Assembly: GCF_003473485.1 (NCBI RefSeq)
Contig: NC_053046.1
Location: 1,560,001 to 1,624,000 of the forward strand
Origin: Medicago truncatula
Lineage: Eukaryota > Streptophyta > Magnoliopsida > Fabales > Fabaceae
DNA length: 64,000 nucleotides
Reading direction: 5' to 3'
Under the pieces are notes generated by a model, which was not told the DNA's origin, did no database searches, and was given only the letters and a program-made list of their open reading frames with translations. A program made the translations under genes and the position numbers. Below are positions 1-64,000 of the stretch, piece by piece (position 1 is the stretch's first letter; each line of letters starts with the position of its first letter).

Positions 1-925
1 ACAACATTCGCAACACCTCTATATTCAGCTTCAGCACTAGAACGAGAAAGAGTAGACTGCCTTTTGGAAGACCAAGAGATAAGATTGTCATCGAGAAAAA
101 CACAGTACCCAGATGTGGAGCGTCTAGTGTCAGGACATCCACCCCAATCAACGTCAGTGTAAGAAATCAACTTAGTAATGGGGATGGTGATAAATGTAGA
201 CCAAGGTGTATGGTACCCTTTACATAATGGAGAATGTGCTTAAGAGCAACCATGTGTTCTATGTTGGGTGCATGCATGTGAAGACAGATTTTTTAAACTG
301 AATAGGAGATGTCGGGTCTAGTGAACGTGAGGTACTGTAAAGCTCCTGCAAGACTACGATATAAAGAAGGATCCTCATAAAGTGTATCAGAGGAGGTGCT
401 GAGTTTCTTCTTGGTATCGACAGGTGTGGCAGAAGGTTTGCAAGATGTCATGCCAGCATGCTCGATGATCTCAGAAGCATAGGTGCTTTGACTAAGAAAA
501 AGGCCACCAGGATGATGAGATACAACAATACCCAAAACATAACTCAAGGGTCCCAGGTCCTTCATCGCAAATTCAGATGCTAAGAGTGACATAATTGATT
601 TGTGAAGGGCATGAGAAGAGGTGATAAGTATGATGTCGTCCACATAGAGAAGACTGTAGGCGATGTCAGACTGTTGTTGATATATGAAGAGAGAGTGGTA
701 TGATGTGCTATGTCGGAAACCGGTGGTGGATACATAGTCAGCAAAACGTTGGTACCATATGCTCTGGGCGCTTGCTTGAGACCATAAAGTGACTTCTTCA
801 AACGACACACATAATCACTGCACTGAAAAGTGGAATCCATCGAGTTGCTTTTGAAGATCAGTGGGTTTCTTCCTTGATAGACACTCTTAAGTGTAAGAAT
901 GATGCTGAGTTTTCTGAGGAACATG
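1..925 (-). mobile_element. Ty1/copia retrotransposon remnant, RT and RNase H part (fossil)
   Basis: Read on the minus strand, this gives the end of a Ty1/copia polyprotein: reverse transcriptase with the YVDDI core and the SLYGLKQAPRA motif upstream of it, then RNase H with the family's [13 protein letters not shown] motif at the window edge. The order RT then RNase H is right for copia. The element is broken, with several interruptions, and it continues beyond base 1, so neither LTR is seen. It is an old copy. Confidence 0.9.
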
Positions 926-1730
926 GTTATATATTCTTATGGTATGCGCATTTGAGACTCAATATGCTTGTGTGGCGCTATGTACTCCTCCTCGTAATCT
1001 TCCAACAGTTGAATGCGAGGCTTGTGCCATACTCTCGGCGCTCTAGTGGACTCTTGACCATGAGTTGGAAAATGTAATTGTTGAAGTGGTGTATAAAGTA
1101 GTAGTGACAGACCTTATGAATCACTCAAAGGAATATTTTGATTTAGGGCTCATCATAGTGCAGAATTTACTAATAGATAAACGAATGAAATTGCACATAA
1201 TCTAACATAGGCAACACCGTTCATGATTAATATCCAAAAAAAAAATTATATCATAATTTACTTTGTATTCCTCTTTTAATTTATTTTGAAATGAAGAAGT
1301 AGTTTGCTATTGTGGGAAAAATAAGCTAGCAAATTGGAATTAGTCCGTTGGAGAGAAAACATGGAGGTAATTAAGTTATTTTGATGAAGTAAAAGGAGTT
1401 AAGAAAAAGAAAAAAGGTTCAAATTAATTGCAACAACAAAAACTATAGAACTGGAATTGGCTCTAGAATTTCATCTCAACCAAACTGAACATGCCATGTT
1501 GACTTGGCGAACAAACAAACCAAATGTGTAAGTCAATGGTTGGGATATGTGATGTCCATAATATATTATTAGGATCACCCTTCTTAGAAGGAAGGAATTA
1601 ATAAAGTAATAGGGTGGTATTGTTGTTTGTTATAATTCAAAGTCCACACTTCAATCTATATCTCTTTTTCTGATTCTCAGCACAAATTGCAAACTAGAGA
1701 ATTGAAATTGAAAGCTTTCAAGTGGTTATT
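926..1730. other. Intergenic, upstream of ARF-like gene
   Basis: AT-rich sequence between the copia remnant and the ARF-like gene. Short open frames around 930-1080 may belong to the same or another old element, but I could not assign them. No RNA gene or clear promoter was seen; the ARF 5' leader presumably lies in the last 100 bases or so. Confidence 0.4.
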
Positions 1731-3329
<1,599 letters not shown>

Positions 3330-3601
3330 TCTTCAATGTGAACCTTATCCTTCTAGTTGATGAACAAACGTGTGGAGTTTGGCCAGTTTCATTTAAGAAT
3401 AATGCATAATGTGGAATTGTTTTACTGTAAACTTGGGTTAAAATCACTCAACAAGAGTCTTTTTTTTAGATTGTGGAGTGTTGTAGAATCGCGTTTTCAT
3501 ATTTTAGGCCTTTAAGGTTTGTGAAATGTGTTTTAAGATCGGAGGGTGTGAGATGGTAAATGGGTAACCTAACCGTCCCGTTTTAATTGGTAACCGACCC
3601 G

Positions 3602-3605
<4 letters not shown>

Positions 3606-3667
<62 letters not shown>
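3606..3667. repeat. (TA)n microsatellite
   Basis: About 60 bases of uninterrupted TA dinucleotides downstream of the ARF-like gene. Confidence 0.95.
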
Positions 3668-3672
<5 letters not shown>

Positions 3673-4244
3673 TGGATTGGCTCAAGTCAAATGAAAGTGG
3701 ATTTAGCTTTTCTAATTTGGTTCACCAGATTTACAGTTTGGGTCAGCTAGTCGAGTTTTTATGCACACCCCTAAACAAAATCATCTAATGTGAAATAAAT
3801 TCATTTTTTGGCCTTTTTTTAATTACAAATTGTTCCCTCAATATTTTAAAAAATTGCAATTTGGTCTCTATTTTCAAATTTGATAAAATATTTAAAATTT
3901 ATAAAAATAACCCAAATTTTTTTTTTTTAATTTTAAATGCACTTTTGGTCCTTCTAAAACTAATTTTTACATTACTAATTAAAACATTATTATTTTTTTA
4001 ATTAGAGAAATTTTAATTAAGAAATTAAAATTTCTTTTACATTGTTTAAAAAACACAATTAAATATGTTATTAGAAAAAGAAAAGAAAAAAAAAAAAAGT
4101 AAAACCCTTATATTGTAAAAAAAAAATGAAGTAAAACCCTAGAACAAGAAAAATCAGAAGCAAAAGCTGAAAATCACGTTTAAGGGATCTGGGTCGCTCA
4201 AATTTACATTCTCCACAGTATAGGTTTGAAAATTGAGAGTGATG

Positions 4245-6675
4245 ATGGGGACAAGAAATTTAGTTTGGAATGTTACTAAAAAATTGGCCACAATTGGTCT
4301 CATTACTTTCACTGTCTCTGATCGTTATGCAACTGTTGTTCCTGTTCGTGGTGCTTCTATGTCTCCCACTTTCAATCCCAAAACTAATTCCTTCACAGGT
4401 TTTTTGTTTTTTTCTGCTACTTTTCTTTATAATTATAAGAAAAAATTGATTTTTACAATTGGGGTTTTGATTATTAATTATATGTTGCAGATGATTATGT
4501 CTTTGTTGAGAAACTTTGCCTTGATAAGTTCAAGTTTTCGCACGGTGATATCGTCATCTTCAGGTAATAATGCTGTTCATTTTTATGCCATATGTGCTTT
4601 GTGTATAATGACCTGTTTGGATAAACAACTTAATTAAGTGCTTATGTATAAGTTAATTCTACAAGAAAAGAAGAACAAATTTAAATTGCTTTTATACAAG
4701 CTATAAGCTGTTTTCATAAGTTATACTGAAGAGCTTATGACAATAAGATGAAAACAATATATATACATGTCATAAGTTGTTCCTATAAGCACTCCCAAAA
4801 AGTTTTGATCCACGTGAAGAAAGAATCCTGTCGTAAATAAAATAAAATAAAAACACACACACACAGACAAAGAACGTGCATGGTAATTTCAGAGTTTGGT
4901 TTAGTGGTGAAAAAAAACAAGTCTTGGATTTGGCGCTGGTTCCTTATTTGAGTACCGATGGTCCTTGTGAAGGGAGGAAAATCCAAATCCCGTTATTGGT
5001 ACGATTTGACTTCTACAAAGTTTCCCACTTTGGAATGTGGCATCATCGTATCACCAACGAAATCTGTTTAAAAAAAGAAAATCGTGCGTGTAGTTAATTC
5101 ATGAAACTGAGATTTTAGATTCATGACCAATGAACATTTAATTAAGACATGTTCTTCTGCAATTGATGAGTTGGTATTTTTCAAAAGTGTTTGCTCAAAT
5201 AAGTCAATCTGAAGAGGCCCAATGTCTGGAAGTTAATTTAGTTTGTAACTGTAGAACTAGGTGAACTCGCTACCGTAAACTTGAAAATTGTTTTAACAGT
5301 GTAATAATGTATTTGGATTAATATTGCATTTCTTTAGAAGTTATTGCCATTGGATGGTTCATTATGTACTCTATGCTATCTGATCTGCCTATAAAAATTA
5401 ATGACCTCTTGTTCTTATATTCATATGCTAATTTATGATAATTGAGACGGAGACCTATGTTGCTGTTTTTGGAAGTTCTTATTGACACAATGCGAAACTT
5501 TTGTAGTTCCCCGTCGAATTTTAAGGAGACACACATAAAGAGAATAATTGCATTACCTGGTGAGTGGTTTGTTAATCGTCATAACCAGGACGTACTGAAG
5601 GTTCCAGAAGGGCATTGTTGGGTTGAGGGAGACAATGCAGCTTCTAGCACAGATTCAAAATCATATGGACCTGTAAGTTGCTATTATCACTTTGAGTTTT
5701 TGGCATGACAATATTAAGATATGCAAAATGAAGCAAGAAAAATATGTTTTTATAAATCATCATTCTAGTATTGCATTGTAAAAAACTTCAACATTTCTTT
5801 GACATGAGCAATAGAAAATTAGAAGTCACAGCTTATAAGAATTACAATGCAAAACATAACCAGTCAGACTTCTATTACTAGAAGAGGAATAGACATATAT
5901 CGTGCTAAGGCCCCAAATTGGAATGGAATATAAATTTGTATTGTTGATGAAAATGAGAAAACGATTATAAAGGATGATCCCTAAAATCCCCACAGTAAGT
6001 GCTCCTCCAAGAAGATATTACTCTATCTGCCCAAACCCGAAGGTCTCTAACAGAAGATGCTGAATGCCCTTCCCCTCTAGCAAATTGGCCACCTAGACAG
6101 TTTCAACCGATTCCCTATTCAACCCATTTGTCAGGCTAAAGCCTAAACCCAGTACCTGACATATCATCTGTCAAGTCAATAGCCGTTTTGTTGACTTATT
6201 TCAATGCAATAAAGGCTAAGAGCTTCTTTGATTTATTTGGTATCCTTCGATTTCATTGCTTAATGTACTTAAGAAAAACTCTGTTCACAATAGTTTCATT
6301 TGAATCAACCCACTAGTCTATATTCAACCCGGTTCATATTTGCTCACTACTAGCCTTGTCTTTTGGCCCACCTAGGCAAACCTTGATCCCAGGCTATGAA
6401 ATAAGGATTTTCATGAACAACATTTACTCTTTATTGAACTACTTAGGAGTACTATAATGTTAGCCTTAACATAATTTTTTTATTGATGGGCTGTCGTGGA
6501 TTTTGTTAATGCTGCAATGTGGGCGATGTGACATCAAATAAATTTGGTAACATGACAATTTTGTTTGCAGGTTCCATTGGGTCTAGTACGAGGAAGGGTT
6601 ACTCATGTTGTTTGGCCTCCTCAAAGAATAGGAGCTGTCAAGAATACTACACCAGAAAGATTACCTTCTTCATAG
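4245..6675 (+). CDS. IMP2: Mitochondrial inner membrane protease subunit 2 (S26 signal peptidase)
   Basis: Coding exons 4245-4398, 4491-4563, 5507-5672 and 6571-6675 join with GT-AG borders into a 165-residue protein. It belongs to peptidase family S26 and is the plant IMP2 type, which removes sorting signals from proteins facing the intermembrane space. Residues 12-32 form the single N-terminal membrane segment. The catalytic serine is Ser38 in RGASMSPTF and the catalytic lysine is Lys87 in [11 protein letters not shown]. The motif [10 protein letters not shown] follows, then [12 protein letters not shown] and WPPQRIG near the C-terminus. The start at 4245 (MGTRN) fits the family; another ATG lies directly in front at 4242, and the choice adds only one Met. 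All motifs are intact, so it should be functional. Intron 2 (4564-5506) holds a MITE-like repeat and intron 3 is nearly 900 bases long. Confidence 0.93.
4608..4797. mobile_element. MITE-like repeat in IMP2 intron 2
   Basis: The left edge reads tttggataaacaacttaattaagtg. The interior has several CATAAG/CTTATA words, and the right edge repeats the gttgttcctataagc theme in reverse. These edges resemble the (G)TTTGGATAAACAGCTTA family that recurs at about 33.5 kb. Ends and target duplication are not crisp, so this is probably a decayed copy. Confidence 0.5.
5673..6570 (+). other. Intron 3 of IMP2
   Basis: About 900 bases with a normal GT donor and a TTTGTTTGCAG acceptor. The middle part (about 5,900-6,420) is richer in C and has a transposon-like look, but I recognise no terminal repeats or coding motif in it. 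Confidence 0.5.
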
Positions 6676-7208
6676 TCGGATCCTAATGCTATTGTCTGAC
6701 CTCTTCAAAGAGCCACACCGGAAAAGAACCACACCAGAAGAATAATTTTTGATCTCTAATGTTGTTCCCTTTGGTTGGAAAACCATTAATTAATTGGTCA
6801 TTGTGGAGAGAAGTTACCAACCCATTTGTTGATTGGATTCGTAGAACTTTGAATTTTGATTATATTCTAATCAAGGTAATCAATTTAAGATGTCACAAAT
6901 GAGATGAATGATATCATAACTGCTATTTTTTTAAGCAGAACTTGTCGAGATAATAATTCAAAGGGTGCCGCTAACTTAGTGCAAATGTGTTTACTAGTAT
7001 TTTGAAGTAATTAGTGCACTCAAATTTAATGGGTGGAGGGGTTATGTGTGCAGCCATAATTTGGGATGAGGATGATGGAGGCTTGTTATAGGACGCTAAA
7101 GAGGTTATAAATTCGTGTAATTCTTGTGTAATTGTGCTCGTAAGTTATATATATTATTTTTTTGACAGGAAGCTCGCAAGTTATATTATAATATATATAT
7201 ATGAGTCA

Positions 7209-7936
7209 GGATCCGTTGACACCTGACACCAGGTGTCAACGAATCCGTTAACACCAAATCATAGCCATTTATTATGTTTAATCCAAGGGTTCTAATTACT
7301 GTGAAATTAACTCACGTGAACCGTTCTCCACTTGATCCCCCCTAATCTGCACTCTCACACCTTCTCCTTTGCGCTAACCACCAAAGCTTGAAAGAACAAC
7401 AATGAAAGCTTCTTTTTCTTATCAATTATCACAAATCAACGCCAATTAATTTCTATGCACATCGATAATTGGCTACCACACAGTTTAATTCAAAGGGTTT
7501 TCTAATTTACTATAATCATAAAAATTGATTTTGTATATTGATATAGCATGAATCCAAATATGTATTTGCTTTAACGATTCACAAGCCGATCAATTGATTT
7601 ATGAACCCAATTCCTAGACTTATAATCCTGTCTCAATTTGTTTACGATTTCATGAGTTCTACATAAAAAATTGTCATTAATTTGCGATTAATATATGGAA
7701 TTAACGAAAGGGAAATGAAGATTGCAGATGATGAATGAATTCTAACAATTGGATGTTTGGGTCTAGTGGAGAAAAACAATTTGTTAGCTTTCAGGTAGAA
7801 TTTAAATCTAGTGTGTCTTGTTAAATAGACACATACGTGAGTTAATTTTACAATAATCGGGACCCTTGGATTAAATGTATTAAATGGTTAAGATTTGGTG
7901 TCAACGAATTCGTTGACACCTGGTGTCAACGGATCC
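7209..7936. mobile_element. Non-autonomous DNA transposon with ~110-bp terminal inverted repeats
   Basis: The ends match as inverted repeats over about 110 bases: both start GGATCCGTTGACACC and run to a TTAACTCACGT word (about 7,209-7,322 and 7,830-7,936). The left arm carries an extra 7-base TGACACC duplication. The inside (about 500 bases) has no long reading frame. Long inverted repeats without coding capacity are typical of Mutator-like (MULE) derivatives. I could not see a convincing 9-base target duplication, because the right side abuts a TA microsatellite. Confidence 0.8.
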
Positions 7937-7938
7937 TA

Positions 7939-7945
<7 letters not shown>

Positions 7946-8008
<63 letters not shown>

Positions 8009-8009
8009 C
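7946..8009. repeat. (TA)n then (CA)n microsatellite
   Basis: A TA run of about 50 bases passes into a short CACACACA run, directly beside the right end of the long-TIR transposon. Confidence 0.9.
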
Positions 8010-8571
8010 ACCAAGTCATTCAAACACCAAATAATCATATCAATTATTGGAGTAGCCCTATACATCAGGGGTATACAACAATTTCTAGAGTCTTACTCTT
8101 ATGGAAGGTTGAAATTAAATATAAAATGCTAAAGAACAAGAGTGTAAGAGACGTCCAACCAGCAAATTCCAACCAGCTATTTGCTGGAATTCTAGTGGAT
8201 CATAGTTAATTCTAAATAGATATTCTAGTTAAAAATTTGATCCGGGGTCCAACAATTTAGTTCCCTAAATTTTTGAGATGATAGTTAATTTCTTAAATTT
8301 AATAATGCTTGTTAATTCAGTCTTCTTCTAAATTATCTATTTAACGTGAACATGAGCAGATAATCAAACATTTAACCACGTAAGTAAGGCATGTTCTTAG
8401 AGGAATAAAATAATTTTGTTAAAAAATGTATACAAAAACTTTCATCCTATTATTTTTGAGAAAAAAATTTCGTATATAATGTGCTTTACGACTAGTGGTA
8501 TACTGATTTTGTAAAGACTGAAATAATAGTCGTATCTATCTTATTTATATAGTGAGAAAATTAATCAACAA
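8010..8571. other. Intergenic
   Basis: AT-rich, with no supported gene. The open frame through the TA run is an artefact of the microsatellite. Confidence 0.5.
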
Positions 8572-8645
8572 GCTCTCGTAGCTCAGTTGGTTAGAGCACC
8601 CGTTTAGTAAGCGGGAGGTCTTGAGTTCAACTCTCAACGAGAGCA
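8572..8645 (+). tRNA. tRNA-Thr (anticodon AGU)
   Basis: A complete cloverleaf can be folded. The acceptor stem GCTCTCG pairs with CGAGAGC. The D-arm holds TAGCTCAGTTGG (A box). The anticodon stem CCCGT/GCGGG carries loop TTAGTAA with anticodon AGT at 8606-8608. The T-arm holds GAGTTCAACTC (B box). Discriminator base is A. There is no intron. A run of T follows about 10 bases downstream, a normal RNA polymerase III terminator. The CCA end is not encoded, as expected for a nuclear gene. Confidence 0.97.
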
Positions 8646-8836
8646 AAATTATTATTTTTTTTATTCAATTATATTTTTGTCACTTCTCGTGCAATACTCA
8701 GACACAACATTTTCACTATATTATGATGAATGAACAATGAATATGAATTTACACATATAATTACAACACTTGTGGCTAAGAATTTGCTTATTATTTGACT
8801 AAATTCGTGTGGTTTACTTTAAGCATTAACATCAAT

Positions 8837-11450
8837 TCACCATCTTTCATCTCCAATCCAGTTATTTTTCTCTTTAGGCCCTGTAGGACCTTCCTCACCA
8901 TACAGTTCCACAGGAAGCTTTCTAAACAAATTACCAAATGAACTTCTAAGCCTTAAAGGAAGAGAATTTAAAATCTTATCAAGCTCAGTTTTTGAATCAT
9001 AAACAATTTTAGGACCCCATTGTCTCATATACTGCAACCATTGAGGCTCTTTAACAACATCGCCTAAATACGCAGCTGCAACGATCTCATAATGAACACT
9101 CGAATCCACACGCAAATTACTACGTCTAGCATCATTCCTGATACCAATTCCAAGTTTTGACGATCCTTGTATGTAGGTTCCAGGATGAGGGTAACTTGCA
9201 TGTCCATTTTTTGATGCATATACAATAGCTTTATTGCCATCAATATACTCTAATTCATATGCATCAACCCATTTACCACCACTGTGCTGTGAGTAATATA
9301 TACTCCAAAGTTCTCCAGTGAAGTTACTTATTCGAAGTGTGAAATGCTCCCAATCACCTATATGTTCACCAACTTTGCTAAAAGCCATGCTTTTCATTCC
9401 AAATTTGAGAGTAGAAGGTCCATTGAAAGGACAAAAAATCCACATTACAATGTCTGTGAAAGTTCCACCAAATGCTGGTTTCACATGAACATAAAGTTTA
9501 GCACTTTCCAAATCCCCGTGTTTGATAAATTCCCTTCTACTTTTATCATTTGGCAAATCTATCCAAAATTCCCCATCATTTGTTCCTCCACCCGGCAAAT
9601 TTGATCCACCTTCATCGATAGTCTCGCCTTCAGAAACACCCTTTCGGTACAAAAGGGCTCCATTGTTGAAAAACCAATCAACAGAAGAAGGCAAGTAAAT
9701 TTCCTCTGGATGAAAGAAAACAGTAGGGCCATAATGCTCTATAAGTGCATGTATTTGGTCGATCCACGGCATTGCTGATGGCGTTGGATTCAAATTCTTC
9801 AAACACACAACAGGTAACTCTTCTCCGTTGTTCCAACAACAACCACTGCAGTAAAAAGTCCCTACTGAAACCCCTTTCCCTAACATACCACGGTCACAGG
9901 GTCTCAAACTCCAAGCCCAAAATGGAAATTCGGGAATTATATTTCCAGCATCAAGTAATGTACGGTAAGGTTCACATTTATCGGTTAGGTCAACACGAAC
10001 GCAACTAATTTCATCTAAATTAGGCTTCTCACGGTTGTTAGTAACCAAGTAGCCAAGAGCCTTGTAACCTTCAGGAGGTTGAGGTAGCCAAAAGTAAGCA
10101 GCAGAATCAACCGGCATGGCGATTTTCTTTCTTCCTGAATTAGTACACCATACTAGAGCAAAATCAAGCGGGTTCCTTAAAGCTGGTAATTTGTTCTGGT
10201 TGCAAATGTTATTATACGAGGAATCTGCTACTTGTTTAGCAGCAAGTACAAAACCCCATAAAGGCTTGTAGCTAGGTTGACAATAGTGACCAAGGATATG
10301 AAACCCATCTGGAATTCCCACTGGTTTATAGAATGTAATAGCTTTTCTCGGCTCCACCATCACATTGCTGTTCCAAACAGTCTCAAACTTTGTGATCTTG
10401 CATACTTCAATTTCACCAAGGTTCACAATTCCAGAAGCAAAATCCTGTCCTGTAATCAGTAAAATAATCACCACACATATAAACAATAACTTGGTTAGAG
10501 AAGGGATCTAAATATAGTTCACCTGATAAGAAGAAATATCAATCATTTGTTGACCAATGACTTAACCAAAGTTAAATTGATTAGAAGAAAGGTCTTACCA
10601 TAGTTAATCTCTTGATAACAAAGATGAAACCTTTATTGATTGGTAAATTAACCAAAGTTAAATTTGATTAGAAGAAAGGTCTTCTTACTATAGTTCATCA
10701 GATTAGAGGAAAGGCAAAAACCTTAGTTAATCAATTACCTAAATAATAGTTAACTAAATTATAAGAAAGGTCTTACTATAGTTATAATTCAGCTGATTCG
10801 AAGAAAGATGATAAATTTGTCAACCGATTAGAAGAAATTTGTTACTATAGTTCATCTACTAGAAGAAAGATAAAATCTTTGTTGACAATTGATTTCACCT
10901 CAAGTGATTAGTCTCTACAGTTGCATGCAAAGAATATCCGGTTCACACGAAATGAAACAAAAAAAAAAAAAAAAAAAAAAAAACTTAACCATAGTTAAGT
11001 AATCAAGTGAACTAGTATTAAATAAGCATAATTGTTTAGAAGAAAGTAATCCTAGTTAAGTTGATTGGTTTCTTCAAAATCAAGTTAACATGGTTCAAAA
11101 TTCCATAAGATAGTAATCATGAGGATCGATCTATGAATTAATACATTAACATAGCAAAGGCAATTGCATTAAGTAATTAATTAATTAATGTTAATTGTCT
11201 GACAGATTAAATAATGAATAAAGATTGGTGTAGTTATACCTTGAGGCCATTGGGGAAGAGGGGTGTTGAGAGAAAAAGTGTTGGGAAGAAGATGATGATG
11301 ATCGGATGGATTGGGTTTGGAAGGAAAAAAGCAGTTGCATTTGGAACGAAGAAGCATATGGAAGAGAAGGTGCAGAGGAGATACAATAATTAAGTAAAGA
11401 ACAAGTAACACTTGGTTCTTCAGATTGATCAAAGTGGTTGTTGTGATCAT
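8837..11450 (-). CDS. DUF946 / Vps62-like protein
   Basis: Two exons on the minus strand, 11450-11240 and 10449-8837, join with GT-AG borders in frame and give up to 607 residues. The product matches the plant DUF946 (Pfam Vps62) family: the conserved entry PLPQWPQG-QDFASG spans the splice junction, followed by NLGEIEVCKITKFETVW, FYKPVGIPDGFHILGHY, FHPEEIYLPSSVDWFFNNGA, GEHIGDWEHFTLRISNF and NGHASYPHPGTYIQG. The family's role in plants is poorly known; the Vps62 name comes from weak similarity to a yeast vacuolar sorting protein. The first ATG gives a hydrophobic lead (about residues 12-34) that the family lacks. The in-frame ATG at 11357 (MLLRSKCNCFF) looks more like family N-termini and would give about 576 residues. 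No damage is seen. Confidence 0.9.
10530..10900 (-). repeat. Degenerate direct repeats in the DUF946 intron
   Basis: Inside the intron (10450-11239) a block with core TTAGAAGAAAGGTCTTAC-ATAGTT recurs about six times at irregular spacing of 45-70 bases, with substitutions between copies. It looks like a decayed minisatellite. A poly-A run follows at about 10,958-10,983. Confidence 0.65.
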
Positions 11451-12731
11451 CGTGAAATTGAAACTAATAAAACAATCTCCAATAATTTAGAACAAGTATC
11501 GTTTTCAATTGATGAAGAAGGGGACGGGACCTTCTCTCTTTGTCACTGTATGTGACGAGGCATAATAATGTTTGCTTGCGAGTTAATCAATTAATTAATT
11601 CTCTACTCACTCTTGTACCTTTACTTTCTTCTTCGTTTCAGGATCAGGATTGTTACCGACTTTCCTTCTCATTTATCCTTCTTTCTTTCCTTTTTTGTTT
11701 TACCAACTATCCTTCTACTTTTTTCGGTAAAAAAAAAACAAATACTTTCTAATTTTAACCTGTGTACGTACATCTAGAGTATAAAATTTGTTTTTATTTA
11801 TCCCTAATTCATTTTTTTAACCTTTTTAAATAAAATTGTTAATATGTCTATTTTGTATATGAATATTTCTAAATTGCCTTTTTTTATATATATGTATTAA
11901 ATTTAACTTTTCATATTTTAAAATAAGTTAATAATATTAATTAGATAGTATATATTTAAGAAAAAAATTATATATACATTTAATAATTTGGATAAGAGCA
12001 TATATTTAGGACATAACTTTTCCTTAAACAGTGTTTGTTTATAGTTAAGGAGGAATGAAGTATTTGAATAAGAAAATTTATTAAACAAGTTTCAATAATC
12101 TTTCATTTATGTCTATCTATCTCATAATTAAATGGATAATAAATACGGGATAGATAAATTGAATAAAATCTCACTCAACTTAGGACATATGATTGCTCTT
12201 CTCTAATTCGAACTCTGAAATGCCAACAATTGTTAGTACATAGTTTTTGTTTTTTTCTTTGAGTTTAATTTGACTTGCTAAGTCGGATAATTCCTTAAAA
12301 AATAGTTAGATGATATATAATAGCTATATATTGTAATTTTTTAAATAACCGCCATTTTTTTTTCCAAAGGAATAACCGCCAAATTATCAATATAATTCAT
12401 GTCCCTTTCTTCTTAAAAAAATGTAAAATAGTTCTAGCTTTTTTCTTTTTTTAGTAATAAAAAACAGCTTATATTTTTGGTGAAAGGCTTGTTGTAGTCG
12501 TGGAGGAAGTTCTATCCATCAAGTAGAATAGCGGTTGAAAATCAAGTGATAATGAATGATTCCACTAAACGACAAAAATCATCATTTCCATAACAAAATC
12601 AAACCCCGCCACGTCACCGCTCACCATAGATTCCTTTCTCATTTTTCTCATCTCCATTTCCCAACCACTCATTTTCTCTCTCACACATTTTCCCGGGAAA
12701 AAAGAAATAACCGCATTTCATCATCATCACT
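11451..12731. promoter_or_regulatory. Divergent intergenic region, DUF946 gene / RSH1
   Basis: About 1.3 kb separates the starts of two divergent genes and should hold both promoters. It is AT-rich. A pyrimidine-rich leader with CTCTCTC and TTTCTC words at about 12,630-12,690 lies just before the RSH1 start. I could not name a specific box with confidence. Confidence 0.45.
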
Positions 12732-15700
12732 ATGAGAATCACCATGAACACTCACTTCCTCTCATGCGAACGTTCTACAATGTTACTTCATCAAAATTCA
12801 TCTCCACTTCTTCGCAGATTCCGTTTCCGTTATGTGAAATTCAAACCTCACCGTTCGCGATTTCGTTGCTTGCTTCCTCAAATCGCGGTTCAATCTTCCG
12901 CCAATGTAATCGCCGCCGCTGCAAAAGCCGCTTCCGTACACGGTGCCGTTTATTCCGCTATCAATCATGTTGCTGTTACTGCCGTTGCTATTGCTTCCGG
13001 TGCTTGTCTTTCTACTAAGGTTGATTTCTTGTGGCCGAAACCGGATGAGCAACCAGGTCCTCTTCTGACTCTTCCTTTTCTGAGAAGTTGCTTCGCTGAT
13101 TATGATTTTGCTTACGATTTGTGATTCCGAAGGAAATAGTCGCTTATGATAGTTTTTACTTCAACGTTTTGATTTATGTCATTGATTGACTTTGTAGGAC
13201 GTTCACAACTATGTCCCTGAGATTATGAATAATTCATCAAGTTCGCCGACTCTGTCAAATTTTACTCATATTAGTCATTATGAGAATATGTTAAGGGACT
13301 AAATTGTCAGTAAGCGGTTAAATGTAGAGACTAATTGATAGTAAGTGGTTAAATATAAGAATCAACTGGACAGATTAATAGAGTCAGGTCCTGTTTGAGA
13401 GCGCTCTACAACATCAGGGACTAATTTGGTGGATTACTCGTGTGGTATATGTAGCTCTTTCTCTGAATGCGTTAAAAATCGTCTGATTTTGATTTTGATT
13501 TTGATTATGTTAGTACATGATACGATTGTTCTACTAATCATTGGTCTTGTTGATAATGTTAATATTAATTGTAACTAGGATTAGTTTGTCACAATAGCTT
13601 GGAATTAATTACAATTTAGTTACAGGTAGTTTCTCGTTGATAATGTGTATAACCGTTGTAATTTAGGCAAACTATTACAAGTTTAGGATTCGAGTCTACG
13701 GAGGCTCCACGAGTTTAGCTAGACTCTCGAATTTGACAAGGTTGATCACTCAATTTTCTGTATTTTGTTGGGGATGGCCCATATGTACTGTCAAGTGGGC
13801 AGGGTCGAACGAGTGGAGCGGGCGAGATTTGCCCTTGCACTTGGCCAAATGAGTCGGGGGTAGTGTTGTAATCTGGATTGCAGTATTTAACCACAAGTTT
13901 TACACTAAATCCTAATTTTTTTCACTGATAATAAAATGGAACTGTAGTTGCTATGTACTCAGGGACATAGGCACAATTGGCTGAACTTCGGTAGCAAACA
14001 ACAAGTGTTCATTGTTTGCATTTATCGTTTCGTTAATCTTCTGCACCAAGTTACTGTTCTAATACATTTCATTCATAATGAAACCTCTTGGGTTTTTCTC
14101 ATTCACATGCTTTTAAGCTTTCCTGATTCCTTACATTAATAGAAGTATATTAATAACATGCAGGTACCATTATGCAGGATGGAGTAGATGTTACTGGCTA
14201 TCCTATATTTACTGATGCAAAGGTATAATATCTCAATTCGCGTTGTGACTTGCATCTTCTCTTGTTGCATCATCAAAATACCTTATGCTATGTGTGAAGG
14301 CAGGTACAGAAGGCTATAGCTTTTGCAACGAAGGCACACCTTGGCCAAATCCGGAAAACAGGCGATCCTTATTTAGCTCATTGTATTCATACAGGGAGAA
14401 TTTTGGCTGCGTTGGTTCCATCAAGTGGTAAACGAGTATGTACTCTGATTAGTTATTTTTTTTCTTCTATATCATGTGTCAATTTATTTTATTTTATTAA
14501 ATCTTCCTGATAGTTATTAAATCTTCAAGCTGACTCAGTTTATTTTATTTTATGGTAAAAATAATTATTATTTTACTTATATTGTCTGTTTTCAAAATTT
14601 TCATCCCCTTGGAAGATTTTTTTTTTCTTCCACCAACAAACTCTGCAGAATGGATACCATTATGCAACAAACGAATTTGCAGAATGCATACCATTCAATA
14701 AACTTGAAGATGATACCATCATCATCTAGTCTAGAATATAAATGACAGTTTTATATTTATCTATCAGAATGCAATAATTTTTTCTTACACTTTAAAATTA
14801 CACAAACACTGTATCAATTATATTGTTACTTATCAATGCTATTTAACCTAATATTTGCATGAATTACCTTTGATATATTAGTTATCAGACACTATATGTG
14901 GTGCGAATATCTGATATATTAGTTTGAGAATACTAGCTGGAAATATTGAAGATTTTCCGATATACATTAAGGGTCGAGCTTTTAGCCTTTATCTTTATAT
15001 CTTGGTTGTAGACGTACTTGTTGAATATGTCCAAGGGGTGGTGCCAATAATGAAAATTGCATTGTTCTTAGTTGGAGAGCCAAGAGAAGAAATAAATGAA
15101 AAGTTAGAGATATGAACACAAGTTTTAGAAACACATGGTTTCCGCTTAAGTAGAAGCAAACAGAGTATAGTAAATGGAGAGACACAAATGTAGAGGTAAA
15201 AATTGGAAAACTACTGATACAATGTCTCAAATCACACATTTTAAGTATCTTGGTCCATCTTAGAGCAATTTAAATCTAAATGGTCTATCGTTGGATCTAG
15301 TGCTTGACAAGAATTTATGGCATTAAGTGATCCATGTAACCAACCCTATCTTCTAGGAAAAGGCATGACTTTTTTGTTCTTATATAATATCTTACTGTGT
15401 TTCTGGGGCTATACTAATATATCTAAATAATTCTGCTTTTTTCACCGCGTCTCCAATAATGATACAAAAAGTGTTCCAAATAATTTTTCCAGCTACCTTC
15501 CTGAACATCTTAATTTCCAAATTGATACAAAGAAGAGTATTTCAAAATAATGTTTTTCTTCTTACCAGATTTAGCCTCTCTTGTCGCTAAAATAGCCAAG
15601 TTGATTATTTTGTACTCTGAAGTCTGAACTAAATTCAGTATTACACTGTGATGCAATATGTCATAAATGTTGACTTTTATGTTCATATCATCTTGAGTTT

Positions 15701-18700
15701 TAAAGGTGCACGAGTTGTATGTTAAAGCATATTTCATTTTTGTTGTTCATTTGTTTGAGATATTGACATTGTGTTACAGGCTGTTGAAACAATTGTGGCT
15801 GGTATTTTACATGACGTGGTCGATGACACCTGCCAAAGTTTACAGGACATCGAGGCAGAGTTTGGGGATGATGTGGCCGAGTTGGTAGCCGGTGTTTCTA
15901 GGCTGAGTTATATAAATCAGGTATCATGAAGGCAAAAACAAATCTCTAATACTGTTTGTATCATGGTTGCCTAACTCTGGTTAACTCATAAATCATAATA
16001 GTTAATGATTCTAGGGATCAAAATTGAGTTAACTCGCTTTAAAAATTGTTTGTCTAAACTTGGATTGCTTGTATAAAAATCGTGACTTTGAAGATGATTA
16101 AACAAGTCTACAAGATAATGATTATTTCTGCATACATGCCTAAAGAGAATGATATAGTATTTCTTTTAAATACACCTAAAAGCTTAAGATCTATGATTTG
16201 GTGAATTAGTCTTTGACATTTATATCTTGAAATTATTGCATATATTTTTGAAAATTCAAGTGTAAGACGCACATTGGTTAAAAATAAGTTTGGTATAACT
16301 GGAAATGGCCACACACTTATTGCATAAAGGTTATAACTCAAGACGTTATGTCAAACACGTTATTCCATATTGGTTAAGAATGGGATATATGAAGACCATG
16401 TAATTAAAAAGGACCTGTTCCGGTAAAGATACCAAGATCATTATTGTGATTTGGGGAGTGTTTTAGTATTGGAACTGAAAAGTAGAAGATTGGAGATTCA
16501 ATTGTCAGAGATGAAGTACCTCACTTGTTTAGAATGGATTAAGTCAGGACCATTAAAAAAAAAAACCTATAGACTGGCTGACTTAATGTTTTGGTTCTAG
16601 TATTGAAGTTGACTTAATGCTTTCACTGAACTTGTTGGTGGAGATTTTCCAGGTTTGATTTTATTCACCCAACATCCTAACATAACTATGGTGCAATACC
16701 TTAAGAATTTAGTGATGGCACATTTTTTGTTGTTTCATAATATCTATATATTTGATGAGTATCAATGTTTTCTTTTACTACCTTATTATATAATAACTGC
16801 ATCATCTTTTGCAGCTGTTACGCAGACATCGAAGGGTAAATGTCAACCAGGGTGTCCTTGGCCAAGAAGAGGTATGGAACCTGCATTTGACACATATAGA
16901 AATTACTTTTATAGGCTGCTGAGTATACTTTGATGTTATGTTAGTGATCAACGACCAAATATAAAGAAAGTTACACCTGTCTACCATAGTTTTGAACAGT
17001 GTAAAGATCAATATCAGTATGTGAAGTGAAAAGCGCATCCTATTTTCCTCTTTCAATATAATGAATATTTGATACTTTACCTGTAGAAGCTTTAGGCTGA
17101 GTCAATATTATACGCAAGCTGTTTTACTTTTTCTTTAAATAGGGGAGGAAGAATATTATTATTTATTTAGGAGAAGAGGGGGCACTAGGCCATACATTTC
17201 CCAGTGGAGAATTCAAAACTTGGTCCCTTTGGGTTACAAAACTTGGCATTCACCATTGCGCCAACCCCCACAGAGTTGATGTTTTATTTTATGAAACTAA
17301 TCTTCTGCAAAAAGTTTGGTCTGACAAGTATCTGCCATTGTAATGAATTTGTTGATTGGTAAAGATAATATTGAAACTATGTGCCTTTTTAGATTTGTAG
17401 AACGCAAGTATATTAGACAGTGGAATTGGTATCAGAAAGTTTTCTTATGTGTTTCATTTTTAATCTACTAGGCAAGTAATTTACGAGGCATGCTTTTGGG
17501 AATGATTGACGACCCGCGTGTTGTCCTCATCAAGCTTGCTGATCGTCTTCACAACATGAGAACAATGTACCAGTTCCGAGCCTCTTGTATTTTTTATTTT
17601 ATGCCCGATTATTGACTGTCTTTTTGTTTTGCCCATTTTTTGTCATTCACCTCTGACCCCTCATTCTTTCAATCTGATGCAAAGATTATTTTAATCTCAT
17701 AGGCTTTCTGGATGCTTTATAGTTATTTATTGTGACTTGTGAAAGTTTACTTACAATAGAAGCCAGTTTGAATCAATGACCTTCCATAGAGTGTGTTCAA
17801 CTCTTTAGATATAAATAGTTTACAATGCATAGGTATGTCCCACAGGTGGTTTTATTGGGTGAAATTTTTATTTGCAGTTATGCTCTGCCAATGCATAAGG
17901 CTCAAGCTGTTGCAGAGGAAACATTAATTATTTGGTGTTCACTTGCTTCGAGATTGGGTCTGTGGGCATTGAAAGCTGAACTTGAAGATCTATGCTTTGC
18001 AGTTCTACAGGTGTAATAATATTTTTTATGTTTCTTTCAATTTTAGAGTCATCAATTATATTGATATGCGATAAAACGAGACATGGAATTGCATGCGATG
18101 CATATGGAATTGTATACAGACAAAGATCACTAATCACTTTTAACACTTGTCTACCCCTTAGAGGAATTGTATGCGATGCTTCAATGAGAAGCCCCAAAAG
18201 ATTATTTTGTCTGAAAATTGAAAGTACTGAAATCCTTTTTGCTCATAAAACCTCTTGAAAATCGTGGTTGGGCCTAACACAACCCCATCATGGAGGAGGC
18301 TCTGATATCATCTTAGAAATCGTGGTTGAGCCAAACACAACCCCATCTTGTAGGAGGCTCTGATATCATCTTAGAAATCGTGGTTGAGCCTAACACAACC
18401 CCACAAAACTGTCTTGTGATGTGAGGATTGCCCCCACTTATAATCACATTGTCAGACCATCTCTTATCCGATGTGGGACTCTTTAACAGAAACATTTAAT
18501 CATTTTTGGAACATTCATTAGCTCCTTTTCTTTATTTGAAAATGTGTACTAGGTATAGCTCCACAAACAATAAAGCAGTTCTAGTTGATGAATAGATATT
18601 TTAAACTATTTGCTGGACCTGAATATTTACCTTCTTGTGTTTGACTTAAAAGTGAATGATAGTCAGAAGTTGCGAAATTTTATTCATGCTTCTGGATATA

Positions 18701-21700
18701 AGCAGCAGTCTAATGGTACTATGAGGTGACATAGCTTTTGTATTATTACTATTTATCAATACTTGTGTTTGTACCTTATTTCAGCCTCAAATATTTCAAA
18801 GCATGAGAGCTGATCTGGCTTCCATGTGGAGCCCTTCAGCCAGAATAGGAAGCTCAGGAAGATTATATCTGAAAGGCAACCTGATACCTTTGGCCGAGAA
18901 AAGTTCAACTTCTTTTTACAACAAATCCTTGGCATTCAATGAGGGTCTCTGCAGTATGAAGGTAAGAATTTGCAAGTGCACAGAGGTTAATTTTACTTGT
19001 TTATATGCATGATCGTGAGATTTGATTAAATGCTGTTTTATGGTTCCCTTGGGTTGTGGCTTTCTGGTTTAGGCTGGAAAATCACACCTAATTTTCTCAG
19101 TTGTGCCTTACTGTATAGTATCAAGGAGCAATACTGCACTGTTTGTTGGTATGGTATTTTTTTAATTTTCACTCAATGAAGTTCTGAGAGGGGTAACCTT
19201 GGCGCAACTGGTAAAGTTGTTGTCATGTGACTGAAAGGTCGCGGGTTCAAGTCCTGGAAACAACCTCTTGAGTAAAAAAACATATTAAGGCTGCGTACAA
19301 TGCACCAAATGGCGGGACCCCTTCCCGGACCCTGCATATGTGGGAGCTTAGTGCACCGGGTTGCCCTTTACTCAATGAAGTTCTGAATATGGTATAAGCT
19401 GAAACTTTCAAGGGAAATAGGTACGAGACGGGCCCAATGAAGAAGAGCATGCATTAATATCAATAGTTAATATTGTTGTTCGACTAGTGTATATCTCATA
19501 ATTTCTAAAGGATGATAATACTCGAAATTTTTGCCTTTCGGCATTATATTCAGGATATCTCTACAAAAGGCCATGACATGATAAGCCACAGTCACCTGTA
19601 TCATATATCTTTTGGTGCTTGTGAAGTTGTACTGCCATTCTTCTTGGTGGTGGAGTATTGAGACGGGATTTCAAATTTTAGGGAGAATTCTAGTAAAACC
19701 CAATACTCAATAGCAGAGAACTTGATGGATGAATGCTTTCTGGTACAGATGAGTGATTAACTGCAGAGAATATATTATGAGTTGAGAGTGAAGAAGTGTT
19801 TGTTTCTGAAATATGTTAATTCCTTTATTAGACCCCCTTGGTAGTTGGTAACTGTTGAATAAGAGAGAAAAGAGAGACATATGATGAAATACCGTGTGTT
19901 TGAATAGCACAACGGAAGATTTAGTATATTGAAGTAAGTAGCTTGGGGCCTAAGCTATGATATATTTACAGAATGAATATTCATCATAATATTATATCCT
20001 AAGTAACTTAGAGAGTAAGCTAAAATATATTTAGAGCATAAATATAATTATTTACTATATATTTATATATCAACAGTAACATAGGCATGAGCCCCTTCAA
20101 TAAGGAGAATATTCTAACAACTTACTACTACACACTTGCCAACTCAGCGCATAAAACTAAATGTATAAGTGTTGACATATCACATAACCACCATGTATGG
20201 CCAACGAAATAGATATGCTAAATGAAAATATTAACATTATTTTACTGTAACATACATTATTATAGATAACAATTCAAATAAGAACCAAGGTAATTATGAG
20301 ATCTTAAAGGAAATGTAACTGACAACCACAAAGACTATGCCAAATGTAGTATAGCAATAATGTGGCAACTAAGGACAGTTTTATTTATGCCATGTGTCAA
20401 TCACGTAGCCCACACTTCCAATTTTACAAATTATAATTAGTATGTTAATTATTAGCAAGTAATAGTTTGCTAATAATTATTACTCTCCTATGTTACTATT
20501 ATATGCTAAAAATGATTTTTTAAGTTCAATGAATAACTGATGGTCTATATCATTGACCAGATACACCAGTTGTTCAATGAACCTAAAAAATGGTTTTTTT
20601 GCTTATAATAGTGACCGGAGAGAGTATTTGGTAAGCCTTTTTCTTGATGTCAGAGACCCTGATGATTGGTAATTGAGGCATTATTCCATCTTCATTGCTT
20701 CAACAAGACCTGTGAAAGGGTTAGAACAAGTTTTTCATTCTGATTATGTCACATTGGTTTCAGGATCTGTTGGAAGCTGTTGTCCCATTTGATGTATTAT
20801 TGGATCGGAGAAAACGGGCTAACTTTCTCTATAGTATTGCTAATAATGTGGAGACATGCACGAAACCAAAGGTTGTTCAGGATGCTGGGTTAGCTTTGGC
20901 ATCATTGGTAATTTGTGAGGAAGCACTTGAGCGAGAATTGATCATATCGGCTTCGTATGTTCTATTTCCTATTATCACTACCGCTTCTGTATTCTGATAT
21001 TGTCCAAGGCACATGCCTGTTTTACCTAATGCTTTGTGTTTTATGTAGCACAATTTATGTGCTGACTGCTATAATATTGCGTCTAATCAATTTTGTAGTT
21101 CTTAAAAGTTTCCTTCTGTATTTGCAGTTACGTTCCAGGAATGGAGGTTACATTATCAAGCCGACTAAAAAGCCTGTATAGTATATACAGTAAGGTATTG
21201 GCAAATTCACTTGACATTTGAATTAAGAACTATGTCCATTGTGTTTTAGCTATTCTCACTGTATGTAGAACCTTGACATTATTTGAAGAGTTAATTATGA
21301 TTATTCAAGTAAGTTTGAATAGAGCGTAATGCTAGTGAAATCAATGGATATATGGAAAGCTTATGTAAGAGACCTTGTACATAATAGGAAAGTTAAGTTC
21401 CATGCTTCCCGTTAAGCATTATTGGAAGGATTGGGGATTTAATAATGTGCAATGTCCATCCATGGCTCCTCATTTCCCCAAAACACTCGCATAAACAGTA
21501 GTATCTAGGTTTTTGGTGTTCGTTTTCGTTTATATCTTCTTGTGTTGGTGGATATGACAGAAATGTTGAATCAAATTACTCTTTGGCACAGATTATACCC
21601 ATCCTAAGCAATTTACTGGCCAATTTACGTCAGAATAGTTTGTCTCAACTAACATTGAAAAAGCTAAATGAAAGCAGGGAGTGTCTAGAAGTGACTGATG

Positions 21701-24700
21701 GTGCTGCATTTAAGATTATTAGTTTTAATGTTTGTTTTATTATTACTACATTACTCTTCATTTATCTTAATAAAATAAATTTATAGAACTAGCCGTAAAT
21801 ACTGTTTTTCCCATCAAGCAATGTTAGCACTACTGATCTCAATTTTTATGCTGACTTCACTTTGTGAATATTAAAATAATGGTCAAAGTCATGGTTGCAT
21901 GTTGTGCAGATGAAACGAAAGGATACAAGCATTGATAAAGTATATGATGCACGTGCATTAAGAGTAGTTGTAGGAGACAAAAATGGAGCTTTACATGGAC
22001 CTGCAGTTCAGTGCTGCTATAGTCTTCTTGACATTGTACACAGGTAAAATAAGGTCAAATTGTAGTCACCTGTCTATCAATCATACAATATATACATATA
22101 TAGTCATTCAATACAATAATTTGTATGAAGGTATAGATATAAACTTAATTTGCTTTATGTATAGGACTATTGGTAGATATTTTTTGTAATTTTAAGGGAA
22201 TATAAAAGAAAGCCTTCTGAGGAGGATAGGAAGAAAAAAGAAGCATCAACTCCAAATAATTTCTTTTATATTTTCCATTCTTTTTTTCCTTTTCAGATAT
22301 TTTGGACTGTCTGTTATGCGCTACAAACATGTGTGCTCATTGTCCTCGATCTGTAGTGGAAGTTTAGATCTGTGTATATTTTTTACTTAAGGTGTACCCT
22401 ATTGGCCCCAGATGTTGACTCTTATTATGTATATTTTACTGTATAGACTTTGGACACCGATAGATGGTGAATTTGATGACTACATCATTAATCCCAAGCC
22501 TAGTGGCTATCAGGTTAGGCCTTCTGTTCTTTTAAGAAATAAAATTAAAATGATCATTTTATTATGCTAGTCTTAAGAACTGTGCTTATTTTTGTATTAA
22601 CATTGTTAACTTACTAAAATTGCAGTCCTTGCACACTGCAGTTGAAGGTCCTGACAACTCCCCTTTAGAAGTACAAATAAGAACACAGGTGCTAAATTTT
22701 TCCTCACATGCTGCAGAGATTTCTTCGTGTATAGTTTAGTTGTTGATGTTTTCAGTTATCATTCTGCATACCAGAGGATGCACGAGTATGCTGAACATGG
22801 ACTGGCCGCACATTGGCTTTATAAGGAAACCGGAAATCCTTTTTCATCCGTAGACAGAATGGATACACCTGAAACAGATGCATCCTCATCCATAGACAAA
22901 ATGGATGCACCTGAAACAGAAGCATCCTCGTCTATAGACAGAATGGATACACCTGAAACAGAAGCATCCTCCTATTTTTCCAAAGACACAGAAGCGGAAA
23001 ATTCTTCAGATATTTTACTGAGCAAGAATAAGTCATTGAAGGCTGGACACCCGGTCCTTAGAGTAGAAGGAAGTCACCTACTTGCTGCTGTTATCATCAG
23101 GTGTGCAACATTTCCATTTCTAATGGATTTATGTTACAGAGCTATCCATATTGATTGTAGCTCGTCTTTGTTACCGTTTTCAGTGTAGAAAATGAAGCAA
23201 GAGAATTGCTAGTTGCTGTAAGCTTTCAGCTGGCAGCTTCTGATGCAGTAGCTGATAGAAGATCATTTTTCCAGGATAAGCGATGGGAAGCTTATGCACG
23301 GCTATACAAAAAGGTTTTCTGCTTAACTTAAACATTTATTTGTAATTGATATGAATGTAGGCTGCTTGTGATGAATGTTTGTGGGCACAAAATACTTATA
23401 CTTAGAAGCCAGTAACTGGATGGATCATTGTGTGGTAGTTAAGCTTCCTGTTGAGTATGACTCATAGTTACTGATAAGTGGGCAGGGTCGTGGGGACCGT
23501 AGTATTTAAATAAAAGTTGTACATAGTAAAAATCCTAATTTTTCAAGATAATACAAATGAACTGCAGTTCCTTTGCAGTCGGAGACGTAGGCAAAATTGT
23601 CTGAACTTCGTTTCCAGACATTGTGTTCATTGTTTCTTTACTCTTTAGAACATGGTTGTTGTACTAACACTTCGCAACTAGCTTCCTAAATATGCATTTC
23701 CTCTCTCAGCCACCAGTCTGCTGCTGTGCCATCTTTTCTTTATATTTTGTTTTAAGTGCTAACAACACATTGGCTTACACACACACACTCTTTGATTGGT
23801 TAAAATCCACATGGGTCCCATATAAATTTGGTGAGATCCATTTTAGTTTTAACCAATCAAAGAAAGTGTGTAAGACAATGTGTTGCTAGCATTATTCTTT
23901 TGTTTTAAGTTACCTTGACAAGTTGCTTACTGCTGACTTGCTTCAGGTGTCTGATGAATGGTGGTTTGAACCAGGACATGGGGATTGGTGTACTTGTCTA
24001 GAGAAATACACACTGTGTCGAGATGGTATGTATCACAAGGTATGTATTTCTGATCAGTTAAGCATTTGAAAATCGCACACTTCCCTTTATCATTATTTTT
24101 GTTTCTCAGCTATGCAGAGACAATGGCATACGCTGTAATTTTTTTTCCTTGTTTTAGATATGCACATATGTCCTGCCCACTGTCTTTATTCTAGTTCTGG
24201 CTTTAGTTCTAATAATCGACGTTGTGTTAGAAATGTATGTGCTTCTTAGTAAATAAACGTTAAATATATTTTGGACAGCTAAGTCAATTTTTGAAGTCTT
24301 AAAGTCAACTATTTAACCCTTAATTCCTTGTAATGATTGACTTTTATTTTTTTCTTACTCTCTTTGGTTTATAGATTAATGGTGTAATATCTCTTTATAT
24401 CAGCAATTCATCCAAATTAACTTGTATTATTATATACATGTAAATGAAGTACATGGACATTCTTTTTTTTGTTGGATTACATGGACATATTTAATTAATA
24501 CAAACAAAATATGATGTTTTCTTCTAGTTACTGATTTTCTTTTTCTTAGATATAAACGGGTTTGTAAATAAGCAGACTGCTTTACTGAAGAACTTTATTT
24601 AATTATTTGCATCTTTCGCAGCAAGACCAATTTGGGCGCCTTCTACCTACATTCGTCCAGGTTATCAATTTTACCGAGCAAGAAGAATCTGAATATTGGG

Positions 24701-25539
24701 ACGTTGTATCTGCTGTGTTTGAGGGCAAGCAAGTGGATTGTATTGCATCGCAATCAAAATTAGACTTGGTTCCGTCAACTTCTATGGATGCTAGCATCAA
24801 TAATAAGGTTTTCTTTCTAACCATTTTATGTTTCTTAAAAATTCTCCAATTGGAATTTGCTTATCATTTTCCTCTTCTGTTTACTGCCGTGTCAAATATA
24901 ATTGCCAATCAATTAATATAAGGATCATGCAAAAAAAAAAAAAATCTTAATTCCATGCTATGTAACTGGTTATAATCGAACCATGAGAATCATCTATATT
25001 ATGTTGCAACCATTATTTACACTTTTGGTAATGATTGCTGTAGAAAATTTTAGTGTAGATGCAATTGTGATGTAGAAATCGGTACGTCCAATATCACTAT
25101 GCATAATTGACTAGAATTTAGGTATCAAAGTATAGTCTCTCTGCAACCATGCAAATTGAAAGTGCGCATTTTATTTTCCCCGTATTCCAGTAGATTCTAA
25201 AAATGTTGATGAATGTTTCATTGACTCTATAATTTCATCTTCTAGGTGCACCTTCTGAGAACAATGCTTTCCTGGGAAGAGCAATTGCGTTCTGAAGTAA
25301 ATATCAATCAAACAAAGCACGATGCAAAGTTTGATGGTCCACGTGGTCCTCTTAACCTTGGAGAAGTGGTAGTTATATGTTGGCCTAATGGTGAAATTAT
25401 GAGGTTGAAAGCTGGTAGCAGTGCTGTTGATGCTGCACAAAGAACTGGTTTGGAGGGAAAACTGGTTTTGATCAACGGACATTTAGCATTGCCTAATACA
25501 AAACTCAAAGATGGCGATGTTCTTGAAGTAAGAATCTAA
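12732..25539 (+). CDS. RSH1: Plastid RelA/SpoT homologue 1, (p)ppGpp hydrolase
   Basis: Eighteen coding exons: 12732-13056, 14164-14222, 14304-14435, 15780-15920, 16815-16871, 17472-17566, 17878-18010, 18785-18961, 20764-20954, 21128-21194, 21910-22043, 22447-22513, 22626-22688, 22775-23100, 23184-23313, 23947-24039, 24622-24807, 25246-25539. All borders are GT-AG and phases match, giving 889 residues. Order: Arg/Ser-rich transit peptide; HD hydrolase with ILHDVVDDT (His183-Asp184) and [10 protein letters not shown] (262-269); RelA/SpoT nucleotidyltransferase (about 440-562) with [28 protein letters not shown] and AAHWLYK; TGS domain (about 832-889). In the synthetase G-loop, the glycine usual before R-x-K-x-x-YSI is Ser448 ([14 protein letters not shown]). 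In Arabidopsis RSH1 the same change goes with loss of synthesis, so this protein probably only degrades (p)ppGpp. The linker carries a 42-bp coding repeat. Confidence 0.95.
13795..14060 (+). mobile_element. LTR-like scrap in RSH1 intron 1 (fossil)
   Basis: Shares a series of words with 23,478-23,640 in intron 15: AAGTGGGCAGGGTCG, AGTATTTAA, AAATCCTAATTTTT, GACATAGGCA/GACGTAGGCA, CTGAACTTCG and GTGTTCATTGTTT. The layout resembles the 3' part of a copia-type LTR. Fragmentary, old and non-coding. Confidence 0.55.
14920..15270 (+). mobile_element. LINE reverse-transcriptase fragment in RSH1 intron 3
   Basis: The translation shows [17 protein letters not shown], then [15 protein letters not shown], then [13 protein letters not shown] and SNHTFKYL-like residues. 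This is the order seen in the palm and thumb of non-LTR reverse transcriptases, as in the [14 protein letters not shown]...FRLSRSKTEYMEC pattern. The FADD metal site itself is not preserved in one frame, and there are stops. It is a short, dead fragment on the same strand as the host gene. Confidence 0.7.
17130..17275. repeat. Transposon-like scrap in RSH1 intron 5
   Basis: GC-richer block reading ...GGGGGCACTAGGCCATACATTT...TTGGTCCCTTTGGGTTAC...CATTGCGCCAACCCCCAC..., unlike the AT-rich intron around it. The phrase resembles the tails of dispersed plant retroelements, but I could not assign a family or ends. Confidence 0.35.
18255..18497. repeat. Three tandem ~60-bp units in RSH1 intron 7
   Basis: The phrase AATCGTGGTTGRGCC-AACACAACCCCA is repeated three times, starting near 18,259, 18,317 and 18,375. 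The first two units also share GTAGGAGGCTCTGATATCATC-like ends (GGAGGAGG... in the first). The third runs into a common legume repeat end: GAGGATTGCCCCCACTTATA...CTTATCCGATGTGGGACTC. The array looks like unit duplication inside a dispersed element. Confidence 0.75.
19171..19386 (+). mobile_element. Au-type SINE in RSH1 intron 8
   Basis: A tRNA-derived SINE of about 182 bases (19188-19369) flanked by a perfect 17-base target duplication, ACTCAATGAAGTTCTGA, at 19171-19187 and 19370-19386. The A box lies in CTTGGCGCAACTGGTAAAG and the B box in GCGGGTTCAAGTCC. The body includes AAGGCTGCGTACAAT and ends GTGCACCGGGTTGCCCTTT, all characteristic of the plant Au SINE family. The exact target duplication suggests a fairly recent insertion. 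Confidence 0.93.
21583..21710 (+). other. Coding-like patch in RSH1 intron 10, unassigned
   Basis: An open stretch reads [16 protein letters not shown] then [17 protein letters not shown]. The composition looks protein-like, but no splice sites join it to RSH1 in phase and the neighbouring exons already connect properly. It may be a captured or transposon-borne fragment. I do not recognise the protein. Confidence 0.25.
22847..22972 (+). repeat. 42-bp coding minisatellite, 3 units, in RSH1 exon 14
   Basis: Three in-frame units of 14 residues, consensus S(V/I)D(R/K)MD(T/A)PET(D/E)ASS, at residues about 572-613. They lie directly after the AAHWLYK end of the synthetase domain and before an acidic [10 protein letters not shown] stretch. 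Units differ by a few bases each. Confidence 0.95.
23478..23640 (+). mobile_element. LTR-like scrap in RSH1 intron 15 (fossil)
   Basis: Related to the piece in intron 1 (13,795-14,060): GTGGGCAGGGTCG, CGTAGTATTTAAA, AAAATCCTAATTTTT, GACGTAGGCA, CTGAACTTCG, TTGTGTTCATTGTTTC. Non-coding, old and fragmentary. Confidence 0.55.
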
Positions 25540-26981
25540 ATCATTCATTGGCAAAAAATAACGTTGTAAATAATTGTATATAGGTTGAATGCAGTTAAAT
25601 TGACGGGGGCAGAAATATGCTGATTTGAAAGGGAAAAAAAAATGAGGGTTTGGATTCTTGATAGAATAATGTAACATTTTACAAATTTAAAATGTAATGT
25701 AAATCCTTGTCAAAAATGTAATGTAATTCTAGTTATGTGCTAGTATTAAATATCTCCATGATTATTTTTGCTCATAATCAAGATTGATAGAAATTATTTT
25801 TTGTTTTAACTTATTACCATCCTTCCTTGTGGTATTTGACCGCACAATTATGACTATTTATATATTTGACTGTTTAGAAATTAGAATTATTATCAAAACA
25901 CTACATTTAAAAAAAAATTAGCTCATTTGTTAAGGGATTATGCACATTTTGTGCAGGGGCTGGGGTTCGAACCCCGGACTCCCCACTTATTCATCTTAAA
26001 GGTGAATTTCTCTAGCCACTAGACTACTTGATAAAAAAAAAAAAATTGATAAAAAAATGCAATAGTAAGAATTATCAAAATCATGAGCAAACTTTCCACC
26101 AGTTTTTAGTCCCTCAAAATCATGAGCTTAGGGGAAAATCCTCAAAGGCATCAAGAATTATCAAAATCATGGGTTATGTTTGTAATTAGATTTTAGAAGT
26201 TTTTGAACGGGAGAATTTGTGAGAACTAAGTTTTTTATATTTTGACATATTAGATATTTTAAATAATTTAAAGAACATAATAAATTATCAATATAATAAT
26301 CCAATGACATTTAATATTTAGTATATTTTTATATATATATATATATATATATAAAAAAAATCACCGTTTTCTTAGTCCAACAAAGAAAAGTAAGTCCTCT
26401 ACTTCAAAACCCTCTCCATCCAAACACACTTTAAAAGGATTATCTTGCTATCAAAATCCTTTTACTATCGGGAATTTGATACTTCATTCCTTTGTGTACC
26501 CAAGACTTGAAAAGATAAATTTTGTAGCTAGTGAGCCACAGCTCCAAAAAAGACTGATGTTATTCAAATACAACGCTAGCAGTTCCAAGGGCTCTCAGTA
26601 AGTTACATAAACTTTAAAAACCCCAAAAACCTAATAAAAAGTTAGCAAATACATCACGGTGGATGTATAATTAGAGTCCCTATACACTATACAGTAAAGG
26701 TCAATGTTGTTTACCTTCCTGCCAATAGCTAATTAAATTGAAAATTCAAACATTTTCCCTCTCCCATATACAACTTAGAAGACTACCAAATGCACAAGCA
26801 TTATAGTACATGGATAATCATAGAATTCTTTATAATAATGAAATTATAGAAACCAGAAGAGGACAATAACAAGGTTCACTCAATAAGCAGGTGAAGTGTC
26901 ATCATCAAAAACTGATGCCTGATAGAAAAGGCCTCATGTGAAACGAAGATGCCATCTAAAACTGAAGGATTATCACTAATA
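25540..26981. other. Convergent 3' intergenic region, RSH1 / POP4
   Basis: AT-rich 3' flanks of two convergent genes, with the SINE-like element at 25.92-26.04 kb and a short TA run at about 26,331-26,353. No further gene supported. Confidence 0.5.
25918..26045 (+). mobile_element. tRNA-derived SINE-like element
   Basis: Starts TTAGCTCATTTGTTAAGGG (A-box-like). GGGGTTCGAACCCCGGAC (B-box-like) follows some 35 bases later. It continues CCCCACTTATTCATCTTAAAGG and CTAGCCACTAGACTACTTGAT and ends in a poly-A run. This is the layout of a plant tRNA-derived SINE. Target duplications are not clear because A-runs lie on both sides. Confidence 0.6.
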
Positions 26982-29900
26982 TCATAATCCAACCTTTCTT
27001 GAATCTAGTTTATCTCCGATCAGAGTGGCTTTCCAGCAATCAACTTGTAGTACAAATACAGAACCCTTCTTCGGAACAACTGTAATTAACAAATCAAAGT
27101 ATTTGGTGAACACATGTTTGAAAAGTTATTAGAGAAAAAATAGATACCAGAACTGATAAGTCATCCAAACTTCAACTTAAGCAAATGGAACACAGAATTG
27201 TGATGCTCAAGGTCACTAATTCTTAACCAATTCCGCCATAATAATGTAAGTGTCACATATGAACCTATTAATGACTTTCGAGTCAAAGTATATATTTCAT
27301 TTTCTTAGTAAAAGGGGAGGAATTTTGAAAGAGAAAATGGGTTTTTGATCTAACTAAAACTTTGGAGCATTCTACCCTAAATAAAAAGTGAGAACTCGTT
27401 CCAACCGTAAATTAGAAACAGCTGAGTAAAAAAAAAATCAATAGGAAATATACGATCACATTAAAACAGTTTCAGATCTCCGTACAATTATATGTAGCAA
27501 ATCTGGTTGGTTTCTGCAGAATACTAAAGATATAACCTGATACGACAATCTAATAGTGCCAAATAAGAATCTCAGCCATATTGTTTATAAGAATGACTAT
27601 CATATCTGCTTGTTACTCAAGAAAGCGGAAACATGAAACAGAAAATTCCATGCCTTTCATAAAATACATCTTCTCAAGTTAAGCAAAACAGAAATTTTCT
27701 TTTACATTCAAACATATAAGCTGTACTTTTCTATGTTCGCAAGTTCCATTTTAAAAGCAACTGAACACATTATTTGTCATTAGTCTTCAATTTATATAAA
27801 AATTCAAAAACAATTACTATTTAAACTATGCTGAAGTTTCAAAACGGAAGTGCAAACTCCTTATAATTCATTAATTATCAAATTTGTACAGCAAACACTG
27901 GTATAAGAAAAGCATACACAAACGACTGTGTATATTCAATAAGCATTAATACTTGAGAAACACAGGAATAACAGCTCTGGTAATGCTAGAAAAGATTCTA
28001 TTTTTAAGTAGTGAAAGAATTACCTCGGAATTTATTATCTTCAGTAATTATCCCAAAAGCTTCTGCAGTTTCACGAATCATGATGCCACCAGTTCCAATA
28101 AAATGGGTTAGTTTACACTCCACAACTGCATAACAGGTGGACATAGTGCAGTCAGTGATAACTACAGACAATTATTTAGGAGGTAGAGGCTAAAATATTT
28201 GTATTTGTTTTGAAGGAGTCTCAAAAGCACAGCTCTTTTCTAAATTTAAAGGACAATGCATGTTGAGTCATCTAGACAGAGTTTGGATATAGAAAATTAT
28301 CAACATGATAACATTAAACTAAAACAACACTAATAGAAATGCATTTTAAAAGAATTGATTCGATTAAACACCTAAAAACATTCAACATAAGTTCTAACAA
28401 CTTTTTAAAAAAAATCCAAGTGTAAGGAGCATCAAAAAATGGTATGCGTGCCACTGGGAATGGAAAGGGAGGATTCAAATGAGAAACATTCCTGGAGAAG
28501 AAGACCTAGGTATGCCCTGAACCAATCAGAAGCTCATCTTACTATTGAACTTATTGCAAGTTGCAACAATAAAATACCAATGATTGCATAAAATACTTCT
28601 ACTCCAACTCTTTCTAAGAACACCAAAAGTAGGCATTCACAGGTTTCAGTACAGCGGCGCAACAATTTTAACACACCTTTCAATGCATATGAAATGTTTA
28701 CACATAAAGACATAAGCATCCGAGGGAAATAATTGACATCCAACCAATGAGAAAATAACTATCCTTGTAATTATCCAAAAAGCTCAAGATAAATGAAATG
28801 GTTTAGCATTTTCTGTTGTAGCCTTGTAGGTGTTCACAACTCATCCAAAAACAAAAAACAAAAATAGAGTGTGGTCAAACCTAAAATAATAGCACCATGT
28901 AGATCTGCACCTAGGAGACATTGAGCCAATTGATTATTCCTGGAACAATAAACAGGTTTGTTGTCATAATTACAAAAGCCATGAGAGAATAAAAGTTCTG
29001 AAAAACTTGAAGATAAGAATCTGTGAAATTCATCAATAGCAAGGATACAAAAACAGTACCCAGTGGATTTAAGCAACAACTTTATATAATCTTTCCACAT
29101 GTCATGCATTGGCTTGAAAATGTCAAATCTGTAATCAAAATGAACAGTGATTACTGATTAGGTAATCAAAAGAATATCATTGTAGACAAATTTAAGCAAT
29201 TAGAATAAAGCAAAATGAATAACACTTTATTTGTTCCTAGCATGAATCTAAGAATTCCCCAATGAAAGACGAAATGAAAAATTTCTCACAACAGTATACA
29301 CTACCACAAACTGCAGGGCTGTAGCAGTAATGACAAGGACCAACATACTTCAATAAAGTGTAGTTTAGAGACCTTGAACTTACTTATGGAACTCTTTAGG
29401 AAGATCCATTGATCCATGTTTTTTATGTTGTTTCATGGACATGTGCTTCTTAGAACGTTTTGAATGAAGTTGCAAAGCCCTTGTTTGAGAAGATGAAGAA
29501 AGTGCGCGTCCTTGCACAAAATTATCAAGAAGGATATAGCTGTCGATTCTCATGCTTCTAGATCCTTGCATGTACTTTTGTGCTGCATCTCCCTTCTGAA
29601 GAAGTTCATGCAATATTCCGGAAACTGAACCTCCTCTTTCAGAAGAAAACTGCAGAATATAAGTCAAATTAGAACAATCAGGGAAGTTATAATCTTAGAT
29701 TGATTCTTTTTTAGAGTTCAGACTTCAAAGGAGATTGACCATATTGACTTTTCGGAATTATAAAAGAGAAGTTGATCTGAAGTAAATACCTCCCCATTAG
29801 TTGTGAGCAGATTTTCATTTACAGCCACAGAAAGTTGGGCATATTCTGGACCATCTTCTTTCTCTGCAGATTAATAGTTAGTCACTTCAGTTTCCCACAT

Positions 29901-30915
29901 AAATTGAAGTTACAAATTAAATATAATTACAGAAAACCTTCAAAAATCAAAATGAAGAAACTTAAGAAAGAATCTTAGTCTTGCTGTTATATCGACTGTA
30001 CAGTACCTTGTGAAATGGCACGACCAAAAAGACCGAAATTCCCTAAGAAAAGGAAATAAAAAAGTATCAGCTTTAACAATAAACAAGAATAAAATCTTAC
30101 ATTCTAGCCCAAAAAAATGCATTTGGGTTTATCTTATGACATAAATAATTGCATAACTGTTTGGAAGAGCTTAAGAAAATAGTTTATGATATGATCATGG
30201 ACTGTTTTCAGCTTATGTTCATAAGTTCCTCCACATTGCTTATTCTCTCTTGAATTGTATAAACAGCTTATGCATAAGCTCTTGTATGATATGATACTCC
30301 CTCCAGCCTTAAAAATAATCATAAGCAAAAAGTACATGTATTTGAACCACATACATGTACTTTTTTTACTTATATTTAAGGCCTGATGGAGTCAAGGTCC
30401 GTTTGGATTGGCTTATTCTTGGGCTTATGCAAAACAGCTTAAGCAAATAAATAAACTTTTATGTATTTTCATAAGCTTGTCAATGTAGTTTATGGAAAAA
30501 CAACTTGTGAAGATACAATTTTTGTTAGTGAGAACTTAAGAATTAACATAAAACTGTATTTATTTGCATAAGCTAATTTTTCATAAGCTCAAAAATAAGC
30601 CAATCCAAACGGGCCCTAAGTGTCATATTGAATAAGTGCTTAATAGTATATCTTAATTAAACAAAATAAAATTGAATTACCTTTGTTGGGTGTATCCAAC
30701 GATGGACGACATAAAGGCAAGGACGGATCATTAGAAGTAGAGGGTGGTGGAATAGGTGATTTTACATCTTCATTTATAGACTTAATGATTTTCTTTTCCT
30801 TTAGGATATGTTCATGATTTATATCCCTTTTGTTTTTCTTTTCTTTTAGTTTATGTTCAGTTTGAATTCTTCTCTCCAAAGCCTCCATTGCACGTTTCCT
30901 TGATTCAGCAGCCAT
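26982..30915 (-). CDS. POP4: RNase P/MRP protein subunit p29 (left-arm copy)
   Basis: Coding exons on the minus strand: 30915-30681, 30042-30007, 29863-29790, 29649-29384, 29128-29060, 28939-28881, 28125-28024, 27079-26982, all GT-AG and in phase, total 312 residues. POP4/Rpp29 binds the RNA of RNase P and MRP and helps mature tRNA 5' ends and pre-rRNA in the nucleus and nucleolus. The translation carries the plant family's QGRALSSSSQTRALQLHSKR, SKKHMSMKQHKK, FDIFKPMHDMWKDY, NNQLAQCLLGADLHGA, GTGGIMIRETAEAFGII and VPKKGSVFVLQVDCWK. The last four lie in the Sm-like barrel. The N-terminal part (AESRKRAMEALERRI) is charged and helical. A noncoding first exon probably lies near 31,130-31,300, with its donor at ATAGTGAGT. 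All coding exons upstream of 28,414 lie in the inverted repeat; the last two do not show in this window's right arm because it ends there. Confidence 0.92.
30396..30616. mobile_element. MITE in POP4 intron (left arm)
   Basis: About 220 bases with imperfect terminal inverted repeats: GGTCCGTTTGGATTGGCTTAT at the left, its complement ATAAGCCAATCCAAACGGGCC at the right. Flanks are CAA and TAA, consistent with a decayed three-base target duplication of the PIF/Harbinger type. It lies in the second coding intron. Confidence 0.75.
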
Positions 30916-31734
30916 TGATAAGAAATCTGGCAATATCACTTCATTAATTAGTTCTTCTCAAAATTCTAGTATATATGACTTGTTTGAATAAACAGCTTAA
31001 TTAAGTGATTATAGCATAAGTGGTTACAGTAGAAGCTAATTTTATAACAATGGGTTGAAATAATTTATAAATATTAGAAAAACAAAATCGATTTGGAAGA
31101 AACTCACTATAGGATTACGAACTTCACGATGGCGGGGCACGAACCGTAGACGGAGGGCGGAGCAGAGGCTGCACGGGACAGAAGAGATGTTGCTGGCAAT
31201 AGAAAGAGGATACAGACGAGGGAAGAAGAGATTCTGAGAAAGGACACGAGAGAGAAGAGAAATAAGGGTTTTTCTTTTGTTAAAATTATTTTTTAATTCA
31301 AACATTACACACGTGCCATTTTAATTGAAAATTATATATGACGTTCATGTGTGGGTTGAATGGGTCAAAATTGATTTGGGGATCAAAACTGTAAAATGGG
31401 ACAATACTTAGAGGGTTGAGTTGTAATTTATTTTGTTAATGGCCAAAATTACAAGATCGTCATACTTAGGGGGTCAAAACTGCTATTAAGCCAAAGTTTT
31501 ATATGATTTATGAGTTTTTTTTTCGTGGTGTAGGGATTTGATCACCGGACCTTATATATAGTTTTAAATCAACACATGAATATCTAAAATATTATTAAAA
31601 AAAACCTTTGATTTTTTGTGTCAAAAACATAAAAACTCATGAGGGCGTTCTACGATAGATATTTAGGCTGATGTTTAATTTAGCATAGAATTAGATGGTT
31701 ACAGTTGTTGACATGCTTTTTTAGATTGATGGTT

Positions 31735-32490
31735 AGGAGAAGAGGCTTGGAAGTGGTGGTGTCGATTATTGGCGTGAGAGGGGAAATGTTGGGGGGAGTG
31801 TTATGTGCTTTTAACTAACATTTTTCTTCAGTGTGACATGGAAGACATGCGTAGTTGGCAACACACGTCCGACAAAGGGTACACTGTTAATAGTGTGTAC
31901 AAGTCGTTGACGACAATGGAGCAATGTAATCAAGATAAATGTTAGAAAATTATATGGAATAAATCTAGACCAAAGTGTTTATCTTTGCTTGGAGGCTTTT
32001 GCAGAATCACCGTCCTACAAAAGATAATCTTGTTAGACGAGGTATTATTCAACCACATTTGAATGTTTGTGTTGGTGGTTTTAGCCTAGAGGAGAATAAG
32101 AATAATTTTTTATGGGTTGTGAGACTTTTAGTAGCATTTAGGTGTTATTGCGACATTGGTTGGGTGTACATCAAGTTAACCCTTCATTTTGATTGATCTT
32201 ATTGTGCAAATTAGTGCATTGATGGATTGGTCTAAGAAAATAAAGTCTTTGCATATTATTTGCCTTGCTTGTGTTTGGGTGATTTGGAAGGAGAGAAATT
32301 TATGTTATTTTTGACAAAAGGAGGAAATGATTTCTCACTTGATCGACAAAGTTAATCGTTTAATGTTTTATGCGATTAACTATTTAATGGTGGCTGGTCT
32401 TTGGTTTGTTCATTGTGGATTTTGATGTAAATATATATAGGTTCATACAGGCACTTCATGTTTGTTTGTCCGTTATTTTTTATTGTCATA
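31735..32490 (+). mobile_element. L1-type LINE 3' fragment (left arm)
   Basis: Broken frames read WWCRLLAWERGNV, then SDKGYTVNSVYKSLT, IFAWRLLQNHR, LVRRGIIQPHLNVCVGG and LACVWVIWKERN. That is the zinc-binding region (zf-RVT) that follows reverse transcriptase in plant L1 LINEs, in the right order. The copy has stops and shifts and only the 3' part remains. The identical copy lies in the right arm. Confidence 0.85.
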
Positions 32491-32838
32491 ATGCGTATAA
32501 TTTACGAACATTAATTTTTATGAAATTTTGATTAAATTTATCTTGAATTTGGATAAAATTATAGGTATAGATAACATATATCTTGCAATTTTATATTGTA
32601 ATAAACTATTCTTTTTCATAAAAAAAATATATTGCACCAAACTATACTTATATTTTTTAATGATACCAACAATAACAAATATCTTTCATTTTTATTTTTT
32701 TGGTAGATTAGCAAATATCTTTTATATTGTTGGTATTATGAAAGTGCAAATATAATATAACAAATAAAGTATTCCCTAAAAAAATATTTAATTTAAATTC
32801 TTATCTTTTTGAATGATATCACTAAAATATCATTCTTA

Positions 32839-33543
32839 GGCCCCGTTTGGATTGGCTTATTTTGAGCTTATATGGGCTTATCTACTCCCATAAGCCTTTT
32901 TAAAGGTGTTTGGGTAAATAAATAAAAATAGTTTATCATAGTTTCATAAGCTGCTTATGCCATATTTTAATAAGCCTAAATTTTCAGCTTACCCTCCGGC
33001 TTAACAAGGAGCTTATGAATTTATGTAACCTCCTTCGATTCTCTTTGAATCCACTTTTTCAAAACATATATTTTAATTTTCTTGTTTTTGTTTTTAGAAA
33101 CAAACATATATTTTAATTATAATGTTAGTTATCTTTAGCGTGCATGAGTAACAAAATTGCTATATACTTATCTTACCAAAGTAACACACATAAATAAGAT
33201 TATTATTTTTTTAAGGAAGATTTTTATTATTTTTTTGTTACGTAACAAAATGAAACTGAATAAATAAAACAAACTTAACTTTTGTTTTTTTGGTAACAAA
33301 TTGTACACTATTATCTTTGATTTTTGTGCTTCGATTCTTTGATTTTTTTGTTAAATTAAAAATATTTAAAATTTCGATAATTGCTCATGTAATGTCAGAT
33401 CCAAACACTTCAATTTATGTAAGTACTTTTTAGTGTACATATCCAAACATAAATAGCTTATCAAGTATAAGAGCTTATGATGTAAGCTCTAATTTTATTA
33501 GTCCTAATGCCATAAGCATCTATATAAGCTGTTTATCCAAACA
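32839..33543. mobile_element. Decayed MITE-type element (left arm)
   Basis: Left end GGCCCCGTTTGGATTGGCTTA; right end TAAGCTGTTTATCCAAACAG, which shares the GTTTGGAT core in inverted orientation. It is flanked by TTA and TAA. Long AT-rich interior without coding sequence. It may be a composite of two MITEs. Confidence 0.55.
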
Positions 33544-34115
33544 GTAATCAAATTTATTTAAAGGTATAGTTGGAAGTAAAAAATTCAGTCTAAATCCATG
33601 TATTCCCTTTATATTCTACCAACATTTATGTGTTAATGCGTATAAAATTTCGAAGAGTAGTTTTTATGTAATTCTGATTAGAATTATAGGTATTGATAAT
33701 ATATATTTTACACATGTTCTAACAAACTATATATATTCTTTTCATTGATTTCAACAATATAAAAGATATTTGCTAATCTATCAGGTAATCTTTTTCCTAA
33801 AACCTTAAGCCATAAGTTATTTTGCTATAGATAATATATATTTTACATTGTAACAAACTATATATATTCTTTTCAATGATTCCCTTGTTAGATTTATTAA
33901 AAAGATTTAGTAAAGAAATAGAAACCATAAATAAGAGCGTCCCTTGCTTATAGTTAAAATATCACCAAATCTTTTTTTACTTTTTGATTTGAATCTTCGT
34001 AAACCCTCCTCTTCTATATAACAAGATTCAGTAACAAAATACTGACTCGATAAAAAGATTTAGTAACAAAATAGAAACCAGACTTTGAATAAGATAATCT
34101 TCATAAACCCTATTC

Positions 34116-34123
34116 TATAAAGA
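34116..34123 (+). promoter_or_regulatory. Likely TATA box of left-arm B3 gene
   Basis: TATAAAGA lies about 100 bases before the ATG, in the same place as TATAAATA upstream of the paralogue at 40.3 kb. The surrounding upstream block is conserved between the two genes. Confidence 0.55.
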
Positions 34124-34219
34124 CACACACTTGATAACAAGTTAAAGAAGCCACACACATTCTCAACTCAGCACAACAAGAAGATCGAACACTTTGTGAA
34201 AGAAAAGAAAAAGAAAGCT

Positions 34220-35044
34220 ATGATGAAGATGAATGAAAATATGGAAGCCATGTTGGAAAAGAAAGCTGCTATGGCTAGGAAGAAGATCAATGCATTGATG
34301 CAAAATATGGAAACAATGGAAGAAAGGAAATTCAACCCTTTCCCTCACTTTACTTTGCATAATCTGTTATCTTATTATGCACCTCAGCTTTATACCGAAA
34401 AAGATTTAGCACAAATAGAGAAAATCAATCAACATCTTCGCCAAGAAACAAAATTGCCTCTTAATATTCCACAAAGCACAATGAAAGGAGAAGCAGTGAA
34501 TAAGAAGAAAAGGTGTCGCTCAAGTGATGAAGGTAGCATGGCTGATAAGGCGAAAAGAAGAGTGAAACCAAAGAGCACGAAGAAGATGGTACCAAAAAAA
34601 CAAGATAAGGAAAAATTGTCATCACCTCCGCCAATATTGCCTATTGATGTCGAGATCAAGATCAAAGAGTTGAATGGCACTGATATCAAACATATCATGT
34701 GTAAGGAATTGTTTGATTCAGATCTCAGTAAACACCAAAGTCGTCTTTTAATGTCACTTAAAGAAGATATAGCTGATGATTTTCTCAACGACACAGAGAA
34801 GAAGACTTTTGGTAGAAAGGATCGGGGCACTAAAAGTAAACTGGTTGGTATAGAAGTGATTGTGTTGGACCCTTCTTTTAGAGAGTTCACAATGTCTTTG
34901 AGGAAGTGGGGCAAAAGTCTTTACAGTCTTGTACAAGATTGGAAACATGTTATGAGGCAAAATAGTTTTGAAATTGGTCAAAAACTCAACATTTGGACAT
35001 TTAGGGTCAATAGCAAGTTGCACTTTCTACTCGACAAAAATTAG
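34220..35044 (+). CDS. B3-domain protein, DUF313 type (left arm)
   Basis: Single-exon frame of 274 residues from the first ATG. The N-terminal third is a Met/Lys-rich helix (KMNENMEAMLEKKAAMARKK). Next come FPHFTLHNLLSYYAPQLYTE and a basic nuclear-localisation stretch (NKKKRCRSSDEG... KAKRRVKPKSTKK). The LPIDVEIKIKELNGTDIKHI segment and HQSRLLMSLKEDIADDF follow, and the end is a plant B3 fold: VIVLDPSFREFTMSLRKW, then GQKLNIWTFRVNSKLHF. This matches the DUF313 class of REM-like B3 proteins, presumed DNA-binding; no target is known to me. Compared with its paralogue at 40.3 kb it has only a remnant of the repeat region (RQETKLP...TMKGEAV). The reverse copy at 57.4 kb is identical. Intact. Confidence 0.8.
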   Translation: MMKMNENMEAMLEKKAAMARKKINALMQNMETMEERKFNPFPHFTLHNLLSYYAPQLYTEKDLAQIEKINQHLRQETKLPLNIPQSTMKGEAVNKKKRCRSSDEGSMADKAKRRVKPKSTKKMVPKKQDKEKLSSPPPILPIDVEIKIKELNGTDIKHIMCKELFDSDLSKHQSRLLMSLKEDIADDFLNDTEKKTFGRKDRGTKSKLVGIEVIVLDPSFREFTMSLRKWGKSLYSLVQDWKHVMRQNSFEIGQKLNIWTFRVNSKLHFLLDKN

Positions 35045-36576
35045 GTAATAGCTATAAACTTGTTTATTTGTTTCTGCATTTAACTGTACTTTGTTTATGC
35101 GATTCTGGAAGCTTGATGAAGAAGACTTGAAATAGTTTATAAGGAGATGGACCAGTATCAGCCTCTGGAAGAATTAGTCTTACCTAGCTAGGAAGAATTA
35201 CATTACATAGTCCTCAAGAGTTTATATTGGTATTCAATTTGATTATGAACAACTTGTAAAAGTATTTTTTACAAGCCACGTAGTGTTTGAGTTGTTTCTT
35301 CTAGTTTTAAGTAGTTGCATGCAAAATGTTTTATACTGTTTACATTATTATCTTTGTTGATGCATGTTGGTCCATTTTAATCTTTCAACCTTATTGTTTA
35401 AATTACTTGAAATATAATTGAATGGAACTCAACTTTTAAATTTCTTATGGTGATTTTGATGTGCAATTGCTGCCTTTAGAGAAGAAGTAATGAAATAAGA
35501 GGGCAAGGGTTTGACTCTATACCCAAATTTCATTTATAAAGAAAATTTTATTTGTTATATTTTTATAATTTAGAGACCAAACAAAAGAAACCAATCAATT
35601 GTAGGTTAGTATGATTTTGATTTTCGGATGGAATAATTATCGGTCAGATTTTAGTTAGCTTCGGGCCGAACTTCGGATTATCGGCACTTTTTTTGAGAAT
35701 CGAAGGTTTAATAAAAGACAACAAAAGAGAGAGGGATGTTTTAGATATCAAATTAAAATTTTATTATTGATTTTTCAATTGTTAATTATTTTATTTTGTT
35801 TGGATACTTCATTATTTTTGTTAGTGAATGAAACACAATGAAAAAGAAAACAGAGAAAAGCAAAGCTATTTCTTAAATAAATCATCATCATCATCATAGC
35901 TAAGAAGAGACTATGTAAATCAAAGTGAGGGTCATTCAAAAGGAACATTACAACAAGACGAAAAATCAAACAACGCCGCACAAGACGACAAACGACACAA
36001 CGTCGCACTCATACGATGAAATCACGTAGAAAAAGCTAGATCTACGTGAAAATCACTTATTTAGATTAAAATGGAGAGAAAAATATGAAGAAGCTACTCT
36101 TTAGTAAATTTGGCAATAGGTCGGTATGAAAATTCGCATCAACATTACATTTCATTACAAGAGGGGGATGTTTGGTCGAAAATTCGCACTCATTTGTTAA
36201 ATGTTGTTTCACCCCGGATAATTTATTTACTTTGCTTGAAAGTTTTTGCTTCTTTGTCCAAAAAGGAAAACGGATAATAGGCTTGGTTAAAATTTACAAA
36301 TAGTGAAATGAAATATTTTCTTCTATTATAAATATATCCAAATGATGATAATGTATCATGCTTATATGCAATAGTGAGTGACTTTATCCATATATGGGGT
36401 TTATCCTATTTTGTAGAGTGTCATGGTATGAGTTTCTTCTGCATAACCATCCATTATATACTTAGATCTTCTTTGGTCTTTGGCAAAAATTGAAGGCTCG
36501 TTAAAAATGACACATCATCAAATTTGAGTCAAATTTTATGGAGGGACTTAAACTGATTAATTTTAAAATAGGGGGA
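35045..36576. other. Left-arm flank without gene
   Basis: AT-rich sequence downstream of the B3 gene, identical in the right arm. Short frames, such as one through an ATC/ATG trinucleotide run near 35,885, are not convincing. Confidence 0.5.
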
Positions 36577-36694
36577 TTAATTCCGTAAGCAAGGTAAAAT
36601 ATAAAATAGGAGGACTAAAATTGTAATTAAGCCAAAAATGAAAAACAATGGACCATATAAAGACAAGGAAAGAATGTGAGTATAACAGAGAAAA
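36577..36694 (+). repeat. Diverged inner edge of inverted repeat (left)
   Basis: Continues to align with 55,721-55,838 in reverse complement, but with six differences in about 118 bases, all transitions. This contrasts with near identity outside it. Beyond 36,694 similarity fades. Confidence 0.8.
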
Positions 36695-36749
36695 AAATAA
36701 CATCAAGATTATACCAACATTAAAAGAGAATACTTTTTTTTTACTACCA

Positions 36750-37102
36750 ATATGAATGCATAGCTACGAGCTATCTTTCACGGCCTTCAGATGGCATGGA
36801 ATAATGGCTTTCGACATGTTGAATGTAAATCAGATTATCAGTCGGCTTTGACTTTGATTAAGGGACGAGTTATGACAACTCACCTCTATGCATCTATTAT
36901 TGACCTCATTAAGAGATTTATTGATTATCCTTGGCTATTGACTTTCCATCATTCCTTGAGGGAAGGTAATAACTATGCGGATTGGTTAGCAAAATACAGA
37001 GCAAGATTGGAGGGTGAATCGATCGTTTGGAGACAATGTCTAACTCCTCTTTCGGCTACTCTTATTGCTGACTCCATGGGGACAACTTTCCTCTCGGTTT
37101 AA
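36750..37102 (+). mobile_element. LINE-associated RNase H fragment
   Basis: The translation reads LRAIFHGLQMAWNNGFRHVE(C), then SDYQSALTLIKG, LTFHHSLREGNNYADWLAK and IADSMGTTFLSV ending at a stop. This is the RNase H-like (RVT_3) domain at the 3' end of plant L1 LINEs, with the E-S-D and HxxREGNxxAD motifs. The frame is open from 36,791. The upstream part is gone. Alone it is a transposon relic, not a host gene. Confidence 0.75.
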
Positions 37103-37174
37103 CTTGTTTCTTTTTTTGTTGTTTTTGTTTTCTTGCTTTCCATACATCAAAAAAGACAAAAATGAAATATATTA

Positions 37175-37949
37175 CTCACTCCGTTCCTTTTTAAGTGTCT
37201 TCTTATGGTGACTTTTTGGTTTCTATTTAACTGTTTTTTTGGGATTTTTAAGGGTACGATTTGTCAATTATACTCTTTGTCAATACTCTTGTCTTTTTCA
37301 ATAAAACTAATTAATGCTATCTATTTGGAAAACTAAAGTTTTTTTTTTTAAAACAAAGTTTGTTTTTTGTTATCTTCAAACTTAAACAAAATTTTGTTAC
37401 AAACAATGGTTCAAGAAGAGTTAAAATTCTATAATAAAGATGAGTAGCAATTGTTAAAAATTTCAAGTGCAAAAACAAATGAACAGATCTGAGAAAAGAA
37501 AAATAAAAGACTCCATGAATGTTCACACAGTGTGAATTTAGCATTGGTTGAAGCCATATTTGAAGTCTTAACTTTGATTAAAAAGTTGGAAGAAAGTTAA
37601 TTATTTCTTAACTTTTGATTAATGTGAAGTTGAAATAATTTTGATATTGATTTAAAATAATTTAAAAGATGTGCACAATATTTCAAAAATTGACAATTGT
37701 TTGTTATGAGAGAGCGAGCGCGCAAAAAAATAGGAATTTATTGGAGAAAAAGATAATAACGGACAATTGTTTGTTATGAGAGAAATACAACTATGAAATT
37801 TATTAGAAAGATAAAGTGTGTGCAAAAAAATAGGAATTTATTGGTGGATTAATTAAATGGTGGTATAATAGGAAGAAAATGTGCAAAAATACACATCGCT
37901 AATTTGATGTTTATTTTTTAAAAAGATACTTAAAAGAGAACGGAGGGAG
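37175..37949. mobile_element. Stowaway-like (Tc1/mariner) element
   Basis: Left end CTCACTCCGTTCCTTTTTAAG; right end, inverted, TACTTAAAAGAGAACGGAGGGAG. Flanked by TA on both sides (37,173-37,174 and 37,950-37,951), the target duplication of this superfamily. At about 775 bases it is long for a Stowaway MITE. Part of the excess is internal duplication of its right half. Non-coding. Confidence 0.8.
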
Positions 37950-38136
37950 TAACTGAAAATTGTTTGTTACGAGAGAAAACGTATTAAATTTATTGGAAAG
38001 ATAAAGTGTGTGCAGAAAAATAGAAATTTATCGGTGGATTAAAATGAGGGTATAATAGAAAGAAAATGTGCAAAAATACACATCGCTAATTTGGTGTTAA
38101 TTTTTTAAAAAGACACTTAAAAAGGAATAGAGGGAG
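37690..38136. repeat. Direct repeats of the Stowaway-like right end
   Basis: A module AATTGTTTGTTAYGAGAG...AAGATAAAGTGTGTGC...ATACACATCGCTAATTTG...GACACTTAAAA...GGAGGGAG occurs in full at about 37,762-37,949 and again at 37,952-38,136. A shorter start-only copy lies near 37,690-37,760. The second full copy ends AGAGGGAGC, a worn terminus. Confidence 0.75.
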
Positions 38137-38309
38137 CACCAACAAAGGAGGCTCTTCATTAGGTATACCAGAAAGGACCTTAAAAGTATACAATCAAACA
38201 GTTCAAAAATGGAACATAACCAACACAAATTGTCGATGCTCAGACAAACAAACGGGCGAGACCGCCCCATAACAGAAAGCCGAACATGTTTGATATTATT
38301 TTTTATTAT

Positions 38310-38553
38310 ATATAGTATAGATTAAAATTATAAGTATAGGTATTAGTGACTTTCAAATGTAACAAACTCAACAAATCATAGTTATATTTTTCAATGGCAA
38401 CAATAATATAACAAAATTATTATATTTTTTAACAACACCAACAACAAAACATTATTATAGTAGAAATATTTGTTTAAGGGTATAATTGAAATAACAAAAA
38501 AGACAGCCCAAAATCCCTCCAAAAATCCTCTATATTCTTTATATATAGTATAA
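38310..38553 (-). mobile_element. Helitron-like element, minus strand, 5' end at ~38,553
   Basis: Read on the minus strand it begins TATACTATATATAAAG, then GGCTGTCTTTTTTGTTAT, CAATTATACCCTTAAAC, TTGTTGGTGTTGTTAAAAA and GAGTTTGTTACATTTG. The same series occurs at 39.4, 43.8 and 45.8 kb. Its start abuts the CTAG end of the next element. Confidence 0.55.
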
Positions 38554-38556
38554 ATA

Positions 38557-39418
38557 CTAGCGAAAAGATGGGTACTCACGAGTCAGTTTTTTTTTTTCAC
38601 TAACGTTTAAAAATGATTAATGGTCTTTTTTTATAAAAAAAATTTTGTTGCACTAACGTTTAAAAATGATTAACGGTGTTTTTTTTTATAAAATTTTGAT
38701 TTTGATTAAAAGTATAAATATAAATGTTTGTTACTTTCAAATTAAAACAAAACAAACTAACAATGTTTATCTATTTCAATGACATTAACAATATAACCAA
38801 ACGACAATTTATGTGTTGGAGGGTGTGGACTATTAGAAACGACGGATCATCTCTTCATCGGATGCGAATCTTTTGGAAGTGTCTGGTTTTTACTTTGTCA
38901 CTGGCTTGGGTTTTCTTTTGTTCCTCCAGGTTCTAGTAAGGATCATTACTATCAGTTTACTCACTTGGCGGGTTTGCCACGATCTACTCACTTGTATATT
39001 AAGGTTATTTGGCTTGCTTGTGTTTGGGCAATATGGAAGGACTGAAACATTCGAGTTTTCACTGATACGGTTATTGATCTGTTCAATATTGTTGAAAAAG
39101 TTAAGTTAAATTCTTTTCTCTGGCTATCTTCGAACTTTGAGCCCATTGCTTTTGGTTTTCACGATTGGTGGAGACATCCCCTTTATTGTATGGGTGTCAT
39201 GTAATTTGTTTGGTGCTTTATGTTTAGGTGGTGGCATCTTTATTAGGTGATGTGGTGTTGTAACATATATTAGAGGATTCATCACTTTAGCACACCTTGT
39301 ACGGGGTGAATCACTCTGCTTTTGAGCAATATATTCAATTTTGATTTGTTAAAAAAAAAAACAATATAACCAAACAATATAATATAAAATTTTTATCTTT
39401 TAAATGACACCAACAACA
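38557..39418 (-). mobile_element. Helitron-like element, minus strand, interrupted by a LINE
   Basis: The minus strand ends CGTGAGTACCCATCTTTTCGCTAG followed by T, which fits the Helitron rule of a GC-rich hairpin region then CTRR next to T. The body matches the 45.5-kb element (CATTGAAATAGATAAACAT, GTAACAAACATTTATA, AACGTTAGTGCAACAAAA). A LINE sits at 38,803-39,359; removing it restores continuous homology. The 5' part is cut by the element starting at 39,419. Confidence 0.65.
38787..39375 (+). mobile_element. 5'-truncated L1 LINE with 16-bp target duplication
   Basis: A LINE tail at 38,803-39,359 flanked by AACAATATAACCAAAC at 38,787-38,802 and again at 39,360-39,375. The translation in pieces reads LETTDHLFIGCESF(G), LAGLPRSTHLYIKVIWLAC(V), VWAIWKD and PIAFGFHDWWRHPLYCMGVM, the zf-RVT and C-terminal end of plant L1. 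A poly-A run precedes the right duplication. A textbook severe 5' truncation. Confidence 0.92.
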
Positions 39419-39835
39419 TCATATATATTGTATATAAAGAAAATAGAGAGTTTCAAGAAGATATTGAGCTGACTTTTTTGTTATTCCAATTATACCCTTA
39501 AACGAATTTGTATTTTTATATAATAATAATATTATATTGTTGATTTTGTTAAAAAAGATAAAAAAAATTGTTATATTATTGTTGGCTTTGAAAATATAAA
39601 TATGGTTTATTGAGTTTGTTACATTTAAAAGCCACAAATATAATCTATACTTATAATTTGTTATCTATATAAAAAAAAATTATATATATAAAACATCGTT
39701 TGTATAATTTAAGTGCAATTTTTTTTTTGGTTACAATACTTGCAAAATTTATATAAAATAGTGTTTATAATCTGTAAGTGTTAGCGCAATAAAAAGAGTA
39801 GAAAACGAGCAGGCGAGTGACCGTCTTTTCGCGAG
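39419..39835 (+). mobile_element. Helitron-like element
   Basis: Begins TCATATATATTGTATATAAAG, carries the shared body (TTTTTTGTTATTCCAATTATA, ATACCCTTAAACGAATT, GAGTTTGTTACATTTAAAA) and ends GCGAGTGACCGTCTTTTCGCGAG followed by TT. The terminal CGAG is a worn CTAG. Non-coding. Confidence 0.55.
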
Positions 39836-40228
39836 TTATTATAGATTTAAGCTATCAAATAATGAAATTACAGCTCAAAATCTCTTATTCCATTTATATT
39901 TAGTGATTTATGCTATCAAATAAAAGATTAGATATTTTTTAGTTTTTTTTTTTTTTTGACAGAATTAGATATTTTTTAGTTAAACCCAATAAAATAAGAA
40001 TAATCCATGATAATAAGATGAACAATCCACAACGACAAGAGAAATATATTGGGTACTATAAATTTAGTTTTTTTTTTTTTATAAAAAACGGTTGACATAA
40101 ATCTTTTTCGTAAAACCTTAAGCCATATATTATTTTGTAAAAGATTTAGTAACCAAATAGAAAGCAGAGTTTTCGTTAATTTGTTTTTGGTTAAGATTTG
40201 AATAAGATAATCTTCATAAACCCTATTC

Positions 40229-40236
40229 TATAAATA
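40229..40236 (+). promoter_or_regulatory. Likely TATA box of the repeat-expanded B3 gene
   Basis: TATAAATA, 93 bases before the ATG, within a block (about 40,090-40,328) conserved with the upstream region of the left-arm B3 gene. Confidence 0.6.
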
Positions 40237-40328
40237 CACAGACTCGATAACAAGTTAAAGAAGCCACACACATTCTCAACTCAGCACAACAAGAAGAACA
40301 CTTTGTGAAAGAAAATAAAAAGAAAGCT

Positions 40329-41537
40329 ATGATGAAGATGAATGAAAATATGGAAGCCATGTTGGAAAAGAAAGCTGCTATGGCTAGGAAGAAGATCAAT
40401 GCATTGATGCAAAATATGGAAACAATGGAAGAAAGGAAATTCAACCCTTTCCCTCACTTTACTTTGCATAATCTGTTATCTTATTATTCACCTCAGCTTT
40501 ATACCGAACAAGAGTTAGCACAAATACAGAAAATCAATCAACATCTTTGCCAAGAAACAATGGAAGGAGATGTTGTCCAAGAAACAATGGAAGGAGATCA
40601 TGTTCGCCAAGAAACAACGGAAGGAGATCATGTTCGCCAAGAAACAATGGAAGGAGATGTTATCCAAGAAACAATGGAAGGAGATGTTTTCCAAGAAACA
40701 ATGGAAGGAGATCATGTTCACCAAGAAACAACGGAAGGAGATCATGTTCGCCAAGAAACAATGGAAGGAGATGTTATCCAAGACACAATGGAAGGAGATG
40801 TTGTCCAAGAAACAATGGAAGGAGATGTTGTCCAAGAAACAATAGAAGGAGATCATGTTCGCCAAAAAACAATGGAAAGAGATGTTTACCAAGAAACAAT
40901 GGAAAGAGATGTTCTCCCAGAAACAATGGAAGGAGATGTTGTCCAAGAAACAATGGAAGAAGATGTTTGCCAAGAAATAATGGAAGAAGATATAGTGAAT
41001 AAAAAGAAAAGGTGTCGCTCAAGTGATGAAGGTAGCAGCATGTCTTATGTGGAAAGAAGAGTTAAACCAAAGACCACGAAGAAGATCAAACCAAAAAAAC
41101 ATGATAAGGAAAATTTGTCATCACCTCCACCAATATTGCCTATTCACGTTGAGAACAAGATCAAAGAGTTTAATGGCACTGATATCAAAAATATCATGTG
41201 TAAAAAATTGTCTGCGTCAGATCTCAGGGATGACCAAAATCGTCTTTTAATGCCGCTTAAAGAAGTCAAAGTTGATTTTCTCACCGACATAGAAAAGGAT
41301 GAAAGTAATAAACAGGATGGTTTAGAAGTGACTGTGTTGGACCCTTCTTTTAGAGAGTTCACAATGTCTTTGAGGAAGTGGAGCATGGGAACTAACAAGT
41401 ATTACAGTCTTCTACGTGGTTGGAAAACTGTTGTGAGCAAAAATAGTTTTAAAAAGGGTAAAAAACTCAACATCTGGACTTTTAGGGTCAATGACAAGTT
41501 GCACTTTGTACTTGACAATAACCAGGTGATGTTATAA
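40329..41537 (+). CDS. B3-domain protein with expanded QETMEGD repeat
   Basis: Single-exon frame of 402 residues from the first ATG. The N-terminus is nearly identical to the arm copies (KMNENMEAMLEKK... FPHFTLHNLLSYYSPQLYTE). Sixteen acidic units of 9-10 residues follow, then the basic NKKKRCRSSDEG block, KPKTTKKIKPKKHDKENL, and the DUF313/B3 end (VTVLDPSFREFTMSLRKW ... KGKKLNIWTFRVNDKLHF). Predicted nuclear and DNA-binding by family; target unknown. The repeat inserts about 140 mostly acidic residues between a helical N-terminus and the B3 fold. The frame is kept throughout, so the protein looks functional. It ends LDNNQVML, a few residues beyond the arm copies, whose stop comes earlier. 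Confidence 0.82.
   Translation: MMKMNENMEAMLEKKAAMARKKINALMQNMETMEERKFNPFPHFTLHNLLSYYSPQLYTEQELAQIQKINQHLCQETMEGDVVQETMEGDHVRQETTEGDHVRQETMEGDVIQETMEGDVFQETMEGDHVHQETTEGDHVRQETMEGDVIQDTMEGDVVQETMEGDVVQETIEGDHVRQKTMERDVYQETMERDVLPETMEGDVVQETMEEDVCQEIMEEDIVNKKKRCRSSDEGSSMSYVERRVKPKTTKKIKPKKHDKENLSSPPPILPIHVENKIKEFNGTDIKNIMCKKLSASDLRDDQNRLLMPLKEVKVDFLTDIEKDESNKQDGLEVTVLDPSFREFTMSLRKWSMGTNKYYSLLRGWKTVVSKNSFKKGKKLNIWTFRVNDKLHFVLDNNQVML
40551..40997 (+). repeat. Coding minisatellite, 16 units of 27 or 30 bp
   Basis: Eleven 27-base units (QETMEGDV+V/I/F/Y/L/C) and five 30-base units (QETMEGDHVR/H) in tandem. Order by type: 27, 30, 30, 27, 27, 30, 30, 27, 27, 27, 30, then five 27. The pattern 30-30-27 recurs, suggesting duplication of multi-unit blocks. 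Since units are multiples of three and lack stops in other frames, spurious open frames run through it on both strands. Confidence 0.97.
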
Positions 41538-42270
41538 ACTCGTTTATTATTTTCTGCATTTAACTAGTACGTACTTTGTTTATGCGTTTATGGCTTTGGT
41601 TTTGCCTATTTTACCATGTTAATGTGCTGTGTTAACTTGAGAAGAACATTAGTGATTGATTATATATCATGATTTTCGTTTCCATGTTCCTGATTAGTTT
41701 TTTTCTCTCTTTCAATTGAGTGTGCTATAGATTTTGTTTGCAGACTAATAACTTGTGATCAGATCACAATTGAGTGTTCAATTGCGGTTATTATTGCAAA
41801 TTTGGGACATGTGCTAGCTATTGGGTAGAAGGGAGAATCTGTTGCTATTTTAAAATAGATGTATTGTTATCAAAATCTAGTTTCAGTTTTTCTTTGATAC
41901 TGCATGTTCTATTTTGTTTATGTGCAAATTATTCTTTCTACCCTGTGTGATTATGTTTTTTTTATGCAGACATAAAATCTCAAACATGTCAACTTTCATG
42001 ATGAAGACCTGAAATAATTGCAAGAAAATCACCAGTTTCAATTTGATTATGGACAACTTATTTTAAGCAGTTAGCATTGCAAAATGTTTTATAGTATGTT
42101 GCTTTTAAAAATTTGACTCTGACACCTTAAGGGACTAGATTATTCTCCTTGATCATGTTGGTCCTTTTTAATCTTTAAGTTTTGTTTTTTAAATTGCTTG
42201 AAGATAAGCTTTAATTGCTTTATGGGGTCTGAATTCTACTGCTTATGATGATTTTGATTTTCAACTGTTA

Positions 42271-42642
42271 GGGGGCGTTTGTTTGACGGTTTAAAATTTC
42301 ATTCCTGGGATTAACCTTTCCTGGGAAATAATAATGGGCATCTTATTCCTGAGTATTTTTAGAAAATGGTGTTTGGTAAATAATTGTCAGATTCATGGGA
42401 ATTGTTTGTGATAGTGGGTATATGGGTAGTTATTTCCATTTTAGTACCATTTACATGGGAATCTTTTATTCCCGCCCACTTTCTTTGGGAATAAAATCAT
42501 GGGTAAGTGGAAGTTATTTTTTTCCTAGGAATTCTTTATTCCCGGGAGTTATTTTTTTAACTTTGTAACAAACATAGGAATCTATAATTCCAACCTCGAT
42601 GTTCCTGGGAATAATTTTTTAAACCAGGAAACAAACACCCCC
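42271..42642. mobile_element. PIF/Harbinger-type MITE
   Basis: 372 bases with terminal inverted repeats GGGGGCGTTTGTTT... and ...AAACAAACACCCCC, flanked by TTA on both sides (42,268-42,270 and 42,643-42,645), the target duplication of PIF/Harbinger. The interior is full of TGGGAATAA/TTATTCCCG motifs. No coding capacity. Confidence 0.9.
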
Positions 42643-42796
42643 TTAACTTTAATTTTTTGCTATTTTTATTAATGTCGTTTCGTCAGTGACGATATCATTT
42701 AAGGATTGGTTCTCAAAACATTCGCAGTGGCTGCCGAGGAGTTTTAGCCTTTGCCAACCTTTACTGAGCTGCTGAATTAGTTGGCAGGGATTGGAA

Positions 42797-42950
42797 TAGT
42801 TTATCTGAAGTTGCAAAGTCCCAAAACTGTGTCTTCTTTGAAACATGTCTTCATTGTTTCTCACCCTCTATTCTCCTCCCCCCCTCACATTTTTCTCACA
42901 AACATTAACAATTAGGCTAAATATAAATATGAGATGAATGATACATCAAG
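42797..42950 (+). repeat. Local inverted repeat, partner of 44,097-44,250
   Basis: The phrases CATGTCTTCATTGTTTCTCACC, CTATTCTCCTCC and ACATTTTTCTCACAAAC here appear in reverse complement near 44,160-44,200, and GAAGTTGCAAAGTC appears as GACTTTGCAACTTC. Similarity is clear but well below the identity of the giant arms. Confidence 0.75.
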
Positions 42951-42999
42951 AACAAATACAAATGAGCTTTAGTTTCAATTTCAAAATCCTTGTAGATAA

Positions 43000-43620
43000 A
43001 ATCTTTCATTTTTCTTGTACCAACCCTTGTCTTCCCAACCTTCAAAGAGTTTTTCCCCAGAATTGGGACAACCAATGAGTTCAGAAATAATACCCTTTGT
43101 CATGGAGACTTCAACACCACAGACATAGGATTTTATTTCCTCTTCTTAAGCCGCTGCTAGAACCCATAATATCTTCACCAAGTCTACATAAGTTGGTTCG
43201 AGGGAAGTAAGAAAGGTAATGATGAAAATCCGGAAGTGTATGGTTCTATCGAGTTAAAAAGAGGATCAATCCATAGAGAGTTTTATGTGATTACCAATCT
43301 ATTTCTCACTTTTAGTTAGCTTAAAAGGAATAAGTTTGTTTGGTTTAAAATTCAAATGTTTAAAAGCATCATGGAATTGAGGTTTTCATCTCAATGTTTA
43401 ATCTAATACATTCCCTATCTATTTCTCTATTCTATAATGAAATGTTTCTATGGACAAAGCATTCAATTGGTATATCATGTTTCCTCTCATAATACATGAA
43501 CGTATCTCAACAATAATCAAGTTTATTTTCATGGTTGATTATCATTGAGACCCTTTGAGCACAACCTATTGTCCCAAAAGCAATCAAACCTATCTTTGCA
43601 GATTTTTTGAGAAACTTGTC
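43000..43620. other. Spacer without recognised gene
   Basis: Mixed-composition sequence between the local inverted pair. No open frame of note and no recognisable motif. Confidence 0.4.
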
Positions 43621-43624
43621 TAAT

Positions 43625-44075
43625 ATTATTTGTTCCAGTAACAAATATAATATATTTTTCTTTGAAGGATAACAATTATAAATTTTGATCCCCTAAAAAA
43701 ATATAAATTCAAAAAAAATATATAAATTCCTATCTTTATAAATGATGCCAACAAAATAGCATTTTTATGGTCAAAACAGTTTACCTTTTTTATATATAAT
43801 ATAAATACTATATATATAAGGGGAATAAATTGGTTTTGGACTGCCCTTTTCATTTTCAATTATACCCTTAACTAAATTTATGGAGAAAAATGCATATATA
43901 TTTCGTTTTAGTGTGGATTTTTCGTTCCTATTTAACTGTCGTTTTGATATTTTAAAGGTATGATTTGTCAATTACTCTTATCTTTTTTAATAAAACTAAT
44001 TAATGCTATATATTTGAAAAACTAAAGTTTGTTTGTTTTTTATTTAAACAAAGTTTGTTTCTTGTTTATGTCATT
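43625..44075 (+). mobile_element. Helitron-like and Stowaway-like scraps
   Basis: Around 43,805 lies TACTATATATATAAGGGG followed by GACTGCCCTTTTCATT and CAATTATACCCTTAACTAAA, matching the Helitron-like 5' part. From about 43,910 the text GATTTTTCGTTCCTATTTAACTG... ATTAATGCTATATATTTG matches the inside of the 37.2-kb Stowaway-like element. Both are incomplete. Confidence 0.5.
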
Positions 44076-44096
44076 GTACCATTTGTTGTCTAAGTT

Positions 44097-44250
44097 TATG
44101 TCATTCATCTAATATTTATATTAGCCTAATTGTTATTGTTTATGAGGAAAATGTGAGGGCGGAGGAGAATAGAGGGTGAGAAACAATGAAGACATGTTGC
44201 AAAGAAGATCCAGTTTTGCGACTTTGCAACTTCAGATAAAATATCCCAGA
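44097..44250 (-). repeat. Local inverted repeat, partner of 42,797-42,950
   Basis: Reverse-complement match to the segment downstream of the 40.3-kb B3 gene. It lies just beyond the 3' end of the minus-strand B3 copy, so gene and flank were duplicated together in inverted orientation. Confidence 0.75.
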
Positions 44251-44399
44251 CTTTTTAGGATGCTCTCAAATAAGTCTCAGATATTATGAATATATTTCAA
44301 AAATATCTTTGAATCTGTAACAACAATGTTTATCAGTGCATATACAACTAACCACTTACAGTATCAATTTAGTTTCTAACATCGATAACACTTCGGTTC

Positions 44400-45101
44400 C
44401 TAATTTAAGAAATTACCATCAAAATTATATCCCACCAAAACAGCATTTTCTCTAAAAGACATTCTGAACTCTCTAAAAGAAGGGTCCAACACAATCACTT
44501 CTAAACCAACCGGTTTATCACTTTCATCCTTTTCTATGTCGGTGAGAAAATCGACTTTGACTTCTTTAAGCGGCATTAAAAGACGATTTTGGTCATCCCT
44601 GAGATCCGACGCAGACAATTTTTTACACATGATATTTTTGATATCAGTGCCATTAAACTCTTTGATCTTGTTCTCAACGTGAATAGGCAATATTGGTGGA
44701 GGTGATGACAAATTTTCCTTATCATGTTTTTTTGGTTTGATCTTCTTCGTGGTCTTTGGTTTAACACTTCTTTCCGCATAAAACATGCTGCTACCTTCAT
44801 CACTTGAGCGACACCTTTTCTTTTTATTCACGACATCTCCTTCCATTGTTTCTTGGCGAACATGATCTCGTGCCATTGTTTCTTGGCAAACATGATCTCG
44901 TTCCATTGTTTCTTGGAGAACACGTTGATAGAGTTTCTTTATTTCTGCTAACTCTTCTTGAGTATAAAATTGTGGAGCAAGTGTAGCTATGACGCATTGC
45001 CAAGTAAAATTATGGTAAGGGTTGAATGGCGCTGTTTTCGCTATTTCCATGTATTCTTTAATCTTCTCCTTAGTCATAGCAAATTTCAAATAGATATACA
45101 T
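44400..45101 (-). pseudogene. Truncated B3-domain paralogue, 3 repeat units
   Basis: Minus-strand frame of 233 residues (or about 225 from the second Met, MTKEKIKEY). It shares the NPYHNFTW...LAPQFYTQEELAEIKK segment, three acidic units (QETMERDHVC, QETMARDHVR, QETMEGDVV), the NKKKRCRSSDEG block and LPIHVENKIKEFNGTDIKNI with the 40.3-kb gene. The N-terminal helix differs from the other copies. The B3 fold stops after DPSFREFRMSFRE, with an unrelated tail (NAVLVGYNFDGNFLN), so the second half of the domain, including the LNIWTFR strand, is lost. I read it as a truncated, probably non-functional gene; a protein lacking the B3 fold is possible. Confidence 0.7.
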
Positions 45102-45507
45102 TTATGTATTTATACAAATAGCACATATAACAAATAGATAGATGAGAGTAAATTTGAATATTAAAAAAAGTGTAACAAACTCAATCCTTATATGTCCATG
45201 ATATATCCGTTTTTTCCTTATCCTTTATCCTTTAAAAAAAATAATGGGTGGGAGTGAATTCAAAATTTACAAAAAATTAATGTTATAGTGTTGGTATTGA
45301 AAAAAATAAAAATGATATGTGATAATTTGAAAGTCTCAAACATCTAAGGTCACGTTTGTATTACCTTATTTTAGAGTAACAAAAAAATGGGAGTGAATTC
45401 AAACTAGAGTATATGTCCAGTTTTTTTTTCCTATGAGTTTATGTTCAATTTTTTTTTTCCTTTATACTTTAAAAAGTTTAACAAACTAGATCGAATATAT
45501 CCTCTAT

Positions 45508-45815
45508 TCTATACTATATATAAAAAAAATTGAGATTTTATACCCTTAAATAATTTTTTCTAATATAAATATGTTGTTGGTGTCATTAAAAAGATAATAA
45601 TTTATATTATATTATTTTGCTATATTGTTGCTGTCATTGAAATAGATAAACATGGTTAGTTTGCTTTGTTATAATTTAAAGTAACAAACCTTTATTATTT
45701 ATATTTTTAATCAAAATCAAATTTTTTTATAAAAAAAACACCGTTAATAAATTTTAAATGTTAACGCAACAAAAAAGCGGAAAGACGGACACGTGAGTAC
45801 CCGTATTGTCGCTAA
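45508..45815 (+). mobile_element. Helitron-like element, 308 bp, ends TC...CTAA
   Basis: Starts TCTATACTATATATAAA and ends GACGGACACGTGAGTACCCGTATTGTCGCTAA followed by T. TC start, a GC-rich subterminal block and a CTRR end are Helitron features. The body shares CATTGAAATAGATAAACATG and GTAACAAACCTTTATTA with the 38.6-kb element. No coding capacity, so mobilised, if at all, by an autonomous relative. Confidence 0.7.
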
Positions 45816-45819
45816 TATA

Positions 45820-46200
45820 TCTATACTATATATAAAGAAAATAGGGGATTTTAGAGGAATTTTGTGATGGCTTTTTTGTTATTCTAATTATACCCTTAAA
45901 CAAATTTTTCTATAATAATGTTCTATTATTAGTGTTATTAAAAAAGATAATAACTTTTGTTATATTTGTTATTTATTGTTGTAATTGAAAAATATAAATA
46001 TGGTTTGTTGAGTTTGTTACATTTGAAAATCATAATGTTCTATTGTTGGTGTTATTAAAAAAGATAATAACTTTTGTTATATTTGTTATTTATTGTTGTA
46101 ATTGCAAAATATAAATATGGTTTGTTGAGTTTGTTACATTTAAAAACACATATACCTATACTTATAATTTTAATTATTTTTTTATCTGTATAATTTTAAT
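45820..46200 (+). mobile_element. Second Helitron-like element directly downstream
   Basis: Starts TCTATACTATATATAAAG only four bases after the CTAA end of the previous element, then AATTATACCCTTAAACAAAT. A ~115-base direct repeat follows (GTTCTATTRTTRGTGTTATT...GAGTTTGTTACATTT twice, near 45,920-46,025 and 46,028-46,143). The 3' end is not recognised; a TA microsatellite begins at about 46,203. Confidence 0.6.
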
Positions 46201-46304
46201 TTATACTATATATATATATATATATATAATGATATATAATACAAAAAACGATTGTCTTTCTGTTAGTAATTGTATCAATCCTATTAACTAGTGTAAAGAT
46301 AGAC

Positions 46305-46520
46305 ACTAAGGGTGTTTGTTTGGGAGATAAAAAATATATTTCTGGGAATAAGGGCATTAAATACGATATTCCTATGTTTGGTAGAAGGGAACAAAAATAA
46401 TATACCCATGAATCTAATTTACCCGTTGACTCTCTATTTTTAATCCGGGGGTGGCGGGCTGGAATCTTCAATTCCGGGAATGAAATCTCCACATTCATGG
46501 CGAAAATCCACCCATACCCC
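46305..46520 (+). mobile_element. Partial PIF/Harbinger-type MITE
   Basis: TAAGGGTGTTTGTTTGGGAGATAAAAAATATATTTCTGGGAATAAGGG resembles the left end and interior of the 42.27-kb MITE (long text is in the sequence at 46,307-46,354). No matching right end was found, so it is a partial copy. Confidence 0.55.
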
Positions 46521-46619
46521 TATTTTACTCGCGCTTCTTCCCTCCTCATTTTTCCCACGCGTTTTCTAAATTAATAGAAACCCACATATATATAAACCCC
46601 TCTTTGCTCTCTCTTTTCA

Positions 46620-47160
46620 CTCATCTGGATCCAGATCCATCCATAACAGGTTTGTGTCTTATGTTTTGTTTTGTTTTTTGCGTTTTTTTAACTGCTGAAC
46701 AGATTCTCGGCCTGCCAGGCTGCTGTACCAGCGGAGCTGGGCCGCGCAAATGCGAGTTTCGGTGACTGATATTCGAGCGGGCATCCACCATTCTGTTGCT
46801 GTTGCATGTCAAAGGTGTTGGGCAGTCTGCCAGCCTTCAATTAAATGGCGTGTAACAACTTGAAACAGGGTACTCTTGTTATGTATTAAAAAACAAGTAT
46901 ATACCATGACCAATACCTTTGTTGACTCACATAATTTACTTTGCTTGATTAAAAATAACGTGAAAAATATTATTTTTGATCTATTGAATGTAAAAGGGTA
47001 TTTTAATAATTTTGACATTTATTCCTGGGATTGGGTGTGGCGGTATCAAGACTACTTAACATTATCTCTCACGCTGCTCAACTATGTGGGACTGGGTGTG
47101 GCGGTATCAAGACTACTTAACATTTAGTTATTTTTTGCTCTTGTTTCGCATCTTTGTAGG
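46620..47160. other. Unassigned segment with a 33-bp direct repeat
   Basis: GC-richer stretch at about 46,680-46,830 of unknown origin, possibly a captured fragment. At about 47,030-47,125 the phrase TGGGTGTGGCGGTATCAAGA...CTACTTAACATT occurs twice, 62 bases apart. No gene supported. Confidence 0.4.
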
Positions 47161-47575
47161 GTTTAGTCTGAGCATGACTTGCTACATCAGCGGGTGATCC
47201 GTTTCATATACAGGAGCATTTCATTTGTTTATTCTTCATGTGGTTTGTGAGTTCGTCGTTCTTTTATGCAGTTTGTTTGGCTTTGTTGCATGTGGGTTTT
47301 ATGAAATGAAAGAAACAATAGAGTTTTCAAGAACAAAGAAAGTATCATTCATCATCTATTAGAAAAAAATAGAGTTACATTCTTTTAGGTGGATGAAGGT
47401 TAATAATATCAATATTCGTCTAAATTTTCATTAATGGTGGTCAATCTCGCTTGTTTGTCTGGGCATAAATTAATTTGTGTTGATTTTGTTTTATTTTTAA
47501 ACTGATTGATTGGATACTTTTTTGAGGTCCTTTTTGGCACGTCTTGGGTTAACGAAGACTCTCCTTTGTTAATAA

Positions 47576-47615
47576 CTAGTGTAACGCCCCGTGCCAAGCA
47601 CGGGATACATTTTAT
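47576..47615 (-). mobile_element. Helitron 3' terminus (different family)
   Basis: On the minus strand the text reads CCCGTGCTTGGCACGGGGCG, then TTACACTAG followed by T. The CCCGTGC/GCACGGG stem with a two-base loop, then CTAG 9-10 bases later beside a T, is the classical Helitron end. The element should extend to the right (higher coordinates); I could not fix its 5' TC end, which may lie near 49.08 kb. Confidence 0.75.
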
Positions 47616-49985
47616 TTAAAATGTTTTAAAAGGGTTTACACATAAATACGTTTTTTAGATATTATTTGACTTTTTTAGTTTGATTTGATTCATAATTTTG
47701 ACATTATGTAGTACTTTATCTTCATATTTAAAATTGAGACAAAGTTGGCAGGGACATGCTAACTCTGAATAAAATAGTGAGAAAAAGTACAACTATGCTT
47801 AAAATATAAAAATACTATAAATAATTACTATATTCTTAAAAATATATCTAATTAATAAGAGGTGTGATTACATTTGTTATAATCTACTATTATGGCTCTG
47901 CCCTCTCTTTAGAAATCTTCTGCCACCTCACCCCCTTTTTTCGATACCTTCATCACTTACGATGTACCAACATGCAACTATGGTGCGATGAGTGGCGTCG
48001 TCCCCCCGCACCACCCTTTTTCCGGTTCCCACAACAATTTGTGTCGTTGGTTTCCGATTCAACCAGTAACGCATCTGCTACGGGTGGTGGTTGCTGAGTT
48101 GTTGGTATTCATAAATTGTTGGTTGTCACCGGCGATCTTGTTTGGTTCTGTGTGTTGGGTTCTCAATGGCAGAACCTCGTGTTGGTTTGGTTGAAACCCG
48201 AAAAGGTCTGTTCTTTATCCTCTATTTTGCCACCGTTTTAGACCTTTTTCGTCGTCGTGTGGATTGGTTATGGTGGGTCATTCGAATCCGCCGTCTCCTC
48301 CCTTTCTTTGGAGGTGGCTGCGGTTCTATGTTGGGCCAGAAATGACTCTTAATTTGATGTTGATCATAGCAGTAAACTGTTAGTGCGTGTGGATTTGTTA
48401 ATTACCGTGTTGGCGGTTGAATCTACTCCACACTCGTCTATCGTTAATGGTATTCGTTTGTTAGAATTAATTAGGTTTGAATCCACTTTGTTGATCTTTT
48501 TTTTTTATGTATTACCCGTTAGGGTGGATCCACTTGGATTGACTGCATCAGATATTTTGTCCTCCCAAATTTCATATAATTTTTTCCTTTTTTGATAATA
48601 TATATGAGCAACTGACAATCGATTAAAGTAGAGTACCAACTTAATTGAGATTATTCTTTTTGCTCCTGTCTTATAAAAATATAATAAAAAATCTACCACT
48701 TTGAATAAAGCTATTGCTTTTTTTATTTAATCACAATACTCTCTCGGATTTCAATTATAAAAAAATATCTAAGTTAAAAAATTTACTTATATGCAATTAG
48801 TTTTCTCAAATGTTTCTAAGAAAAGATAAATTTATGAAAAGTGCCATCTATTGGAACTTGTTTCATGAGAATAAAAAAATATTTAAAATAAAACTTACTT
48901 GAATTAAAATGTATATTAGGATAAATAACATTAAATATAGTCAAAGTAAGTTATATATATTTTTTAATTTAAGATAATATAAGGTAGTTGTTTATTTTTT
49001 TTATCTAAGATTGGAGAGAGTTCCTAAAAAAAGATTGGAGAGAGTATTTCTCTCGGAAGCAAATTATCTATAGTGAGAAAAATTTGAGAAAACAATTTTA
49101 TTTAATCTTCTCTCTTCATTTTTTTTTAATTAGAGATCAAGCGTAGTTATGTTTTAGTGTAGTTATGATTTCGAATTCATCATTTTCCCTTTTTTCCAAG
49201 CAAACACTTCCTCCTTCTTAATGTTCCAAACCAAAATCCACAAACTAAAACCTCCATCAAACATGGGAAGAAAAAGGTAGGAGATCTATGTCAACCCACT
49301 CAATTTCATGCAAGTTCTTCAACTCCTCAATGGCGATCCTAAGAGTAAGGTTAAAAAAATATTATGGTATGCTAATGTGGGATACATCAGGCAACTAAAA
49401 ATAAAGGTAATTGTTTTACCATTTATTAGAAAATGTATTTACTAAAAGGATTGTGGAAAAAAATCTCCTTCATCAAAATAAGCATACATTTTCTTGAGTT
49501 CTTTTTGTCTCCTTAATTTAATGGTTAAATTTGATCTTAGTTGATTGAAAAGAATTTTGTAACATCGTTTTCCAATCTCTAAATAAACAAATAAAATAGT
49601 TCAAGTAAATGAATAAATATGTACGTTTCAATGGTATTAAATAATCAAGTTGATAGTTATAAATACATACCTAGGAACAACTTAACTTTTGCCAACAAAA
49701 TTCTCAGATTCGCCTTTTTAAATTTACCGGAAGATAGAAAAAAAAGTACGTTCAAACTGATATCTCTTAAAAAATAATCGACAAATAATTAAAATAATAA
49801 TTAAATATCATAATGTATTATATATTAAAAACAAAAACAAATTGATTTCACCATTCAAATTCAATTCAATGTTCTTGTAATGTATCTTTGTATTCTCCTT
49901 CAATATCCACCACAATTGGTTTAATTTCTTTCATTCTTCAAGGCTTATTTAAGTAAAAATTATTTTATTGAATCCTTATTATTTT
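47616..49985. other. Likely Helitron body and flank, no recognised gene
   Basis: A GC-richer part (about 47,880-48,590) has several overlapping short frames with no recognisable domain and no sign of selection. It could be captured gene fragments inside a Helitron. The rest is AT-rich. Confidence 0.35.
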
Positions 49986-49989
49986 CAGT

Positions 49990-51210
49990 GTGGAGAGAGT
50001 GCGGAAGTTAGGAAAGTCAATTGGGTTAAGTGAGATAAGGTGTGTCATGGTCGATATAGTTGTTGCTTCAGGGTTCGTATAATGCATAATTTCAACTTAT
50101 CTTTGTTACGTGAATAGTTTTGGAGGCTAATATGGATCAATGAGTTTGCATTTTAAAATTTTAGCTTCTTAGAATAGGTTGGGGAGTTCATGTGGAGAGT
50201 GGGGACAATTAGGCATATGTGTGGTAAAATTACTTCCATGGTGTTAAAATAGGGGCAGAGATGGGGATTAGAAATTGGTTTGATGAAAACTTGATGATAG
50301 TGGAGAGAATGAGAAAAATACTCCTTTTTTTGCAATGATTCGTGGTTGTATAGTGGTCCTTTGTGTGATATATTTAGAAGAACTTTTGAGTTATATCAAA
50401 ATAACTCTATGCCATTTAAGGAGATACGTAGGTTAGGGTTGGATGGGGTGGAGACGATGTCATAGAATTTTTCTTGGAATGAGGTGCAGGGGATATATTG
50501 TTATTTGTTGGACAACATTATTTTTAAGGCTAGCGTTTTTGATAAGTTTCCTTAAAGTTGATCATGGTGAAAGGTACCCTGACAAAGGGGTATATCATCT
50601 AGTTGCAAGTGGAGCATGATGAAACTATGGCTCTAAAAAATCTCATTAGGAACAAAGTAGCTCCTCTAAATGTCTCTATCTTTTCGTGGAGGCTCTTGAA
50701 TATCTGAATTCTAATAAATGGCAACTTAGCTTGATGGAGTAGTTAAAATATGGACTTATTTTTATGTTCTGGCAGATGTGAAAAAGAGGAGAATTATCTT
50801 TTTTATTTTTAGTGTGAATTCTTTAGTAGCATATGACATAATACTCTAAAGTGGTTGGAATTATTGTGATCTTTCAATTAATTATTGTGAGGGTACTCTT
50901 CATTTCAGTGGTTCTCAATTGTTCCAAAAAAAATTCGTTTTAGTTTTTAGTTGATTTTGCTGACTTGCATTTGGATTATTTGAAAAGACCAAAATTCTTA
51001 CATTTATGTCACAAGAATCAGTTTATGGTGTTGTTAATAAAATTACATTTCTCGTTTACTGGATACAAAATGCTAAGGTTATTCTTACATTTATGGTGTC
51101 TTGGTTATTCTACCTCATGATTTGGTTCTTTTGTATCTATGCATCTTGAACTTTGTATTTTCCTTTATTGGGCACATCTTGTGCTTGAAGAGTTTTTAAT
51201 ATAATTGATT
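49990..51210 (+). mobile_element. Highly decayed L1-type LINE
   Basis: Scattered words in three frames: NWFDENLMIVERMRK, GPLCDIFRRTFELYQN, FSWNEVQGIYCYLL, CKWSMMKLWL, LCSGRCEKEENYLF and a late TCIWII segment. They follow the order of the region after reverse transcriptase in plant L1 LINEs. Many stops and shifts mark an old copy. No poly-A tail or target duplication seen. Confidence 0.6.
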
Positions 51211-52640
51211 TGAGGTCTTCATACAAACAAAATCCACCCCAGTCAAGACACCAACTACATAAATATATAATTTATTTCATGTTGTTAGAAAGGGATGGGG
51301 GTTTGAAATTAGTTTGATGATACAAATATGATTCAAATTACATTTCATGTCCTAAAAATCATTGAAAACATCACATGCAATGTAAACAAATACATGTTTG
51401 TAGGGACCAAAGAAGATTTAGATATTTTGACTTTTTTGTTAATTGTAAAATTCAGTTTGTATTCGTTGTGTGATTGTCTATACGAACCACTATTGCAAGC
51501 AAAATCAAAGAAGGAAATCGTGAACACCATTCCCTCTTAGTGTTGCTCCTTGAACTTGTAGATCAATGTTCTTTGTATAAACTCACATAATCGATCACCC
51601 TAGATAAAAAATATTAAAACACTATACTCTAAACAAAACAAAAAACAAAAACCGTATGAAAAAAGTACCTTTGATCCATTAGAACCAACTCCTTAGAAAA
51701 TGATAGTTTTTTATTTTTGTAGTCTTGAGACGAACAACCCTCACAATCAATGTCCACGATTATTTTCTTGGCGAAACATTAGAGATGAAGTAGTGTTTCG
51801 TAGACATTTTTCTTTGCAATTGAAAAAATTACAGAAATTATTTAGAATAAATATTAGAGAACCAGAGAACAGAAAAAGAAGAATTATATTTTGTGATTGT
51901 TGTGTACTCGAACCCAAAAACTCTACTATTTATATAGAAAAATAGTACCATAACGGTTAATATCTATTAATTATTAATTTGACCGTTTTAAAATTAATAT
52001 TATCAACGTATTTAATATTATAAAATGTGCATTAAACAATTATATTATATTTCATGTAACCTACAAAAAATTAACTTCATAACATTTGAAATTTAATAAT
52101 ATCTTATTAATAGTAAGTAATATAATTTTGTAACGAATAAAAATTAATTATATAACCTTAAAAACTAATTACTACAATTAAATTTTTAATTAGTAGGTTA
52201 CTGTCATAGTGTAACGGACCAAAATTCAAAATATAATTTATTCAAGTTATTTATTATAATTTTGTAACCTACCAAATTTTTAATGTACCATATAAATGTT
52301 AATTGAATAATAATTATATTAATAATCATTTGATTCTAACATACAAATTTTTAATGTAACATATAAATTTTAATCGAAACAATTACTATATTAATAATTA
52401 TTTGATAGTAACCAACTATGTATTTTATGTACAATTTAATGATTAATAAAAAACAGTTTTTAATAATAATAATAATAATTAAGCTTGTATTAAAAATTAG
52501 GAGAAATTTTTGGAACAAATGCCAAGTATGATTATGATGATGTGGACATCATTAGAGGAGAGGATTTTGGAATAGGCTATTTCTAAAAACTCTAAATTGT
52601 TAGTATAAAGATTTATTTAATTTTTGCTTGTTAAGAAAAA
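51211..52640. other. AT-rich spacer
   Basis: No gene supported; short frames at 51,328-51,540 and 51,700-51,945 have no recognisable motif. Between about 52,270 and 52,410 a unit with ATTTTTAATGTAMCATATAAATKTTAAT...TTATATTAATAATYATTTGAT occurs twice in tandem. Confidence 0.45.
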
Positions 52641-52986
52641 ATATAAGAATTCATTCCCACCTTCCTCAGTGTGCATAAGCCCTTCGCCATTCTTTCAAGT
52701 TTCAACGCTTTTCCATCGAAATTAGGGTTCCGAACTTCTTCAAGGTAATTCTTTCTTTCACTGCAATTTTCTTCATAATCAATCATTCTTCGTTATTAAT
52801 CAATCAATAATCACTTTATTTCATAATCGCTTTCTTAATTCCCAAATTTCTTTAATCAAAGTTGTCATTTTTAATTAAAGAAATGTTTGATTCTTACTTT
52901 AGATATTCAATGTTCAATGTTTGATTTCTTATTGTTTTATGTGATTGAATTTAACTTAATTTTTCTTTTTACAACTTATTGTAGTC

Positions 52987-54948
52987 ATGAAAAGAAAAAA
53001 GATTTCAATTGCTGCTGCAAGAACAGAGAGTGATGATGATGAAGTTTTCCCTTTTTTGATAATCTTTCATCTCACGTCACTGCCCGCATTCTGCTTCAAC
53101 TTCCTATTAAGTCGCTTCTCATTTGTAAATCTGTGTGCAAAATTTGGAAAACATTGATTTCAGAATCACATTTTGCTAAATCGCACTTTGAGCGATCACC
53201 ACTTAGTCTCATGATTCGGACCAATGACTATTACCGAGTATCAAGAACCTTGTACCTTCTTGAGTGTGAACCTGAAAAGTTTGAGATTGGAAGCAACGAT
53301 CGTGTGAAGCTTGCGCCTATGTTCAAGCTTCCTCTCAGATCATTTAGGGATAAAAGTGACGAGATCAATAATGAATCCAAGCGCCCTTTTCGTGCTGCGA
53401 GATTAGTTTCGGGGAAAAAGGATGAGAACAGTGATACGGGTAGACAAAGTCTTTATATTGCTTGCAACAGTGATTTTGATAAGTTTAATATTGTGAATTC
53501 TTGCAATGGTTTACTTTGTTTGTCTGACCCATATTTCGGAAACCCATTAGTGATCTGCAACCCAATCACTGGGGAGTTCATAAGACTTCCTGAATCTACC
53601 GCGAATCAAACTCGGGTAGGAAGGCAAGGACGAGCTGCTTTTGGTTTCCAACCTAAAACTAATGAATATAAGGTGATAAACATGAGGGTGAGATATGTTA
53701 AACGTGCCAATGCGTTGGAGTTTAAGATTGTGATCCTTGAGATAAACACACTTGGAACACCATCCTGGAGAAATGTTGAAGTGGATCCTCAAATTTCTTT
53801 TTGGATGCTTAAGAATCCCACTTGTGTGAATGGTGCACTTCATTGGATAAGATATGAGGGTGAGCAAATGTCAATATTGGTTTTCTGTTTTGAAAGTGAG
53901 AGGTTGCAGTCATTTCCTTCTCCTCCACATGAGTTTGGAAATCATAATAATGGAACTTGTGGTAACAGCCATGTTAGCATGGGAGAATTAAAGGGATTTC
54001 TTTACATTTGTGACTACCTTTTTATCTGATGTTCCAATGTGGGTTATGAAGGAATATGGCATTGAAGAATCATGGACTAAGGTTTACAAGTACGATACTT
54101 CATTCAATCCTTTTTCATGGTGTTCGGGTTTATGGCCGATACAACACTTTGAAGAAGGTGCTGCCATATTGTTATATGATTACAATTGTTTAATCTATTA
54201 TGAACCTGCGAAATATCGATGCAAAGCTTTTGAAATTCATGGGAGTCGTTCAGATTGTTTTGAAATAATCCCGCATATTCCAAGTCTAATTTCATTGAAG
54301 GATGTCTTGAAAGGGGACAATATTGAGGTGCTGAATATCCACTCAAGGTAAGAATGTAGCTTCAAATATTTTATTTTTATTGGCGTTTGAATCTGATTGA
54401 TGGTCGATGTTCCCATACAAGTCATAGTAATTAATTTTAATCATAAGACAAGTTTTCAAAGGGACTTCCTATTTTGCCATTCTGTTTGGAGAAAGGAAGA
54501 CTTGTTGTTAGGTTGTGATGTTTCCGCAATCAATTGCTTTTACAACTAATATATTTATGGTGTTGTTTATATTTTTTTTTTATAATTATAGTTTTTTTGG
54601 TTATCTAATATCTACCACCTTTAATTACATATCTGGCTCTGATAGTTAATAGGAAAAAAATCACGTGGACGCAATCTTTTGTTACTAATTACATCTAAAT
54701 TTCCTATATACTTTCGTGTTGATGGAGGAGGAGAAAATGGACAGTTGTTGTAATGTCAGTTATTTGAACGTTCTTAGTTGCTAAGTAGTAAATTGTTTCT
54801 TAAGTGTATTCCATCCCCTGCAATTTGCAGTTTTAGCTAATATTACTTAACCATTATTCCCAAATATTGTTTTAATTTATATAGGTGTGCAAAGTTTAAA
54901 TTGCGGGAAGAAACGGAAGGTCTATCTCTGTCTCAACTGACTGTTTAA
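52987..54948 (+). pseudogene. F-box / FBA-domain protein, frameshifted
   Basis: Exon 1 runs 52,987-54,347 and exon 2 54,885-54,948 (ends SLSQLTV), with GT-AG borders. A noncoding leader exon probably ends near 52,745. The translation gives an F-box (LSSHVTARILLQLPIKSLL then CKSVCKIWKTLI) and an F-box-associated domain (NSCNGLLCLSDPYFGNPLVI CNPITGEFIRLP, GFQPKTNEYKVI, NGALHWIRYEGE, SWTKVYKYD). Such proteins usually link substrates to SCF ubiquitin ligases. Two one-base shifts separate the frames. One lies in the T run at about 53,061-53,066 between the start codon and the F-box; one more T would restore frame. The other is near 54,018, between GFLYICDY and FLSDVPMWVM. With both, a full product is unlikely, unless one or both are sequence errors. 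Confidence 0.82.
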
Positions 54949-55720
54949 GACTTAGAAACTACATGTTTTCCATCATCTTTTGGTGACTTGAAAAATTTAT
55001 CTTCATCCTCGTCTGATGGTGAAGAATTTGGTGAAGAGTACAGCTGATAAGAAGGAATTTCCATACACTAGGCAGGGTTATGTTAAATCACAAGTTATGA
55101 TTTGGCTAGTTGCGATTTTTGAAAAAAAATTCAAATCTGGTTCTAGGATGCAAATGATGTCTTTTTGTAAACTTTAATCTAGATGTTCACTAATCATTAT
55201 CTATGCTGTAAGACTGGCCAGTTATCTTGTTGGCCTGGTTTAGAAAATGATTGACTATATTGCTCGGCTATTTCGTTCTGTTTCTCGATCTCCTATATGT
55301 GTTTTACTTCATCAATCCTGATTTCCTTGATTCTTAGTCTTTAACTGCTCCTTGAAAAGGGTTTCTGAATCCCTAAGCGTTAATTATAATGAATTATCAG
55401 TTTGAGGAGCTTTGCTGAATAGTTTAGATTTGAATTTCAATTTTGGGGGCATGATATTGAACCCTTTACATCCATTTGTCACATTCACTTTCTCATTGTC
55501 CTAAATCAATCCTTTTGGTGCTATGATGGCTATTTCTATCTATATTTCCGGTTCATAGGATCTATAGTCAAAAGGTGTGGCAAATGATTTCGAATGCTCT
55601 TGTTTTCTCCTTAGTTCATGATATTTATTTATATCTTATACTACATATAAATGTTAAACAAGTAATTGGTTTTTGTTTTGTGTGTGGGAGAGTTGTAGAT
55701 TAAGAAAGGAATGTGTTAGT
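54949..55720. other. 3' flank of F-box pseudogene
   Basis: Sequence after the F-box stop up to the inner edge of the right arm. No second gene is supported. Confidence 0.5.
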
Positions 55721-55838
55721 TTTTCTTTGTTATACTCACATTCTTTCCTTGTCTTTATATGGTCCACTGTTTTTCATTTTTGGCTTAATTACAATTTTAG
55801 TCCCCCTATTTTATACTTTACCTTGCTTACGGAATTGG
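55721..55838 (-). repeat. Diverged inner edge of inverted repeat (right)
   Basis: Partner of 36,577-36,694, six transitions apart. It includes GGCTTAATTACAATTTTAGTC, a phrase also typical of dispersed legume repeats, so the junction may lie in an older repeat. Confidence 0.8.
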
Positions 55839-57370
55839 TCCCCCTATTTTAAAATTAATCAGTTTAAGTCCCTCCATAAAATTTGACTCAAATTTGATGA
55901 TGTGTCATTTTTAACGAGCCTTCAATTTTTGCCAAAGACCAAAGAAGATCTAAGTATATAATGGATGGTTATGCAGAAGAAACTCATACCATGACACTCT
56001 ACAAAATAGGATAAACCCCATATATGGATAAAGTCACTCACTATTGCATATAAGCATGATACATTATCATCATTTGGATATATTTATAATAGAAGAAAAT
56101 ATTTCATTTCACTATTTGTAAATTTTAACCAAGCCTATTATCCGTTTTCCTTTTTGGACAAAGAAGCAAAAACTTTCAAGCAAAGTAAATAAATTATCCG
56201 GGGTGAAACAACATTTAACAAATGAGTGCGAATTTTCGACCAAACATCCCCCTCTTGTAATGAAATGTAATGTTGATGCGAATTTTCATACCGACCTATT
56301 GCCAAATTTACTAAAGAGTAGCTTCTTCATATTTTTCTCTCCATTTTAATCTAAATAAGTGATTTTCACGTAGATCTAGCTTTTTCTACGTGATTTCATC
56401 GTATGAGTGCGACGTTGTGTCGTTTGTCGTCTTGTGCGGCGTTGTTTGATTTTTCGTCTTGTTGTAATGTTCCTTTTGAATGACCCTCACTTTGATTTAC
56501 ATAGTCTCTTCTTAGCTATGATGATGATGATGATTTATTTAAGAAATAGCTTTGCTTTTCTCTGTTTTCTTTTTCATTGTGTTTCATTCACTAACAAAAA
56601 TAATGAAGTATCCAAACAAAATAAAATAATTAACAATTGAAAAATCAATAATAAAATTTTAATTTGATATCTAAAACATCCCTCTCTCTTTTGTTGTCTT
56701 TTATTAAACCTTCGATTCTCAAAAAAAGTGCCGATAATCCGAAGTTCGGCCCGAAGCTAACTAAAATCTGACCGATAATTATTCCATCCGAAAATCAAAA
56801 TCATACTAACCTACAATTGATTGGTTTCTTTTGTTTGGTCTCTAAATTATAAAAATATAACAAATAAAATTTTCTTTATAAATGAAATTTGGGTATAGAG
56901 TCAAACCCTTGCCCTCTTATTTCATTACTTCTTCTCTAAAGGCAGCAATTGCACATCAAAATCACCATAAGAAATTTAAAAGTTGAGTTCCATTCAATTA
57001 TATTTCAAGTAATTTAAACAATAAGGTTGAAAGATTAAAATGGACCAACATGCATCAACAAAGATAATAATGTAAACAGTATAAAACATTTTGCATGCAA
57101 CTACTTAAAACTAGAAGAAACAACTCAAACACTACGTGGCTTGTAAAAAATACTTTTACAAGTTGTTCATAATCAAATTGAATACCAATATAAACTCTTG
57201 AGGACTATGTAATGTAATTCTTCCTAGCTAGGTAAGACTAATTCTTCCAGAGGCTGATACTGGTCCATCTCCTTATAAACTATTTCAAGTCTTCTTCATC
57301 AAGCTTCCAGAATCGCATAAACAAAGTACAGTTAAATGCAGAAACAAATAAACAAGTTTATAGCTATTAC

Positions 57371-58195
57371 CTAATTTTTGTCGAGTAGAAAGTGCAACTT
57401 GCTATTGACCCTAAATGTCCAAATGTTGAGTTTTTGACCAATTTCAAAACTATTTTGCCTCATAACATGTTTCCAATCTTGTACAAGACTGTAAAGACTT
57501 TTGCCCCACTTCCTCAAAGACATTGTGAACTCTCTAAAAGAAGGGTCCAACACAATCACTTCTATACCAACCAGTTTACTTTTAGTGCCCCGATCCTTTC
57601 TACCAAAAGTCTTCTTCTCTGTGTCGTTGAGAAAATCATCAGCTATATCTTCTTTAAGTGACATTAAAAGACGACTTTGGTGTTTACTGAGATCTGAATC
57701 AAACAATTCCTTACACATGATATGTTTGATATCAGTGCCATTCAACTCTTTGATCTTGATCTCGACATCAATAGGCAATATTGGCGGAGGTGATGACAAT
57801 TTTTCCTTATCTTGTTTTTTTGGTACCATCTTCTTCGTGCTCTTTGGTTTCACTCTTCTTTTCGCCTTATCAGCCATGCTACCTTCATCACTTGAGCGAC
57901 ACCTTTTCTTCTTATTCACTGCTTCTCCTTTCATTGTGCTTTGTGGAATATTAAGAGGCAATTTTGTTTCTTGGCGAAGATGTTGATTGATTTTCTCTAT
58001 TTGTGCTAAATCTTTTTCGGTATAAAGCTGAGGTGCATAATAAGATAACAGATTATGCAAAGTAAAGTGAGGGAAAGGGTTGAATTTCCTTTCTTCCATT
58101 GTTTCCATATTTTGCATCAATGCATTGATCTTCTTCCTAGCCATAGCAGCTTTCTTTTCCAACATGGCTTCCATATTTTCATTCATCTTCATCAT
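57371..58195 (-). CDS. B3-domain protein, DUF313 type (right arm)
   Basis: 274 residues, identical in translation to the gene at 34,220-35,044 in the left arm and described there. It points toward the spacer, as its partner does, so the two genes converge on the 19-kb centre. The upstream TATAAAGA is also kept. Confidence 0.8.
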   Translation of the reverse strand: MMKMNENMEAMLEKKAAMARKKINALMQNMETMEERKFNPFPHFTLHNLLSYYAPQLYTEKDLAQIEKINQHLRQETKLPLNIPQSTMKGEAVNKKKRCRSSDEGSMADKAKRRVKPKSTKKMVPKKQDKEKLSSPPPILPIDVEIKIKELNGTDIKHIMCKELFDSDLSKHQSRLLMSLKEDIADDFLNDTEKKTFGRKDRGTKSKLVGIEVIVLDPSFREFTMSLRKWGKSLYSLVQDWKHVMRQNSFEIGQKLNIWTFRVNSKLHFLLDKN

Positions 58196-58871
58196 AGCTT
58201 TCTTTTTCTTTTCTTTCACAAAGTGTTCGATCTTCTTGTTGTGCTGAGTTGAGAATGTGTGTGGCTTCTTTAACTTGTTATCAAGTGTGTGTCTTTATAG
58301 AATAGGGTTTATGAAGATTATCTTATTCAAAGTCTGGTTTCTATTTTGTTACTAAATCTTTTTATCGAGTCAGTATTTTGTTACTGAATCTTGTTATATA
58401 GAAGAGGAGGGTTTACGAAGATTCAAATCAAAAAGTAAAAAAAGATTTGGTGATATTTTAACTATAAGCAAGGGACGCTCTTATTTATGGTTTCTATTTC
58501 TTTACTAAATCTTTTTAATAAATCTAACAAGGGAATCATTGAAAAGAATATATATAGTTTGTTACAATGTAAAATATATATTATCTATAGCAAAATAACT
58601 TATGGCTTAAGGTTTTAGGAAAAAGATTACCTGATAGATTAGCAAATATCTTTTATATTGTTGAAATCAATGAAAAGAATATATATAGTTTGTTAGAACA
58701 TGTGTAAAATATATATTATCAATACCTATAATTCTAATCAGAATTACATAAAAACTACTCTTCGAAATTTTATACGCATTAACACATAAATGTTGGTAGA
58801 ATATAAAGGGAATACATGGATTTAGACTGAATTTTTTACTTCCAACTATACCTTTAAATAAATTTGATTAC

Positions 58872-59576
58872 TGTTTGGATAAACAGCTTATATAGATGCT
58901 TATGGCATTAGGACTAATAAAATTAGAGCTTACATCATAAGCTCTTATACTTGATAAGCTATTTATGTTTGGATATGTACACTAAAAAGTACTTACATAA
59001 ATTGAAGTGTTTGGATCTGACATTACATGAGCAATTATCGAAATTTTAAATATTTTTAATTTAACAAAAAAATCAAAGAATCGAAGCACAAAAATCAAAG
59101 ATAATAGTGTACAATTTGTTACCAAAAAAACAAAAGTTAAGTTTGTTTTATTTATTCAGTTTCATTTTGTTACGTAACAAAAAAATAATAAAAATCTTCC
59201 TTAAAAAAATAATAATCTTATTTATGTGTGTTACTTTGGTAAGATAAGTATATAGCAATTTTGTTACTCATGCACGCCAAAGATAACTAACATTATAATT
59301 AAAATATATGTTTGTTTCTAAAAACAAAAACAAAAAAATTAAAATATATGTTTTGAAAAAGTGGATTCAAAGAGAATCGAAGGAGGTTACATAAATTCAT
59401 AAGCTCCTTGTTAAGCCGGAGGGTAAGCTGAAAATTTAGGCTTATTAAAATATGGCATAAGCAGCTTATGAAACTATGATAAACTATTTTTATTTATTTA
59501 CCCAAACACCTTTAAAAAGGCTTATGGGAGTAGATAAGCCCATATAAGCTCAAAATAAGCCAATCCAAACGGGGCC
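58872..59576. mobile_element. Decayed MITE-type element (right arm)
   Basis: Mirror copy of 32,839-33,543. Both substitutions that I noticed between the arms fall within this element (59,278 and 59,334 on this side). Confidence 0.55.
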
Positions 59577-59924
59577 TAAGAATGATATTTTAGTGATATC
59601 ATTCAAAAAGATAAGAATTTAAATTAAATATTTTTTTAGGGAATACTTTATTTGTTATATTATATTTGCACTTTCATAATACCAACAATATAAAAGATAT
59701 TTGCTAATCTACCAAAAAAATAAAAATGAAAGATATTTGTTATTGTTGGTATCATTAAAAAATATAAGTATAGTTTGGTGCAATATATTTTTTTTATGAA
59801 AAAGAATAGTTTATTACAATATAAAATTGCAAGATATATGTTATCTATACCTATAATTTTATCCAAATTCAAGATAAATTTAATCAAAATTTCATAAAAA
59901 TTAATGTTCGTAAATTATACGCAT

Positions 59925-60680
59925 TATGACAATAAAAAATAACGGACAAACAAACATGAAGTGCCTGTATGAACCTATATATATTTACATCAAAATCCAC
60001 AATGAACAAACCAAAGACCAGCCACCATTAAATAGTTAATCGCATAAAACATTAAACGATTAACTTTGTCGATCAAGTGAGAAATCATTTCCTCCTTTTG
60101 TCAAAAATAACATAAATTTCTCTCCTTCCAAATCACCCAAACACAAGCAAGGCAAATAATATGCAAAGACTTTATTTTCTTAGACCAATCCATCAATGCA
60201 CTAATTTGCACAATAAGATCAATCAAAATGAAGGGTTAACTTGATGTACACCCAACCAATGTCGCAATAACACCTAAATGCTACTAAAAGTCTCACAACC
60301 CATAAAAAATTATTCTTATTCTCCTCTAGGCTAAAACCACCAACACAAACATTCAAATGTGGTTGAATAATACCTCGTCTAACAAGATTATCTTTTGTAG
60401 GACGGTGATTCTGCAAAAGCCTCCAAGCAAAGATAAACACTTTGGTCTAGATTTATTCCATATAATTTTCTAACATTTATCTTGATTACATTGCTCCATT
60501 GTCGTCAACGACTTGTACACACTATTAACAGTGTACCCTTTGTCGGACGTGTGTTGCCAACTACGCATGTCTTCCATGTCACACTGAAGAAAAATGTTAG
60601 TTAAAAGCACATAACACTCCCCCCAACATTTCCCCTCTCACGCCAATAATCGACACCACCACTTCCAAGCCTCTTCTCCT
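59925..60680 (-). mobile_element. L1-type LINE 3' fragment (right arm)
   Basis: Mirror copy of 31,735-32,490 with the same breaks, showing that the LINE was already dead when the arm was duplicated or last homogenised. Confidence 0.85.
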
Positions 60681-61498
60681 AACCATCAATCTAAAAAAGC
60701 ATGTCAACAACTGTAACCATCTAATTCTATGCTAAATTAAACATCAGCCTAAATATCTATCGTAGAACGCCCTCATGAGTTTTTATGTTTTTGACACAAA
60801 AAATCAAAGGTTTTTTTTAATAATATTTTAGATATTCATGTGTTGATTTAAAACTATATATAAGGTCCGGTGATCAAATCCCTACACCACGAAAAAAAAC
60901 TCATAAATCATATAAAACTTTGGCTTAATAGCAGTTTTGACCCCCTAAGTATGACGATCTTGTAATTTTGGCCATTAACAAAATAAATTACAACTCAACC
61001 CTCTAAGTATTGTCCCATTTTACAGTTTTGATCCCCAAATCAATTTTGACCCATTCAACCCACACATGAACGTCATATATAATTTTCAATTAAAATGGCA
61101 CGTGTGTAATGTTTGAATTAAAAAATAATTTTAACAAAAGAAAAACCCTTATTTCTCTTCTCTCTCGTGTCCTTTCTCAGAATCTCTTCTTCCCTCGTCT
61201 GTATCCTCTTTCTATTGCCAGCAACATCTCTTCTGTCCCGTGCAGCCTCTGCTCCGCCCTCCGTCTACGGTTCGTGCCCCGCCATCGTGAAGTTCGTAAT
61301 CCTATAGTGAGTTTCTTCCAAATCGATTTTGTTTTTCTAATATTTATAAATTATTTCAACCCATTGTTATAAAATTAGCTTCTACTGTAACCACTTATGC
61401 TATAATCACTTAATTAAGCTGTTTATTCAAACAAGTCATATATACTAGAATTTTGAGAAGAACTAATTAATGAAGTGATATTGCCAGATTTCTTATCA

Positions 61499-63533
61499 AT
61501 GGCTGCTGAATCAAGGAAACGTGCAATGGAGGCTTTGGAGAGAAGAATTCAAACTGAACATAAACTAAAAGAAAAGAAAAACAAAAGGGATATAAATCAT
61601 GAACATATCCTAAAGGAAAAGAAAATCATTAAGTCTATAAATGAAGATGTAAAATCACCTATTCCACCACCCTCTACTTCTAATGATCCGTCCTTGCCTT
61701 TATGTCGTCCATCGTTGGATACACCCAACAAAGGTAATTCAATTTTATTTTGTTTAATTAAGATATACTATTAAGCACTTATTCAATATGACACTTAGGG
61801 CCCGTTTGGATTGGCTTATTTTTGAGCTTATGAAAAATTAGCTTATGCAAATAAATACAGTTTTATGTTAATTCTTAAGTTCTCACTAACAAAAATTGTA
61901 TCTTCACAAGTTGTTTTTCCATAAACTACATTGACAAGCTTATGAAAATACATAAAAGTTTATTTATTTGCTTAAGCTGTTTTGCATAAGCCCAAGAATA
62001 AGCCAATCCAAACGGACCTTGACTCCATCAGGCCTTAAATATAAGTAAAAAAAGTACATGTATGTGGTTCAAATACATGTACTTTTTGCTTATGATTATT
62101 TTTAAGGCTGGAGGGAGTATCATATCATACAAGAGCTTATGCATAAGCTGTTTATACAATTCAAGAGAGAATAAGCAATGTGGAGGAACTTATGAACATA
62201 AGCTGAAAACAGTCCATGATCATATCATAAACTATTTTCTTAAGCTCTTCCAAACAGTTATGCAATTATTTATGTCATAAGATAAACCCAAATGCATTTT
62301 TTTGGGCTAGAATGTAAGATTTTATTCTTGTTTATTGTTAAAGCTGATACTTTTTTATTTCCTTTTCTTAGGGAATTTCGGTCTTTTTGGTCGTGCCATT
62401 TCACAAGGTACTGTACAGTCGATATAACAGCAAGACTAAGATTCTTTCTTAAGTTTCTTCATTTTGATTTTTGAAGGTTTTCTGTAATTATATTTAATTT
62501 GTAACTTCAATTTATGTGGGAAACTGAAGTGACTAACTATTAATCTGCAGAGAAAGAAGATGGTCCAGAATATGCCCAACTTTCTGTGGCTGTAAATGAA
62601 AATCTGCTCACAACTAATGGGGAGGTATTTACTTCAGATCAACTTCTCTTTTATAATTCCGAAAAGTCAATATGGTCAATCTCCTTTGAAGTCTGAACTC
62701 TAAAAAAGAATCAATCTAAGATTATAACTTCCCTGATTGTTCTAATTTGACTTATATTCTGCAGTTTTCTTCTGAAAGAGGAGGTTCAGTTTCCGGAATA
62801 TTGCATGAACTTCTTCAGAAGGGAGATGCAGCACAAAAGTACATGCAAGGATCTAGAAGCATGAGAATCGACAGCTATATCCTTCTTGATAATTTTGTGC
62901 AAGGACGCGCACTTTCTTCATCTTCTCAAACAAGGGCTTTGCAACTTCATTCAAAACGTTCTAAGAAGCACATGTCCATGAAACAACATAAAAAACATGG
63001 ATCAATGGATCTTCCTAAAGAGTTCCATAAGTAAGTTCAAGGTCTCTAAACTACACTTTATTGAAGTATGTTGGTCCTTGTCATTACTGCTACAGCCCTG
63101 CAGTTTGTGGTAGTGTATACTGTTGTGAGAAATTTTTCATTTCGTCTTTCATTGGGGAATTCTTAGATTCATGCTAGGAACAAATAAAGTGTTATTCATT
63201 TTGCTTTATTCTAATTGCTTAAATTTGTCTACAATGATATTCTTTTGATTACCTAATCAGTAATCACTGTTCATTTTGATTACAGATTTGACATTTTCAA
63301 GCCAATGCATGACATGTGGAAAGATTATATAAAGTTGTTGCTTAAATCCACTGGGTACTGTTTTTGTATCCTTGCTATTGATGAATTTCACAGATTCTTA
63401 TCTTCAAGTTTTTCAGAACTTTTATTCTCTCATGGCTTTTGTAATTATGACAACAAACCTGTTTATTGTTCCAGGAATAATCAATTGGCTCAATGTCTCC
63501 TAGGTGCAGATCTACATGGTGCTATTATTTTAG
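61499..63533 (+). CDS. POP4: RNase P/MRP protein subunit p29 (right-arm copy, cut by window end)
   Basis: Six exons visible: 61,499-61,733, 62,372-62,407, 62,551-62,624, 62,765-63,030, 63,286-63,354, 63,475-63,533. They encode the same residues as the first six coding exons of the left copy, through ADLHGAIIL. The two last exons of the family (IMIRETAEAFGII and VPKKGSVFVLQVDCWK) would lie beyond 64,000. Whether the copy is complete cannot be told here. No damage is seen in the part present. The two POP4 genes stand head to head, about 30.6 kb apart at their start codons. Confidence 0.85.
61798..62018. mobile_element. MITE in POP4 intron (right arm)
   Basis: Mirror copy of the MITE at 30,396-30,616, in the same intron of the second POP4. 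Confidence 0.75.
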
Positions 63534-64000
63534 GTTTGACCACACTCTATTTTTGTTTTTTGTTTTTGGATGAGTTGTGAACACCTACAAGGCTACAACA
63601 GAAAATGCTAAACCATTTCATTTATCTTGAGCTTTTTGGATAATTACAAGGATAGTTATTTTCTCATTGGTTGGATGTCAATTATTTCCCTCGGATGCTT
63701 ATGTCTTTATGTGTAAACATTTCATATGCATTGAAAGGTGTGTTAAAATTGTTGCGCCGCTGTACTGAAACCTGTGAATGCCTACTTTTGGTGTTCTTAG
63801 AAAGAGTTGGAGTAGAAGTATTTTATGCAATCATTGGTATTTTATTGTTGCAACTTGCAATAAGTTCAATAGTAAGATGAGCTTCTGATTGGTTCAGGGC
63901 ATACCTAGGTCTTCTTCTCCAGGAATGTTTCTCATTTGAATCCTCCCTTTCCATTCCCAGTGGCACGCATACCATTTTTTGATGCTCCTTACACTTGGAT

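Follow-up and report, generated by a model that had tools for sequence, protein, structure and literature searches.

The window, a stretch of 64,000 nucleotides from Medicago truncatula, carries two long inverted arms separated by a spacer, with genes of the B3 family in both arms and in the spacer between them. The features discussed below are given in window coordinates, each with its strand where it has one.

26985..30957, minus strand: probable RNase P/MRP p29 (POP4-like) gene, extending from the left arm (upstream pieces) to the left of 28,414 (3' pieces)
28414..36576, plus strand: near-identical part of the left arm, differing from the right at 3 of 8,163 columns; its outer end lies beyond the comparable range
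31969..32193, plus strand: dead LINE piece of the left arm with a mirror copy in the right (zf-RVT, E 0.00066, below the cut-off)
34220..35044, plus strand: arm B3 gene (At2g31720-like, PF03754, E 5.3e-19), open, 274 codons and a stop
36577..36702, plus strand: left inner rim, diverged; it shares 118 of 126 columns with the right rim
36703..55713: spacer of 19,011 bp, its two 1-kb ends without mutual homology
36764..37099, plus strand: LINE RNase H piece (RVT_3, E 2.1e-15) just within the spacer at its left end, with no mirror copy
40329..41537, plus strand: spacer B3 paralog S1, a mosaic with an arm-like 5' part and an S2-like 3' part
44400..45101, minus strand: spacer B3 paralog S2, inverted relative to S1, with an incomplete B3 match (profile positions 10-93 of 113)
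55714..55838, minus strand: right inner rim, the diverged partner that pairs with the left rim
55839..64000, minus strand: right arm, near-identical part, continuing past the window end
57371..58195, minus strand: mirror copy of the arm B3 gene in the right arm, identical to the left-arm gene

Outside the repeat, a long reading frame of the Vps62 family was found on the minus strand at 8,837-10,507, adjoined by a tRNA-Thr gene (anticodon AGT) at 8,572-8,645, and a reverse transcriptase piece (RVT_2), presumably of Copia type, occupies the left end of the window at 293-814. An F-box gene with weak beta-propeller matches lies in the spacer near its right inner end (53,043-54,029). Short inverted matches near 30.4-30.6 kb in the left arm are MITE-like, a label assigned by eye.

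When the window was compared with itself by BLASTN, positions 28,414-36,702 aligned with 64,000-55,714 on the minus strand in a single match of 8,289 columns at 99.867% identity (9 mismatches, 2 gap openings), which is too long and too nearly identical to have arisen by chance. Within its outer 8,163 columns (28,414-36,576; identity 99.96%), the arms differ by substitutions at 33,081 and 33,137 and by one base in the length of a T run at 31,515. Both substitutions are transitions, and position 33,081 is flanked by T runs. A preliminary description of the sequence, made by eye, had reported at least 8.16 kb per side with two substitutions and one homopolymer difference, and the same three differences were recovered computationally. 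It had likewise seen no end to the right arm; the match indeed persisted to the last base of the window (64,000). Position 28,414 is only the mirror of that edge, and the arm length of 8.29 kb is a minimum. The spacer, put at 19 kb in the same description, measured 19,011 bp. Two long inverted arms, more than 99% alike, enclose unique sequence, as in a large palindrome or inverted segmental duplication.

The inner end of the match required revision. It had been placed at 36,576/55,838, whereas homology was found to reach 36,702/55,714, 126 columns further, through a rim in which identity falls to 93.7%. Seven substitutions (36,577, 36,578, 36,599, 36,611, 36,648, 36,688 and 36,696) and 1 indel (36,697) separate the two rims. 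The density of differences in the rim (8/126) was far above that of the outer tract (3/8,163; Fisher p = 3.6e-13), and the same held for substitutions alone (7/125 versus 2/8,162; p = 5.3e-12), the odds of a difference being 184 times higher in the rim than in the rest for all differences and 242 times higher for substitutions. Eight of the 11 differences fall within 121 columns; none of 20,001 random placements grouped them so closely, the tightest random group of eight spanning 643. Beyond 36,702/55,714 no homology was found: the 1-kb spacer ends scored 21 locally against each other, compared with a median of 25, a 95th percentile of 34 and a maximum of 65 for 200 random window pairs. Because identity steps from 99.96% to 93.7% and homology is absent past the rim, the match does not represent one duplication of one age. 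As read from the alignment, it is of two ages, with a young copied tract whose inner limit would lie inside or beside an older inverted repeat.

Plant substitution rates are of the order of 6.5e-9 to 1.5e-8 per site per year. With 95% limits taken over both of these assumed rates, copying of the outer tract would date to between roughly 1,000 and 68,000 years ago, a rough figure based on 2 substitutions only, and the rim pair to about 0.75 to 9 million years, also rough and based on 7 substitutions. The rim is thus older than the arms and is possibly a separate older repeat. Alternatively, it may be what remains unconverted at the margin of a longer, old inverted duplication, and no seed for copying. 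Screened as a possible dispersed repeat, the rim gave a best other match within the window of 61, with maxima of 47-58 for 11 nulls (block-shuffled in 10 cases, reversed in one), too marginal a difference for the rim to be called dispersed. A 25-base pattern from the rim, required to match exactly, had 0 matches in bacterial and archaeal genome contigs and 0 in viral contigs, collections that do not represent plants. At the inner ends, a comparison of words of 8-14 bases with the arm stretch 34,900-36,590 revealed no target-site duplication; only words of 8 bases were common to both, and these were taken as chance. Five of the 6 rim transitions between 36,577 and 36,696 have A/T on the left and G/C on the right, too few for a test, and the left rim looks as if it had decayed by loss of methyl-cytosine.

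Regarding the cargo of the arms, the preliminary description stated that whole genes are mirrored. This holds for the B3 gene, of which the two arms carry identical copies. For the POP4-like gene only a partial mirror is visible: the 3' pieces are found to the left of 28,414, and the right copy runs into the edge of the window. These 3' pieces (28,007-28,171 and 26,985-27,125) matched RNase P/MRP p29 with E values of 3.3e-05 and 0.011, both Pfam scores being under the curated cut-off, and no p29 match was found in the three upstream pieces examined. The name and the exon order over 26985..30957 were assigned by eye and are our assumption; on the sequence matches, this is probably an RNase P/MRP p29 (POP4-like) gene. 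Of the dead LINEs described as mirrored, a zf-RVT piece is present in both arms.

Both spacer paralogs, S1 and S2, matched the At2g31720-like B3 family, and the four B3 copies follow one another along the window in the orientation plus, plus, minus, minus. S1 was found to be a patchwork. Against the arm B3 gene, its 5' UTR was identical at 128 of 132 positions (4 gap positions) and its N-terminal codons at 223 of 228, giving 351 of 360 ungapped positions together, whereas the 3' part was identical at 520 of 597 (50 gap positions). The contrast between 9/360 and 77/597 differing positions is significant (p = 7.9e-09), and synonymous changes follow it, the N-terminal part having 0 at 39 sites and the C-terminal part about 17 at 101 (p = 0.003 after rounding). 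Against the inverted S2 the pattern is reversed: 443 of 465 positions were identical in the 3' part (6 gap positions) and 137 of 177 in the N-terminal part (30 gap positions). Purifying selection was rejected as the cause of the conserved 5' part: the 5' UTR is as alike as the N-terminal codons, and no synonymous change was seen at the 39 N-terminal sites; conservation of an untranslated region is not accounted for by selection on the protein. We read the patchwork as past ectopic conversion among B3 paralogs; a gene fusion would look similar. These paralogs point to earlier exchange at the locus.

Two further observations were made on S1 and S2. Between 40,550 and 40,991, S1 contains an in-frame tandem array of 15.8 copies of a 27-bp unit (alternatively 4 copies of a 114-bp unit), the arm copy being limited to a short stretch there. 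An older inverted pair surrounds S1 and S2 within the spacer (40,910-42,941 and 44,101-44,922), with pieces that are 94% and 91% alike, and it is not concentric with the large repeat.

The reading that we consider probable, if only by a little, is a recent inverted segmental copy in the plant chromosome, produced by homology-seeded copying. This reading is favoured by the divergence step at 36,577 together with spacer ends that are without homology. Support also comes from the outer substitutions, both of which are transitions, a class frequent among real variants (33,081 being the one between T runs), from the older exchange among the B3 paralogs, and from an arm GC content (31.4%) not raised over the spacer (31.0%) or the left flank (34.0%), a weak comparison given that the left flank is possibly arm itself. 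Two older inverted repeats would have been present at the outset, and a replication end that broke or collapsed in one of them would have invaded the other. Copying would then have run outward for at least 8 kb by break-induced replication or long-tract gene conversion, with either arm as template. As cargo, the tract would have taken along the B3 gene, remains of transposons and, of the POP4-like gene, no less than the 5' part. In yeast, collapsed forks are known to give rise to long-tract conversion (PMC8473981).

A young inverted duplication had been among the options of the preliminary description, next to a pair kept alike by conversion and an assembly fault, and to the extent that recent copying is favoured this stands; what does not stand is a single-age duplication of the whole match, which is contradicted by the step at 36,577. 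A simple one-step inverted duplication of at least 8.29 kb with later mutation would fit the unbroken alignable match over 8,289 columns, but one age would not yield a 184-fold (for substitutions, 242-fold) step in the odds over the last 126 columns. Only an extreme rate of mutation local to the inner rim could rescue this reading, and we consider it very improbable. An assembly fault is a more serious competitor, although we judge it unlikely. The right end of the spacer would have been joined, via the diverged rim, to a turned second copy of the left arm, allelic or duplicate, and the true chromosome past 55.8 kb would carry other sequence. The right arm reaches the last base of the window, which puts its outer end outside the view, and 3 differences in 8,163 columns, one in a homopolymer and one between T runs, come close to the result of assembling a single locus twice. 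Moreover, a wrong overlap could arise where a short, genuine inverted repeat sits at the join. On the other hand, such a join must pass a 126-column repeat that is only 93.7% alike, and repeats so diverged should be separable by accurate reads, perhaps not by noisy ones. Two transitions would also exceed what is expected of one haplotype assembled twice, and would be few for two haplotypes of an outcrossing plant.

The arms might alternatively belong to an old palindrome that has been kept alike by continuing arm-to-arm gene conversion, like the palindromes of mammalian sex chromosomes and of the willow W chromosome, the rim being the edge that conversion did not reach and showing the true age; this we hold to be rather improbable. 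The contrast between a rim at 93.7% and arms at 99.96% is what it would produce, the patchwork B3 paralogs suggest that exchange does occur at the locus, and known conversion tracts exceed 9 kb (PMC3723533). However, the rim is just 126 columns long, with homology falling to nil behind it, and one event suffices for all of the observations. The arm GC content is not raised either, an argument that is weak for the reason given above; in primate X palindromes, as described in PMC8981503, arm GC is raised over the flank and not significantly over the spacer. In its fullest form, which is doubtful to the same degree, the palindrome would have undergone arm-to-arm conversion over at least 8 kb that reset the arms recently and left a datable unconverted rim, inside a B3 cluster whose inverted paralogs have exchanged sequence more than once. 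If that were true, the rim could serve as a natural clock by which to date ectopic plant conversion, perhaps at a site outside any sex-determining region.

Returning to the preferred reading, a recent homology-seeded inverted copy, the inverted arrangement probably serves no function in itself, and what likely follows from it is a second copy of the B3 gene and a place where the 19-kb spacer is able to invert. Should the arrangement be real, a B3 regulatory gene has been doubled, and perhaps an RNase P subunit gene as well, at an inversion-prone site of 19 kb, and the age step at the inner rim offers a clean test of how inverted duplications arise in plants. If it is false, it is an instructive assembly error, made believable by the near-perfect identity of the arms.

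Among known systems, the W-chromosome palindromes W.P1 and W.P2 of willow (Salix purpurea) are also plant structures with gene-bearing inverted arms of many kb, and four of the willow arms are more than 99% alike on average (PMC7023750). The willow palindromes differ in sitting in the female-specific sex-determining region, and W.P1 has 20-kb arms around a short spacer, given in that source as 2.6 kb in the text and 3,586 bp in a table (PMC7023750). Conversion in willow is, furthermore, backed by a sister species and by read depth (PMC7023750). The human Y palindrome P6 resembles the present locus in arm identity (99.97%, compared with 99.96% for the outer tract), and spacer inversion, predicted here, is a rare by-product there (PMC3723533). 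P6 has 110-kb arms without protein-coding genes, and its conversion is proven at the population level, whereas the arms here are at least 8.3 kb and carry genes; conversion tracts there have a mean of 2,068 bp and a maximum of more than 9 kb (PMC3723533).

Inverted gene pairs are also known in plants from Arabidopsis, where VIM4-VIM2 of accession Cvi and PAI4-PAI1 are examples (PMC13213937). The VIM locus is structurally polymorphic, which has been ascribed to non-allelic recombination, and in Cvi, VIM2 and VIM4 came to lie close together through a deletion (PMC13213937). These pairs differ from the present arms in that they yield hairpin-type transcripts and siRNA (PMC13213937); here, a read-through hairpin across the arms is unlikely because of the 19-kb spacer. 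The inverted repeats of C. elegans with paralogous gene pairs share with this locus near-identical inverted arms beside paralogs, but the example described in PMC1803023 has 2,207-bp arms and a 126-bp spacer, and among three nematodes such an inverted arrangement is in many cases conserved (PMC1803023). If real, the M. truncatula structure is one more of the broad palindrome or inverted duplication kind, distinguished by its datable rim and its patchwork paralogs.
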